64,000 nucleotides of DNA from Bryoerythrophyllum caledonicum (Eukaryota > Streptophyta > Bryopsida > Pottiales > Pottiaceae). Where the stretch lies: the NCBI GenBank assembly GCA_963971425.1, contig OZ020515.1, positions 38,297,198 through 38,361,197 on the forward strand, read 5' to 3'. Below are positions 1 to 64,000 of this stretch, one piece after another (within the stretch, counting starts at the first letter, position 1; every line of letters begins with the position of its first letter). Position numbers and translations under genes: made by a program. A model generated the notes under the pieces. It was not told the origin of the DNA. It searched no databases and saw only the letters and a list, made by a program, of their open reading frames with translations.

Positions 1-386
1 TGCAGGTACAGTAACAAGAGCGGTTGTTGATGGCGAGGGTTGTAGTGGGTTGGAGGCGCCTAGGCGATCCTGCGAGATCTGCGAGCTTCGGTATCGTACC
101 AGGGTTTGCCGGGACTATTGCACGGCTCTTCACTACTGAAGGTGTATCCACCACCTCCGTAACTATGAGGTGAGATACTTCTCGCTTGGGCTTGGATCTG
201 GTTTTCCGCCTTCCTAACCTCGTGTGTTGAATGAGTGGCTTCTCCCCTGATTCTGATATTTCTTCTGTCCTGCGTATGCATAAGCCGATCTGGAGGGAGT
301 GTATCAGCAATAAATTGGGGTCAGTTGATTCATAACTAGATGAGGTGCATAACGAAAACAACTGAAAGACAAGAGGGGAGAGTTCT
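1..386. other. unassigned leader of the window
   Basis: No frame of convincing length and no recognisable domain. The stretch is mixed in composition and reads as non-coding or as the edge of a decayed repeat. I see no RNA gene here. Confidence 0.3.
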
Positions 387-2033
387 TCACGGGTGCGGTG
401 AGTCTTTGTCAGCTGCAAGGGCGGCGGCTCCTTCTCCTGCTGGACTCTCCAGAGGTATGTATCCTTCACGCAAGCAGAGCCAGAGACAATGCATGTGCGC
501 AGTGTAGCAAAGTGAGGATTCAAGAGGTAGATGGTATCGTGTTATATACCTTGTGGAGGATTGTTGTTTGGTGGATGTTGTTGTGTTCGATGAACGTTGT
601 TGTTCTTGTGTTTGTGGCCGTTTAGGGTTGGTTCCTACAGAGTGCCGTTTAACTTTAGTTGGGCGGTTCTGATGTTGTAGATGTAATGTTGGATCTTGGT
701 CTTTCATGGATTTGTCATTTTCTGGAATGTTGTGACGGCTAGGGTTTCGTTGCAGCAGTAGTTGGCAGTATGTCTTTGTGGATTTCTCATTGTTCCTGTA
801 ATCAACTGGAAAGAAATTGCAAGAGTGGGAGGATAAAGGTGGTAGAGTGATGTGGGCTCTTACTTGGTTGTGCACAGACCTTGTTTCTATGTGTCGTTGT
901 GGAAGCTGGTTGTGCTCGTATCTTGTTTTTGTGTGTTGCCTAGGTCTTCTCAAGTTGTGGAGTCTTCGGATTTGTTCTTCCTTTAATCTTGATTTCGGTA
1001 GGTTCACGTATTTCGATGTTGAGTTTTTGTTCGCCTCTTGTTTGTCTTGTCTGTATATTCCTTTATTGCTAGCTGCCCATCTTGAGAGTTCTTGGTTTTT
1101 CCTGATGATATGTAGCAACATGCAGAAAATGGTTAGATTAGAGTTTTGGAAACGTACCTTGGCCATGATGGGAGTTGCGTCGTTGTTGTTGTTTGTCTTG
1201 GGTTTGGCGATGGTTTTGGTGGTTGCAGAGCGTTGACGTCGGTGCATTTCCTTTGCAGGTGACTTGGTGGTCTTCCTTGGGTACTGTTGCTCCCTGCTTT
1301 GTACCTGGCCTACTAGTGCTGCTCTTCTCGATCTATGGTAGCTTTGTGGCTCCTTGTGATAGGGGTTAGTCATGCATAACACAACATCAGCAGTCATTAG
1401 GACCTTACCACCAAGTTTGCAGAAGCAGTATTGGAATCTGCGGATCTGTTCTTCCTTCATTCCTGATTTCGGTAGGTTCATGTGTGTCGATGTTGAGTTT
1501 TTGTTTGCCTCTTGTTTGTCTTGTCTGTGTATTCCTCTGTTGTTGGCTGCCCATCTTGAGAGTTCTTGGTTTTTCCTGATGATATGTAGCAGCAAGCAGA
1601 AAATGGTTAGATTAGAGTTTTGGAAACGTACCTTGGCCATGATGGGAGTTGCGTCGTTGTTGTTGTTTGTCTTGGATTTGGAGATGGTTTCGTTGGTTGC
1701 AGAGCGTTGACGTTGGTGCATTTCTGTCGCAGGTGACTTGGTGGTCTTCCGCGGGTACTGCTGCTCCCTGCTTTGCACCTGGCGTACTAGTGCTGCTCTT
1801 CTCGATCTATGGTAGCTTTGTGGCTCCTTGTAATAGGGGTTAGTCATGTATAACATAGCATCAGCACTCACTAGCATCTTACTACCAAGTTTGCATAAGA
1901 AGTATTGATATTTTCCTAAGTACAGAATACACATATGAGACTTATCTGGTCCTTGGGCTTGTTGAATCTCGTGGGCTGATCTTGTATCTTGGCGTTGGTC
2001 TTGTGCACATTGTGGGCTGTAATTAATCTTCAT
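387..2033 (-). CDS. long open frame across a tandem duplication, unknown
   Basis: An uninterrupted minus-strand frame of about 548 codons, rich in Gln, Arg, Asn and Ser, resembling no family I know. It runs through both units of a 474-bp tandem duplication. Because 474 is 158 codons, the repeat is in phase and the peptide repeats (for example NPYHKEPQSYHRSRRAALV appears twice with small changes). The plus strand here is GT-rich and T-rich, which by itself lowers stop frequency on the minus strand. The frame may therefore be a composition effect inside a repeat and not a gene. No promoter, splice pattern or homology supports expression. Confidence 0.2.
   Translation of the reverse strand: MKINYSPQCAQDQRQDTRSAHEIQQAQGPDKSHMCILYLGKYQYFLCKLGSKMLVSADAMLYMTNPYYKEPQSYHRSRRAALVRQVQSREQQYPRKTTKSPATEMHQRQRSATNETISKSKTNNNNDATPIMAKVRFQNSNLTIFCLLLHIIRKNQELSRWAANNRGIHRQDKQEANKNSTSTHMNLPKSGMKEEQIRRFQYCFCKLGGKVLMTADVVLCMTNPYHKEPQSYHRSRRAALVGQVQSREQQYPRKTTKSPAKEMHRRQRSATTKTIAKPKTNNNNDATPIMAKVRFQNSNLTIFCMLLHIIRKNQELSRWAASNKGIYRQDKQEANKNSTSKYVNLPKSRLKEEQIRRLHNLRRPRQHTKTRYEHNQLPQRHIETRSVHNQVRAHITLPPLSSHSCNFFPVDYRNNEKSTKTYCQLLLQRNPSRHNIPENDKSMKDQDPTLHLQHQNRPTKVKRHSVGTNPKRPQTQEQQRSSNTTTSTKQQSSTRYITRYHLPLESSLCYTAHMHCLWLCLREGYIPLESPAGEGAAALAADKDSPHP
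961..1908. repeat. 474-bp tandem duplication (two units)
   Basis: Unit 1 is about 961-1434 and unit 2 about 1435-1908. Matching landmarks lie 474 bp apart, such as 'gagttttggaaacgtacc' at 1141 and 1615. The units differ by scattered substitutions, so the duplication is not recent. Sequence outside the pair does not match. Confidence 0.8.
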
Positions 2034-2429
2034 GTGTGTGCTTGTGTCCTTGTTGAGGAGGTGAATGGTGTGATGTTTCTAGTTGTGGTATGGTATCCAG
2101 ATCTGGATCTACTTGTGCATGTTTGACGTGGGTAGTGCAGGACCTAGAGCTAGATTTGGGCCAACACAGAGCCCCACTTCAGATCTACTCTCCCATACTA
2201 GTGCTAGATCCTTTGCAGCCCTTTCAAACTTGTGACAGTAGATCAAGGTCTTGTAATCCCTGCCAACACTCTTACACATCCTAGAAACACCTTCTAGCAA
2301 CAAAACGAGGTGCACAACGGGATTTGCAATGAGATCCAGCCTCTCTCACTACCTTGTACTTCGTTTCTGCCTAACACCTAAACCTCTCCTCACCAGGTTT
2401 CACGGAGCTACTCCTCTCTCATCTTTTAG
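2034..2429. other. unassigned spacer before copia fossil
   Basis: About 400 bp without a supported gene. A TGGTATCCAGATC stretch near 2092 faintly recalls a retrotransposon primer-binding site, but no long terminal repeat precedes it. Confidence 0.3.
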
Positions 2430-3580
2430 CTGCTTCGAACCTTCAACATGGACAATGCAAACGCTCTCTCAGCGCCCATGATTGGCAAGTCCAAAATTGA
2501 GGACGATCCCTATCGTCCAGGTGAACCCGAGGAAGAGGAGATCGAGTAGCGGCAGTACTTGGCCGCTGTGGGCGCGCTGCTTTATCTCGCCACCAACACG
2601 CGCCTCGACATCAGTTTCGCAGTGAGCGTACTGGCGCGCCACAGCCAACGACCCACGACCCGTCACTCGCAGGGTGTCAAACACCTGCTACGTTACCTGC
2701 GAGGAACTAAAGACCTCGGCTTACACTTCAAGCGCGGTCCTGGTGAGATCATTGGTTATGCAGATTGAGGATTTAAAACAGATCCTGCATCCGGGAAGTC
2801 ACAAACTGGCTGGATCTTCATAAAAAACGGTGCCCCCATTTCGTGGTGCTCATCCAAGCAGACAAACACGGCAACCACAACAAACCATGCGGAGCTACTT
2901 GCTTTCTATGAGGCTGCGCGAGAATCCGTCTGGCTTCACACAATGCAAAATGCCATCACCAACATGGCCGGCCTTAACGTCCCCAAGAAACCCACTGTCA
3001 TCTTTGAAGATAATGCTGCCTGCATCGAACAAGTCTCATCCGGATTTATCACGTCCGATCAAGTGAAGCACATCGACCCACAGATCTTCGGCTACACGCA
3101 GGAGCTGACCGACACCGGGCAGATCGAGATACGAAAGATCGCATCAGCAGAAAACATCGCCGATGTGTTAACCTAGGCCTTACCTGCACTACAACAAAGA
3201 AAATTGATAGCCGTGGCAGGTCTGAAATCCTTAGTTGAATTATCGAGCGAGTAATGGTTGTTACTCTTTTTCCTTCAAACTTGAGGTTTTTTAATGAGAA
3301 CAACCATCCCTCGAGGAGGACTGTTGAGATAACCAATCCTGAGGTTACACCTGGGTTTCTCCGCCTAGTAAACACGTAGTTAAGTTAACTCGTAGTTCAG
3401 TACTTGGCAACTTCCTCTTCTACTTTTAGCATGTAACCCACCAGACCAGGATATAAACAATCTCCTGCCTCTGGTAGGATGATCTCTCAATAGTTAATAT
3501 ATTTCAAATATATATTTATGTTATTTGCTCTCTCTCTCTCTGGCATCTCCTCATATGTTCTTCTTGCCTTTCTCTTAACA
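2430..3580 (+). mobile_element. Ty1/copia fossil, 3' part with one LTR
   Basis: The reading resembles the C-terminal end of a copia polyprotein: the linker after reverse transcriptase (MDNANALSAPMIGKSK), then RNase H (LLYLATNTRLDISFAVSVLA; HLLRYLRGTKDLGLHF; VIFEDNAACIEQ; ENIADVLT). A purine-rich tract at 3311-3321 precedes a single short LTR at 3322-3580 that begins TGTTGAGA and ends TCTTAACA. The 5' part, including the other LTR, protease, integrase and most of reverse transcriptase, is absent. The element is broken, with a small number of breaks in what remains. With one LTR it cannot be dated. The domain matches are still easy to read, so it is of moderate age. It abuts module A copy 1 and marks where that copy is truncated. 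Confidence 0.85.
3322..3580 (+). repeat. copia 3' LTR
   Basis: 259 bp with near-inverted ends TGTTGAGA / TCTTAACA, directly after a polypurine tract. A second 'ctcttaaca' follows at 3581-3589, so the exact right edge could be 3580 or 3589. Confidence 0.7.
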
Positions 3581-4043
3581 CTCTTAACAGATCCCATCAA
3601 CCCTTTGGTTACAGAGCCTCCACTCGCACCATGTTTGTGAGACGAGGATGAAGAGTTAGAAGGGAAAAAGTCACAAGAGGGGAGAAAGAGGAGAACTTGG
3701 GAGATATGAAGAGAAAGCAAGGCGCATGGAAAGCGAAAAGAGAAAGGAGAGGAGAGCAGAAGGATCAAGACAAAAGGAGGGGGAGAAATGCAAGTATAAA
3801 AGGAAAGAAATGGAGAGTTTAGGGTTTAGTGTTACATGGGTATTCTAGAGGAAGTTGAGTTTTTATTTTGGGATTTTGACTTGACCTACCCTCCATTTTT
3901 GGGGTCTACAAATCCAATGGTGGTGTTATTTTTCTCTACAAGTTTTTCATTTGTGAGATACTGAGGGTTTGACTTGGCTTAAAATAGTTGACTATTTTTG
4001 TAAAATGATTATTTTTGAATTCTGATGATACATACCCCCACTA

Positions 4044-4490
4044 CAGTCTACCCTCTATAGATGTTAACCCTCGGGAGTAGGTGCTTCTTAACATTTGCAG
4101 AGTCGTTAATAATTAACAATCACAAAAAATAATTTTGAATATTATTTAAATTTTAAAATCTATTAAATTTTAACAATTTAAAAAACATGATTTCAGGAGT
4201 ATAACATTTATAAAATGTATACATTCCATGATTCAAGCTCATCGAGTATAATTGAAAATCATAGAGTGCAATTTTGCCATTATACAAATGTTAGCTTTTG
4301 TTCATTCATATTGTGGATGTATAGTGATGTATATCATCCGTTAACATTTATAGAGTCAAATTTACAAAGACGGGAGTACCATTTTGTACAAGTTTAACAT
4401 TTATAGTGTGCAATATGTGGGGAGTAGAAGAAAGTTAACATTTAGAAAGGGTTAACACTTATAGGTGTAACATTTATAGAGGGTAGACTA
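4044..4490. mobile_element. Tc1/mariner-like MITE, TA target duplication
   Basis: Absent from the matching places in copies 2 and 3, which read 'cccccactaatttg' without a break. Here the flank is split: TA at 4042-4043, element 4044-4490 (447 bp), TA at 4491-4492. The ends are inverted repeats: CAGTCTACCCTCTATA on the left and the complement of TAGAGGGTAGACTA on the right. The inside has several copies of 'taacatttatag' and no coding capacity. The TA duplication and CAGT-type ends fit Tc1/mariner; the family assignment is inference. Confidence 0.8.
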
Positions 4491-4553
4491 TAATTTGATT
4501 GTTTTGAATTCAACTGTGGATTTACTTTTGACAAATTATGAAGTTGAAATTTC

Positions 4554-4590
4554 GACTTTGACTTTGACTTTGACTTTGACTTTGACTTTT
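4554..4590. repeat. (tttgac)n microsatellite
   Basis: About six copies of a 6-bp unit, part of each module A leader repeat; the number of units varies between copies (for example 33871-33897 and 59501-59526). Confidence 0.85.
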
Positions 4591-5052
4591 TAAACTCTTA
4601 TATTTATTTTTAGGGGCACTTTTAGCTTTTACTTTTACTTTCATGAGTTACATAGGTATTCTAGAGGAAGTTCAATTTTTATTTTGGGATTTTGACTTGA
4701 CCTACCCCCCTATTTTTGGGGTCTTCAAATCCAATGGTGCTGTTATTTTTCTCTACAAGTTTTGCATTTGTGAGATATTGAGGATTTGACTTGGCTTAAA
4801 ATGATTGACTTTTTTGTAAACTAATAATTTTTGAATTTTGATTATACGTCCCCCCACTAATTTGATTGTTCTGAATTCAACGGTGTATTTACTTTTTACA
4901 AATTATGAAGTTGAAATTTTGACTTTGACTTTCACTTTCTTATTTTTACTTTTACTTTTACTTTTATTTTTGCAATGATATTATAAAAACATACAAAGTA
5001 GAAACCTTAAAATATTTTATACATGATATTTTGGGATATTCTAAAATATATC

Positions 5053-6729
5053 ATGGCTTCATATATTTATAGGCAATGTGCGGAGCGTAGAAGATACACA
5101 GAAGAGGAGTTTAGAGAGCTTGAGGATATTGTATATAGACCACCTATTATTGATAGGGAAAATGAAGCGGACCATGTTGCACCAGAGGATCCAGTGGCAC
5201 CAAAGGATGGTGTACCGACGTTACATCTTTTTCCTCGTACTCCATTTGTTCAGGTGGATGTGGATGAGCCACTTGTTGCATTTCCCGCACTTGACAGACC
5301 GCACAGTGATCTGGTTACACATCCAGAGGCCAACAACCCGGATTTAATGGATTTAGATGCGGCGTGTTTCATGATGCTGACGAGGGATTTGCCTATTTTA
5401 TTTGGGAGCATGGCACGTCCTGCAAACCGGAAGGTTCACGTGCGAGACCATATGGAGTTTGATGATTGGCTTCATGTCATCTCTGATCCTTTTGTGGTGA
5501 AGGTTTATGCTGGAGCAAATGAGCAGGAAAGGAATACATTTAAGAAAGACCTTGTGAATGTTTTACGACCGGATTTTGGCTTGGCGTTGACTTGTAGCAG
5601 TGATAGTGTGTGTCTATCACGAAATGAGGTGAATATTCTTATTTCAGCCATGGCAGAGGCGCTATATCATTTAGGTGCTCGAACATGTCCGGTTCAATTT
5701 TTTGGTATGAAGTGGGAGATCAAAGTTGTTGAGCCAATGGTTGATTGGTCTATTGATGGTTATCGAACAGAGATGGGAGCTACTGTTCCTCAAGGGATGA
5801 ACAAATTTGACTATGGAGTTAGGTTTCCGGGAGACAGATTGGAGCTCTTCAGATTCAGTGAGGCCCAAGTTTGAGCTAGGAGATCTCGAGAGCGTGAGGT
5901 GCATGAGATGTGTGGGGTGGAGGGGTTTGGGTCTTTGGAATTCAAGCCAATCGTGCACCAAGCTATAGTGAAGGTGAAGCTATATCACATATTATGCCAT
6001 GAGCTTCTATCTGTGATACATAAGCAACAATTGGATGACATGCCCGGGACAGTCGCTACCATGCCCACCAGATTGCAATAGATGCGGAATTTATTGGCAC
6101 AGTGGGAGGCGATGCCACGAGTATCACTTGCAGACCATATTTTTGGCATCAGAGTTGAAGCCACTGTTGACACGGAGCGGGTGGTTGATGGACGTCGGTT
6201 GGTCAGCGAGTATGACCTCCTATGCATTGATGGTATTGAGCGCGTATTGGGAGGTTTATTCACTCGTATGGGGTGTACACTTGACATCTTTTTGACAAGA
6301 TGTCGGAGTAGATTTGATGGTTTTGCAGCAAAAGTTCATGGAACTTATGCTCTTCCACCATCAGTTCGCCTTCAGAGCTCATTGACATTGGTTCGTCAAG
6401 CGATTGGTTGGAGTGGCAAGAACATGACGCGCCACCTCCGTGAAGTTAGAGCTTGGGAGATCGGAGAGCGTCGTCGATTGGAGATGGAAGCGGATGAGGG
6501 AGTTTTGTATGAGGAATGTATGCATGACGATATCAATACCCGTATCTTGATTCTTGACTTTCTCGAGAATGCACGTTGGTTTGTGTTTAACAAGATAACA
6601 GACCAGAATGTACCAGGTTTGATGCTCAAGGGGAGCAATGATAAGAGGTATTCGAAGAAGAATGGTGTATATGATAATCAAGTTGGTGCAGCTCGGCACT
6701 TTGTTAATCTATACGTAGCAGCGACGTGA
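5053..6729 (+). pseudogene. MASYIY frame, copy 1 (unknown repeat-borne ORF)
   Basis: Unrecognised. The likely start is the ATG at 5053 (MASYIYRQCAERRRYTEEEF), because it is shared by all three copies, whereas the upstream ATG at 5023 is not usable in copy 2. The N-terminal part is acidic (VDVDEPLVAFPALD). The middle carries DHMEFDDWLHVISDP and MAEALYHLGARTCPVQFFG. The end is charged (EIGERRRLEMEADEGVLYEE; ENARWFVFNKITDQN). No transposase triad, zinc knuckle, membrane segment or signal peptide is evident, and there is no intron. The copy is broken by a few interruptions. As the family is unknown and the frame travels with a repeat, I treat it as an element fossil. Repetition in three modules suggests it was once a mobile-element gene. 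Confidence 0.55.
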
Positions 6730-6774
6730 ATGCACTGCATTCCTGGTAACCTAGTTACACTTTTTATAAAGGGG

Positions 6775-6792
6775 GGTTACACCGGTGTAACC
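6775..6792. other. palindromic junction 1
   Basis: GGTTACACCGGTGTAACC is a perfect 18-bp palindrome just after the MASYIY frame and before the spliced segment of module A. About 60 bp on each side is also conserved with the other junctions ('ctggtta...ggttacac' upstream, 'ccatcctttgtaaatg.acg' type sequence downstream). Confidence 0.8.
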
Positions 6793-6975
6793 AACCGTTT
6801 GTAAATGGACGTAGTTTGGTCAGGAATGCCCGTAGCCATCGCGCCTCTCCACCCATCTCCTCTACGCCTTTCTGCCCTTCTCTTTCTTGCCTCTCTGCGC
6901 CTCTCCGCGCCTATATGCGCGTCTTCCCGCCGCTCCCACCTGCGCGTCTCCCTGCGCGATCTCTTTGGTTGTTGT

Positions 6976-7003
6976 TGGAAGTTGGAAGTTGGAAGTTGGA
7001 GGG
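6976..7003 (+). repeat. gaagttg short tandem repeat
   Basis: About three copies of a 7-bp unit near the start of the spliced segment. It recurs with different copy number at 17669, 36298, 38521 and 62627, always after a CT-rich, Ser/Leu/Arg-biased stretch of about 150 bp. Probably a fast-changing marker within the cassette. Confidence 0.7.
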
Positions 7004-7315
7004 GTGAGTGACGGGGATGATTCTCGCACGTCATCAGCGACTCAGCTCTGATTCCCAGAGCACAATCCGTGCACCTCCTCCACGGTTGGAGGCATTCAAG
7101 CGCAAATTCCCACTTCAATCTGTTAGGGTTGCACACTGCCCACTGCCCACACGAGCCTCTCCGTTCCGCTTCCCGCGAGCCTCCCCTACTGGCCATCGTC
7201 ATTGTCGTTGTTGCTTCCACCGTCCCGTCCGTCTCCCTCGCATGTTCTCCAATGCGCTTCCCCGCGCCTCCATGACCCTTCTCCTGCCCCCTCCGCTTCA
7301 GCGCCCGCTTTTGCC

Positions 7316-8895
7316 ATGGTGCCCACTGAGGTTGAAGCCCTCCATTGGGGCTGGCTCCAAATCAAAGAAGCCTATCAATTTTTTACAAAAAACCTTTTTT
7401 TGGTGTTGGATTTTTCCCTTGCAGTATGAGCTTGTGCAATTTGAAAGTCGGTGTGATGAGACTTGGCACGCTTTGGACTCAAAGACGTCTGAGACCGATG
7501 CTCAAGGGGGCACGTTTAGGATTTAGGAGCTCAGCTTCTGCAATCCAACAGCTTCTGCATATAGTTGGATCAAGGACTAGCTCTAGGGTTTGGACGAGGA
7601 AATGGCGCAACTCCAGGGTGATCAAGTTGCGCTTCAACTTCAGCTTGAATTGGATAGTGCCAATGTAAGAAGCTTCAGAATCTCCGAATTTCTTTGTGTT
7701 TTTTTGCCTAGGTTTTGTGTTTGGCTTGTGTCTGATTGATTTACGTATTGTTTCCAGATTAGGTTACATTCTTGCTCCTCGTTAATGCATGAGCACTTTT
7801 TGTGCCGCAGATAAGGGAGTGGGGGTGGCACAAATTCGAATGCAAAATATTGGTGAGGCTTAGGAGAGAAAGGCAGCAGTTTAGGGTCTGACCATGCATT
7901 TACTGCTGCGGATTTTCATGAGACGAAAGTTGCAAGCAGACCAGGTGAGCATGTCCGTTTTGTCTTTTTCGCCTTCTCGTGTATATTAGCTCGAGTTTCT
8001 CTTCGCTATGGTACCAGTGGATCGTACGTTGAGTTTCTCTACCTTTTGGTAGGTTTTGTCGAAGACTGCGGTTGATGATTATCAAAATTGTAAGGCTTTC
8101 CCCACACGTATCCTCCTTTAATTCAGTTTTGGCTTTGGGAAAATCTTGCATCATTCAAGATTCATGAATTCGTTGTTGTTCAAAGAGATTGTTCGCAAGC
8201 GGATCGATTCTTGTGGACTTACGCGGAGGCGGGGTTCATTAATCCGAAAACCTTTGTTGCGCTTGTCAAGGGAAGCTCATCCCTTTCTCTTTTGCACGTG
8301 TAATAAATGTTTATGTACTGGGAGTGGATTTTGCTATTTGAGGCTCAGAGGTGTGGGTAATGTGGTTGGGGTTCAGGTATTTCCAAGCTCGGCTAGGCAA
8401 TCGCATGACATGGTGTTTAGAGCAGCGGTGACAGTGACGGGGTCTATGACGGTTGAAGAAAAGTAGGGGTTGTGGCGGCATGGGAAGCTTAGAGGAGCGG
8501 TGGCGGAGAAGGAGTTGAGCAACGCAAGCTACTTGAACCAACCGCACATTTTGGAGATGGTGTTGCAAAAGCAGAGCGAAGAGCTGGCGAAGGTGCCGGA
8601 AACCGATGGGCAGAACAAGAGGACCATCATGCAGAAGGTTATCAACGCAAGCCTGAAGCTATTGGAAGAGAATTTGCGGCGGTTGCAGGAGATCGAGGAG
8701 CTTCAACAAAAGTATTTCGTGCTCACGAGTGGGAAGTTCTTCCATCTGGAGGAAGACAAGAACTATGGCAACAGTCCCAGCCCGAGGTGGAGACCCAGCC
8801 TCACGATCACTAACCGCACTCGGAGCGAGACCGAGGGATTGGAATACTCTGAGATGCCGTTGCTCACCACTGTCAGCTCCATAGGTGCGCATTAA
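7316..8895 (+). pseudogene. spliced segment of module A, copy 1 (captured gene?)
   Basis: Looks like a multi-exon gene. Visible pieces: MVPTEVEALHWGWLQIKEAY at 7316; an exon after an acceptor at 7424 (YELVQFESRCDETWHALD); an exon 7602-7664 (MAQLQGDQVALQLQLELDSA) ending at a GT donor; a piece after 7810 (GVGVAQIRMQNIGEA); and a last exon near 8467-8895 with strong heptads (ASLKLLEENLRRLQEIEELQ), ending in TAA. The LQLQLEL start recalls N-termini of plant RBR-type E3 ligases, but that is too weak to name it. Copy 1 has internal stops in the middle exons, so it is probably not functional. The same gene has a diverged relative in module C. Confidence 0.45.
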
Positions 8896-8912
8896 CTTAT
8901 AAATTATAGGAA

Positions 8913-9716
8913 CTAACTTAATGCCGAATGAACAAGGGTAAAAATTGCTTTCACTCAAATCTGTGGACTTGGCTCTAAAAAGTTTGTACTTACAAGGAGA
9001 AAAGCTAGTTGATGAATTTGCTACGCTTGTCAAAGAATCTCCCGTTTTTTTGGATGTCAATCATGGCTTTGTTTATGTGGCACAATATAGACGTTTGTTG
9101 ATGTTGCTGAAGGCGCAACATGAGATTTCATGTTTTGTTTTGAGCCTGAGCTAAGGTTTAGGGTTAGAAAGAGGTGTATTTAGGGTTAGAAGCTTGCTAG
9201 TTCTATGGTCTGAACTACCTCTCATGTGCTGAGGAATTTTGGATTTTGCTTGTGCAGGGGCTAGGATCCAGACCAGTTGCTACCTCGCTCTCCTTCAACA
9301 CAGAGATGCTCTGTGGTGGGACTTGAAGCGGGGCAAGGTGATTGGAAGTAGGGGAGCTCATACAAAGAAAGTAAAAACACACGGCATCCCAATAATGCAC
9401 TCTGAAAAGTGTGCTGGAATCGTCTTTAGCCAAACAAAATTTCATCGTAGCAAAATGTGCACATGGAGATTCCAATTCCCGTTGACTCCTCCTGGATCAT
9501 GTCGTCCTGACTCTAGTAACGCTCGACAGCGGCACCTGCAGTAGGTAATCCAGAAGGGGTAACTTATAGCGAGTGCGGTTGCGGTGCAGTGTATAGTACC
9601 GCACCAGGGCTGGCACAGGGCTCCGCATTGAAGGGGGTTGTCTCCCAAAACCTCATAGTTGCCGCGGCCATGGCCATGACCAGCATGCGAGTGCACCGAG
9701 CGTGCAGGCAAAGGCC
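8913..9716. other. unassigned spacer
   Basis: About 800 bp between module A and the NSUN remnant. Short open stretches exist (for example 8948-9154, a 69-residue frame without known relatives), but I see no supported gene. The MASYIY/coiled-coil repeat does not extend here. Confidence 0.3.
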
Positions 9717-12543
9717 ATGGCGGACGAGCTGTCAGCTGCGTTGCCGCCAACGTTTCTAGCATTTCTCAAGCAGAATGACCTCGATGCCTCCATCTATGAT
9801 GCCACAACCACCTTGCCCCTATACATCAGGTGCAATTCCCTCTACTTTCTGCTTCCATCACAACTTTTTTCTCACTCTCCTAAAATTGCGGGGATGTTGG
9901 CATTGGCATGTTGGTTTGTGGTTAGTGATGTCTAGTTATTGCAATAAGATATGGGCTTAGGTGTCTCTCGAAGTGTTGAAGGTAAACCCTAGCCGAATTT
10001 ATGCTGTGGACAGAGGAAAACCTCAAGCCAATTTGGAAATTTCCAGATTCGAAGAAGAGCTCGGACTGAAGCTCTCGCCCTTGACATGGCTTCCCAATTT
10101 CTTCAGCTTACCACCCAAGGCTCAGATTGCGGGCACCCATGCATACCAAGAAGGCAAGGTGACGTTTGAAGTTTCCTTTAGAATTGCGGGCGATGTTGTA
10201 GATCCGGAGTGCATGTACAATGGATGATGTCAAAAAATAAATTGGCCTATTGACGATGGGATTCTGTTCTTTGGGAATCAATTGTATGGGATGGATACAT
10301 CATCGGGTGTTGTTGTGGCAACTTTGGAGATATCGCTTGGCGATCACGTGCTCGATCTTTGTCCTACGCCCGGTGCGTGCCGGTCATTGAATGTCTGTTG
10401 CTTTCGTTGCAATGTCCTTCAATTATGTCTTTGTACATTTGGAGGCTATATTTTGGAGTGGTTGATTGCTTCAGATAATTCAGGTCGTGCGTTCAGAAGC
10501 TTCAGGGTTGACTGTGGTGGTGTGGCATGCGCCAAGTTGTGCATGATGGCCGAGTTATTGGGAAACTCGGGGCCATTAACTGCAGTGGATATTTCTTGAC
10601 CTTGTCTGGCTGCCTGTCGGACCATGCTGCAAAAGTACGATGTGCAAAAGTACGATCTTGGGAGACAAGCCCGCCTTTACCTAGCGGATGGAACGTCCTT
10701 CTCATTGCTTCCGTTGACTGGTGCAAGCACATTATGTTCGGCAAATGTTACTGATGGTCAATGCCATGACAAAAAATCTACCGATGCTGCTAGTAATAGT
10801 GATCGCCTTTATAAAGGTGCGTAGCAGTTTTGTAGTGAGCTCGTAGTGAGCCAAGTTACAACCTGACAACACTATTCTCACGCGAGTGTGGGCCTTCAGT
10901 TGATGTTCACATTTGTCAAAGTGCATGTTCGAGAAATCGTCATCAGCTTTTGATGGATTATTGAATGTCTGCAGTAAGTGACATAGGTTAAGCAATGTAA
11001 GCAGGATCACCCTGAGGATCTTGATGCGTGAAACTACAGCTGACCTCTTGATTACTATTTCATGCCATTGTTAAGATTTTGTATTATCTGCATGCTTTTT
11101 ATTTAGGCGACTTCCAGAAGAATGCAAGGATGGAGACAACATCGTTGTATGGGGAGTGGAAGTCAAGAAGAACATGACAAAAAAAGCGGGCGGCGAAAAG
11201 AGCCAAGTATCTCGGAATGCCTTTACAGATTGGGGAGGATGGGGTACTGGAGCTTTTCCTCTGTGGTGTTGATTCAGGAGTAGTAGGCATGAAAGTGGCC
11301 GATGTGGTGCAAACTTGCGGTGACTCCCAGAACATGTCTCTTTGCGGTTATGACAAGGTAATTACTCAGTGGTGCACCCACCTTGAAATCGATATCTCTT
11401 TGCTTCAGATCTCTTGAGGCGATCTTCACGTTGTGGCTGGTTTTATAGAAGTGTGGTTGCTATGTTGAGTCCTATTTGATGTACGTCAATATCCGCTCGT
11501 TCTTTATTTATTACGTTTGTATATGAATCTGTAGATTTTGTCAATGTTGCAGGATGTGTGACAGTCAGTGGACTGATTCCATCTTGTTTCTTTTTTAATA
11601 TTTTACCTGTGCGTGAGTAGGTGTTAGTGGATGCAGAATGCACTCATGATGGTTCATTGAAACACATCACCAAATACAAGCAATGGGGTTGGGAAACATT
11701 CGAGAGACGTTTCTTAAACAAAGATCGCATTGCTTCTATCACCTCTCTTCAGGTAAACACGAGTTTGGTAGCTTCTTGATACTCACGAAATTTTGGCATT
11801 GTAGAAGGCGCCTTGCACTTGATATTTTTGACTATGGTGAGATTTTATGAACCTAGCCCGTGCCATCTGCTTATGGTTTCTGGGAATCTAATTTCCATTT
11901 TGCAGACATATCGTCTGTACGTAGTGATTTTTTCTATTCATCGACCACTAAGAAAGGATCTCTAAGGCATGAAGTTGGGTAATTTTTATCACACCAATAT
12001 TTCACTATTCAACCAGTTGTGCATATCAATTCCTCATAAGATAACGCGTGTGTATCATGCAGGTGCATCTCTTGAGCAATGGATTTAGATCATTGAACCC
12101 TAGAGGCACACTTGTATACAGCACTTGCAGGTACATTGTTCGAGTCTCGTGCGCTTTGTTTATATTAGATTTGATGTGCTCTATTTTAGATTTTGTGCAT
12201 TCTAACCATGTTCATAGCAAATCGAAACTAGTTTACAAGTGGACAGTTTGATTTTCATTATGCCATTGATTATTGTCCCCAGCTTGATTGAGGAATTAGA
12301 TTGTATTCTGTCGCCCTCGCAAACTGTTTATACAGCTCGAATATTGTCAAGATTAGACTAGTGGTGAAGTGGTGGATTGTTGCTGCTTGTACTATGTCTT
12401 GTACATCTATAAATACACCATGTTTGTTCTTGAGCAACTTTACCAAGGACCAAAATGAAGGTGTGGTGGAGAGATTTCTTGCAACTCATGATAATGCACG
12501 TCCCTTAAACTTTGTGCTTAGAAGTAGTTACAGGGTTAAATAA
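9717..12543 (+). pseudogene. NSUN-type RNA (cytosine-5) methyltransferase, decayed
   Basis: Reads like the plant At5g66180 group of NOL1/NOP2/Sun m5C RNA methyltransferases, which use SAM. Exons by homology and splice sites: 9717-9829 (MADELSAALPPTFLAFLKQN), 9961-10158 (SPLTWLPNFFSLPPKAQIAG, AYQEGK), 10285-10372 (SAM motif I region HVLDLCPTPG), 10532-10815 (AKLCMMAELLGNSG; LYLADGTSFSLLP), 11107-11357, 11621-11752 (motif IV cysteine, VLVDAECTHDGS), 12063-12130 (motif VI cysteine, LVYSTC) and 12435-12543 (NEGVVERFLATHDN, then TAA). Decay is clear. There are in-frame TGA codons at 10597-10599 and 11175-11177. No AG acceptor is found before 10285, and the acceptor before 10532 is lost. A 15-bp tandem duplication near 10629-10660 doubles QKYD. 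Both catalytic cysteines remain. Most likely a pseudogene. Confidence 0.8.
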
Positions 12544-14910
12544 TGCTTTGAGTTTGTTGAGGGAGAGGGACAATTCAATTATAAATTATATGCTGTGAAA
12601 GTGTGTTGTGGATATATATGTGGTATCTTTGGTATTATTTATGGAAGTACTAATGTGAATGATTGGAATATTTCATAAAAGATTGTAATCTTATGGGATT
12701 TATAATTTAATAATATTTGTTGATTGGTGAGCAAAGATATGTAAGCAAACCGATTCATTTATATTATTTCATTATATTTACCATATGAGTTCTCCTAATT
12801 GAATATCCAATTGTCATTTTTGTAGTAATTGTATTTTATCCTCCCCAAGAGTTTCATGGTGTCTATCCCAATGAATAAAAAAAAAGCAAAAAATTGATAT
12901 TAGTCCCTTGATTATGACAAGGGGCTTGTTTTCAAATGATGGGTAGTTCCTAGAATGTAGCTCCGGCTTGGATTTCAGGCGGTTCCAGTCATTAGGGACC
13001 AATACGTGGCGAGCATGGCTGTGGTAGGAATGTGGTGGTTTGGCATAGCAGGTGAATCTGTATGGAGTGGATGTGCGCTAATTTTCATATTCAGAGTCAT
13101 TTGTAGATGAGTCGCGTGTGCTCATCCTGGCTACACTATGAGCCTCCAACATGTAATGTCACTAATGCGTTAGGCTGAATTCGCTCTCGGGAGAGCCATA
13201 CTCTTCGTAGCAAAGTTTTGGAGATGATCGTCCCTGAAAACGCCCGACGTGTACTGAAACGTCGCTGGAGTCAATTTTCCATGACCTGCAAAAACTTATT
13301 ATCTTTGCCCCTTGCTTCCACACAAAGAAGTTCAAGATATTATTAAAAAATGTTCACAAATACAAACAAAAGGAGGGACAACTCATAATGACCAACATGA
13401 CTAGACTTTAGCAGCCTCTGATTTTGAAAAATAATTATCCGAGATGCTCTACTTTTAGGAAGTCTCACCAAAATAGCAAACCCTCATATTATATCCGAGA
13501 TCATATCCGGTCTCAAGTCGTCGTAGTAGAGGCGTTGTTCACTCCTCGGATAGAGTTGTGTCCTCTTATGTTATGGAGATTGCTTCTAGTGAACATAGAG
13601 TTGCTTCTTTTTTTTTTGCGGTTGTTGGGTTTAGTTGGTTCTCTGTCAAGTCTTGGCTTTTGGTATTTCTCTTTTGAGTCTCGGTTAAGTCTAGGTTTCT
13701 GGTCTCCTTGTTTTGAGTCCCAGTTGTCAAACCATCAACTTGATGTGCAACAAGCAGGTCCAATGTTTGCAATTGTGAGAGTTGATTTGTGATTTAAGTT
13801 TTCATTTGTTTTCCTTCCAAAAATAAGGTCAGCGGGTTTGGTCACAAGTCAAGTTGTGTTGTTGAGAAACGGCGAGCTGTTGTGTATTGAGTCTCGGTTG
13901 TTGAGTCTCAGCACTTAATAGTGGTTTAAGGAAGCGGTATTGAGGGCTCTAAGAAATTAGTAGTTGGTCTTTTTCTCATGGCAATTCGATTAAAATTACG
14001 TTACACCAAATTCTAGATTTAGCAGTTAGTTGGACTTACAACCCCACAGGTGTCACCTTTAAGAAGCAAATATTTTTTGTTATGAATTTGACACAATTTA
14101 GATTTGGGTTGTTGCTCAGTTGGGCAGTAATATGAAGGGTAGCATTTGGGATTTTTTTTGCAAGTGGGAATAAATGGCTGGAAATCTATCATCTACTTCA
14201 ACGTTGGTTATAGTCTTGGTCAAGTCCCACCAAGGGAGTACATTCGAGATTGTGATCTGAGATCCCATGTGTCACGTGAATTTTCATTCATTTCCAGACC
14301 GGTGAGAGACTTCAAGGCATTATCAATACTCATGAACGATTTCTATGCTAAAAACCACATACCGCCAAGGCCTCTTATCCAGCGATGAGTATCAAGAGTG
14401 TGAGTGTCAAGAGTGCGGTATCCATGGATGCAAAGTGCACCGTAAGCCATCTTCCAAATCCAAATCCTTCAGAAAATGTGGAGTTTGGTGCAATGCCTCA
14501 ATGATTGCCGGCCTTGGCATACGCTTTCTAGTAGTGCCAACACATTCGCCAAAATTCAATTGGGACTCGATGGAGCAAAAACTACACATGTTGATGAGTG
14601 CAAAGCAAAAGAGAGAAAATTGATTGGCACATTTGGGCTTCCCGCCCCAACCGTGTTGTAAAACTTCGGTGTCCACATGAGCGGCTTAGCATCGACGCTT
14701 GGCTGCGCACCCAAACCCTCCTGTGCAAATCTTGGATTCCTCCGACCCTAGAATCACGTCCTTTTAGTTGAAGACAACCTCCTCCAACCCTTCATGGTCG
14801 CTCTACTTTGTGGCCCTCTAGCAGTTCGACTCTAGCACCTCCGAACATTGTGGATTTGGGGCTTCAATGCAATCCCAAATGGAAGTGGATGAACCTTCGC
14901 TGGCTAGCAA
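12544..14910. other. AT-rich region without a supported gene
   Basis: About 2.4 kb. Variants of 'gagtctcggtt' recur between 13674 and 13910. Frames such as 14146-14388 and 14345-14623 are short and unlike known families. A Cys-rich piece (ECECQECGIHGCKVH) near 14397-14450 has no context. I see nothing firm. Confidence 0.4.
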
Positions 14911-15034
14911 GAGAGGAGAACCGAGACTGGGATCCGAGATGGAGAGGAGAACCGAGATTGGGATCCGAGATAGAGAGGAGAATCGAGACTGGGATTCGAG
15001 ATGGAGAGGAGAACTGAGACTGGGATCCAAGATG
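14911..15034. repeat. 31-bp minisatellite, four units
   Basis: Units at 14911-14941, 14942-14972, 14973-15003 and 15004-15034 share the pattern gagaggagaaccgagactgg plus gatccgagatg, with one to three changes each. As 31 is not a multiple of three, each unit shifts the frame, arguing against a coding role. Confidence 0.9.
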
Positions 15035-16960
15035 GAGAAGCTGCGTGGGAGGGCAGGTCGCAGCAAGGTGGAAAGAAAAAGTTCCCAAAAAGGAAGAAGA
15101 CTATTAGAAGGAAAAGATGTAAGTGTAGAAAGAAGTGGAGGGAGGTCGATCCGTCGTGGTCAGAAAAGACCCAAAAAATGGGCCTGCAGAAGTGAACATG
15201 GATTGCTTCTAGTGAGTGGGACTCAAATGGAACTGCAGTCTCAAATTAGCTTAAGGAATCATCCCGACTATTTTTAGGGTCCCCCATGACCTCAAAATGG
15301 GGGTTGATCTATTACTTGGGCCCCATGTTTGTGAGATGTGGCAGCAATAAAAAAAACCCATCAACTTCTGAGCAAAAAGTGACCTTCCTAGCTAACAATT
15401 AGTATCCGGGCATCAGTCACCAATGTCAAAGTTTTGATAACCAGTTATGTACAAAATATTCCTTCAAATCCATTTTCAAATTTTAAAAAAATAATTCAAT
15501 TCTGATATAATATTTGTTTAGTAGTATTTTAATTCTAGAAAGGTTGGATAGATTTTCATCTTCAATTAAGTTGTGAAAAAATGAAAGTTATTTAATGATG
15601 AAAACATCCAAAGTACCTATTTTCTAAATATCAAATTTTTGAACACGTGAGTAATACAGAAAAATACTGAATATGTTATGTGTTATTTTTCATATGATTA
15701 TTTTTTGGACCAAAGCAATTCCAGTCTCAAGTAAGTGATTTTTAAGAAAAATGAATTTAGAATGCACTGGAAAATCAATTTTTAATAATAATGTGTTTTC
15801 TAGTCCATAAATGGGTAGCTAAAATGGGCATTGGCCATAATATAGTCAATCATTAGGCAATCAAGGGTGAATAGCTATTATTATATAATAGGTAATTTGT
15901 GCAAAATGTGCTACCAACTTACAGAGGTAGTAGCTATCAAAACCGTTGCTCTTAGTCAAAGATTTGACCCGACATCTCCCAAGCTGACATGTCATTCTCA
16001 TCCAGCAGGTGCCAATTGGTGAAAAGGACCAAACAAAATCTCCTCCCTATTTTTTATATCTATAAAATGGTCAATCATTGGATGGTTTGGGATAAGTATT
16101 AATGAATTTATATAATTGACATGTGTAGAATGTGCTACCAACCTAATGTAGGAATTGTCACGGGTTCACAACCATGGCTCTTCCTCAATAATTTGACAAG
16201 ATTCAATACATCTCCTGAGGTGGGCCTTTTTTGCTGCTGCCTGTAGGTTGTCAATGAAAATGACCAAAATGAAATCAATCACCATTTCAAATTTTGAACA
16301 TACATGCAACATCATCCATAGGATCAAGTCACTATTGAGGTACCCCAAAGGAGTGTCTCACAACACAATTTCATGACCCCATGCACCTTTCATAAGCTCT
16401 TTTTGCAAATGAGTATATTGCATCACTTTCCAAGTGAATACTAGTCCATATCATTGCCACACTCATAGAGGACTTAGAAAAATTATAATTTCAAAATCAA
16501 ATGACAATTAATATTCTTGTTGATTATTTGAAATCAAATTCAGGACCATGTCTTCTTCATATTAGTTGATTTGCAAAGGAATGTCAAATTGCATCATTTT
16601 GGTAATATTTTTTGACACGTCATTCTTGTACTTGTCATTTTCTAATAAAAGCTACTGTTCATTTACCTCTACCTCCCTCCTAATCTTTCAAATCACCTAC
16701 TTTTTCTATAGAGTTGAAAGAAATTTATTTTTCATAAATTTTGAAGGTAAAAGGGATCATGTCATCTAAATTCAAAAGTCGCTACATAGCTTAGCCCAAA
16801 TATGTGCTACATGTTATGTGTCAGTGACATAATACAAATTTATTCCTAACATGGGTGCGCATGAGCGAATAGGAGCCACTGGTGGCATCCTAAGGATCCT
16901 CTTTGGAGTCTTTTAGGAGAATTTTTGAAAAACAAACAAACACTAGAGGGCACTAGATCA
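15035..16960. other. AT-rich intergenic DNA
   Basis: No frame above about 67 codons, no known domain, no tRNA-like cloverleaf seen. Long A/T runs dominate from 15470 to 16780. Confidence 0.5.
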
Positions 16961-16963
16961 CCT

Positions 16964-17430
16964 CAAGTCGAGGTGACCTTGACAGATTGTTTGTGCATGC
17001 CCCCATTGGACATTGGAGTTCTGGTAGTGGAGTAGTCTAGTAAAAAAACTAAACGGCCACCTCAATGCAGCTGACCTCGACTCGAGGTGAGCCTGCGAAC
17101 CCGTTGTGCGTGCCTCCTCATCACAGTTTAGCTCAAACCGAGGTGAAACAATTAGATCCAATGCTGAGACGTTAGTTTGATGATCAATTTAATGTAGTGA
17201 GCTATAGGTGAACTAATTTGAATTGAACATGAGCTCGACTCGAGATGAAACTTTATAACCTACGTGCGGGATTCAAATTTTCTGTTTTTTGGATGTGGCG
17301 ATGTAATGTGAATTTGAGCTTGAATCGAGCTAAACGTATGAAATCGTTTGTGAACTTGTGAAGTTCAATTGTGCTCTACTTCTAGCTATAGAGAGATGCA
17401 TTGAACATGAGCTTGAATCGAGCTGATATT
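16964..17430. repeat. dispersed copies of a gagctcgactcgaggtga-like motif
   Basis: Related motifs occur near 16966 (caagtcgaggtgac), 17079 (ctcgactcgaggtgag), 17132 (gctcaaaccgaggtga), 17231 (gagctcgactcgagatga), 17311 (gagcttgaatcgagct) and 17409 (gagcttgaatcgagct), at irregular spacing of 50-115 bp. Several are self-complementary at the core (CTCGAG or AGCT...AGCT). The last one lies inside module C and recurs in its second copy near 38261. Confidence 0.5.
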
Positions 17431-17473
17431 GGCAAACATGTAGCTAGTTACCTGGTTACACCTTCTACAAGGT

Positions 17474-17493
17474 GGGTTACATTGGTGTAACCC
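17474..17493. other. palindromic junction 2
   Basis: GGGTTACATTGGTGTAACCC, a 20-bp palindrome except at the central bases, in the same setting as junction 1: 'acctggttacacc' upstream and 'catcctctggaaatggacgt' downstream. Confidence 0.75.
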
Positions 17494-17988
17494 ATCCTCT
17501 GGAAATGGACGTAGTTTTGCACGAATGCATGCCATTGCCTCTCCGCCCCTCTCCTCTGCGCCTCTGCGCCTCTGCGCCCCTCCCATTGCGCCTTCTCCAC
17601 CCCTCTCCTTGCCCCTCTCTGCCCCGCTTTCATCTGCGCGTCTCCCTCCACGATCTCTTTTGCTGTTGTTGGAAGTTGGAAGTTGGAAGTTGGAGGGGGT
17701 GAGTGACGGGGATGATTCTCACCGGTCGCCAGCAACGCAGCTGTGATTCCAGGAGCACAGTCTGTGTTCGGAGGCATTCAAGCGCAAATTCGCCTTTGCC
17801 ACGGTTGCCAGGGCTGCCCACTGCCGTCGCCTTCGCCTGCTCTATTCCCCTTCTCGCCATGGCCACCGTCGTTGCCGATTCCAGCATCCCGTCCGTCTCC
17901 CTTGCGTGCTCTCCGATGCCCTTCCCTGCGCCTCCATGACCCTTCTCCCGCCCCCTCTGCACACGGCCTAGCAGCGCCCGCTTCAGCC

Positions 17989-18909
17989 ATGGAGCCCGCT
18001 GGGGTTGAAGCCTTCCACCGGCTCTGGCTGCAAATCGAAGAAGCCTATTCATTTTAAAAAATAATCTTTTTTTTGGTGTTGGGTTTTTTCGTGCAGTATG
18101 AGCTTGCACAATTTGAGAGTCGGTGTGATGAGACTTGGCACGCTTCGGACTTGAAGACGTCTGAGACCGATGCCACGAGGCAAGGAGCACGTATAGGGTT
18201 TAGGAGCTCAGCTTCTACAATTCAACCAGGTTATTGCTGGGTCAAGCTCTGGGGTTTGGAGGAGGAAATGGCGCGACTCTAGGCTGATCAAGTCGCGCTT
18301 CAACTTCAGCTTGAATTGGACAGTGCCAATGTACAAAGCCTCAGAATCTCTGTGTTGTTTTGCCTAGGTTTTGCATTTGGGCTATGTCTGATTTATTTAC
18401 TTATTGTTTGTAAATTAGGTCATGTTCTTGCTCCTCGTCAATGCATTTGCGCTTTTGCTCCTACAGAGAAGGGAGTAGGGGTGGCACAAATTCGAATGCG
18501 GAATGTTGGTGAGGCTTCGGAGGGAAAGGCAACGGACTCCTACTTCGACCATGCGTTTACTACTGCGGATTTTCATGAGACGAAAGTTGCAAGCAGACCA
18601 GGTGAGCATGTCCGTTTTGTCTTTTTCGCCTTCTCTTGTACGTCAGCTCGAGTTTCCCTTCTCTGTGGTACCAGTAGATCGTACGCTGAGTTCCTCTACC
18701 TTTTGGTAGGTTTTATTGAAGACCGCGGTTGATGATCATCAAAATTGTGAGGCTTTGCCCACACATATCCTCCGTTCATTCAGTTTCGGCTTTGGGAAAA
18801 TCTTGCATCATTCAAGATTCATAAAGGTTGGGGTTTGGACCGTGAAGCGGGTGGCGGAAGAGGTGAGAGTAGATGGCTCAAGGGGCAGCTGCAGTTGCTT
18901 GACTTAGAG
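17989..18909 (+). pseudogene. spliced segment of module C, copy 1
   Basis: A paralogue of the module A segment: EVEALHWGWLQIKEAY there, GVEAFHRLWLQIEEAY here. Then an exon after 18097 (YELAQFESRCDETWHASD), the LQLQLELDSAN piece near 18295, and a clean exon ending at a GT donor near 18600 (VGVAQIRMRNVGEASEGKAT then FHETKVASRPG). An in-frame stop interrupts the MARL exon at 18279. The coiled-coil last exon of module A is replaced by a different end. Function unknown; apparently not intact. Confidence 0.4.
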
Positions 18910-18911
18910 CA

Positions 18912-20205
18912 TAGCCTCAGTCCTGACCATGCGGATCGCAATGTGCAAAATATCGTTCATGATGATCCCTCCAATGTCTCAATCTTGAACACGACCGACA
19001 ACGACGCCAAGTCTTCTCCGATACATCATCGTCTCCTGCAACTCTTTCAACATAGGAAAGGACTGATATATATTTCACCAGGCGCACAGCCTCCCACTCA
19101 AATATCAATATCACCGACAGAACAACTATCAACAGGATTTTGAATTGCCAACTTCAAAATGGACGACATTCTGACCAGATACTCAAGGGTCGAGATGGAA
19201 GAAGGCACTCATCCACTCAAATTGTCATGCAAAAGATCCCCGCATATTGTAGTGTCAGTCCAGTCCAGGCTCGCAGGAAACAGCTAGTACTAAATCCGCA
19301 AGAAGTGAGCAGGCTCGACTCACAGAATGTCAAGATTCACAATCATTCCAATCTCCTCCGGCACACCAGTTATTACTTAGAATGCTCAGCTCGGGGGTCG
19401 GATACGTACACAAGGCTCCTCCTTTCTCAAATAACCCCTAAAAAGGTTCCCTACAATTCTGAACGTCGTGCACCTGGAAGCTTCATACCGCATGCAGGCA
19501 ATGATCAGAGTTGTGGTTTGGTACGCCTTGAAGCACAGAAATGCTGACCCTAATGCTCCACGTTACTGACCTCAGAGTGGGGTCCGAAACCCTCCGGCCT
19601 TGCCGAACCCATGTTGCTCGCACCACCTACGGACGAGCTCACGAACTGATCAATCAGATGATTTGTACCAAGCCCCTCAGGAGTCACCCTTCCAAATCAC
19701 CAAAGCGATCTTCCTGACATCGTAAAATCACACCAGCACCCGCAAAAACGCATCGAACCACGAACTGCCACTGTAATGTGCATCGTCCGAAATCAGCAAC
19801 CGATCACATCACCATGAAATTGCAAAACCATCTCAACTCCGGCCACCAATTGTCAACAAGAGCAACCACCACAAAACGCAAAAACGTATGGAGACGAGCG
19901 ACATACCTCCTCCTCGAAGGACATGGCCACCTTCAGCAGCGAATCAGGACCCGGCACTAAATGCCCACGGTCGTCACCACTGCTTTCGCCCGCTACCAAT
20001 CCTTCCACCGCCCATCCTTCCACCGAGACTCCATAATCACGCATATCATTCGGAAAACACCGGCCCGCCATCTCACCTCTACCACCCCCCTCCCCAAGCA
20101 GGGAGTCGTGCGAACTCTCCCCCGCACCCTCCCATGATTATAAGGTACTCACATACAGAACAATCAGGTGAATGGCATTTGATCTGTAACTCGCATTTGG
20201 ACCGG
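18912..20205. other. unassigned region downstream of the helicase remnant
   Basis: About 1.3 kb, CA-rich on the plus strand, present once in the window. Short frames (19140-19547 plus, 19853-20071 minus) resemble nothing I recognise. It may include the 3' flank of the minus-strand helicase. Confidence 0.3.
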
Positions 20206-21640
20206 TCAACCACTTTGCAAATTCGGAATCAGTGATGTCAAGGGGGCATCCAGACCTCTCCAAGACACCTCTAATCCTGTGCAGATTCCTCCAAAAGAGC
20301 AAAAGAGCCAACACGTTGGTACAATCTTGTCGTGGCCTACGGAGTTACATCCCAATCCAAACCGCTCGGGATGCAGCACCTGTTTTCCGAGCCTGTTGGG
20401 CAATCCGCAACCAAAGCACTGATTGACCCTCCATTGCAGTCGATTCTGGCACGTGGATGATCCATGATTTTTCCCCGGACACTTGAAACAAAGGTATCTA
20501 ACACGTGGGCATTTTGCCACAGAATGGTCGCACTCCCGTTCTTGATTTATGGTACATATGATGCACTTGTCTCTGGCTCCACTCAAAAATTGATACAAGT
20601 CCAACAAGGCTATCCTCTGGGTCGTATGATGTTCCCGTGCTTCCTCTACTGGCTCGGCCAATAATGCATCCGCAAGGCAGATTCTTTTGGAAGGTGGACC
20701 ATCGAGCATGGCCAATGTGTCTTCATCCATGTTGGCAAATACGTCGATGTCATCGGGAACCATGTAGGTCTTTGAGGAATCCATCGACCCTGTGGTATCA
20801 GGGGTCGGTCGAACACGAGAAGCCAACGACTCGCAGATATCACATCTCGACGATCAGGAGGAGAAACAATTGAGCCCCGCTCCATCCACATATTCTTGAA
20901 GCACCTACCGTCGACATCTCAATCCGATCATGAATTCCTTGAGCTCGGTGCAGGTCCGTTCCGGAGGCTGCCGTGCAATCGGTAACAGAATGATATGTTT
21001 GGTGGGCAATCTATCTCGACCACCCCGACCACTCTCTTGTGCAAGGTCGATCATCGAATAAGGCTCATCCACATGAACAACGAGGTGAACTGATTCAAAA
21101 TTGATTCCCGTTCCAAAAGCTCCGGTGGCTACCATGACGTCTGCGTCGCCGATCATCCATGAGTCCTGGGCTGAGGTTTTGGACATTGCATCCAAATGTC
21201 CGTGGTAGTAGACAGCGGTGATGCCTTGGGTGCAGAGGAGTGTCGCTAGACTCTTCGTCTGGTCCCTTCCCTTACAGAAGACGATGGACTTTGGAACACT
21301 CTCCCCGGATGATAGAATCATCGACAAAGCATCACTCAAAGAGCCTCCGACCTTGATCACTTGATAAGCAATGTTTGAGCGATTCGTTGGACTTCGGATG
21401 ATGGATGGACGGGACTAATAGAATTTCGACAGAGGACCTTCCATACTCGAGAGTACCGTAGCCGATAATAGAATCAATGGAACCGCCACTCTCCGAACGT
21501 GCTCCAAATCAGCGACGGCCGGTCTCCAGCTGCCCGATGTCAATCCCAGGTGGCATTCATCCACAACGATCCTCGCCAGGCGGCCCTGCCCATGTAGGTG
21601 TCCGAGATGATTCTGAAGAGCCTGGGACAAACAATGCTCC
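20206..21640 (-). pseudogene. RecQ-like helicase of subtelomeric type, broken
   Basis: Superfamily 2 helicase motifs in order on the minus strand. 21415-21640: DEAH-type box VDECH at 21550-21561 (ARIVVDECHLGLTSGSWRP) and motif III LLSAT. 20905-21360: C-terminal helicase domain with YYHGHLDAMSK, VATGAFGTGINFESVHLVVH and motif VI QESGRGGRD. 20206-20880: Cys/His-rich tail (CIICTINQERECDHSVAKCP; YLCFKCPGKNH). This layout (RecQ core plus a Cys-rich tail) is that of the fungal telomere-linked helicases, best known next to telomeres. The N-terminal part with motifs I and Ia is missing: homology stops at about 21640, exactly where module B begins. The frame shifts between the two helicase lobes and before the tail, so this copy is not functional. 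The family call is by motif reading only. Confidence 0.7.
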
Positions 21641-21712
21641 ACGGGGAAGCAAGCTGCTTGGGGAAAACTGCAACAGGGCCAAAACAACAGTGAGCGAGGC
21701 AAGGAGCGGTGA

Positions 21713-22031
21713 AGGCCCGTTCGCACTAGGCAGAAGAACTCATGTTCACCGCAAGTGCTGCAAGAATCTGCGTCATAAGGATAAATGTAATAAATCATTC
21801 AAAAAATTAATGAACTGAAATCCAAAACTGAATAGTTCTTGCGGCCACTTGAATAGTGATTTCTAACGCAAAATCATGGCTCATCCTAGCTTGCGTGCGG
21901 CAACCGCATGCAAGAGCGACTTGAGTTGGTATGAGACAAGAGTCTACAGTGTTTTTGAATAAGAAAATGTTCTCTCAAATTACCCTAACGCGGAACGCGA
22001 GTCGACCGCAAGTGCTAGTGCGAACGGGCCT
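21713..22031. mobile_element. PIF/Harbinger-like MITE with TGA target duplication
   Basis: 319 bp with perfect 17-bp terminal inverted repeats AGGCCCGTTCGCACTAG, flanked by TGA at 21710-21712 and 22032-22034. Module B copy 2 has the empty site (ggagcggtgagcagcaag near 53845). Inside the ends, 'accgcaagtgct' occurs near both termini. The 3-bp duplication and GGCC-type ends fit PIF/Harbinger (Tourist-like) miniature elements. There is no coding capacity. Confidence 0.9.
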
Positions 22032-22177
22032 TGAGCAACAAGTGCAATTTCGATCCCGACCGTGCAATTTTCCCATTAATATGGACTGAACTAGTACAAA
22101 TTTAGGCACAGGGCCATACTTCAAGCCATGAGACGCATAAAAATGGTGATCCACTTTAACACAACTCACTTTTAGTA

Positions 22178-22232
22178 TACTAAACCCTAAACCCTAACCC
22201 ACCCACCTAACCCTAAACCCTAAACCCAAACC
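22178..22232. repeat. interstitial telomere-like repeats
   Basis: Several CCCTAAA/CCCTAA units with irregular spacers (ccctaaaccctaacccaccc), the plant telomere motif in C-rich orientation. The same tract is in module B copy 2 at 53998-54052. Confidence 0.85.
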
Positions 22233-22905
22233 CACAACCTCAAAATTATGCGCTGCCTCCGGAACATTTGGATTTTCATCTGGATGAACCACCCTTGCCT
22301 GTATTCGCAAAACAAGACCACGTACGTTAGAATATCTGATCATCTTTAGCTGTTTTGTTTATGGGACGTAGTCAGGTAGGTAGCATGTTGCCAATCCTCA
22401 CCGATCCAAGATAATACACTCAGAATCTCACTCAGAATCTCACTCAGAATCTCACTCAGAATACCATCTACACAAAATTGTGCAATTAGGTTGCCTTTGC
22501 TATTAGGTTGCCTTACCCAACAAGGTTACCTTGTGACTCAGCATATGTTCACGTGGAGCTACATTGGGGAGAGAAGATCAGTGGAGGGTGTAGAGACGTT
22601 GTTGCAGTAACTGTAAATTTTTATATAGTGTAGAATCTCGAGAAATTGGACAATTTTACACAATTTTACAAATCTAATTGCACAATTTTGTGTATGTCTT
22701 TGGTACATTTCTTTTCTATCCAGCGTCAGGTGTAAAGTCGGCCTTAGGCCCGATTCAGACCAGTGACCGGATGAATGATAAGTCTACGACACTAGCAGAT
22801 TATGATGGATATCGTCTATGTCCTTGGTACATTTTGCTTTGTCCGGTCGCTGGTCTGAATCAGGTCTTCTTACAACAGGTTCTGGTGCTCCAACCTGACT
22901 CCTGA

Positions 22906-24237
22906 GTGAGCGTCATGGAAGCAGCGCGCGAAGCTGTGGAGGCGCTGCCACGACTACTATGGTCCCACATTCAGCATCATGTCTATTTAGGGCTGACGAT
23001 GTATTTGATGAGGTCCACGGTGGGTTTGGATGTTTCCTCTGCTGCTTCGCGGGATCGTGATCGTGCCATTTTGTGCGCGGACCGTTTGTTCAATAATGTG
23101 ATTCGCTGTTCCAGTGCCGCCGGGTTTTCCCACTCGCGTTCGGCGTCTCTTGCTGATGTATGTGGTAACCTTCTCAGTGCGAGTGGTAGTATGATTTCAT
23201 GCTTCTGGGAGTAGGGTTTAGGGCTTCTCGCTGTGTCTACTTCGAAGAGGTTCTGAGTTGAGTGCGAGGCCGAGCGCTTTCTTTCACTTCGGCTTTGATC
23301 CCGAATGGCCTAATCACGTCAATATTGATATCATCGACCTGGAACGGGTTTCGGTGTGCAACTCGATCGTCCATCTGGTGTGTCTACAGCTTCCGTTTGG
23401 TGAGTCTCTAGATTCAGGGTTTCCAGCTGTGTGATCTGTGTGATCTTCTGCTGCAAGTACTGTTGTTCTGGAAGTGCACACGAAGCTCAAGTCTGACATG
23501 GGGTTTCACTTGGTGTGCTGTATATCGACGTTGCAGGTGGTCTTCGGTTCAGTTTGTTCTTGAACGAGCTGGGCAAGCTACGGATGAGGGGATAAGTCGG
23601 CTCGGCGTGGGTGATCGTCCCGCAATTAGTGCTAGCTCTTTGGAGTTGTCTGCAGAAAGAGTCGATGCTTGATGTTTTATCTACCTTATCTGGAGTACCA
23701 CAACCGTTGCGGAGGCCAAGACTGGTAATTAATTGAGTATTTCCAAATATTGTGCACCGACTGTGAATCAAACGGTAATCGATGCTCCTGGGTGCCTACA
23801 CTTGTATTGGTGTTGGTTGTTGTCGGGGGAGTGCTCTCGCTGACTCTAGTCAAGCATCGGCTTTAGTTTTGCAGCTGCGGATCGGCTCCTTGGATGCGAA
23901 GGTAAATTACCTGCTCGTTCGCTATCTTTGTTCAACGTTTGGTTCAATGATTCAAGAAGTAGATTGCGGTGCGTGGCATTAGAAATTGCAGTTTTGTCTG
24001 CCCCGCAATCGAAGTAGTAGTTTGTTCTTACTCGGGGTTTCACTTGGTGTGCAATTTATGGACGTTGCAGGTGATCTTTGGTTCAGTTCATTCTTGAACG
24101 AGCTAGGCAGGCTACGGATTGATGAGGGGATAAGTCAGCACGTTGTGGGCGATGCTCATATCTTCTACTTGATGTACTTATCGTCCTTTCCAAACTTACA
24201 GTCATCTTCTGAACCCACTTCGGAAACTAGCTCGTAA
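22906..24237 (+). CDS. small spliced gene upstream of HET, unknown
   Basis: Not recognised. A first coding stretch reads MSVMEAAREAVEALPRLLWS (GTG at 22906, or ATG at 22915). A middle stretch near 23287-23400 reads HFGFDPEWPNHVNIDIIDLE. A last exon after an acceptor at about 24070 reads LWFSSFLNELGRLRIDEGIS and ends at TAA 24235-24237, 69 bp before the HET start. The segment 23501-23605 and the segment 24035-24140 are duplicates 534 bp apart. The upstream one has drifted and does not keep the good frame. Exon joints are uncertain. Both module B copies keep this region, and the last exon is intact in both, so it may be a real gene or the 5' part of the HET transcript. Confidence 0.4.
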
Positions 24238-24306
24238 AGTTGGACTTTGGTACTCTATCGATTAAGGTTGCGTGCGTTCGATCCGTTCTGTGGGTGAGGC
24301 TATAAG

Positions 24307-26058
24307 ATGTCAAAGTTCTTGCGAGTAGATTTCAAGATACAACCATGGGGCTGCGCCAGGGTAGACGGTATGGATATGATTGCCAGCCTTAGTGTGGAGG
24401 AAGTGGATTCTCTTGGTGGAGGTATTAAAGATGTGGTGGCAGTGTCGCATGTCTGGGGTAATGCGAAATGCCTAGTGCAGAATGTGGAAGGTGCATCTCA
24501 TGGAATCAAGATAAGTAGCCGAGAGAAGATGGAGCGGATCTTGAACATTGCTAAAAGTAGAGGGTGGAAGAATTTGTGGCTGGACAACATTTGTATCAAC
24601 CAGGACGATCCCGCTGAGAGGTCGAGGGAAGTCATGAAAATGGGTTCTGTGTATCGGGACACCATAGCAACGTTGGTCTTGTTGGAGAGTACACACTCAA
24701 AGGCCCTGGCCTCGGCCATGGATATACTACTGCGTTTCCCCGGAGAAGTTGAATTGACATTACTCGATGAAGAAATGAGAGATGGTGGTTGGGAGAGGCT
24801 TTTCGAATTGTGCATAGAGTTGGGAGATGATAAGTGGTATGAGCGGCTATGGACGGTGCAAGAATGTGCATTAGCTTCGACGATATACATGGCCCCTGTT
24901 GACGGAGACATTGCTTACGATGTGTCTGGGTTCAGAAAGTGCGAGAGTATCTATTTTAAACTAAATGAATTTGCTGGTTATCTTATTAATAATTTGGATG
25001 CCGAGGGATGTCTTCGAATACGGATCTTAAATAATTTCATTCGTAGATGGGCATTTACCGGAGAAATGAGTATGTGGAAAGCCCTTAAAGCCACCGATTA
25101 TGCCAAATGCCATGTGGCAAAGGACAAGGTGTATGGTGTTCTTGGCCTTATTCCTAAAGTGAAGATCACTCCTGCATATGATGAGACATCTACTGAGGAG
25201 CTTGTTGTTACGATGATGAAGGAGTGCGTGAATAACCTCAAAGAAATGGATCTATTGCACATGCTTGGACCTAAGTTGAAGGAAATGGGGAAATGCATGG
25301 TGCCAACTTGGGAATGTTTTCAAAGACATATGATGACATTATGTGTTGGAGATATTATCCATACTGGCAATTGCACATATGATGAGAACAAAGGACTAAT
25401 GGTGTCCAATCCCTTTATCTTTGAAGCGAAAATTATTGCAGTGATAGAGCCAAAGCAATTGTCCGAAGCGCCTGGTGGATGGGTCCAGAGACATTATAGA
25501 TCATTGCACGAGAAATTGCATGATGATCAGATGGTTGAACTTTTAAGAGGACAACTGGTTGCTATTGACGATGAAATAAATCAGGGAGAAAACGAGTCCA
25601 AGGCTAGAGAATTACGCGAAGTATGGGCTCATCTTGCCTCATTACCTCCTGAGACTGTGATTACACATGTGCTCAAGGAAAAATATGGTTGGGGTCAGGA
25701 GCAACATAACCAATCTATGGCAGTATGGGGTATGAGCCTGTATCAAGATGAAAGGGCTTATATTATAGGCATCACGGAAGACAACGATTGCCCTGGCTTT
25801 TGTTGTGAACGTACTTACATCTCTGCATTTCAATCCAATGCAGCAGTTGAAGATGATTTGAGAGTAGAAGACACTTTGTTGGTTGTGGATTACTGGGGTT
25901 ATTTCCATAGTGGTGGGCATGTTCAATGGAGTAAATTACCTTTGATAGTAGCAAAGCAAATGCAAGAAGGGGTGAAGTTCATTTCAACAATTGTACTGGA
26001 CAGGGAATTACAATACGAGGCCAGAGCATCCCTAAGAGATGAGATAACTATCATGTAG
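24307..26058 (+). CDS. HET-domain protein, copy 1 (intact)
   Basis: A single open frame of 583 codons from ATG 24307 to TAG 26056-26058. The HET domain (PF06985 type) is plain: VVAVSHVWG near residues 43-51, LWLDNICINQDDPAERS at about 90-106, VMKMGSVYRDTIATLVLL and WYERLWTVQECALAS at about 178-192. In fungi this domain drives heterokaryon incompatibility and related cell-death responses. HET genes also occur in some mosses, where transfer from fungi has been proposed. No signal peptide or membrane span is seen. The C-terminal 350 residues have no domain I know. There is no intron in the frame. It is the only gene in the window that looks whole. A second copy lies at 56113-57867 with 11 differences in the first 115 residues. 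Confidence 0.92.
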   Translation: MSKFLRVDFKIQPWGCARVDGMDMIASLSVEEVDSLGGGIKDVVAVSHVWGNAKCLVQNVEGASHGIKISSREKMERILNIAKSRGWKNLWLDNICINQDDPAERSREVMKMGSVYRDTIATLVLLESTHSKALASAMDILLRFPGEVELTLLDEEMRDGGWERLFELCIELGDDKWYERLWTVQECALASTIYMAPVDGDIAYDVSGFRKCESIYFKLNEFAGYLINNLDAEGCLRIRILNNFIRRWAFTGEMSMWKALKATDYAKCHVAKDKVYGVLGLIPKVKITPAYDETSTEELVVTMMKECVNNLKEMDLLHMLGPKLKEMGKCMVPTWECFQRHMMTLCVGDIIHTGNCTYDENKGLMVSNPFIFEAKIIAVIEPKQLSEAPGGWVQRHYRSLHEKLHDDQMVELLRGQLVAIDDEINQGENESKARELREVWAHLASLPPETVITHVLKEKYGWGQEQHNQSMAVWGMSLYQDERAYIIGITEDNDCPGFCCERTYISAFQSNAAVEDDLRVEDTLLVVDYWGYFHSGGHVQWSKLPLIVAKQMQEGVKFISTIVLDRELQYEARASLRDEITIM

Positions 26059-26215
26059 CTCGTCAATTTTCTTCATTTTTAGATTGACTTCACCATAGAT
26101 TGGTTTTGTCAGTAGTTCATGTTCATGGTAAGGTATTTGGTTCTTATTCTCAGAATCTCATTGGATTGGACGCTTGGTTCTACAGTTCACATGTGTATAG
26201 TTTTTGTCTTTGATG

Positions 26216-28162
26216 GGGGCAAATGTAATGGAGAAGTTATCCGCAGCAGCAGATCCGAAGGACCCTCGGATCGCCATCGTTTCTCTGAGGTTGGGCCAGG
26301 AGTACGAAGCCAGGGGTGAGGACCCCAAGACGTTCCTGAAGCTGGGAGAGCAGGCGCTCGCCATCTTCCAGACCATCGGGGAGTTCTCTCTGGAGGTCGG
26401 GATGTGCCACCACCTCATCGCCTTGGCGCACCACCGCCTGAGGCAGCAGGAGCGCAGCCTGCAGCATCTGGACCAGGCGCTGTCGGTTCTCAAGGGCAAG
26501 GAAGGCAAAGAGAGCGCTCCGGTCAGATTTGCCGTCCACTTTCTGCTCGGTGACGCTTTGTCAGCTCTGGGGAAACATGAGGAGGCGCTGCAGCATTTCG
26601 TTGAGGTCTTGGCTATCCAAGAGACCATTCTAGAGGAAGGTCATCCGCAATTGGCCAGCAACTATCGACAGGTTAAACCTTAAACTCTAAACCCTAAGCC
26701 CTTAGGTTACTGTCGTGAGTTTCTGACCCGAATCCTGGTCCTGATTCTGTTCGAACAGGTTGCCGAGGCATTCACGCAAGTCATGTTGTTTGACGAAGCG
26801 AAGGCTTTGGTGGAGAGAGCGCTAGAGGCTCACATCAAGCTGAACGGCCAGGGCTCCATGGAGGAGGCCATCGACCGGCGTCTTCTGTCGGTGATTTACA
26901 GTGGGCTGGAGGAGCACGAGAAAGCCCTGGAGGAGCAGCAAACCGTGAGGACCATCTTGAATGAGAAGAACTTGGCTTCGGAAGCAGTGTTCGTGGAGAT
27001 CGCCATCGCCGACACGCAAGTCACCCTCGGCAGGTTCGACGATGCCATCGCGACTCTCCAGACTGCCATCTCGCAGCTCGAGGAAGGCAGCTCTATGAGG
27101 GCCCTCGCCACTGTGAACCTTGCCAAGGCGTACACTCAACAGGGCAACACCGAGAAAGCGGAAGAGCATTGCAGGTATTGTTGTGCAGATGTGTTGTATA
27201 GCTTCTATCACTTCAGTGTGTCTTATCAACTTCATGGAATTGTTGTGGCTCTTAATGGTAAAGAGAGAGTAGTATCATTAATGGTAAGAGGAGTATCTTA
27301 TCGACTTAACTGATACTATTCTGCCACTTTGATTGTCAACTGGTTGGTCGTGCAGAGCGGCAGTCGCACTGATTGATTCCAAGCTTGAAGGGTTTTTCTG
27401 GACAGGACATTGAGCTGCTGACGGCAGGGGAATGCTACACGGAGTTGGCTGCAGTTCATCAGCAGATGAATCAACCAAATGAAGCCATAGCTCTTTTGAA
27501 GAAAGGCCTCTACATCTACAAGCAGTTGCCTCAACAGTTAAACGCTACTGCAGGTGCGAATTATGAGGTTAGAGTTGGTATATGTGCATTGATATTCCAT
27601 TGATTGACTCATTTACATTTGTTCATGGCAGGTTCACAAGCGCAAATTGGCATGCTCCTTCTTTTCAATGGGAAAGTGGACGAGGCTATTCCGTATATGG
27701 AAGAGTCCGTCTCAAACCTGAGGAAGAGTTTTGGGTCTGGACACTTCTCTCTGGCGCTTGTGCTAAATCATTTAGCTGTAGCTCACGTGGAACTGAAGAG
27801 TATGACCAAGGCAGTGGAGCTTTTTGAAGAAGCCAAGGGTATCTATTGAAAGACTCATGGACCCGGCCAACAAGACACGCTTGCAATATACTACAATCTA
27901 ATGAAAGTCTATGCCACCATGGGAAGGTAAACTCCTTTTCAAAGAGCTTCTGTGCTTGAGTCCAATTTCTAGATGGTTACATGGTGTTAATTGCTTATTT
28001 AATCTGCGCAGAAAGGATGAGGCAATTGCAAATGCAAGGCATATTGTAGCAGAGTTGGAGAAGCAAGGCGAACCAGCAAAGAATGCTCTGGTTGAAGCGC
28101 AAAAAGACTTGAAGAACCTGGAAGAGCCTCAGACGGTTTCTTCACCGGAGGCCACACAATGA
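26216..28162 (+). pseudogene. kinesin-light-chain-like TPR gene, 5'-truncated and broken
   Basis: Tandem TPR units in five exons: 26213 or 26228-26671, 26759-27173, 27355-27553, 27632-27926 and 28012-28162. All use GT-AG joints in compatible phase. Typical TPR text: ALSALGKHEEALQHFVEVLA, AIDRRLLSVIYSGLEEHEKA, LAAVHQQMNQPNEAIALLKK, HLAVAHVELKSMTKAVELFE. KLC-type TPR proteins serve as adaptors; plant relatives act at microtubules and the cortex. The 5' end is lost at the module B boundary, and the ATG at 26213 lies in sequence shared with module B. Exon 3 has one extra T in the run 27393-27397, shifting the frame. Exon 4 has an in-frame TGA at 27847-27849. Likely a pseudogene; a telomere-like tract sits in intron 1 (26674-26700). 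Confidence 0.75.
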
Positions 28163-29910
28163 TTGTCAGGTGGGTGATTACATGCCATAATTTAGATCAA
28201 CATCCGGGGTCTACTTATGCCCCTGACTTAATGGCCAGCAATGCAGAAATGGAACTTCTCTTGTTCCATTTTTTATTCTTCGATCTGGTATCAGCGTCAT
28301 CAATGTTTGATGAACTTCACTGGATGATGATGTTTCTATAGACAAAAAGGCCTCTCTTACAGTGCTTGCAGATCTATGTTTTATCATCATTAGATGTGGG
28401 AGAGCTGGTTTTTGCATTCTAGAGGTTTCTTTGTGTATCCACTTATCAGGAACAGGAAGAGATGTTCCGAGTTTTCTTAAATATGAGGGTAAAGCATGAA
28501 AACATACCCACTCCGCAACTGGGATTTCGTGGAGAATATACCCTTGTTTTTATTCGTGAATGGAACTAGCGTACAAAGTAGTTGATCTTCCCGGTCAAAA
28601 TGTGGCAAATTCTGATTTGACAGAACATTAATGTAAAGAACTTTGGACCTTTCTATCAATCAATTTCTCACGCTTGAAGGGAGTACAGTAAGCTCTGCAC
28701 AAGCAGACTGTACTTTTAAGGTACATTTCTGCCCTAAAATGAAGGGATTGTGTGTTGTATGGTTTAAAGTCATGTGGTGATTTCACAACAACCAACCTTA
28801 ACCCCTATCCCCCTCAGGGGACATTTTGGGTTTGAGTAGTGTCCCACAATCTCAAATTTAGGCATGATTTTCTGAGATTTTTAATGAATGGGCAACTTTT
28901 TATTAGCTTTTCATAGACATGATTTTCATAGAAATCTAACTTATCTTTCAATAGTTACAATCTTTTTTATGCAACATATATAAATAGTGCAGTGGTTTGG
29001 AGTGAGATATAATAAATAGTGTATCAATATGAATTTGAGTTTTGTACATTTAAAGGAAAAAGTCCTCTTGGAAAGAAAATGGAAATCTTTGTATCTATTG
29101 TAAGGTTTTTTGAATTTCAGAAATATGAGAAAGATATGGTATATGCAAAAATTGAAGTGCATTGTTGATTCTTAGCACATAGTTGCATTGCAGGATTTTT
29201 AAGGACATCTTGTTGCCCTCTTCGACTTCTAAAATTTGGTGCACATGTGCTTAACATGATCCTTTAAAAGTTAAAATTACAGAATCACAGACCATAGTGC
29301 AAAAAAATGCCATGAAAGGTGGTCGAAGTTTGTTAAAGGTGTTTTGCATGACCTCAAGAAGAGTTTATGTTTCACTTCAAAGGCTAATATCTTTCAATCT
29401 GTGCGGTCAAACTAAACAATTATTTTACCACATACACTTGTGCAATCCTAGTACAAGATCCTAGAGTTAGATATGTTAAAACTGTGTTTGCATGCATGTT
29501 GTGTTAAATGCAAAAAAACTAGCAATTTTCAGTGAGTTTGGGTGCTAAAATGCCTCGGGCCTTCCAAGGTTTACACACCTCTATTTCTCCTCTTTGTTGG
29601 TACTTGCTTCATCTTCACTAACCTCTAATAATTTGAACCTCATAAACGGCATGTTGATCACAATAAAGTCAACAAAAATCCCGCAGCTACAAAATCAGTG
29701 AATTCCAGAAGTGTCGGTAAGGCCACGAAACAATATTCGTAGAAGTCATCCCAGCAAGGAAAAAACAAATCCATGGAAAATGGAGAATACGTGGGATGAC
29801 GGTCGAGACGAGAGAAATTTGGACTGTGTTTTAATTCGTGTTATTAAAAAAGAATGAGGGATACAATGAGCGGGCCTGTAGCTAGAGATGAATGAGAAAC
29901 CCACACCCGA
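28163..29910. other. intergenic DNA between convergent genes
   Basis: Holds the 3' flanks of the TPR and kinase genes. No supported gene. The part 29270-29530 resembles 51510-51740 (shared 'tatctttcaatc', 'cggtcaaa', 'tacaagatcct', 'gttagat'), so an old dispersed repeat is present. Confidence 0.45.
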
Positions 29911-31158
29911 TCAGGGCTCATCCAGCAGCGGATGCTCCAGGTCTTTGAGCATGTGCACGATCTGGAAGAAGCTGGGGCGGCGCTCGGGGTTTGCGATCCA
30001 GCACTGCTCCATGAGGTGCCGCAGCGGCGCGGGGCAGTCGCTGGGAATGGGCGGCCGCAGGTTCTTGTTCACCACCGCGTACGCCACTTGCACGGGCGTC
30101 ATGCCTTCGAACGGGACCAGGCCCGTGACGAGCTCCCACAGCACGACGCCGGAGCTGTAGACGCCCACCTTCTTGGAGTAGTGGTGGTGGCTGATCATCT
30201 CCGGCGCCATCCAGCTGTACGTGCCGGTGTCGGCGATGCGGAGGTCGCATTCGGTTTCGAGGCAGCCGACGCCGAAGTCCGTGAGCTTCAGGTGGAGGTC
30301 CGCGGTGAGCACGAGATTCTCCGATTTCAGGTCGCGGTGCACCACTCCCTGCGAATGGAGATACTCCAGGCCGTTGGCCACGTCGAGCGCCATGGACAGC
30401 ACGGTCTTCATGGGGAGCGAGCCGGACTCGTTGCGACGCAGGAATGCGCGCAGAGAGGAGCCCGGGACGTACTCCATGATGAGGCAGCACACCGGCGGCT
30501 TCCACGACGCCGCCATGAACTGGACGATGTTGGGGTGGTGCAGCTGCGACAGGCAGTGCACCTCTTGCATGAACTGGGCCTCCAGCTTGGATGCGATGGC
30601 GGCGTCCTCGCACACGTCCAAGCGGAGGAGCTTCATGGCCACGTCCTGGTCGTTGTACACGCCCTGGTACAGGCGCGTGTGGTTGCCGGACGCAAACTTC
30701 TGGCCCAGGAAGAGCGCCAACATGTCGCACACGTACTCCCCGGGCACCTCCATCTCGAGGTGCGGCGCCGCGTCCACCCGCGGCGACGCCGCTTCCACGA
30801 ACGTCGCCCACGACGCGGATTTCTACATGTCCGGGAACTTGATCCTCCGCGGGTGGTGCGCCTTGTCGTGCGATTCCATGCTGTTCATGCGCGGGAGGCC
30901 TGCAGATTTCTGCTTCGTCAACCAGGAGTAGCCGCCGCTCGTAGCTCCATCGATCTTGACGCGCGCGGGCGAGGTCGTCTTCTCAGGGTTGCTCTGCAGG
31001 GAGCGCGACTTTGTCTTCTCATCGTCGCTCGCCTTCTGAGGGCCGGTGAAGTGCACCCCGAGCGGAACCGTCTTCGTCTTCGTCTTCTCCTTGGCGTGGT
31101 GCCCTGGAAAGAATGGCAGCCGCGGGTGAAACCCGCCGATGTGCAGCCTCCCGTGATG
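29911..31158 (-). pseudogene. Raf-like (HT1-type) plant protein kinase, 5'-truncated
   Basis: A single GC-rich minus-strand frame ends at TGA 29911-29913. Kinase motifs: GQKFASGNHTRLYQG loop, VAMK lysine, HRDLKSEN, DFGVGCLETEC, GTYSWMAPEM. The type is the plant Raf-like MAPKKK group (HT1/STY relatives), cytosolic Ser/Thr/Tyr kinases. Subdomain IX reads KVGVYSSG instead of KVDVYSFG, so the structural Asp is lost. An in-frame TAG at 30823-30825 splits the frame. The upstream part (HAKEKTKTKTVPLGVHF; SGGYSWLTKQKSAGLPRMNS) stays open to 31158, where module A begins and the gene is cut. Homology continues through KSASWATFVEAASPRVDAAP after the stop. The GC content is unlike the AT-rich flanks. Probably dead; at best an N-terminally shortened pseudokinase. 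Confidence 0.88.
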
Positions 31159-31680
31159 TGGAACTTATTATGATTGAAACTTTAACAAAACCTTCATGCA
31201 TTAGAAAGGCATAGAGAATGCATATAGTAATTCAAAGCCTTTCAAAAATGGAAATTTGACTTTAGCATAGGAATTTTCATCATCTCACAGGGCTTTAAGA
31301 GATCTTGTATGCACTATTTGGACTCCATCATCTTTGTGCACGATACTTGTTCTCCTAAACAAGTTTTAGCTAAAGACTTATCCATACTTCCTAGAAAACA
31401 TGTATTTTTAGTGAAAATACTCAAATGGTTCCTTTAAGATTACAATAATTAATCATGGATGCAAATGTGAACTTCAAAATAAAATATATAGATATATGAG
31501 AACAATTAATATTTTATGTTATGTTAATAATTTGTGAATATGAAAAAATAAAAATAAAATAAGAATGTTGTCCAAGAATGTAATAAGCACTAAATTAAAA
31601 TTCAATAAAGATGAAGATGAAGGTTATGAAAGAGGATTACAGGTCCTCAAAAATTTCAAAGTTTTTCTATCTAGAGTCTA

Positions 31681-31770
31681 GTTTAGGGTTTGGGTTAAGG
31701 GTTAAGGGTTAAGGGTTTAGGGCTAAGGGTTAAGGGTTAAGGGTTAAGGTTTAAGGGTTTAGGGTTACAT
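31681..31770. repeat. degenerate telomere-like tract (TTAAGGG/TTTAGGG)
   Basis: About a dozen 6-7-bp units, mostly TTAAGGG with TTTAGGG and CTAAGGG variants. The same tract is in copy 3 (59103-59228), with a different order of variants. Confidence 0.85.
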
Positions 31771-31860
31771 GGGTATTCTAGAGGAAGTTGAGTTTTGATT
31801 TTGGGATTTTGACTTGACAAACCCCCCCATTTTTGGGGTCTACAAATCCAATGGCGGTGT

Positions 31861-32617
31861 TATCTATATCAATAAAAGAATACAAGACGAGAAATCCGTT
31901 TGATGGATGAACGTGTGGATGAAAACGGTCCATCAAGTGGATGAACGCGTCGAGTTTGGATGAATAACAGGTCGGAGTTAGGGTTTCTTACAGTGTCGTA
32001 GAGGAGTGTGGATTGAGAATATTGTTTCTAAAGGTGAAGTCAGCACAAACACCGTTTGAATGTTGGATTCTAATGAACATAATACATATCCTGAGTTGGA
32101 TGATGGCACATCAGGATGTGGATTTCTGAGGTTTGAAAGATGTGGGTTTCTGTGTTGATTGCACGGACTGCAAGTTTTGGAGATTCTGGATATCGGTGTT
32201 TTTTGTAGGTTTATTCACCTGATTCTCTCGGAGCAACATATGCAGGTTTTGATTCTTTGAACCATCACCTGATTCTCTCGCTGCACTCTTTTCGAAAGAT
32301 GGAAACAGATTTGAATGGAGGAAATGTTTCCTTTCGCACAGCGCTAAAAGACTTAAAGTCAAGGACATTTTACTTTTTACTTCTACTTATCTTCTTTAAC
32401 TTTTTACTTCTACTTTTTCCATTTACTTTTTATAGCTTATCTATATCTAAAGTAAAAAGTAAAACTTGTCTCCTACTTATCTATATCTAAAACGACGGGG
32501 CGGAGATAGGAGCGGGGATAGGGACGAAGACAGGGACGGGGACGGGGACAGGGGGCGTGGGCCGGAATGGGGACGGGCACAAGGGGAAAACACAAAAAAA
32601 TGTTGTGTCCAGGGGAT
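31861..32617. other. insertion private to module A copy 2
   Basis: Copies 1 and 3 read straight through where copy 2 holds about 757 bp, replacing about 20 bp. It begins 'ctatatcaataaaag', has repeated 'tggatgaacg' near 31901-31955, a duplicated 'cttatctatatctaaa' (near 32427 and 32470) and a GC-rich 'gggacgggga' stretch (32497-32575). No coding capacity or clear terminal repeats. Confidence 0.65.
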
Positions 32618-32977
32618 ATCTGTGAGATATTGAGGGTTTGACTTGGCTTAAAATAGTTGACTATTATTTTTAAAATGATTATTTTTGAATTCTGATGATA
32701 CATACCCCCACTAATTTGATTGTTCTCAATTCAACTGTGTATTTACTTTTGACAAATTATGAAGTTGAAATTTTGACTCTGACTTAGACTTTTTAAACTC
32801 TTACATTTACTTTTGGGGGCACTTTTAGCTTTTACTTTTACTTTCATGAGTTTAGGGTTTACATGGGTGTCCTAGAGCATTTTGACTTTTTATTTTGGGG
32901 ATTTGATTGTACCTATAGGTAGCAGCTCCAGGAATGCAGGGCATGACTGGTTACCCGGTTACACTATCCTACACTGT

Positions 32978-32995
32978 GGTTACACCGATGTAACC
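32978..32995. other. palindromic junction 3
   Basis: GGTTACACCGATGTAACC, one change from the perfect palindrome. It precedes the foldback and MASYIY cassette of copy 2. Flanks match the other junctions ('gtagcag...aatgca...actggtta.c.ggttacac' and 'ccatcctttgtaaatg'). Confidence 0.78.
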
Positions 32996-33044
32996 CATCC
33001 TTTGTAAATGCACGTCAACTTTTGAGAATGCACGTTTTTATCTG

Positions 33045-33215
33045 CCCACGCTCCCGGCGTCAAAATGTGGATTCCGGGAGTATATATAAGTTTCTCATCC
33101 GACCAAGTGCGGATGAGTTATGAACGGATGAAGTTTTGGGGCCCAAAACTTCATCCGCTGATTGCTCATCTGTACGGCGTCGGATGATCAAGTGCCACAC
33201 CTTTCCGGAGAGCCC
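33045..33215. repeat. foldback with perfect 33-bp core palindrome
   Basis: 33125-33157 is cggatgaagttttggg, one base, then its exact complement. Weaker complementarity extends outward ('ctcatccgacc..' against '..cgtcggatgatc'), giving a possible hairpin of about 170 bp. A 'tatataag' box lies at 33081 in the left arm. The same structure is in copy 3 (core 59862-59894). Confidence 0.75.
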
Positions 33216-34363
33216 TTGCAATGCTCTACAGCGTAGAGGGGAGAATATTCGCAGCCCAGATGTCGAATCCAAGGGGCAGCATCTACGGGTGTCCGAGGTT
33301 TAGGCCTTGTGTAGGGTCCACTCAAGATAACGATACTTGGGGGTGGACCGGGGTTGATCCCATCAACCCTTTGGTTACAAAGCCTCCACTTGCACCATGT
33401 TTGTGAGACCAGGTTGAAGAGTTAGAAGGAAAAAAGTCACAAGAGGGGAGAAAGAGGAGAACTTGGGAGATATGAAGAGAAAGCAAGGCGCATGGAAAGC
33501 GAAAAGAGAAAGGAGAGGAGAGAAGAAGGAGCAAGACAAAAGGAGGGGAAGAAATGCAAGTGTAAAAGGAAAGAAATGGAGAGTTTAGGGTTTAGGGTTA
33601 CATGGGTATTCTAGAGGAAGTCGAATTTTTATTTTGGGATTTTGACTTGACCTACCCCCCATTTTTGGGGTCTACGAATCCAATGGTGGTGTTATTTTTC
33701 TTTACAAGTTTTTCATTTATGAGATATTGAGGGTTTGACTTGGCTTAAAATAGTTGACTATTTATGTAAAATGATTATTTTTGAATTTTGATGATACATA
33801 CCCCCACTAATTTGATTGTTTTGAATTCAACTGTGTATTTACTTTTGACAAAGTATGAATTTGAAATTTTGACTTTGACTTTGACTTTGACTTTGATTTT
33901 TTTAACTCTTACATTTACTTTTAGGGGCACTTTTAGCTCTTACTTTTACTTTCATGGGTTACATGGGTATTCTAGAGAAAGTTGAGGTTTTATTTTGGGA
34001 TTTTGACTAGACCTACCCCCCCCATTTTGGGGGTCTACGAATCTAATGGTGGTGTTATTTTTCTCTACAAAATTTTCATTTGTGAGATATTGAGGGTTTG
34101 ACTTGGCTTAAAATAATTGACTTTTTTGTAAACTGATAATTTTTGAATTTTGATTATACGTAACCCCACTAATTTGATTGTTGTGAATTGAATGGTGTAT
34201 TTACTTTTTACAAGTTATGAAGTTGAAATTTGACTTTGACTTTTATGTTTATATTTTTACTCTTACTCTTACTTTTATTTTTGCAATGATATTATAAAAA
34301 CATGTAAAGTAGAAACCTTAAAATATTTTATACATGATATTCTAGGATATTCTAAAATATATC

Positions 34364-36050
34364 ATGGCTTCATATATTTATAGGCAATGTGCGGAGCGTA
34401 GAAGATACACAGAAGAGGAGTTTGGAGAGCTTGAGGATATTGTATATAGACCACCTATTATTGATAGGAGAAATGAAGCGGACCATGTTGCACCAGAGGA
34501 TCCAGTGGCACCAAAGGATGGTGTACCGACGTTACATCTTTTTCCTTGTACTCCATTTGTTCAGGTGGATGTGGATGAGCCACTTGATGCATTTCCCGCA
34601 CTTGACGGATCGCGCAGTGATCTGGTTGCACATCCGGAGGCCAACAACCCGGATTTAATGGATTTAGATGCGGTGTGTTTCATGATGTTGACGAGGGATT
34701 TGCCTATTTTATTTGGGAGCATGGCACGTCCTGCAAACCGAAAGGTTCACGTGCAAGACCATATGGAGTTTGATGATTGGCTTCATGTCATCTCTGATCC
34801 TATTGTGGTGAGGTTTATGCTGGAGCAAATGAGCAGGAAAGGAATACATTTAAGAAAGACCTTGTGAATGTTTTACAACGGGATTTTGGCTTGGCGTTGA
34901 CTTGTAGCAGTGATAGTGTGTGTCTATCACGAAATCAGGTGAATATTCCTATTTCAGCCATGGCAGAGGCGCTATGTCATTTGGGTGCTCGAACATGTCC
35001 GGTTCAATTTTTTGGTATGAAGTGGGAGATCAAAGTTGTTGAGCCAATGGTTGATCGGTTTATTGATGGTTATCGAACAGAGATGGGAGCTACTGTTCCT
35101 CAAGGGATGAACAGATTTGACTATAGAGTTAGGTTTCCGGGAGACAAATTACAGCTCTTCAGATTCAGTGAGGCCCAAGTTCGAGCTAGGAGATCTCGAG
35201 AGCGTGAGGTGCATGAGATGTGTGGGGTGGAGGGGTTTGGGTCTTTGGAATTCAAGCCAATCGTGCACCAAGCTATAGTGAAGGTGAAGCTATATCAGAT
35301 ATTATGCCATGAGCTTCTATCTGTGATTCATAAGCAACAATTGGATGACATGCCCGGGACAGTCGCTACCATGCGCATCAGATTGCAGCAGATGCGGAAT
35401 TTATTGGCACGGTGGGAGGCGATGCCACGAGTATCACTTGCAGACCATATTTTTGGCATCACAGTTGAAGCCACTGTTGATACGGAGCGGGTGGTTGATG
35501 GATGTTGGTTGGTGAGCGAGTATGACCTCCTATGCATTGATGGTATTGAGCGCGTATTGGGAGGTTTATTCACTCGTATAGGGTGTACACTTGACATCTT
35601 TTCGAGAAGATGTCGGAGTAGATTTGATGATTTTGGAGCAGAAGTTCATGGAACTTATGCTCTTCCACCATCAGTTTGCCTTCAGAGCTCATTGACATTG
35701 GTTCGTCAAGCAATTGGTTGGAGTGGCAAGAACATGACGCGCCACCTCCGTGCAGCTAGAGCTTAAGAGATTGGAGAGCGTCGTCGATTGGAGATGGAAG
35801 CGGATGAGGGAGTTTTGTATGAGGAATGTATGCAGGACGATATCAATACCCGTATCTTGATTCTTGACTGTCTCGAGAATGCACGTTGGTTTGTGTTTAA
35901 TAAGATAACAGACCAAAATGTACCAGGTTTGATGCTCAAGGGGAGCAATGATAAGAGGTATTTGAAGAAGAATGGTGTATATGATAATCGAGTTGGTGCA
36001 GCTCGGCACTTTGTTAATCTATACGTAGCAGCGACGCGAATGCACTGCAT
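34364..36050 (+). pseudogene. MASYIY frame, copy 2
   Basis: Same unknown frame as at 5053, with the start ATG at 34364. Protein-level text is nearly the same as in copies 1 and 3 (DDWLHVISDP, LGARTCPVQFFGMKWEIKVV, DHIFGITVEATVDTERVVDG). The copy is broken by a few interruptions. Treated as an element fossil of unknown family. Confidence 0.55.
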
Positions 36051-36080
36051 TCCTGGTTATCTGGTTACACCTTTTACAAA

Positions 36081-36098
36081 ACGATATCAATACCCGTA
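36081..36098. other. junction 4, palindrome replaced by filler
   Basis: Where copies 1 and 3 have the GGTTACACCGGTGTAACC palindrome, copy 2 has acgatatcaatacccgta, identical to 35837-35854 within the MASYIY frame 244 bp upstream. The flanks ('ctggttacaccttttacaaa' before, 'accaaccctcttgtaaatag' after) are the normal junction flanks. Confidence 0.85.
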
Positions 36099-36630
36099 AC
36101 CAACCCTCTTGTAAATAGACGTAGTTTGGTTAGGAATGCACGTAGCCATCGCGCCTCTCCACCCATCTCCTATGCGCCTTTCCGCCCTTCTCTTTCTTGC
36201 CTCTCTGCGCCTCTCCGCGCCTATATGCGCGTCTCCGCGCCGCTCCCACCTGCGCGTCCCCCTGCGCGTCTCCCTGCGCGATCTCTTTTGTTGTTGTTGG
36301 AAGTTGGAAGTTGGAGGGATGAGTGACGGGGATGATTCTAGCACGTCATCAGCGACTCAGCTCAAATTCCAAGAGCACAGTCCGCGCACCTCCTCCATGG
36401 TTGGAGGCATTCAAGCGCAAATTCCTACTTCAATCTGATAGGGCTGCGCACTGCCCACTGCCCACACGAGCCTCTCCGTTTCGCTTACCGCGAGCCTCTC
36501 CTTCTGGCCATCGTCATTGTAGTTGTTGCTTCCACCGTCCCGTCCGTCTCCCTCGCGTGATCTCCGATGCGCTTCCCTGTGTCTCGACGACCCTTCTCCT
36601 GCCCCCTCCGCTTCAGCGCCCGCTTGTGCC

Positions 36631-38216
36631 ATGGTGCCCACTGAGGTTGAAGCCCTCCACCGGGGCTGGCTCCAAATCAAAGAAACCTATCAAATTTTAA
36701 AAAAAAACCTTATTTTGGTGTTGGGTTTTTCCCTTGTAGTATGAACTTGCACAATTTGAAAGTCGGTGTGATGAGACTTGGCACGCTTTGGACTCAAAGA
36801 TGTCTGAGACCGATGCCACAAGGAAGCACACTTAGGGTTTAGGAGCTCAGCTTCTGCAATCCAACAGCTTCTGCTTATTGTTGGGTTAAGGACTAGCTCT
36901 AGGGTTTGGAGGAGGAAATGGCGGAACTCTAGGGTGATCAAGTTGCGCTTCAACTTCAGCTTGAATTGGACAGTGCGAATGTAAGAAGCTTCAGAATCTC
37001 CAAATTTCTTTGTGTTTTTTTGCCTAGGTTTTGTGTTCGGGTTGTGTCTCATTGATTTACTTATTGTTTCCAGATTAGGTTACGTTCTTGCTCCTCGTTA
37101 ATGCATGAGCACTTCTGGCACCGCAGATAAGGAAGTGGAGGTGGCACAAATTCGAATGCAAAATGTTGGTGAGGCTTAGGAGAGAAAGGCAGCGGTTTAG
37201 GGTTTGACCATGCGTTTACTGCTGCGGATTTTCATGAGACGAAAGTTGCAAGTAGACTAGGTGAGCATGTCTATTTTGTTTGTTTCGCCTTGTCTTCTAC
37301 GTAAGCTCGAGTTTCTCTTCTCTATGGTACCAGTGGATCGTACGTTGAGTTTTTCTACCTTTTGGTAGGTTTTGTCGAAGACTGCGGTTGATGATTATCA
37401 AAATTGTAAGGCTTTCCCCACACGTATCCTCCTTTAATTCAGTTTTGGCTTTGGGAAAATCTTGCATCATTCAAGATTCATGAATTTGTTGTTGTTCAAA
37501 GAGATTGTTTGCAAGCAAATCGATTCTTGTGGACTTACGCGGAGGCGGGGTTCATTAATCCGAAAACCTTTGTTGCGCTTGTCAAGGGAAGCTCCTCCCT
37601 TTCTCTTTTGCACGTGTAATAAATGTTTATGTATTGGGAGTGGATTTCGCTATTTGAGGCTCAGAGGTGTGGGTAATGTGGTTGGGGTTCAGGTATTTCC
37701 AAGCTCAGCTAGGCAATCACATGACATGGTGTTTAGAGCACCGGTGACAGTGACGGGGTCTATGACGGTTGAAGAAAAGTAGGGGTTGTGGCGGCATGGG
37801 AAGCTTAGCCCAGCGGTGGCGGAGAAGGAGTTGAGCAACGCAAGCTACTTGAACCAACCGCACATTTTGGAGATGGTGTTGCAAAAGCACAGCGAGGAGC
37901 TGGCGAAGGTGCCGGAAACCGATGGGCAGAACATGAGGACCATCATGCAAAAGGTTATCAACGCAAGCCTGAAGTTGTTGGAAGAGAATTTGCGGCGGTT
38001 GCAGGAGATCGAGGAGCTTTAATAAAAGTACTCCGTGCTCACGGGTGGGAAGTTCTTCCATCTGGAGGAAGACAACAGCTATGGCAACAGTCCCAGCCCA
38101 GGGTGGAGACCCAGCCTCACCATCACTAACCGCACTCGGAGCGAGACCGAGTGGTTGGAATACTCTGAGATGCCGTTGCTCACCACTGTCAGCTCCATAG
38201 GTGCGCATTATCTTAT
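36631..38216 (+). pseudogene. spliced segment of module A, copy 2
   Basis: Same structure as copy 1: start MVPTEVEALHRGWLQIKETY, exon YELAQFESRCDETWHALD after a degenerated acceptor (cttgtag), LQLQLELDSAN piece near 36948, and coiled-coil last exon from 37786 (EKELSNASYLNQPHILEMVL). The last exon has a TAA at 38020-38022 after IEEL and a frame change relative to copy 1, so it is less intact. Function unknown. Confidence 0.4.
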
Positions 38217-38325
38217 ATGATTGTGCTCTACTTCTAGCTATAGAGAGATGCATTGACCATGAGCTTGAATCGAGCTGATATTGGCAAACATGTAGCTAGT
38301 TACCTGGTTACACCTTCTACAAGGT

Positions 38326-38345
38326 GGGTTACACCTGTGTAACCC
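38326..38345. other. palindromic junction 5
   Basis: GGGTTACACCTGTGTAACCC, a 20-bp near-palindrome with 'acctggttacacc' before it and 'catcctctggaaatggacg' after it. Confidence 0.75.
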
Positions 38346-38843
38346 ATCCTCTGGAAATGGACGTAGTTTTGCACGAATACATGCCATTGCCTCTCCGCCC
38401 CTCTCCTCTGCGCCTCTCTGCTTCTGCGCCCTTCCCATTCCGCCTTCTCCACCTTTCTCCTTGCCCCTCTCCGCCCCGCTCTCATGTGCGCGTCTCTCTC
38501 CACGATCTCTTTTGCTGTTGTTGGAAGTTGGAGGGGGTGAGTGACGGGGATGATTCTCACAGGTCGCCAACAACGCAATTGTGATTCCAAGAGCACAGTC
38601 TGTGGTCGAAGGCATTCAAGCGCAAATTCACCTTTGCCACAGTTGTCAGGGCTACGCACTGCCCTCGCCTTCGCCTGCTCTATTGCCCTTCCCGCGAGCC
38701 TGGCCTTCTCGCCATCGCCACCGTCGTTGCCGCTTCCAGCATTCTGTTCGTCTCCCTTGCGTACTCTCCGATGCCCTTCTTTGCGCCTCCATGACCCTTC
38801 TCTCGCCCCCTGAGCACACGGCCTAGCAGCGCGCGCTTCAGCC

Positions 38844-39766
38844 ATGGAGCCCCTTGGGGTTGAAGCCTTCTACTGGCTCTGGCTGCAAATCGAAGAAGCC
38901 TATTCATTTTTAAAAAGAATCTTTTTTTTGGTGTTGGGTTTTTTCGTGCAGTATGAGCTTGCACAATTTGAGAGTCGGTGTGATGAGACTTGGCACGCTT
39001 CGGACTTGAAGACGTCTGAGACCGATGCCACAAGGGAGGGAGCACGTTTAGGGTTTAGGAGCTCAGCTTTTGCAATTCAACCAGGGTATTGTTGGGTCAA
39101 GCTCTGGGGTTTGGAGGAGGTAATGGCGCGACTCTAGGCTGATCAAGTCGCGCTTCAACTTCAGTTTGAATTGGAGAGTGCCAATGTACGAAGCCTCAGA
39201 ATCTCCAAATTTCTCTGTGTTGTTTTGCCTAGGTTTTGCGTTTGGGCTATGTCTGATTTATTTACTTATTGTTTCCAAGTTAGGTCATGTTCTTGCTCCT
39301 CGTCAATGCATTTGCGCTTTTTCTCTTGCAGCGACGGGAGTAGGGGTTGCACAAATTCGAATGCGGAATGTTGGTGAGGCTTCGGAGGGAAAGGCAGCGG
39401 ACTCCTACTTCGACCATGCGTTTACTGCTGCGGATTTTCATGAGACGAAAGTTGCAAGCAGACCAGGTGAGCATGTCCATTTTGTCTTTTTTGCCTTCTC
39501 TTTTACGTCAGCTTGAGTTTCCCTTCTCTGTGGTACCAGTAGATCGGACGCCGAGTTTCTCTACCTTTTGGTAGGTTTTATTGAAGACCGCGGTTGATGA
39601 TCATCGAAATTGTGAGGCTTTGCACACACATATCCTCCTTTCATTCAGTTTTGGCTTTGGGAAAATCTTGCATCATTCAAGATACATAAAGGTTGGGGTT
39701 TGGACCGTGAAGCGGGCGGCGGAAGAGGTGAGAGTAGATTGTCAAGGGGCAGCTGCAGTTGCTTGA
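38844..39766 (+). pseudogene. spliced segment of module C, copy 2
   Basis: As at 17989: GVEAFYWLWLQIEEAYSF, then YELAQFESRCDETWHASD after a cag acceptor at 38950. The GVGVAQIRMRNVGEASEGKA exon ends FHETKVASRPG at a gtgagc donor near 39468. A stop interrupts the MARL exon at 39134. It is better preserved than copy 1 in the third exon. Function unknown. Confidence 0.4.
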
Positions 39767-39774
39767 CTTAGAGC

Positions 39775-40345
39775 AGCTGATTTTTCATCAAGAGGTTCGT
39801 TGATAGAAAATGAGAGGTATGTCTCTCTTATGTTGAAAAATTTGAGAACCAACATCCCTACGCTGCATCTGTACGTTGCATCCGTACGCTGCATCCCTAC
39901 ATCAACATCTCTACGCTGCATCCCTACGCGGAACCAAGAGAACTACTCACATAGGCACATTGAGTCATTACCTGCATGCAGCACAAAAAACAAAAAATAA
40001 ATCATTTGAAACAATCCGAGCAACATTCACAAACACCAAAAATAGGAACAACAGACACAAAAAAGGCACGATAAAAAAACACATCAACAACACATGGTTC
40101 GGATAGGACCCTACATACACAGAAAGCCTACCAGCAGCCGAGCAAGAGTAATGACAGCAATCCAAGCTCAAGCTCAAGCAAAGACCGGGTTGCCAAAAAG
40201 GTGTCGTTAATATCCACAGAAATACAACACACAAATTCTAAAATTTTCAAGCAAAACTACATAAATTCTTCCTCACTGCTCAACAACGCAGCAATTGTGT
40301 CTCACATCCGACACTCCAAACAGCACACCTCTCCCTCAAGTTCCA
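39775..40345. other. unassigned, with short ctacgctgcatcc repeats
   Basis: A cluster of 'tacgctgcatcc' variants lies at 39859-39930 (about five, irregular). The rest is AC-rich with no gene seen. Confidence 0.45.
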
Positions 40346-40543
40346 CCTTCAGCAGCTTGTGGATACGGTATTGTATGTCATAGTCCATCAACGTTGGATA
40401 CAACACCTTAAAGTTCGTATTGTTCACGTAATTGAACACCATGATCGGCGTCTTCGATTGCTGGTCCCGCACGATATCTAGCAACTTCACAATATTCGGC
40501 CCTCCGCACAGATTCTGCAACATCTTGATCTCTCTCGTGATCT
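40346..40543 (-). pseudogene. isolated CK2-alpha exon
   Basis: Reads [30 protein letters not shown] and [20 protein letters not shown], which is the N-lobe to hinge exon of casein kinase 2 alpha, a conserved nuclear/cytosolic Ser/Thr kinase. The exon is framed by 'cag' before and K|GT after, matching the expected exon end (LLK). Substitutions at usually fixed sites (IMVFNYVNN for LIFEYVNN) suggest loss of constraint. No other CK2 exon is found within about 1.5 kb on either side. It may be a captured exon or the last trace of a gene. Confidence 0.8.
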
Positions 40544-40549
40544 GATGCC

Positions 40550-41851
40550 CGCTCGCCAACCACGAAACAACCCACATACACACACCAACACCCAAATCAG
40601 CAACCAAGATAGGCTTCAGTTCCAACACACCAGCACAACATTTGTACACAAACTCCAACTAATCCTGCTCCAACACGATGCTTAGGCCAAGTTGAAATCC
40701 AGACCTAAAACAAAGTCACTCAATCCAATTTGCCCAGCTCACTGGCGTCTCCACCTAAAAGGCAAAATTAGAGCATACCAATATCATGTGACACCATCAT
40801 AGGCAATTTCAGAAAACCACCTATAACAAATCGTTTGCAAGAATGGAGGGGATAAAAACTCACCTATATGAGCATCCCAAATTGAACGCCATCCACAAAT
40901 GCTTCTTCTACTTCCAGAATGCGTGATCTCCGGACACGATAAATTTCCACTCTGTCCTATATCCTGTCACTCGACTTTGCAGATGTTCAGCAACATGTGC
41001 AAAGCTTACTCGGAAATAAAATGAAGTGCAAAAATTCCAACAACAATCAGTAAATTTACATCCGTTTTTCCGTGAAGCATATGATGATATGCCACATTTA
41101 ACTAAATCTAGACTGTAGTGTTAATTCTGGACTAAAACTAGCACCACCATCAGGAAATCTCCCGATAATGAAGGAATTTATTGTGGGAATATTAACTCTA
41201 ATTGGCTTGGGGGTTAGGGTTGAGTTTAAGATTAAGGGTATTTGGACTATCTATTTCAATTTAGGCCATAGAATAACAATGCATTTTGAGATATTTAGAC
41301 ACAAAATGTTAAATTGCAAACATATTTAGAACATCACATTGGGAATTGGGTGCATTGCCTTGACAGTTTAAGGTTTTGAATGAAAATGGGTGAACATATT
41401 TTATTGTGCCCATAAGGTATCAAATTATCCATAAACACCCTGGCAATGAATGAAATATGTTCAGAAAAGATGCTCAAAAGCATATTAACTTTGCATTGAA
41501 AAAGTACATGCAAAACATTTCATTTAAGAATCCATAATCATTGAACTTGGCTACGATCGTCAAAGGCAAGCATCATGCCTAAGCACAACTGTTCTAGCTA
41601 GAATTTGATAACTGTCCCCAGTGACTTCCTAACACTATGGTTGCACCCTAATAGCTTTCGAACAGTACTTTCCCCATGGGGATGAAGAGGATCATGCTCC
41701 ACCTTAAATATCGTCCGTGAAGTGAGGAATGTCAATACTCTACGATTATACGAATAATTCTGAACAAGTTCGCGAAAATGACAAAAACACGGTTTGGCAA
41801 AAATAGGATTGTGGTTTTAAAGTCTACCGAGCACCGGTGGACAAACAACAA
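40550..41851. other. intergenic DNA
   Basis: No supported gene. Mixed composition, no repeats shared with the modules. Confidence 0.5.
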
Positions 41852-42142
41852 TTATGATCTAATGTCGTCGGGAAGCAAATGACAAACAGCTTCAATGAAC
41901 CTGGAAGTGCGCACTGATGTCCAAAGACCTACCAGAAAATGGCGTTGAAGAGCACAAATGAGTTTCTGGGAATCAGGGGCATTCTGCTGAAGTGAAGAGG
42001 TTGCGCTCAAGTTATCTAGAAATGCATCCGACAAGACCTCACCTTCGATGCAAAAAATGACCACCTGTGGAATGAAGTAGGGAACAACAAAGGTTAGTAG
42101 TTTGAAAGAACAAAAACATCGGGAGATCTCTTGATGGGCCAT
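41852..42142 (-). pseudogene. second FCP1-like fragment
   Basis: A short frame holding VVIFCIEGEVLSD and HFLVGLWTSVRTSRFIEAVC. The order 'hydrophobic strand + E/D-x-x', then 'VGLWTS', is that of FCP1/HAD phosphatases (usual DLNGVL and VGIWTS). The catalytic first Asp is not conserved. It lies downstream of a better FCP1-like domain and could be a degenerate duplicate domain or the 3' part of the same gene. Confidence 0.35.
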
Positions 42143-42322
42143 GGATGCAACTCAAAACAACATTAGCAAATGAGGAAAAAATCCGGACGTCAAAGTTGAG
42201 CACTTGATGACACCAAATATCAAATGAAATTCATACCTAGAGAAAAAAAAATCCAAGAGTACGATATTATTTAAAATTGCCAAGTTTATTAATAAGGTCA
42301 TATAGTACAAGTTTTTATAAAA

Positions 42323-43114
42323 TTACAAGGCCCAACGCCTATTTGCGGCATGAATAGCCTGGAAAGCTAAAGTAGACAATTTATCTAACGGGGGGGAGCT
42401 ACCGGGAAACAAATTTGACTTATCAAAGTCAGGCATAGAAATGTTTGACAAAAAAAGTGCGTGAAGCCACGGCATGAAAACATCATGCAAGGATGTGTCC
42501 TTAGCATTGCCAGCCCATGGTTGAGGATGCACAACATTATATGCATCGTTATAGACATTCTTCAATGGAGTATCGTCAATGAGAAGAATATTATCGGCAT
42601 TCTTCAAATTTGCCACTTTCCTATATACATCCAAATTCTTTAGAATAATTGGTTTTCCCAGAGTGCTTGGATCTTTAACCGTCGAAATTATGCACTGATC
42701 AAGACAGAGGACTGTAATTTCTTTGCGGCTGAAAGATCCTCCTTGCAGGACATCCTCAACCAACTTCCGAGCATTGTGCTCCATGACAGACGACCATATG
42801 CATAGCACTGCTCATTTGCGAATCCATTCTAAGAAGGGAAGCTTAACAATAGGTATTGGTTTCCCCAAGGCATACTTTGGTCTGAAGAGAATGACCCCAT
42901 TCAAGTCAAGAAGAATATGATATGTCCTCAACTGAATTACCTTGTTAATCGGCACTAGTCCATCCCGGGAAATGAACCATATGAATAAAGTGAGAAACAA
43001 AATATCAGGAGATCCCCCGATGATGGGGAGCTGGAAAAAATCAGGCACCTGAAGGTCGAGCTGCTGGTGGCGGATGAATTTCTGGGCCGAACTCCGAAAG
43101 TGCTCCCCGAGCAT
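42323..43114 (-). pseudogene. FCP1/NIF-type HAD phosphatase domain, broken
   Basis: Minus-strand reading contains motif I YHILLDLNGVILFRP (plant FCP1-like DLNGVL form), then LPFLEWIRK, VLCIWSSVMEHNARKLVEDV, ITVLCLDQCI and motif III ADNILLIDDTPLKNVYNDAY. Such domains dephosphorylate Ser in proteins, in the best-known members the RNA polymerase II C-terminal repeat. An in-frame TGA at 42812-42814 falls between EWIRK and VLCIWSS, inside the domain, without an intron to remove it. Probably a pseudogene. Confidence 0.75.
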
Positions 43115-44347
43115 TTACTTTCTGATTCCAAAACATATCAAATTCCGCATTGTAAGTAAACAGGTGGGCGGCTTTCAAAGCTTCAAGATGAATATTCTTG
43201 CAATAGGGCCTATCTCTCAACATGACCCATTGCTTTACCTGAAGTCTGGTGCTAGAGCGAGTAGCGGATTTTGACGTTGGACCCTTGGCGGTTGCAGATG
43301 TCATTTTTTTCCCAGTGTTGGACTGGGGGATTGCAACTGTAGTGGCAGTCATCTTTCTTGACCTCTTAGCCGGGCATTCCACTCGTGAAGCAGATGCTTG
43401 TTGCTTTCCCTTCCTAGACTGTGAAGTTGACTCTGGAGATGGACGTCCAAGTTCATGCGAGGTAGGCGAAGGAGGAGGGATAGCAACTTCTACAATGGCT
43501 TCTGAAGGAGAACCTTTTGGTGGTTGCAGTGGTTTGCAATCTTGATGTATAGAAATGGAAGGACGTGAGCGTTCAATATCTGAGGTCAATGGAGTGTCCT
43601 CCAAAGGAGAGTCCACGGGAGGGGTTGAATTGGGCACCATCTCTTGAATAGTACCCAAAGCCAGTAATGTAGGAACCGCCGTGGAGTCAGAAAATGTCCC
43701 CACATCTTGAGCAGTTGGAACCACAGCAGGGGACCAAACATTTCACTTGTCATGGGAGTGGAGTCATCAGCAACTGAATCTAACTGCTCATGTGCATGGA
43801 TGTCATCAGAGGTCGAAGGAGGATGAGAGGGCAGGACACAAGTTTGAGGGCTGAATGCATCTAAGCCTCTCACAACGTCCAATCTGTTTGGCGAGGCCAT
43901 CGAGAGATCCACCGATACATCCACCAGCGATTCTTACTCTTGAGCCTCATGTTCGTCTTCAAGAGGTGGGGACAAACCCTCTAGTATGTCGTCCTCATCC
44001 ATCACAAAATCCCTCGATGCACAAGACCTAGGGACTATGCCAAAGTTGCGGGCAGACACATCAGGAGAATCCAGTGCATCACTACCATCGTTGAGATGAA
44101 TTCGTTCCAGATCCTCGGAGAGGTTGAGGGGAGGGACCGCAGTTGGAACATCCGCCCTCTGCATACAATCGCGCTCAACGGATGCAGTTGAGGACTGGGT
44201 AGTTCTACCAGGAAGTGGAGAAACGCGCCTGGAGGCTGCAGACATTGTCACTGAGCCGCCTCCATGAATTGTCTGCCCACCAGAAGAGGTTGTAATCAAA
44301 TTTTGACGTGGAAGCGATTGAATCATGGAGGTCCTTCTTGGAGACAA
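43115..44347 (-). pseudogene. Ser/Pro-rich region upstream of the FCP1-like domain
   Basis: Low-complexity, probably disordered protein text on the minus strand (SRKGKQQASASRVECPAKRS; VSPLPGRTTQSSTASVERD), then RDRPYCKNIHLEALKAAHLF before the phosphatase domain. The reading changes frame near 43730 and has a stop near 43936. Consistent with the N-terminal part of the same decayed gene. Confidence 0.45.
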
Positions 44348-44493
44348 AACAATCTGGCAAAATAATAGACAGATTCATAAGCAATCATAAATACAGATTA
44401 TGATAAAAAATTGTAGTTTATTTCTCAATGAATAAATGTACAAAAGGACTCCTTTCGGAAATTTGATAAAATACAAAAAGTATTGGTGTACAC

Positions 44494-45514
44494 TTAGGAT
44501 TCATCGGCTATGTCTACCTGCGAGCTGCTACTGGTTCTCCTACTAGTTGCAGGTGGGGCCGGAAGCCTTCTACTTCTTGACGGTCGAGCTTCGGTGGAAG
44601 GTGGATCTGAAGCGGCGGCAACATCTTCAACCTCCGTCTGCGTTGACACAAGTCCAAACACTTGGAAGGCTTGTTCAATGGCTGAAGTCTTTGCAGCTAT
44701 GGGGAAAACTATCTCAAGTACCATAGCGTTTCTGAACTGAAAAATGTAAAACAGAATGTTGTTAGAACAAAGCATCAAAATCCATTAGCATAGGGAGATC
44801 CCCCAATGTAAGGTTCAAAATCCGCGATCGCTGAAAATATAAAGTATAATTAAGCCATGAAAGTTTGAAGCTCACCAGTCCTATATATGTAAAATGAGTT
44901 CCACCAACGAAATTGACAACGACCATTTCGTCTCTGATGTGGTCTGCAAACATAGCTTCAAGTACTGACAAGTGAACTGACGAGACGCCAGGCTGCTTCC
45001 ATTGCTGAGAATCAAGGCTGGAATCTGATGTAGAATATATTGGAAACATTGGTGACTTGCCGCAGAAGTACCGCTTAAAATCCTCGGAAGTTGTATGACC
45101 CTCCGTGTGTCCAAAAATAATGACACAGTATACGTCAAAGGATTGCGCAATTGAAGGAGGAGGAAACCCGTCATCCGCAGCTGCCAGGTAGTGAACAACC
45201 TCCCATATCCAAACGTGTTTTTAATACATCTTGTTCTGCAACTTCATTGCGGAGACTACATCAAAGTACCCCTCGGAGTCAGTAAATATTACTCCGGGTG
45301 ATCTGACAAACATATTCTTGTCACTCCCGACGACCTCGTGGACGTCAAGAATTCGACCAATCTTAACGTCATCCAGAATGACTGTTTGTCGCGCAGGGGC
45401 CTCGGATGACTTGAAGAGGAAGTAGAAATACATGTTCACCTTTGGTACAGTCCGCCATTGCAGAACCTCCTCACGCGATAGGACGTCATCTAGAACCCCA
45501 CGAAGGGGGTCCAT
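44494..45514 (-). CDS. multi-exon unknown gene or 5' part of the FCP1-like gene
   Basis: Blocks with coding character on the minus strand: 45221-45514 (VPKVNMYFYFLFKSSEAPAR; SPGVIFTDSEGYFDVVSAMK), 44880-45050 (DEMVVVNFVGGTHFTYIG) and 44494-44740 (AMVLEIVFPIAAKTSAIEQA, then Ser/Arg-rich to a stop). I recognise no domain. They lie head to tail with the phosphatase region and may be its 5' exons. Confidence 0.35.
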
Positions 45515-47217
45515 GACCTCGCAATGATAATGTTCTTCAAACGACGATTGAAGCGTCTACTGGAACTCTTGCTCCGCCGTTGCATTGATATGATTATCCC
45601 ACATTTTCTTGACAAACTCAGGCAATGGTTCAGGTTTACTACTCTTGTTGAGATGCCATACCCAACAACAACAACAACAACCGCACTCAACGACCAAAAG
45701 TACAACAGTGGCCAGTTGCAAGTATTTGACAACAACCGATAGAGCTCCTTCATTTGTCCTTGCACTTGATAAAAAAAAATTCCTTTCAGACACAGATTCA
45801 ATGCAATACTTGACCAAAGAGAATCACAGACTATTCCAGAAAACCCCTCTTGAAAACCAGTTGTTTCAGATGTAGTACCATAATTTGCTCTATTCAAAGA
45901 GAGCTCACGGCTTTTATTCAACCATTGATGATGAACACCATAACAGATTCACAGACTCATGATATTAAACTTTGCTGACAAATTTTCTTACGTTTCCAAA
46001 AATATTAAGCTTTGTGGCAAAAAAGTTGATGAGCACGATCGGTCGAATCATCGACCATCAGAAGGCCAAAGAACACATTGATGCGTACTTCAGGCGGATG
46101 GAAAGCCTTTCAAACAACACGAGGATTGCATGGAACTTTGGAGGAACGGGTGGCAGGCAAGGAAGAAGGTGGACGGGCCGAAGAAGATTGGGCGACGTCC
46201 GAGCATGGGGGAGGGTCTGCGCGGGCAAGGATGGGGGCCGTTTGGAATTTGGGCTACAGGGTCTACCATCTCCAATATATACTCGTGGGCCGATGAGGGC
46301 TGCTGAGCTTCAGATGACCATTTCGGTGCTTGTCCGAGGAAGTTAGGTTTTGGATGCGGTTTGCGTGCGTATTCTTAAGTGGTGGTTTTTTGTGCGATCG
46401 GTTTTGTGTTCAACCAAATCCAAGAACGATGAATAGCAGGTTGAACGACACCACGACGATCGACACAACTTGTCTGCAAAATCACCCCAAACCAATCTCA
46501 AGAAACAGTTCAGACACATGAGCGATTAATCAAAGAGCGGAGCCAAAGAACCGAGCTGATTGCGCCGCCTCGGAGGAAAACGATGAGTGCGGCCGCTTCG
46601 CTACTCTCCGCCATGGCAGTGCCGTGAGCTCCCCTCGCAGGAACTACCCGATGCCCTATCCGATGCCTGCCTTGGCCCACTACCTTGGAATAGTCAGACC
46701 AGATTCTCCTGCCCAAGCCTGCCTGCCAAGGTCCGATTTTGAAAAAAATGTTAATAACTTTTGTTCACAATGTTTGTTTTTGAGGAAAATCATATGTGCA
46801 GAAAGCTTCAACAGAACTCTAAGTGCTCAATAAGTTTCAAGTCAATCCATGCAAATCGGAAGCAGAAGTGGCCTGCCCAAAGCACACTTTGTCCCCTAGG
46901 GACACTCAGGCTCTTAGGGGTTAATAAAGAAAAAAAAAAGGTAGATAGATTGAGAGAAGGGACCAGTTACATTAATATATTGAATTAGATTGAACCGCAC
47001 AACAATTCAATCTCTCAATAAAAAATCACCTCCTCCACTTCACCCGATTTTATCAAGCTAGCGACAAGCTTCCTTGCTTCCATGACCATCTCATCTGGAA
47101 AATCCTTGAGCTGATTGGCAATTTTGCAATATTCAGCTTCCTCAGCCTTTGCTTTGAGTTGCCACTGCTTCGTTAATCGTCTACTCTCTTCTCTTCGCGC
47201 CTCATGCCATTCCTATA
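45515..47217. other. no supported gene
   Basis: Contains a GTTGTT/AACAAC run near 45658-45682, GC-rich DNA at 46140-46260 and AT-rich DNA after 46740. Overlapping short frames only. Confidence 0.4.
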
Positions 47218-47249
47218 AACAAGGAGGTTTTGCAAATATTTACTTTACA

Positions 47250-47966
47250 GAACAAGAATGGATCAATCCAACTCCCTCTTTGACTTTCTCATGGGACAAC
47301 TCTTGAAGTGATGGAGCGAGAGTTCTAACAAGACTTGATAGAATTTATATATTCCTTGACTCGACAGCGAGTGGTAGGAGAATTATTGATCACCAAATCT
47401 AGGGAGATAGTACCAGATCAGACCATTACCTTGTGAATATACCTATTGAGCTTGCCACAGTCATCTCTCGCCTTAGCAAATGGATTATGTCTTCCACTTA
47501 CCTAGAAGATGCGGACCTATTAATTAGAGGGACGTGGTCCAAGGCACCCCATAATGCCGCATTTTTCTCAAAACTCAAAAGGGTGGTATGCATGTATGGA
47601 CGTTTTTGCACATACCAGTCAAAAAGACACCGTGGGATAGAAGAAGCCTTATGTAGGAACCTAGATCATAAATCTAACCTCCTTCATATTGATCCTCAAT
47701 CAGGCCTACTCCAAGAGGAGGTTCAAACTATCAAAACACATCTAAGGAAATTTGAAAAGAAAAAAATAGAGGGGAGGAAAGTACGATCACGTGCCCAATG
47801 GCACCTACTAGGTGATTGGATGACTTCGGAGTTTTTCCAAGCAGTCCGCAAAGTGCCACAAAACTCTACTATCACAGAGCTTATTAACAGTCAAGGCAAT
47901 TTAAAGCATGAGAGTAATGATTTAGAACTTATCTACTCCGATTACTATGGGTTCCTCTTTTCATAG
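47250..47966 (+). mobile_element. LINE (L1-like) fragment, endonuclease end to start of RT
   Basis: The reading begins with the end of an AP-type endonuclease (RLDRIYIFLDSTASG then RSDHYLVNIPIEL) and continues into the linker before reverse transcriptase. The linker has a typical SRAQWHLLGDWMTSEFFQAV, then ITELINSQGNL and a YSDYYGFLFS end. One stop (TGA after SWDNS near 47308) and a TAG near 47369 interrupt the endonuclease end. The linker itself is open for 177 codons. RT, the C-terminal part and a poly(A) tail are missing, so it is a dead internal fragment. Confidence 0.7.
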
Positions 47967-48252
47967 CGATTTGGTTCAACTGTTTTAACAGCAGCCTCAA
48001 GTTGGACTTGGGCATTCCAACCCATAGCAAAACAGTGTGAACAGCCAAACACATGCACGAACATATTGTACTATATATCCACAGCTCAAATCAGCCTTGA
48101 CCATAGACATAATTCAGACATCAAACTTCTTATTTCCAGGACTCTCAAAAATACGGAACCATACGGAACTTGATCATGTTGATTTAGAATCAGTACATTT
48201 TCTTAATGTCCATAACCAACTATAGCGGCACATTCCAGAAGGAAACATGCTT

Positions 48253-50330
48253 TTAAGCAACCGCAGGAGAGTGCCCATTCGGGTGCATTCCGACGCACTT
48301 GTGAATCAAGGATGAAGTCCGACTACATGCTTGTATCAAACAAATCTCTTTAGCATCAACTGTGACATCAACGTCATCATGAATGTCATCATCATCTGCT
48401 TCAATTGCACAAGAATCCGATCCATGAGCCACGATCAGAGTATGCCAGGACTGATGCAGCTCTTGCACGCTCAGGCACCCGGAGACGAATCCTGGGACAA
48501 ACAAAGGTCCACCAGGCGCTCCCAGTGTTGCGCTCCCAATTGAGGCTTCCATCTCTTTGAAAATAAGTAAAGCAAATCAATAAGAACTGATTCAACCTAC
48601 ACCCTAAACGCCGTGCCCATGAACCCATAACCCAAGAAAAAAATAAGGAAGTAAAAGCGATCAAGTTCAATTGACAGTCCCAGGTGCACGAGCTAGAATA
48701 ATAGACTCCACTGCACAGGGACCTCTTGGCATCCAAATCGCAGCCTTCCAAGAACAAAACCTAACTTGACATCACCTTAAACCCTAAACCCTAGCCTCCA
48801 GGAAAAGAGTCTATAGAGCTGCGAGCATCATTTTCAATCTACCTCCATCCATTCCTCACAGTAGCTACAACTTGAGAACTGAAAGAAAGAAAAGACAAAT
48901 TAGCGACATACCTGCTGCATAGGATCTGATAGCCAAATACCATTTGATGCCACTTCAGCAGATTTTTTTTGGAAAGGAGCTGCTGAATAAATCTCTCAGC
49001 ATTCGCTGTTACATTGAAACCTTCCCTAATGAAGTGCAGAAGTCGGCCAAGTTGATACATGTCAGACATTTTCGTATAGACCCCGTCATCCAATGTATCG
49101 CTGCTCCAATTGTGTAGAGAAAATTTACGCACTTCGTTAGGACACTCAACTGCTACTTCCAGGTCTATGTTCCTGAACGTTTCAATATGTTCCTGAACGT
49201 TTCAATTTACCATGCATCAAGTGAGGAAGAGAGGAGCATCCAGCTGCAACTTCATACGCCTTCCTTACCGCATACATTGTGGTCTTCGCAATACCGCAAT
49301 TACTTTCAGAGTTCTTGACACTTTTCCGAACATACTCAGGAAAGAAGTCTATTGTCCTGTCTCCATGTACATCCTTAGAAAACAAAGCACGGTTGCTTGG
49401 GACTTCCCGCACTACGTCTACCATGCTACACAATAAGTGATAAGCATAGCCCAGGCTAAGAAAAAACTTGCATCTATGCTCAAAAATGTTAAGGTCAAGA
49501 CATGGAGAGATCTGACTGAGGTCATGACCGCCGTTCTTGTCCACATAAACCCATTGAAAAAGTGAGCATGCTGCAACATATCCGAGTATAAATTCCAACT
49601 CTCCATAGTAGACTGGGGATAGCATTGTCACCTTCTTCCTCAGATCCTCTTCAGCTGCCAGCAAGTTCTTGACCTTGTCTTCACCGACAAGCAGGGTGCG
49701 TCCAGAGGCCACACAGAGCATATCAGGCCTCGACATATCTAAAGTAACATCCGAGTAACTATCCCCCGTCTTTTTGCTACAATAGAAAAACAGAGTGTGA
49801 ACAAGTTTGTCGGTGCTAAATTCTTGGAACTTGGAAAAAAAATGCATTCAGTTGGTAGCCCACGAACAATCCACGATCCAGAATATCACATGTCAAACCG
49901 GCTACCACCAAGGCGGGTAGCATTGAATCATCTGCCTCTTGAAGATACTCGCCTGTAGTAGAGTCTACTGCTGAGCGTGCACGATACATTTTTCTGGTCA
50001 CGGGAAGCTTCCCACATACACCAGGGAACAATACCCTAGTAACATCAGCCTTATTGCTTGGAAGCGCAGGTATTATTGGAGACATACACTCAATCCACTT
50101 ATAAAGATTCGTCCAGTGGCTCTGCATTTTTTGTCAACTGGTCAGTTCACCGTAAAAGCATGTCAGCACAAGTATAAATAAGCATGCCCAAAGCAACAAG
50201 CAAGCATAGTTGAGCACACAAGAATCATCCGACAGACCACGGATTCTAAGATTTCATACCTGCCGATGCCGATGATTTTTGCACGGATCGAAGACCGACA
50301 TTTTCTTGCAGGAGAAGTTGATCGCGGCTG
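48253..50330 (-). pseudogene. protein-kinase-like gene (CRN-associated type), decayed
   Basis: Minus-strand blocks in gene order: about 49860-50127 (STTGEYLQEADDSMLPALVV), 49182-49847 (YYGELEFILGYVAACSLFQW; FLSLGYAYHLLCSMVDVVRE; DRTIDFFPEYVRKSVK), 48839-49132 (DDGVYTKMSDMYQLGRLL, like a kinase C-lobe) and 48253-48549 (acidic tail). The layout recalls kinase-like proteins seen with Crinkler-type genes in fungi and some mosses. Catalytic HRD and DFG are not visible to me. It appears broken in a few places. The family call is tentative. Confidence 0.45.
48773..48796. repeat. short telomere-like stretch
   Basis: Two to three CCCTAAA units inside the intron-like gap of the kinase-like gene. Confidence 0.6.
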
Positions 50331-50549
50331 CTAATCTATTGCAGGAGAATACTGATCTGCTGATTGCGGCTGCTAATCTGTTGCCGTAAAAACTGCAGCT
50401 TCTCTTCAAGAGACTTTCACACTTCTGTTTCTAAAGCGATGGCAATCTCTTTTTCCACCCCTCTGATCTCCCCTCTCTGCTCTTCTATCTCCCGTTCCTT
50501 CGTTATTATCATCGTATCCTCTATCACTTCCCGCCCCCTCTTAGACCGG

Positions 50550-52300
50550 TGATGTATTGGAATTATTGCCGTGGGGTATCAAACACTTAGTCTCGGGTGT
50601 CAATATCTAGGGTAACTAGTAGATTGCTATCTACTTTAGTGGCAGTTCAATATGTGTTACCTGGGAGCAGCACTCAGGAGTAACTGAGTTAACTGCTACT
50701 TAATGTTGTGTTAACAATGACTCCAACACTCCTCCCCAATAGTTAACCTCTAAAAGCGTGGTTGTCTCTTGGGAGGGACACAACGGACTTTGGACAGGCT
50801 GGTATAGTTTCACATTTTTTTCAGATCATATTGAAATTTTCTGAGCATGTGGAGCTCATCAAGAGCTTTCAGGACATCCAAATTTTGTAGAAATCCGACA
50901 CTGTATGCTAAAGTTATAGCCTTTTTTCTGCAAATTGCACCTTGATGGGCAGTTTGGACAGGGGAAATATCCATTGACTTTTTGGGGGCCCGTGCATTGT
51001 AGCACAATCCAGCAATGCACTAGGGCAACAAGACCAAATGGCTGCAAACCTTTAAACCTCCATAACTTTCTCAAAACTTATTGGAATTAAGCATATGAGA
51101 TGTTTTTTGACATCTACAAAAAATTTAGATGCCAAAAAACATCTCATATGCTCAATTTAGACGCTTTTTGAGAAAGTTATGGCAACCCAACGGTTTATTT
51201 GAGTTTGCCCAAGGAATTTTATGTATTGAATGACCTTATTAGCTTCTAATGACAATATATATTAGAGAGTTTATGTTTTTCTCGTTTTTCTTTTGGCTAC
51301 ATTTTCTCAAAGCTAAAATCTTCCAATCTATTGTTCAAATTTATTTTTTTCTAAATTTTGCCTTGAAAATAAGACTTGCAAAAATGCATAATGTTTGTTG
51401 TATTTTTCATACATGTATGCAATGCAAGTCTATATATGGTGTGTTATATGTCTTTTTTTACCTTGAAAATTTATGGGGATGTGTCTAACATGCTAGTCAT
51501 TATGTTGAATCAATAAGTTCAGCACCCATAGTGCAAATGTTTTTCATAACTGGTGGTCAAACACTTCGAGACATTTGGGGTTGGGCATAAATTTTTTTAT
51601 TACATGAACTTAAATTGTTTATATCTTTCAATCCATACGGTCAAATGTCAAGAAATTTTTTCCACACGTTTTTGCTTATATTTTATACAAGATCCTACGG
51701 TTAGATTTTTGAAAAAATAATGAAAAATGATTCTCAAATTGAAAGGACTAGAAATGGCAGATTTGAGGACTTTTTGAGGAAATTGAGGCTTAGGCCTTTA
51801 GGGGTTAAAAAATTGATTTGTGATAGAACCTATGCTAGGAAAAATCTCACAGATAGAAAAAGAGTGTAACTTCTACTAGGGAACTAGCTTATGCAACAAA
51901 CTCATGCTAGCCTCTTGTACCAATCTCCTATGAGTATAAGCCGGAAGAGCTTAGGTAAGCATGTCTGCAATGTTGTGTGCTAATTCTATCTTATTCACTC
52001 CTACTTGGCCGGATTGAATGAGATCTTGAGTGAACCTAAATATCTCTGGCTAGATGTGTTTCGTGCGGTCAGTCTCGATAAAGTCAGACGCCACTTGAGC
52101 CATACATGTGGCGTTCTTTTTGAAGATGTCTACCTAGTATTTTCATCAGACTTAAATCCTACATCAACATAACCTATGTGGAGAGCTCCTACTGCTGCGA
52201 GGTACTGAGTTTTGTCAAGGAACTCCTCCTTCTCATCTTCGCAAGGACAGTAAAGGTCATCCAGAGATCGATTTCGAGCCATCATGGGAGCGGAAAGAGG
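50550..52300 (-). mobile_element. Ty1/copia fossil, minus strand, with nested insertion
   Basis: On the minus strand, the end of a copia RNase H is readable near 51900-52280 (QVASDFIETDRTKHI; FTQDLIQSGQVGVNKIELAH; NIADMLT; THRRLVQEASMSLLHKL). A polypurine tract (complement of ctcctccccaat, 50729-50740) and a short LTR at about 50550-50728 (TGTTGGAG on the minus strand) lie 1.1 kb further on. The two parts are separated by unrelated AT-rich DNA (about 50760-51850), best explained as a later insertion. The rest of the element is missing. Broken, with several breaks; it looks older than the copia remnant at 2430-3580. Confidence 0.7.
51058..51183. repeat. inverted repeat of about 56-bp arms
   Basis: Inner arms 51091-51114 and 51128-51151 pair over 24 bp with one mismatch around a 13-bp loop. 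Outer parts (ccataactttctcaaaa on the left, its complement on the right) extend the stem imperfectly. It lies in the DNA nested in the minus-strand copia fossil. Confidence 0.8.
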
Positions 52301-53778
52301 ACTAGCTTGGTGTGGGAGTGCAAACTCCTACTTAGTTAGCCCCTACCATAAAAATTAAATAAAATAATTTAATTAGTTTAAATTAATGGTTAGTTCATTA
52401 AGAATGCTTAGAATTAAGTAGATTAGTAAATAGGAAAATTAGAAGAATCCTTAAGTAGTTAAGATTAAGAAGTGTGTCAAAACTATGTTTTGGGTGACCA
52501 GCATAAATTACCATTTATGCCCGGGAAACTAAAACTAGAATCCTGGGAGACATTTCGGGTATGGGATAGACTATTTTAAAAAAAACTTAACTTTTAAATT
52601 ACTTTGTTTGTGATTCACTTAGTTAGTTAGATTCCTTTTACCTTTTTATTTTTAAATTTCTTTCTCATCTCTTTTTTTAGACTCATACTTTTTAAAAAAT
52701 GTTTTCATCCTATCTCTTTTTCTTTTGTAAGTTTGTGTTAATTTAATCTCTTTTGGTTCTCTAATTGGCTACTTCAATTAAGACCCAGACTATGCATGGT
52801 TTGCATGCAAGGACAAAAGTCAGAGACTATAGTTGAGAGGAAGATCAACAGATAGAATTTGAAGTATTAGAGCCAGCCGAGAGAATTGAGAAGACATGAT
52901 GTGACATAATCAAGAGTGAGCAGATTGAGAAATTCATTTTGGAGCAACAACCGAGGGTAGATGCGAGTGAGGGTAGATACGAGTGCAGATCATTGTGTGA
53001 GAGAAAATTCACTGGTTAGGAGTGGGCGGACTATTCCATTGTACTTGGAGAGAATAATCAGGGTTGTGTTTGGAGAATCAGTGCGGGAGCCAGGCTGTGA
53101 GAGGGAATAATCACGGCCAATAGGAAAAAATGAGCAGATTGTTCAGAGCGTGGGGAAGAGCACGAAGTCAGCACGGTGGGAGGAAATCAGGCCGCGAGGG
53201 CCAATTAGAAAATCCAATGCGGGAGACAGTCTGATTGGGACGGAAGGAGAATTTGCCAAGCGTGGAGGCGAGGTGGGGAAAAATCACGTCGCGGGCGGAG
53301 ACAGGAACAGGCTGTGCGGACTGTGGAGAAAAGTCAGGAGAGCCGAAAAGAAATAACCAGCGTTAGGAAAGGGAATCGGGGCCAAATCAGCCCGATCGGG
53401 GTAGTTTGGGGGGCAAGCAGGGAGCACAGGCCAATAGGGAAAATCAGAGCTGAATAGTGACTGTGATGAGAGAAAGAAGAGGCAGTGAGCAGTCCAGCAC
53501 GGTAGGGAATAATCACGACTGTAGGGAATAATCAGCACAAGGAGGGGATAATCAGGCCATGGGGAGAGAACGTGCTGGGCCAAGAAAAGTCACATCAGGC
53601 CATGGGGGCAGAGAATAAACAGAGAATGTGGGGACAAGTAGTGCGGGGCAAAGAGATTTAAACCGCAGGGAGAATAATCAGATTCAACGGGGGAAGAGCA
53701 AAATCAAGGATCGTGAGCGGAGGGAGAGCACTCGGTGGAGCCAAGGCCGGTGACGAGGGCGGACTGAGCGCGGCAGGT
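52300..53778. repeat. AT-rich then purine-rich degenerate repeats
   Basis: From about 52850 the plus strand is purine-rich, with many variants of 'gggaataatcacg' / 'gaataatcagg' (for example 53051, 53105, 53278, 53504, 53526, 53547, 53672). Spacing is irregular. No gene is supported; frames here are low in complexity. Confidence 0.5.
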
Positions 53779-54707
53779 CAACGGGGAAGCAAGCTGCTTG
53801 GGGAAAACTGCAACAGGGCCAAAACAACAGTGTGCGAGGCAAGGAGCGGTGAGCAGCAAGTGCAATTTCGGTCCCGACCGAGCAATTTTCCCATAAATAT
53901 GGACTGAACTAGTACAAATTTAGGCACAGGGCCATACTTCAAGCCATGAGACCCATAAAAATGGTGATCCACTTTAACACAACTCACTTTTAGTATACTA
54001 AACCCTGAACCCTAACCCACCCACCTAACCCTAAACCCTAAACCCAAACCCACAACCTCAAAATTATGCGCTGCCTCAGGATCATTTGGATTTTCATCTG
54101 GATGAACCACCCTTGCCTGTAATCGCAAAACAAGACCACGTTCGTTAGAATATCTGATCATCTTTACCTGTTTTGTTTATACGACGTAGTCAGGTAGGTA
54201 GCATGTTGCCAATCCTCACTGATCTAAGATAATTCACTCAGAATCGGGCAAATGACCCTCACTCAGAATCTCACTCAGAATACCCTCTACACAAAATTGT
54301 GCAATTAGGTTGCCTTTACTATTAGGTTGCCTTACCCAACAAGGTTACCTTGTGACTCAGCATATGTTCACGTGGAGCTACATTGGGGAGAGAAGATCAG
54401 CGGAGGGTGTACAGACGTTGTTGCAGTAACTGTAAATTTTTATTTAGTGTAGAATCTCGAGAAATTGGACAATTTTACACAATTTTACAAATCTAATTGC
54501 ACAATTTTGTGTTTGTCTTTGGTACATTTCTTTTCTATCCAGCGTCAGGTGTAAAGTCGGCCTTAGGCCAGTGACCGGATGAATGATAAGTCTACGACAC
54601 CAGCAGATTATGATGGATATCATCTAAAACCTTGGTACATTTTGCTTTTGTCCGGTCGCTGGTCTGAATCGGGTCTTCTTACAACAGGTTCTGGTGCTCC
54701 AACCTGA

Positions 54708-56043
54708 GTGAGCGTCATGGAAGCAGCGCGCGAAGCTGTTGAGGCGCTGCCACGACTACTATGGTCCCACATTCAGCATCATGTCTATTTAGGGCTGACG
54801 ATGTATTTGATGAGGTCCACGGTGGGTTTGGATGTTTCCTCTGCTGCTTCGCGGGATCGTGATCGTGCGCCATTGTGTGCGCGGACCGTTTTGTTCAATA
54901 ATGTGATTCGCTGTTCCAGTGCCGCCCGGGTTTTCCCACTCGCGTTCGGCGTCTCTTGCTGATGTATGTGGTAACCTTCTCAGTGCGAGTGGTAGTATGA
55001 TTTCATGCTTCTGGGAGCAAAGTTTAGGGATTCTCGCTGTGTCTACTTCGAAGAGGTTCTGAGTTGAGTGCGAGGCCGAGCGCTTTCTTTCACTTCAGCT
55101 TTGATCCCGAATGGCCTAATCACGTCAATATTGATACCATCGACCTGGAACGGGTTTCGGAGTGCAACTCGATCGTCCATCTGGTGTGTCTACAGCTTCC
55201 GTTTGGTGAGTCTCTAGATTCAGGGTTTCCAGCTGTGTGATCTGTGTGATCTTCTGCTGCAAGTACTGTTGTTCTGGAAGTGCACACGAAGCTCAAGTCT
55301 GACATGGGGTTTCACTTGGTGTGCTGTATATCGACGTTGCAGGTGGTCTTCGGTTCAGTTTGTTCTTGAACGAGCTGGGCAAGCTACGGATGAGGGGATA
55401 AGTCGGCTCGGCGTGGGTGATCGTCCCGCAATTCGTGCTAGCTCTTTGGAGTTGTCTGCAGAAAGAGTCGATGCTTGATGTTTTAACTACCTTATCTGGA
55501 GTATCACAACCGTTGCGGAGGCCAAGACTGGTAAGTAATAGAGTATTTCCAAATATTGTGCACCGACTGTGAATCAAACGGTAATCGATGCTCCTTGGTG
55601 CCTACACTTGTATTGGTGTTGGTTGTTGTCGGGGGAGTGCTCTCGCTGACTCTAGTCAAGCATCGGCTTTAGTTTTGCAGCTGCGGATCGGCTCCTTGGA
55701 TGCGAAGGTAACTTACCTGCTCGTTCGCTATCTTTGTTCAACGTTTGGTTCAATGATTCAAGAAGTAGATTGCGGTGCGTGGCATTAGAAATTGCAGTTT
55801 TGTCTGCCCCGCAATCGAAGTAGTAGTTTGTTCTTACTTGGGGTTTCACTTGGTGTGCAATTTATGGACGTTGCAGGTGATCTTTGGTTCAGTTCATTCT
55901 TGAACGAGCTAGGCAAGCTACGGATTGATGAGGGGATAAGTCAGCACGTTGTGGGCGATGCTCATATCTTCTACTTGATGTACTTATCGTCCTTTCCAAA
56001 CTTACAGTTATCTTCTGAACCCACTTCGGAAACTAGCTCGTAA
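54708..56043 (+). CDS. small spliced gene upstream of HET, copy 2
   Basis: As at 22906-24237: MSVMEAAREAVEALPRLLWS at the start, HFSFDPEWPNHVNIDTIDLE in the middle and the last exon FSSFLNELGKLRIDEGISQH to TAA 56041-56043. The first exon has two small indels (near 54865 and 54925) relative to copy 1. The duplicated exon pair (about 55307 and 55841) is present here too, so that duplication predates the duplication of module B. Confidence 0.35.
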
Positions 56044-56112
56044 AGTTGGACTTTGGTACTCTATCGATTAAGGTTGCGTGCGTTCGATCCGTTCTGTGCG
56101 TGAGGCTATAAG

Positions 56113-57867
56113 ATGTCAAAGTTCTTGCGAGTAGATTTCAAGATACAACCATGGGGCTGCGCCAGGGTAGAAGGTATCGATATGATTGCCAGCCTTAGTG
56201 TGGAGAATGTGGATTCTCTTGGTGGAGGTATTAAAGATGTGGTGGCAGTGTCGCATGTCTGGGGTGATGCGCAATGCCTAGTGGAGAATGTGAAAGGTGC
56301 ATCTCATGCAATCAAGATAAGTAGCCGAGAGAAGATGGAGCGGATCTTGAACATTGCTAAAAGTAGAGGGTGGGAAAATTTGTGGCTGGACAACATTTGT
56401 ATCAACCAGGAGGATCCCGATGAGAGGTCGAGGGAAGTCATGAAAATGGGTTCTGTGTAGCGGGACACCATAGCAACGTTGGTCTTGTTGGACAGTACAC
56501 ACTCAGAGATCCTGGCCTCGGCCATGGATATACTATTGCGTTTCCCCGGAGAGGTTGAATCGACATTACTCGATGAAGAAATGAGAGATGGTGGTTGGGA
56601 GAGGCTTCTCGAATTGTGCATAGAGTTTGGAGATGATAAGTGGTATGAGCGGCTATGGACGGTGCAAGAATGTGCATTAGCTTCGACGATATACATGGCC
56701 CCTGTTGACGGAGACATTGCTTACGATGTCTCTTGGTTCAGAAAGTGCAAGAGTATCTTTTTAAAACTAAATGAATTTGCTAGTAATCTTATTCATAGTT
56801 TGAATGACGACGGGTTGAATCGAATACGGATCATGCACAATTTCATTCGTAGATGGGTAGTTGATGCAGAAATGAGTATGTGGGGAGCCCTAGCAAACTC
56901 CCAATATGCCAAATGCAGTGTGGCAAAGGACAGGGTGTATGGTGTTCTTGGCCTTATTCCTAAAGTGAAGATCACTCTTGCATATGATGAGACCTCTACT
57001 GAGGAGCTTGTTGTTACGATGATGAAGGAGTGCGTGAATAACCTCAAAGAAATGGATCTATTGCACATGGTTGGACCTAAGTTGAAGGAAATGGGGAAAT
57101 GTATGGTGCCAACTTGGGAATGTTTTCAAAGACATATCGCAAAATTATGTCATGGAGGTATTATCCATTCTGGCTTTTGCACATATGATGAGAACAAAGG
57201 ACTAATGGTGTCCTATCCTTTTGTCTTTGAAGCAAAAATTATTGCAGTGATAGAGCCAAAGCAATTGTATGGAGCGCCTGGTGGTTGGTTCCAGAGACAT
57301 TATAGATCATTGCAGGAGAAATTGCATGATGATCAGATGGTTGAACTTTTAAGAGGACAACTGGTTGCTTGTGACTCTAAAGAAGTAAATCAGGGAGGAA
57401 AGGAGTCCAAGGCTAGAGAATTACTCGAAGTATGGGCTCATCTTGCTTCATTACCTCCTAAGACTGTGATTACACATGTTCTCAAGGAAAAATATGGTTG
57501 GGATAAGGAGCAACAAAACCAATCTATTGAAGTATGGAGGAGGAGCCTGTATAAAGATGATAGGACTTATATTATAGGCATCACGAAAGACAACAATTGC
57601 CCTGACTTATGTTGTGAACGTACTTACATCTCTGCATTTCAATCCAATGCAGCAGTTGAAGATGATTTGAGAGTAGAAGACACTTTGTTGGTTGTGGATT
57701 ACGGGGGTTATTTCCTTAGTGGTGAGCATGTTCAATGGAGTAAATTACCTTTGATAGTAGCAAATCCAACGCAAGAAGGGGTGAAGTTCATTTCAACAAT
57801 TGTACTGGACAAGGAATTACTACACGAGGCCAAAGCATCCCTAAGAGATGAGATAACTATCATGTAG
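56113..57867 (+). pseudogene. HET-domain protein, copy 2 (interrupted)
   Basis: Same gene as 24307-26058 with the same start and end. All HET motifs are readable (VVAVSHVWG, LWLDNICINQEDPDERS, WYERLWTVQECALAS), but the frame is interrupted once inside the HET domain, about a fifth of the way along. The rest stays open. Changes relative to copy 1 are spread along the gene, with one codon gained near residue 423 (ACDSKEVNQGG against AIDDEINQGE). The long open remainder suggests that the interruption is recent. Confidence 0.85.
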
Positions 57868-58027
57868 CTCGTCAAGTTTCTTCATTTTAGATTGACTTCA
57901 CCATAGATTGGTTTTGTCAGTAGTTTATGTTCATGGTAAGGTATTTGGTTCTTATTCTCAAAATATCATTGGATTGGATGCTTGGTTGTATAGTTCATAT
58001 GTGTATAGTTTTTGTCTTTGATGGGGC

Positions 58028-58587
58028 AAGGGATAAGATCCCTTGCTTGTGTCCTGGTGCAAGACCTTATCTCGTGGATAATTTGTTAGAGGATACCATG
58101 TTCTGGAAATATCCTATCATGGAGATACTTTATCTAGAGATATAGTATCATGTCTAGGTGGCATCATAGGTGATATGTTGACTTTAATAAGTGCATATTT
58201 GATTGTCTTTGTTCATGTAATGAGACAAGTTCTTTTATATAGGAGACAAGTTGACTTTGTTTTGTACATATTGGAGGTATAGATTTGATATTTGTGTATT
58301 AATATTACCAGTGATAATGCTGACAATAGGAATATTTTAATTGGACAACTTGTTAATTTGGCCTAATGTTCCAAATTCATGAGCTATGCATTTTTAGTGT
58401 GGTTGGTATGGAAAACGATGTGGAAAGTGGAATCTTAGGAAGAATTAGTTGGATGAACATCATGTTTTGGTCATCAACATAGGAGATAGCAGATAAATAG
58501 TAGTGATGTTTACAATTGTTTTAGATATGAAAATTGCAATTTATATGAACATTGTGGCATTTTAACTTCTATTATATTTTAATGGTT
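58028..58587. other. spacer between modules B and A
   Basis: 560 bp of AT-rich DNA without a gene. In the other B-A locus this place is taken by the TPR/kinase island. Confidence 0.6.
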
Positions 58588-59714
58588 TGGAACTTATTAT
58601 GATTGAAACTTTAACAAAACCTTCATGCATTAGAAAGGCATAGAGAATGCATGTAGCAATTCAAAGCCTTTCAAAAATGGAAATTTGACTTTAGCATAGG
58701 AATTTTCATCATCTCACAGGGCTTTAAGAGATCTTGTATGCACTATTTGGACTCCATCATCTTCGTGCAGGATACTTGTTCTCCTAAACAGTTTTAGCTA
58801 AAGACTTATCCATACTTCCTAGAAAACATGTATTTTTAGTGAAAATACTCAAATGGTTCCTTTAAGAATACAATAATTAATCATGGATGCAAATGTGAAC
58901 TTCAAAAGAAAATATATAGATATGAGAGAACAATTAATATTTTATGTTATATTAATAATTTGTGAATATGAAAAATATAGATAAAATAAGAATGTTGTCC
59001 AAGAATACAATAAGAACTTAATTAAAATTCAATAAAGATGAAGATGAAGGTTATGAAAGAGGATTATAGGTCCTCCAAAATTTGAAAGTCTTTCTATCTA
59101 GAGTCTGGTTTAGGGTTTGAATTAAGGGTTAAGGGTTAAAGGTTAAGAATTAAGGGCTAAGGGTTAAGGATTCAGGGCTAAGGGTTTAGGGTTAAGGGTT
59201 AAGGGTTAAGGGTTTAGGGTTTAGGGTTACATGGGTATTCTAGAGGAAGTTGAGTTTTTATTTTAGAATTTTGACTTGACCTACCCTCCATTATTGGGGT
59301 CTACGAATCCTGGGGCGCTGTTATTTTTCTCTACAAGTTTTTCAATTGTGAGATATTGAGGGTTTGACTTGGCTTAAAATAGTTGACTATTTTTGTAAAA
59401 TGATTATTTTTGAATTCTGATGATACATACCTCCACTAATTTGATTGTTCTGAATTCAACGGTGTATTTACTTTTGACAAATCATGAAGTTGAAATTTTG
59501 ACCTTGACTTTGACTTTGACTTTGATTTTTTAAACTCTTACAATTACTTTTAGGGGCACTTTTAGCTTTCACTTTTACTTTCATGACTTTAGGGTTTACA
59601 TGGGTGTCCTAGAGCATTTTGACTTTTTATTATGGGGATTTGATTGTATCTATAGGTAGCAGCTCCAGGAATGGAGTGCATTACTGGTTACCCGGTTACA
59701 CTATTCTACACTGT

Positions 59715-59732
59715 GGTTACACCGGTGTAACC
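59715..59732. other. palindromic junction 6a
   Basis: Perfect GGTTACACCGGTGTAACC before the foldback and MASYIY cassette of copy 3, equivalent to junction 3. Confidence 0.8.
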
Positions 59733-60697
59733 CATCGTTTGTAAATGCACGCCGACTTTTGATAAAGCACAGTTTTATCTGCCCACGCTCTCGGCGTCAA
59801 AATGTAGATTCCGGGAGTGTACATAAGTTTCTCATCCGACCCAGTGCGGATGAGTTATGCACGGATGAAGTTTTGGGGCCCAAAACTTCATCCGCTGATT
59901 TCTCATCTGTACGGCGTCGGATGATCAAGTGCCACATCTTTCCGGAGAGCCCTTGCAATGCTCTACAGCGTAGAGGGGAGAATATTTGCAGCCCAGATGT
60001 CGAATCCAAGGGGCAGCATCTACGGGTGTCCGAGGTTTAGGCCTTGTGTAGGGTCCACTCAAGATAACGATACTTGGGGGTGGACCGGGTTGATCCCATC
60101 AACCCTTTGGTTACAAAGCCTCCACTTGCACCATGTTTGTGAGACCAGGTTGAAGAGTTAGAAGGAAAAAAGTCACAAGAGGGGAGAAAGAGGAGAACTT
60201 GGGAGATATGAAGAGAAAGCAAGGCGCATGGAAAGCGAAAAGAGAAAGGAGAGGAGAGAAGAAGGAGCAAGACAAAAGGAGGGGAAGAAATGCAAGTATA
60301 AAAAGAAAGAAATGGAGAGTTTAGGGTTTCGGGTTACATGGGTATTCTAGAGGAAGTTGAGTTTTTATTTTGGGATTTTGACTTGACCTATCCCCCCATT
60401 TTTGGGGTCTACAAGTTTTTCATTTGTGAGATATTGAGGGTTTGACTTGGCTTAAAATAATTAACATTTTTTGTAAACTGATAATTTTTGAATTTTGATG
60501 ATACATACCCCTACTAATTTGATTGTTCTGAATTCAATGGTGTACTTACTTTTTACAAATTATGAAGTTGAAATTTTGACTTTGACTTTCATTTTTTTAC
60601 TTTTACTTTTATTTTTGCAATGATATTATAAAAACATACAAAGTAGAAACCTTAAAATATTTTATAGATGATATTCTGGGATATTCTAAAATATATC

Positions 60698-62390
60698 ATG
60701 GCTTCATATATTTATGGGCAATGTGCGGAGCATAGAAGATACACAGAGGAGGAGTTTAGAGAGCTTGAGGATATTGTATATAGACCACCTATTATTGATA
60801 GGAGAAATGAAGCAGACCTGGATGTTGTACTAGAGCATCTAGTGGCACCAGAGGATGGTGTACCGATTTTACGACATCTTTTTCCTCGTACTCCATTTGT
60901 TCAGGTGGATGTGGATGAGCCACTTGTTGCATTTCCTGCACTTAACGGACCGCGTAGTGATCTGGTTGCACATGCTTAGGCCAACAACCCGGATTTAATG
61001 GATTTAGATGCGGTGTGTTTCATGATGCTGACAAGGGATTTGCCTATTTTATTTGGGAGCATGGCACGTCCTGCAAACCGGAAGGTTCACGTGCGAGACC
61101 ATATGGAGTTTGATGATTGGCTTCATGTCATCTCTGATCCTATTGTGGTGAGGTTTATGCTGGAGCAAATGAGCAGGAAAGGAATACATTTAAGAAAGAC
61201 CTTGTGAATGTTTTACGACGGGATTTTGGCTTGGCGTTGACTTGTAGCAGTGATAGTGTGTGTCTATCACGAAATCAAGTGAATATTCCTATTTCAGCCA
61301 TGGCAGAGGCGCTATATCATTTGGGTGCTCGAACATGTCCGGTTCAATTTTTTGGTATGAAGTAGGAGATCAAAGTTGTTGAGCCAATGGTTGATCGGTT
61401 TATTGATGGTTATCAAACAGGGATGGGAGCTACTGTTCCTCAAGGGATGAACAAATTTGACTATGGAGTTAGGTTTACAGGAGATAGATTGCAGCTCTTC
61501 AGATTCAGTGAGGCCCAAGTTCGAACTAAGAGATTTCGAGAGGGTGAGGTGCCTGAGATGTGTGGGGTGGAGGGGTTTGGGTCTTTGGAATTCAAGCCAA
61601 TCGTGCACCAAGCTATAGTGAAGGTGAAGCTATATCAGATATTATGCCATGAGCTTCTATCTCTGATACAGAAGCAACAATTGGATGACATGCCCGGGAC
61701 AGTCGCTACCATGCGCATCAGATTGCAGCAGATGCGGAATTTATTGGCACGGTGGGAGGCGATGCCACGAGTATCACTTGCAGACCATATTTTTGGCATC
61801 ACAGTTGAAGCCACTGTTGATACGGAGCGGGTGGTTGATGGATGTTGGTTGGTGAGCGAGTATGACCTCCTATGCATTGATGGTATTGAGCGCGTATTGG
61901 GAGGTTTATTCACTCGTATAGGGTGTACACTTGACATCTTTTCGAGAAGATGTCGGAGTAGATTTGATGATTTTGGAGCAGAAGTTCATGGAACTTATGC
62001 TCTTCCACCATCAGTTTGCCTTCAGAGCTCATTGACATTGGTTCGTCAAGCAATTGGTTGGAGTGGCAAGAACATGACGCGCCACCTCCGTGCAGCTAGA
62101 GCTTAAGAGATTGGAGAGCGTCGTCGATTGGAGATGGAAGCGGATGAGGGAGTTTTGTATGAGGAATGTATGCAGGACGATATCAATACCCGTATCTTGA
62201 TTCTTGACTGTCTCGAGAATGCACGTTGGTTTGTGTTTAATAAGATAACAGACCAAAATGTACCAGGTTTGATGCTCAAGGGGAGCAATGATAAGAGGTA
62301 TTTGAAGAAGAATGGTGTATATGATAATCGAGTTGGTGCAGCTCGGCACTTTGTTAATCTATACGTAGCAGGGACGCGAATGCACTGCAT
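60698..62390 (+). pseudogene. MASYIY frame, copy 3
   Basis: Third copy of the unknown frame, start ATG at 60698 (MASYIYGQCAEHRRYTEEEF). Broken by a few interruptions, more than copy 2. From about 61680 to 62390 it is almost identical to copy 2, closer than the 5' half, which suggests exchange between copies. Element fossil of unknown family. Confidence 0.55.
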
Positions 62391-62424
62391 TCTTGGTTAT
62401 CTGGTTACACCTTTTACAAAGGGG

Positions 62425-62442
62425 GGTTACACCGGTGTAACC
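62425..62442. other. palindromic junction 6b
   Basis: Perfect GGTTACACCGGTGTAACC between the MASYIY frame and the spliced segment of copy 3, equivalent to junction 1. Confidence 0.8.
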
Positions 62443-62965
62443 AGCCCTTTGTAAATAGACGTAGTTTGGTCAGGAATGCACGTAGCCATCGCGCCTCTCC
62501 ACCCATCTCATCTGCGCCTTTCCGCCCTTCTCCTTCTTGCCTCTCTACGCCTCTGCGCGCCTATGTGCGCGTCTCCGCGTCGCTCCCGCCTGCGCGTCTC
62601 CCTGCGCGATCTCTTTTGCTGTTGTTGGAAGTTGGAAGTTGGAAGTTGGAGGGGTGAGTGACGGGGATGATTCTCGCAGGTCATCAGCGACTCAACTCTG
62701 ATTCCAAGAGCACAGTCCGCGCACTTCGTCCACGATTGGAGGCATTCAAGCGCAAATTCATACTTCAATCTGTTAGGGTTGCGCACTGCCCACTGCCCAC
62801 ACGAGCCTCTCTGTTCCGCTGCCCGCGAGCCTCCCCTTCTGGCCATCGTCATTGTCGTTGTTGCTTCCACCATCCCGTCCGTCTCTCACGCGTGCTCTCC
62901 GATGCGCTTCCGCGCGCCTCCATGACCCTTCTCTTGCCCCCTCCGCTTTAGTGCCCGCTTGTGCC

Positions 62966-63476
62966 ATGGTGCCCACTGAGGTTGAAGCCCTCCACCGGGG
63001 CTAGCTGCAAATCAAAGAAGCCTATCAATTTCAAAAAAAACCTTTTTTTGGTGTTGGGTTTTTCCCTTGCAGTATGAGCTTGCGCAATTTGAAAGTCGGA
63101 GTGATGAGACTTGGCACACTTTGGACTCAAAGACGTCTGAGACTGATGCCACAAGGGAGTACGTTTAGGGTTTAGGAGCTCAACTTCTGCAATCCAACAG
63201 CTTCTGCTTATTGTTGGGTCAAGGACTAGCTCTGGGGTTTGGAGGAGGAAATGGCGCAATTCCAGGGTGATCAAGTTGCGCTTCAACTTCAACTTGAATT
63301 GGACAGTGCCAATGTAAGAAGCTTCAGAATCTCCGAATTTCTTTGTGTTTTTTTGCCTAGGTTTTGTGTTCGAGTTGTGTCTGATTGATTTACTTATTGT
63401 TTCCAGATTAGGTTACATTTTTGCTTCTCGTTAATGCATGAACACTTTTGGTGCCGTAGATAACGGAGTGGGGGTG
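62966..63476 (+). pseudogene. spliced segment of module A, copy 3 (3'-truncated)
   Basis: MVPTEVEALHRG start at 62966 followed by a stop at 63003-63005, the YELAQFESRSDETWHTLD exon after cag at 63072, and MAQFQGDQVALQLQLELDSA near 63250. It is cut at 63480 by GC-rich DNA, so the coiled-coil exon is missing. Confidence 0.4.
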
Positions 63477-63499
63477 GCAGGGTTGTCATACTGGACGGA

Positions 63500-63885
63500 T
63501 GTCCGGTTCGCCCGTCCGTCCGGTTCGCCCGTCCAGTAGAGCTCTCGCCCGTCCGATACAGTCAATAGAGAGTTGACTTACCCGCAAGGTAAAATAGAGG
63601 CGACGTGGCAACCATGTTGGCACCACATTGCTGCCACATAGGACAAGGACATGTTTGAGTAGGGGCTGGGACTAATGCGAAGAGGGAGGTGGGGCGGAGA
63701 CGTCCCTGCCCTACCTGGGCAAAGGCAGAGACGTCCCCGCCCTACCCAACGTAGGGGTGGGGATGTCTCCACCCTTGCCCTATGTGGGTCAAAGACGTCC
63801 CCGCCCTTGCCTATGAAGGGGCGGGGACGTCTGTGCCTCTACTAGTGCAGGGGCGGGGACGTCTCTGCCCCTTCATGGGTTAGAT
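63500..63885. repeat. GC-rich repeats (gcccgtccg and ggggacgtctc families)
   Basis: 63513-63546 holds two 17-bp units of gtccggttcgcccgtcc and a third partial. From 63692 to 63875 'gacgtccccgccc' occurs in both orientations around GACGTC cores, about seven times. No gene is supported; the last 115 bp are AT-rich and plain. Confidence 0.7.
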
Positions 63886-64000
63886 TATAGTGTTTAAAGT
63901 TACAGTATATTGGTAGTAAAAGTTGTAGAATTTGGAGGGTGTACTACTTTAACTATCAATAGAGTCTTGGAAGATTTTTTTTGCTTTGAATTAGAGCGGT

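What the first reader, a model, noticed from the sequence alone, without database searches (positions are those of the whole stretch)
6775..62442. One palindromic junction marks cassette edges at six sites
GGGTTACACCGGTGTAACCC, or a form differing by one or two bases, occurs at 6775, 17474, 32978, 38326, 59715 and 62425. A seventh equivalent place at 36081 has normal flanks but a replaced core. About 60 bp on the left (ending 'ctggtta.c.ggttacac') and 30 bp on the right ('catcctttgtaaatg.acg') are conserved too. The junctions sit before the MASYIY cassette, between it and the spliced segment, and before module C. In copy 2 this gives three cassettes in a row (from 32978, 36081 and 38326). The pattern resembles units joined at a shared site, as recombination sites or transposon ends would be. 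No eukaryotic system with this layout is known to me.
Basis: partly seen in the sequence, partly recalled or inferred. Interest (0 to 1): 0.75.

Follow-up and report, generated by a model that had tools for sequence, protein, structure and literature searches.

The report
Subtelomeric palindrome in a triplicated locus
The repeated palindrome is a diverged member of a repeat family found mostly near chromosome ends, carried along inside a stretch of plant-like DNA copied three times in a row; it is not a site for swapping cassettes, although one copy shows the scar of a DNA break repaired at the palindrome's centre.

Summary
The six palindromes are real (none in 100 shuffles; four coordinates one base high). 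They form three types in one fixed order, A – MASYIY – B – C, in three tandem units. Unit 1 looks different only because an LTR retrotransposon (5-bp target duplication) split its A from MASYIY; the three-in-a-row look of unit 2 comes from about 8.5 kb missing relative to unit 1. For recent duplications (at least 85% identity and 1 kb), 0 of 10 elements lie within 50 bp of a breakpoint.

The palindrome is the core of a 77–97-bp quasi-palindrome bounded by CGTGCATTC…GAATGCA. A pattern for those ends matches the genome 59 + 52 times (reversed control 0); on the 65-Mb contig C1, 31 of 33 listed rows lie within 1.6 Mb of an end. So the window's elements look like diverged subtelomeric repeat modules.

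One new finding: the replaced core at 36081 is an 18-nt copy from 244 bp upstream, and a unit 2–unit 3 conversion tract (35375–36077) stops there, the signature of a break at the palindrome. A second tract does not touch an element. Known kinds throughout; modest interest.

The parts
32897..33036 (+). Element A2 (palindrome 32977-32996), unit 2; left flank is a telomere-associated repeat
59634..59773 (+). Element A3 (palindrome 59714-59733), unit 3
6694..6833 (+). Element B1 (palindrome 6774-6793), unit 1; by eye its left arm supplies the end of the MASYIY-related ORF 6082-6729
36001..36139 (+). Element B2, unit 2; palindrome core replaced by an 18-nt copy at 36081-36098
35837..35854 (+). Template of the 18-nt insert in B2, 244 bp upstream; also present at 6527 and 62177
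35375..36077 (.). Gene-conversion tract: units 2 and 3 agree against unit 1 at 35 of 37 informative sites; ends at the B2 core
33264..33549 (.). Second unit 2-unit 3 conversion tract; not at an element
62344..62483 (+). Element B3 (palindrome 62424-62443), unit 3; strongest hairpin of the 7 folded (z -5.05)
17434..17533 (+). Element C1 (palindrome 17474-17493), unit 1
38286..38385 (+). Element C2 (palindrome 38326-38345), unit 2; breakpoint of the 8.5-kb difference at about 38218, 108 bp to the left of the palindrome
33088..33234 (.). Palindromic repeat right of A2; a related stretch lies at the matching side of the C1 and C7 subtelomeric-type elements
5053..6729 (+). MASYIY copy 1, interrupted frame (ORFs 5053-5874 and 6082-6729)
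34364..35766 (+). MASYIY copy 2, interrupted frame (ORFs 34364-34867 and 34864-35766)
60698..62106 (+). MASYIY copy 3, interrupted frame (TAG inside)
3321..3589 (+). 3' LTR end of the retrotransposon that split element A1 (off-window) from MASYIY copy 1; 5-bp target duplication GATCC
6840..8901 (+). B module: decayed gene fragment, 5' part related to C6:149086, 3' part to C11:19541481
24307..26058 (+). HET-domain (PF06985) gene of unit 2, open 583-aa frame

Best explanation
The sites are diverged members of a family of short quasi-palindromic modules (77-97 bp between CGTGCATTC and GAATGCA ends) that is common near contig ends (shown). Together with a telomere-associated repeat and MASYIY-type genes, such modules ended up in an interior segment of contig C2 beside a HET gene (inferred). 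There the element stood at three positions (A, B, C), and the segment was then tandemly triplicated and decayed, so the sites are internal parts of a long repeat (shown). The family is probably MITE-like in origin, because its ends are inverted repeats and it lies in unlike surroundings (inferred). It has no cassette-joining role. It can be a weak point: in unit 2 the palindrome of B2 broke, about 700 bp on one side was copied between units 2 and 3, and the ends were closed with an 18-nt patch from 244 bp upstream (tract and patch shown; order of steps inferred).
For: Fixed order in three units. Unit 1's A is separated from MASYIY by an LTR element (ends 95.5% alike over 269 bp, target duplication GATCC; empty site in units 2 and 3). 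Recent breakpoints: 0 of 10 elements within 50 bp. Family: pattern CGTGCATTCN{55,85}GAATGCA, 59 forward and 52 reverse matches, reversed control 0 (pattern built from B and the C7 locus, so B2 and B3 match by construction). A subtelomeric copy from C1 scores 38 against B1 and B3 and 45 against D (best of 500 shuffles 26, 26, 25) and 29 against A3 (24). A 326-bp piece from C7 has 41 near full-length places, 85-100% alike, many at contig ends. 18-nt patch. 29 informative sites in a row with unit 2 = unit 3, longest run in 20000 permutations 13. B3 and B1 fold as long hairpins (z -5.05, -3.54), B2 does not (-0.07).
Against: The C1 copy does not score above shuffles against A2 (22 against 26), window C1 (17 against 23) or window C2 (21 against 24); these link to the family only through B. 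No target duplication of the element was read, so MITE origin is unproven. The palindrome arms vary little within types (1 of 48 columns), which may mean constraint. Only one break-repair event is seen among the ten cluster elements, and one of the two tracts does not end at an element.
Confidence: 0.75

Rival explanations
1. The element is a promoter or enhancer module (GTTACAC boxes, two direct and one inverted) kept by selection upstream of co-regulated subtelomeric-type genes.
For: By eye it stands just upstream of the CT-rich leader of the B and C modules and about 100 bp upstream of a TATA-like box in A. GTTACAC columns are almost invariant in 13 aligned copies while mean column identity is 72% (D copies were found through the palindrome, so part of this is selection by search). 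At C7 a related element lies about 150 bp upstream of an open MASYIY homologue, in the opposite orientation.
Against: All three window MASYIY copies are interrupted and B/C look decayed by eye. The related gene at C6:149086 shows no element in the fetched sequence. The whole element is not slower than its flanks in A (322 of 360 identical against 910 of 958) or B, though slightly slower in C (348 of 360 against 2474 of 2624). B2 lost the core. In D the longest of the stop-to-stop frames of 100 or more codons in 7 kb was 146 codons (no family search made).
Confidence: 0.12
2. The element is a site-specific recombination or cassette-joining site.
For: B/C homology starts at the element's left end; unlike blocks flank it in A and B.
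Against: One fixed order in 3 of 3 units; recent breakpoints not at elements; unit 2's jump lies about 108 bp away; among 10 window ORFs put to Pfam the only hit was HET, so no recombinase was recognised there.
Confidence: 0.05
3. The element is an end (TIR or LTR) of a larger gene-capturing transposon, which would explain the chimeric gene fragments of module B.
For: Module B joins pieces related to two unlinked genes.
Against: All cluster copies face the same way, so they are not a TIR pair; the ends CGTGCATTC and GAATGCA lie within 55-85 bp of each other, which fits a self-contained short element; 6 of 7 fetched MASYIY-homologue loci (L038-L043) have no element match at E 0.01.
Confidence: 0.08

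Closest known systems
Subtelomeric (telomere-associated) repeats
   Same: Related modules near contig ends, tandem period 3358 bp at the start of C1 (exact over the 1642 bases compared), near CCCTAAA repeats
   Different: The window block lies about 2 Mb from the end of C2 and is diverged
Short palindromic MITE-like repeats
   Same: 77-97 bp, inverted ends, hairpin-forming in B1 and B3, many places
   Different: No target duplication read; strong bias to contig ends; part of longer tandem units
Tandem segmental duplication with gene conversion
   Same: Three units about 92-97% alike in one order; two conversion tracts
   Different: Nothing essential
Quasi-palindrome fragility and template-switch repair (yeast and E. 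coli work such as PMC3855049 and PMC7202029: search listing and start of abstract only)
   Same: Palindrome lost and replaced by a short copy of nearby sequence, conversion tract ending there
   Different: One natural event in a plant-like genome, inferred from sequence

Membership tests
Tandem segmental duplication | Long blocks of high identity in the same order and orientation | tested here: met
Site-specific recombination cassette array | Cassettes in varying order, joined exactly at the site | tested here: not met
   one order in 3 of 3 units; 0 of 10 elements within 50 bp of recent breakpoints
Site-specific recombination cassette array | A recombinase gene nearby | tested here: inconclusive
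   10 window ORFs scanned with Pfam, only HET found; introns and small ORFs not covered
DNA transposon ends (TIR pair around a unit) | Two inverted copies bounding one unit | tested here: not met
   the 10 cluster elements have the same orientation
MITE | Many dispersed copies | tested here: met
   59 + 52 pattern matches, reversed control 0; some listed rows do not look like the family by eye
MITE | Terminal inverted repeats | tested here: met
   CGTGCATTC...GAATGCA; clear in B and the C1 and C7 copies, weak in window C and D
MITE | Target site duplication at independent insertions | tested here: inconclusive
   flanks of A and B lie in different blocks; no empty site of the element found
Subtelomeric repeat | Concentration near chromosome ends | tested here: met
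   31 of 33 listed C1 rows within 1.6 Mb of an end of the 65.2-Mb contig; list cut, contigs may not all end in telomeres
Conserved promoter element | Slower change than neighbouring DNA | tested here: inconclusive
   whole element not slower in A or B, slightly slower in C; arms 1 of 48 columns variable
Palindrome-associated break repair | Palindrome deleted with templated filler and adjoining conversion tract | tested here: met
   one case, B2

The most novel reading that the evidence does not exclude
The subtelomeric quasi-palindrome family is a standing set of break hotspots that starts gene conversion and duplication, and so helps to homogenise and spread gene blocks (MASYIY-type and HET genes) at and away from the chromosome ends of this plant-like genome.
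Probability: 0.12. Interest if true: 0.5.

Novelty: new member of a known kind. Interest (0 to 1): 0.3.

Why it matters
It removes a candidate for an unknown eukaryotic cassette system and ties the palindrome to a repeat family near chromosome ends. It also gives a clean natural example of palindrome breakage repaired by copying between tandem units plus a templated patch, which can be compared across individuals to ask whether short quasi-palindromes drive change in subtelomeric gene blocks.

Tried and rejected
My own first reading, that the element is low-copy with only one relative (D), was wrong: strict palindrome searches miss diverged copies, and the end-motif pattern found the family. 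A model of the element (R1) could not be run on this genome. The gapped pattern gave 34 matches, fewer than its reversed control (66); of these only the cluster and D rows look like the element, and flanks of the others were not read. Rfam: 0 matches at the gathering score in the window. Pfam on two MASYIY homologues: 0 families for one, one chance-level match (E 0.34) for the other. The organism was not identified: rbcL matches plant-type Rubisco chains in the PDB, 9chz first (the table names no organisms, the plant label is recalled). Literature: GTTACACC as a whole word, 0 papers; HET domain with moss, 2 papers, not on point by listing; repair searches gave 5, 2 and 23 papers, seen only as listings and abstract starts; no paper was opened. 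The idea that unit 1 lacks an A site was rejected.
Full report
Observation. The palindrome was found 6 times in the window with up to 3 mismatches, against none in 100 shuffles. The flanks and the replaced core at 36081 are as described. Four of six start coordinates are one base high.

Close copies. The window is C2:38297198-38361197 of a 437-Mb genome in 894 contigs; CCCTAAA arrays and rbcL suggest a plant-type organism, species unknown. With up to 2 mismatches there are 8 places, all in C2:38271377-38375375. A 161-bp query adds the replaced-core place, 9 sites; a query from A adds a diverged tenth, A', at window coordinate 82583. The 16-base core with up to 1 mismatch gives 17 forward places (reversed control 7): 7 in the cluster and 10 others, type D, four at C2:2.47-3.24 Mb and six on small contigs, 97-100% alike. 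Outside the palindrome, D1 scores 43 and 44 against B1 and B3 (best of 300 shuffles 26 and 22) and beats its best shuffle for A1, A2, C1, C2 and C3, but not for A3 (18 against 22) or A' (24 against 26).

The wider family. A check of fetched loci showed that L044 (C7, upstream of an open MASYIY homologue) holds an 18-base exact match to the arm of B3 inside a related quasi-palindrome with another core. A pattern for the shared ends, CGTGCATTCN{55,85}GAATGCA, gives 59 forward and 52 reverse matches, reversed control 0 (list cut; B2 and B3 match by construction; some rows, for example on C6, C47 and at C12:14.06 Mb, do not look like the family by eye). By eye, two main core classes appear, one with ACACCGGTGT as in the window and one with GGCCC arms. 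Of 33 listed C1 rows, 31 lie within 1.6 Mb of an end of that 65.2-Mb contig and 21 within 0.5 Mb; overlapping rows are counted apart. At C1:1501-6500 the unit repeats exactly with period 3358 over the 1642 bases compared. The first-class C1 copy scores 38 against B1 and B3, 45 against D and 29 against A3 (best of 500 shuffles 26, 26, 25, 24), but not above shuffles against A2, window C1 or window C2; the second-class copy exceeds shuffles for B1, B3 and, barely, D. The C1 unit also holds, in the reverse orientation, stretches like the sequence right of A (33088-33204) and like the telomere-associated repeat at 33580-33699. A 326-bp piece of C7 has 41 near full-length places, 85-100% alike including itself (40 of 123 candidates scored).

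Fixed order. Self-comparison of 184 kb shows segmental duplications, mostly 92-97% alike. Types A (-25820, 32977, 59714), B (6774, 36081, 62424) and C (17474, 38326, 78159) form three units in the same order. Unit 1 seemed to lack A: A1 lies 29 kb away because an LTR retrotransposon inserted at GATCC; its ends at -25426 and 3589 match over 269 bp at 95.5%, and units 2 and 3 show the empty site. I did not dissect the 29 kb. Unit 2 jumps from the equivalent of 8901 to that of 17368. Five HET places lie at -29268, 24436, 56242, 88752 and 107395; none of the elements found lies to the right of the last two, and A' lies 6 kb left of the fourth.

Breakpoints. With alignments of at least 1 kb and 85% identity (71 breakpoints), 0 of 10 elements lie within 50 bp (circular-shift mean 0.39), 3 of 10 within 120 bp (p 0.053, the same C breakpoint) and 6 of 10 within 400 bp (p 0.028). 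With 70% identity and 1 kb (88 breakpoints), 6 of 10 lie within 50 bp (p 0.0006); with 60% and 300 bp (154 breakpoints), 6 of 10 within 50 bp (p 0.0008) and 9 of 10 within 120 bp (p 0.0012). These are older matches: the B/C shared block begins at the element, and short A matches end near it. So the element marks old edges, as a repeat or the start of a shared module would, but not recent ones.

Modules. MASYIY has 44 matches in the genome. In the two loci printed in full (L038 at C11:1-3688, L039 at C12:890-4588) it lies beside CCCTAAA arrays. The three window copies have interrupted frames. Module B joins stretches related to C6:149086 (71%) and C11:19541481 (76-77%). By eye the B and C frames are decayed.

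Constraint. Between copies of one type, the 120-bp element is 87.5-90.8% identical in A (right flank 93.0-97.3%; left flank 94.3% for the one pair that aligned well), 90.0% in B (flanks 92.9 and 95.5%) and 96.7% in C (right flank 93.5-95.9%). Variable columns: palindrome arms 1 of 48, core 4 of 12, B2 left out.

The B2 scar. B2's core holds ACGATATCAATACCCGTA, identical to 35837-35854, 244 bp upstream. Among informative sites of units 1-3, 29 in a row from 35375 to 35990 have unit 2 = unit 3 (longest run in 20000 permutations 13); from 35375 to 36077 it is 35 of 37, the exceptions being 36032 and 36053. The run stops at the replaced core (36081); beyond it patterns are mixed. In the same call the longest run of unit 1 = unit 3 (16) is the replaced core itself, and a run of 8 with unit 1 = unit 2 has p 0.011. 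Donor and recipient cannot be told apart. A second tract, 33264-33549 (14 sites, 0 of 2000 permutations), does not touch an element; none stood out in the HET, right-B and C stretches tested. Of 7 elements folded as single-stranded DNA, B3 and B1 form long hairpins (z -5.05, -3.54); C1 -2.57, A3 -2.39, C2 -1.66, A2 -1.07, and B2 -0.07. Break, copying from the sister unit and closure with a templated patch is the simplest reading; template switching at a replicating hairpin is an equal alternative.

Verdict. A tandem triplication that carries diverged members of a subtelomere-biased quasi-palindromic repeat family, with one instructive repair scar. The cassette-site reading fails on order and on recent breakpoints.

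Noticed in passing
L038 (C11:1-3688), L039-L043 (C12:890-15752), C10:4233-34662: MASYIY homologues with open frames (577 aa on C11, 538 on C12, 373 on C10) lie in tandem near contig starts: 2791 bp apart on C12, about 4.2 kb in 6 of 7 steps on C10. CCCTAAA arrays beside them were read in L038 and L039 only. No Pfam family at the curated cut-off for the C11 and C7 homologues scanned.
   Followed up: partly
window 33091-33234: A palindromic repeat just right of A with 33 places outside the cluster, many matched in both orientations (40 of 124 candidates scored).
   Followed up: partly
C1:2002-9365; C886:31774-38792: Tandem subtelomeric-type units 3358 bp apart carry two classes of quasi-palindrome about 550 bp apart.
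   Followed up: partly
genome-wide; window 24307-26058: 74 places match the HET domain (PF06985), many clustered on C1 (7.0-7.5 Mb), C4 (1.3-2.3 Mb) and this C2 stretch: an expanded family in a plant-like genome.
   Followed up: no
C821, C590, C894: Three rbcL places; the two translated (C821, C894) differ in protein sequence: possible contamination or divergent plastid copies.
   Followed up: no
window 6840-8901: Module B is a chimera of fragments related to two unlinked genes (C6:149086 and C11:19541481).
   Followed up: partly
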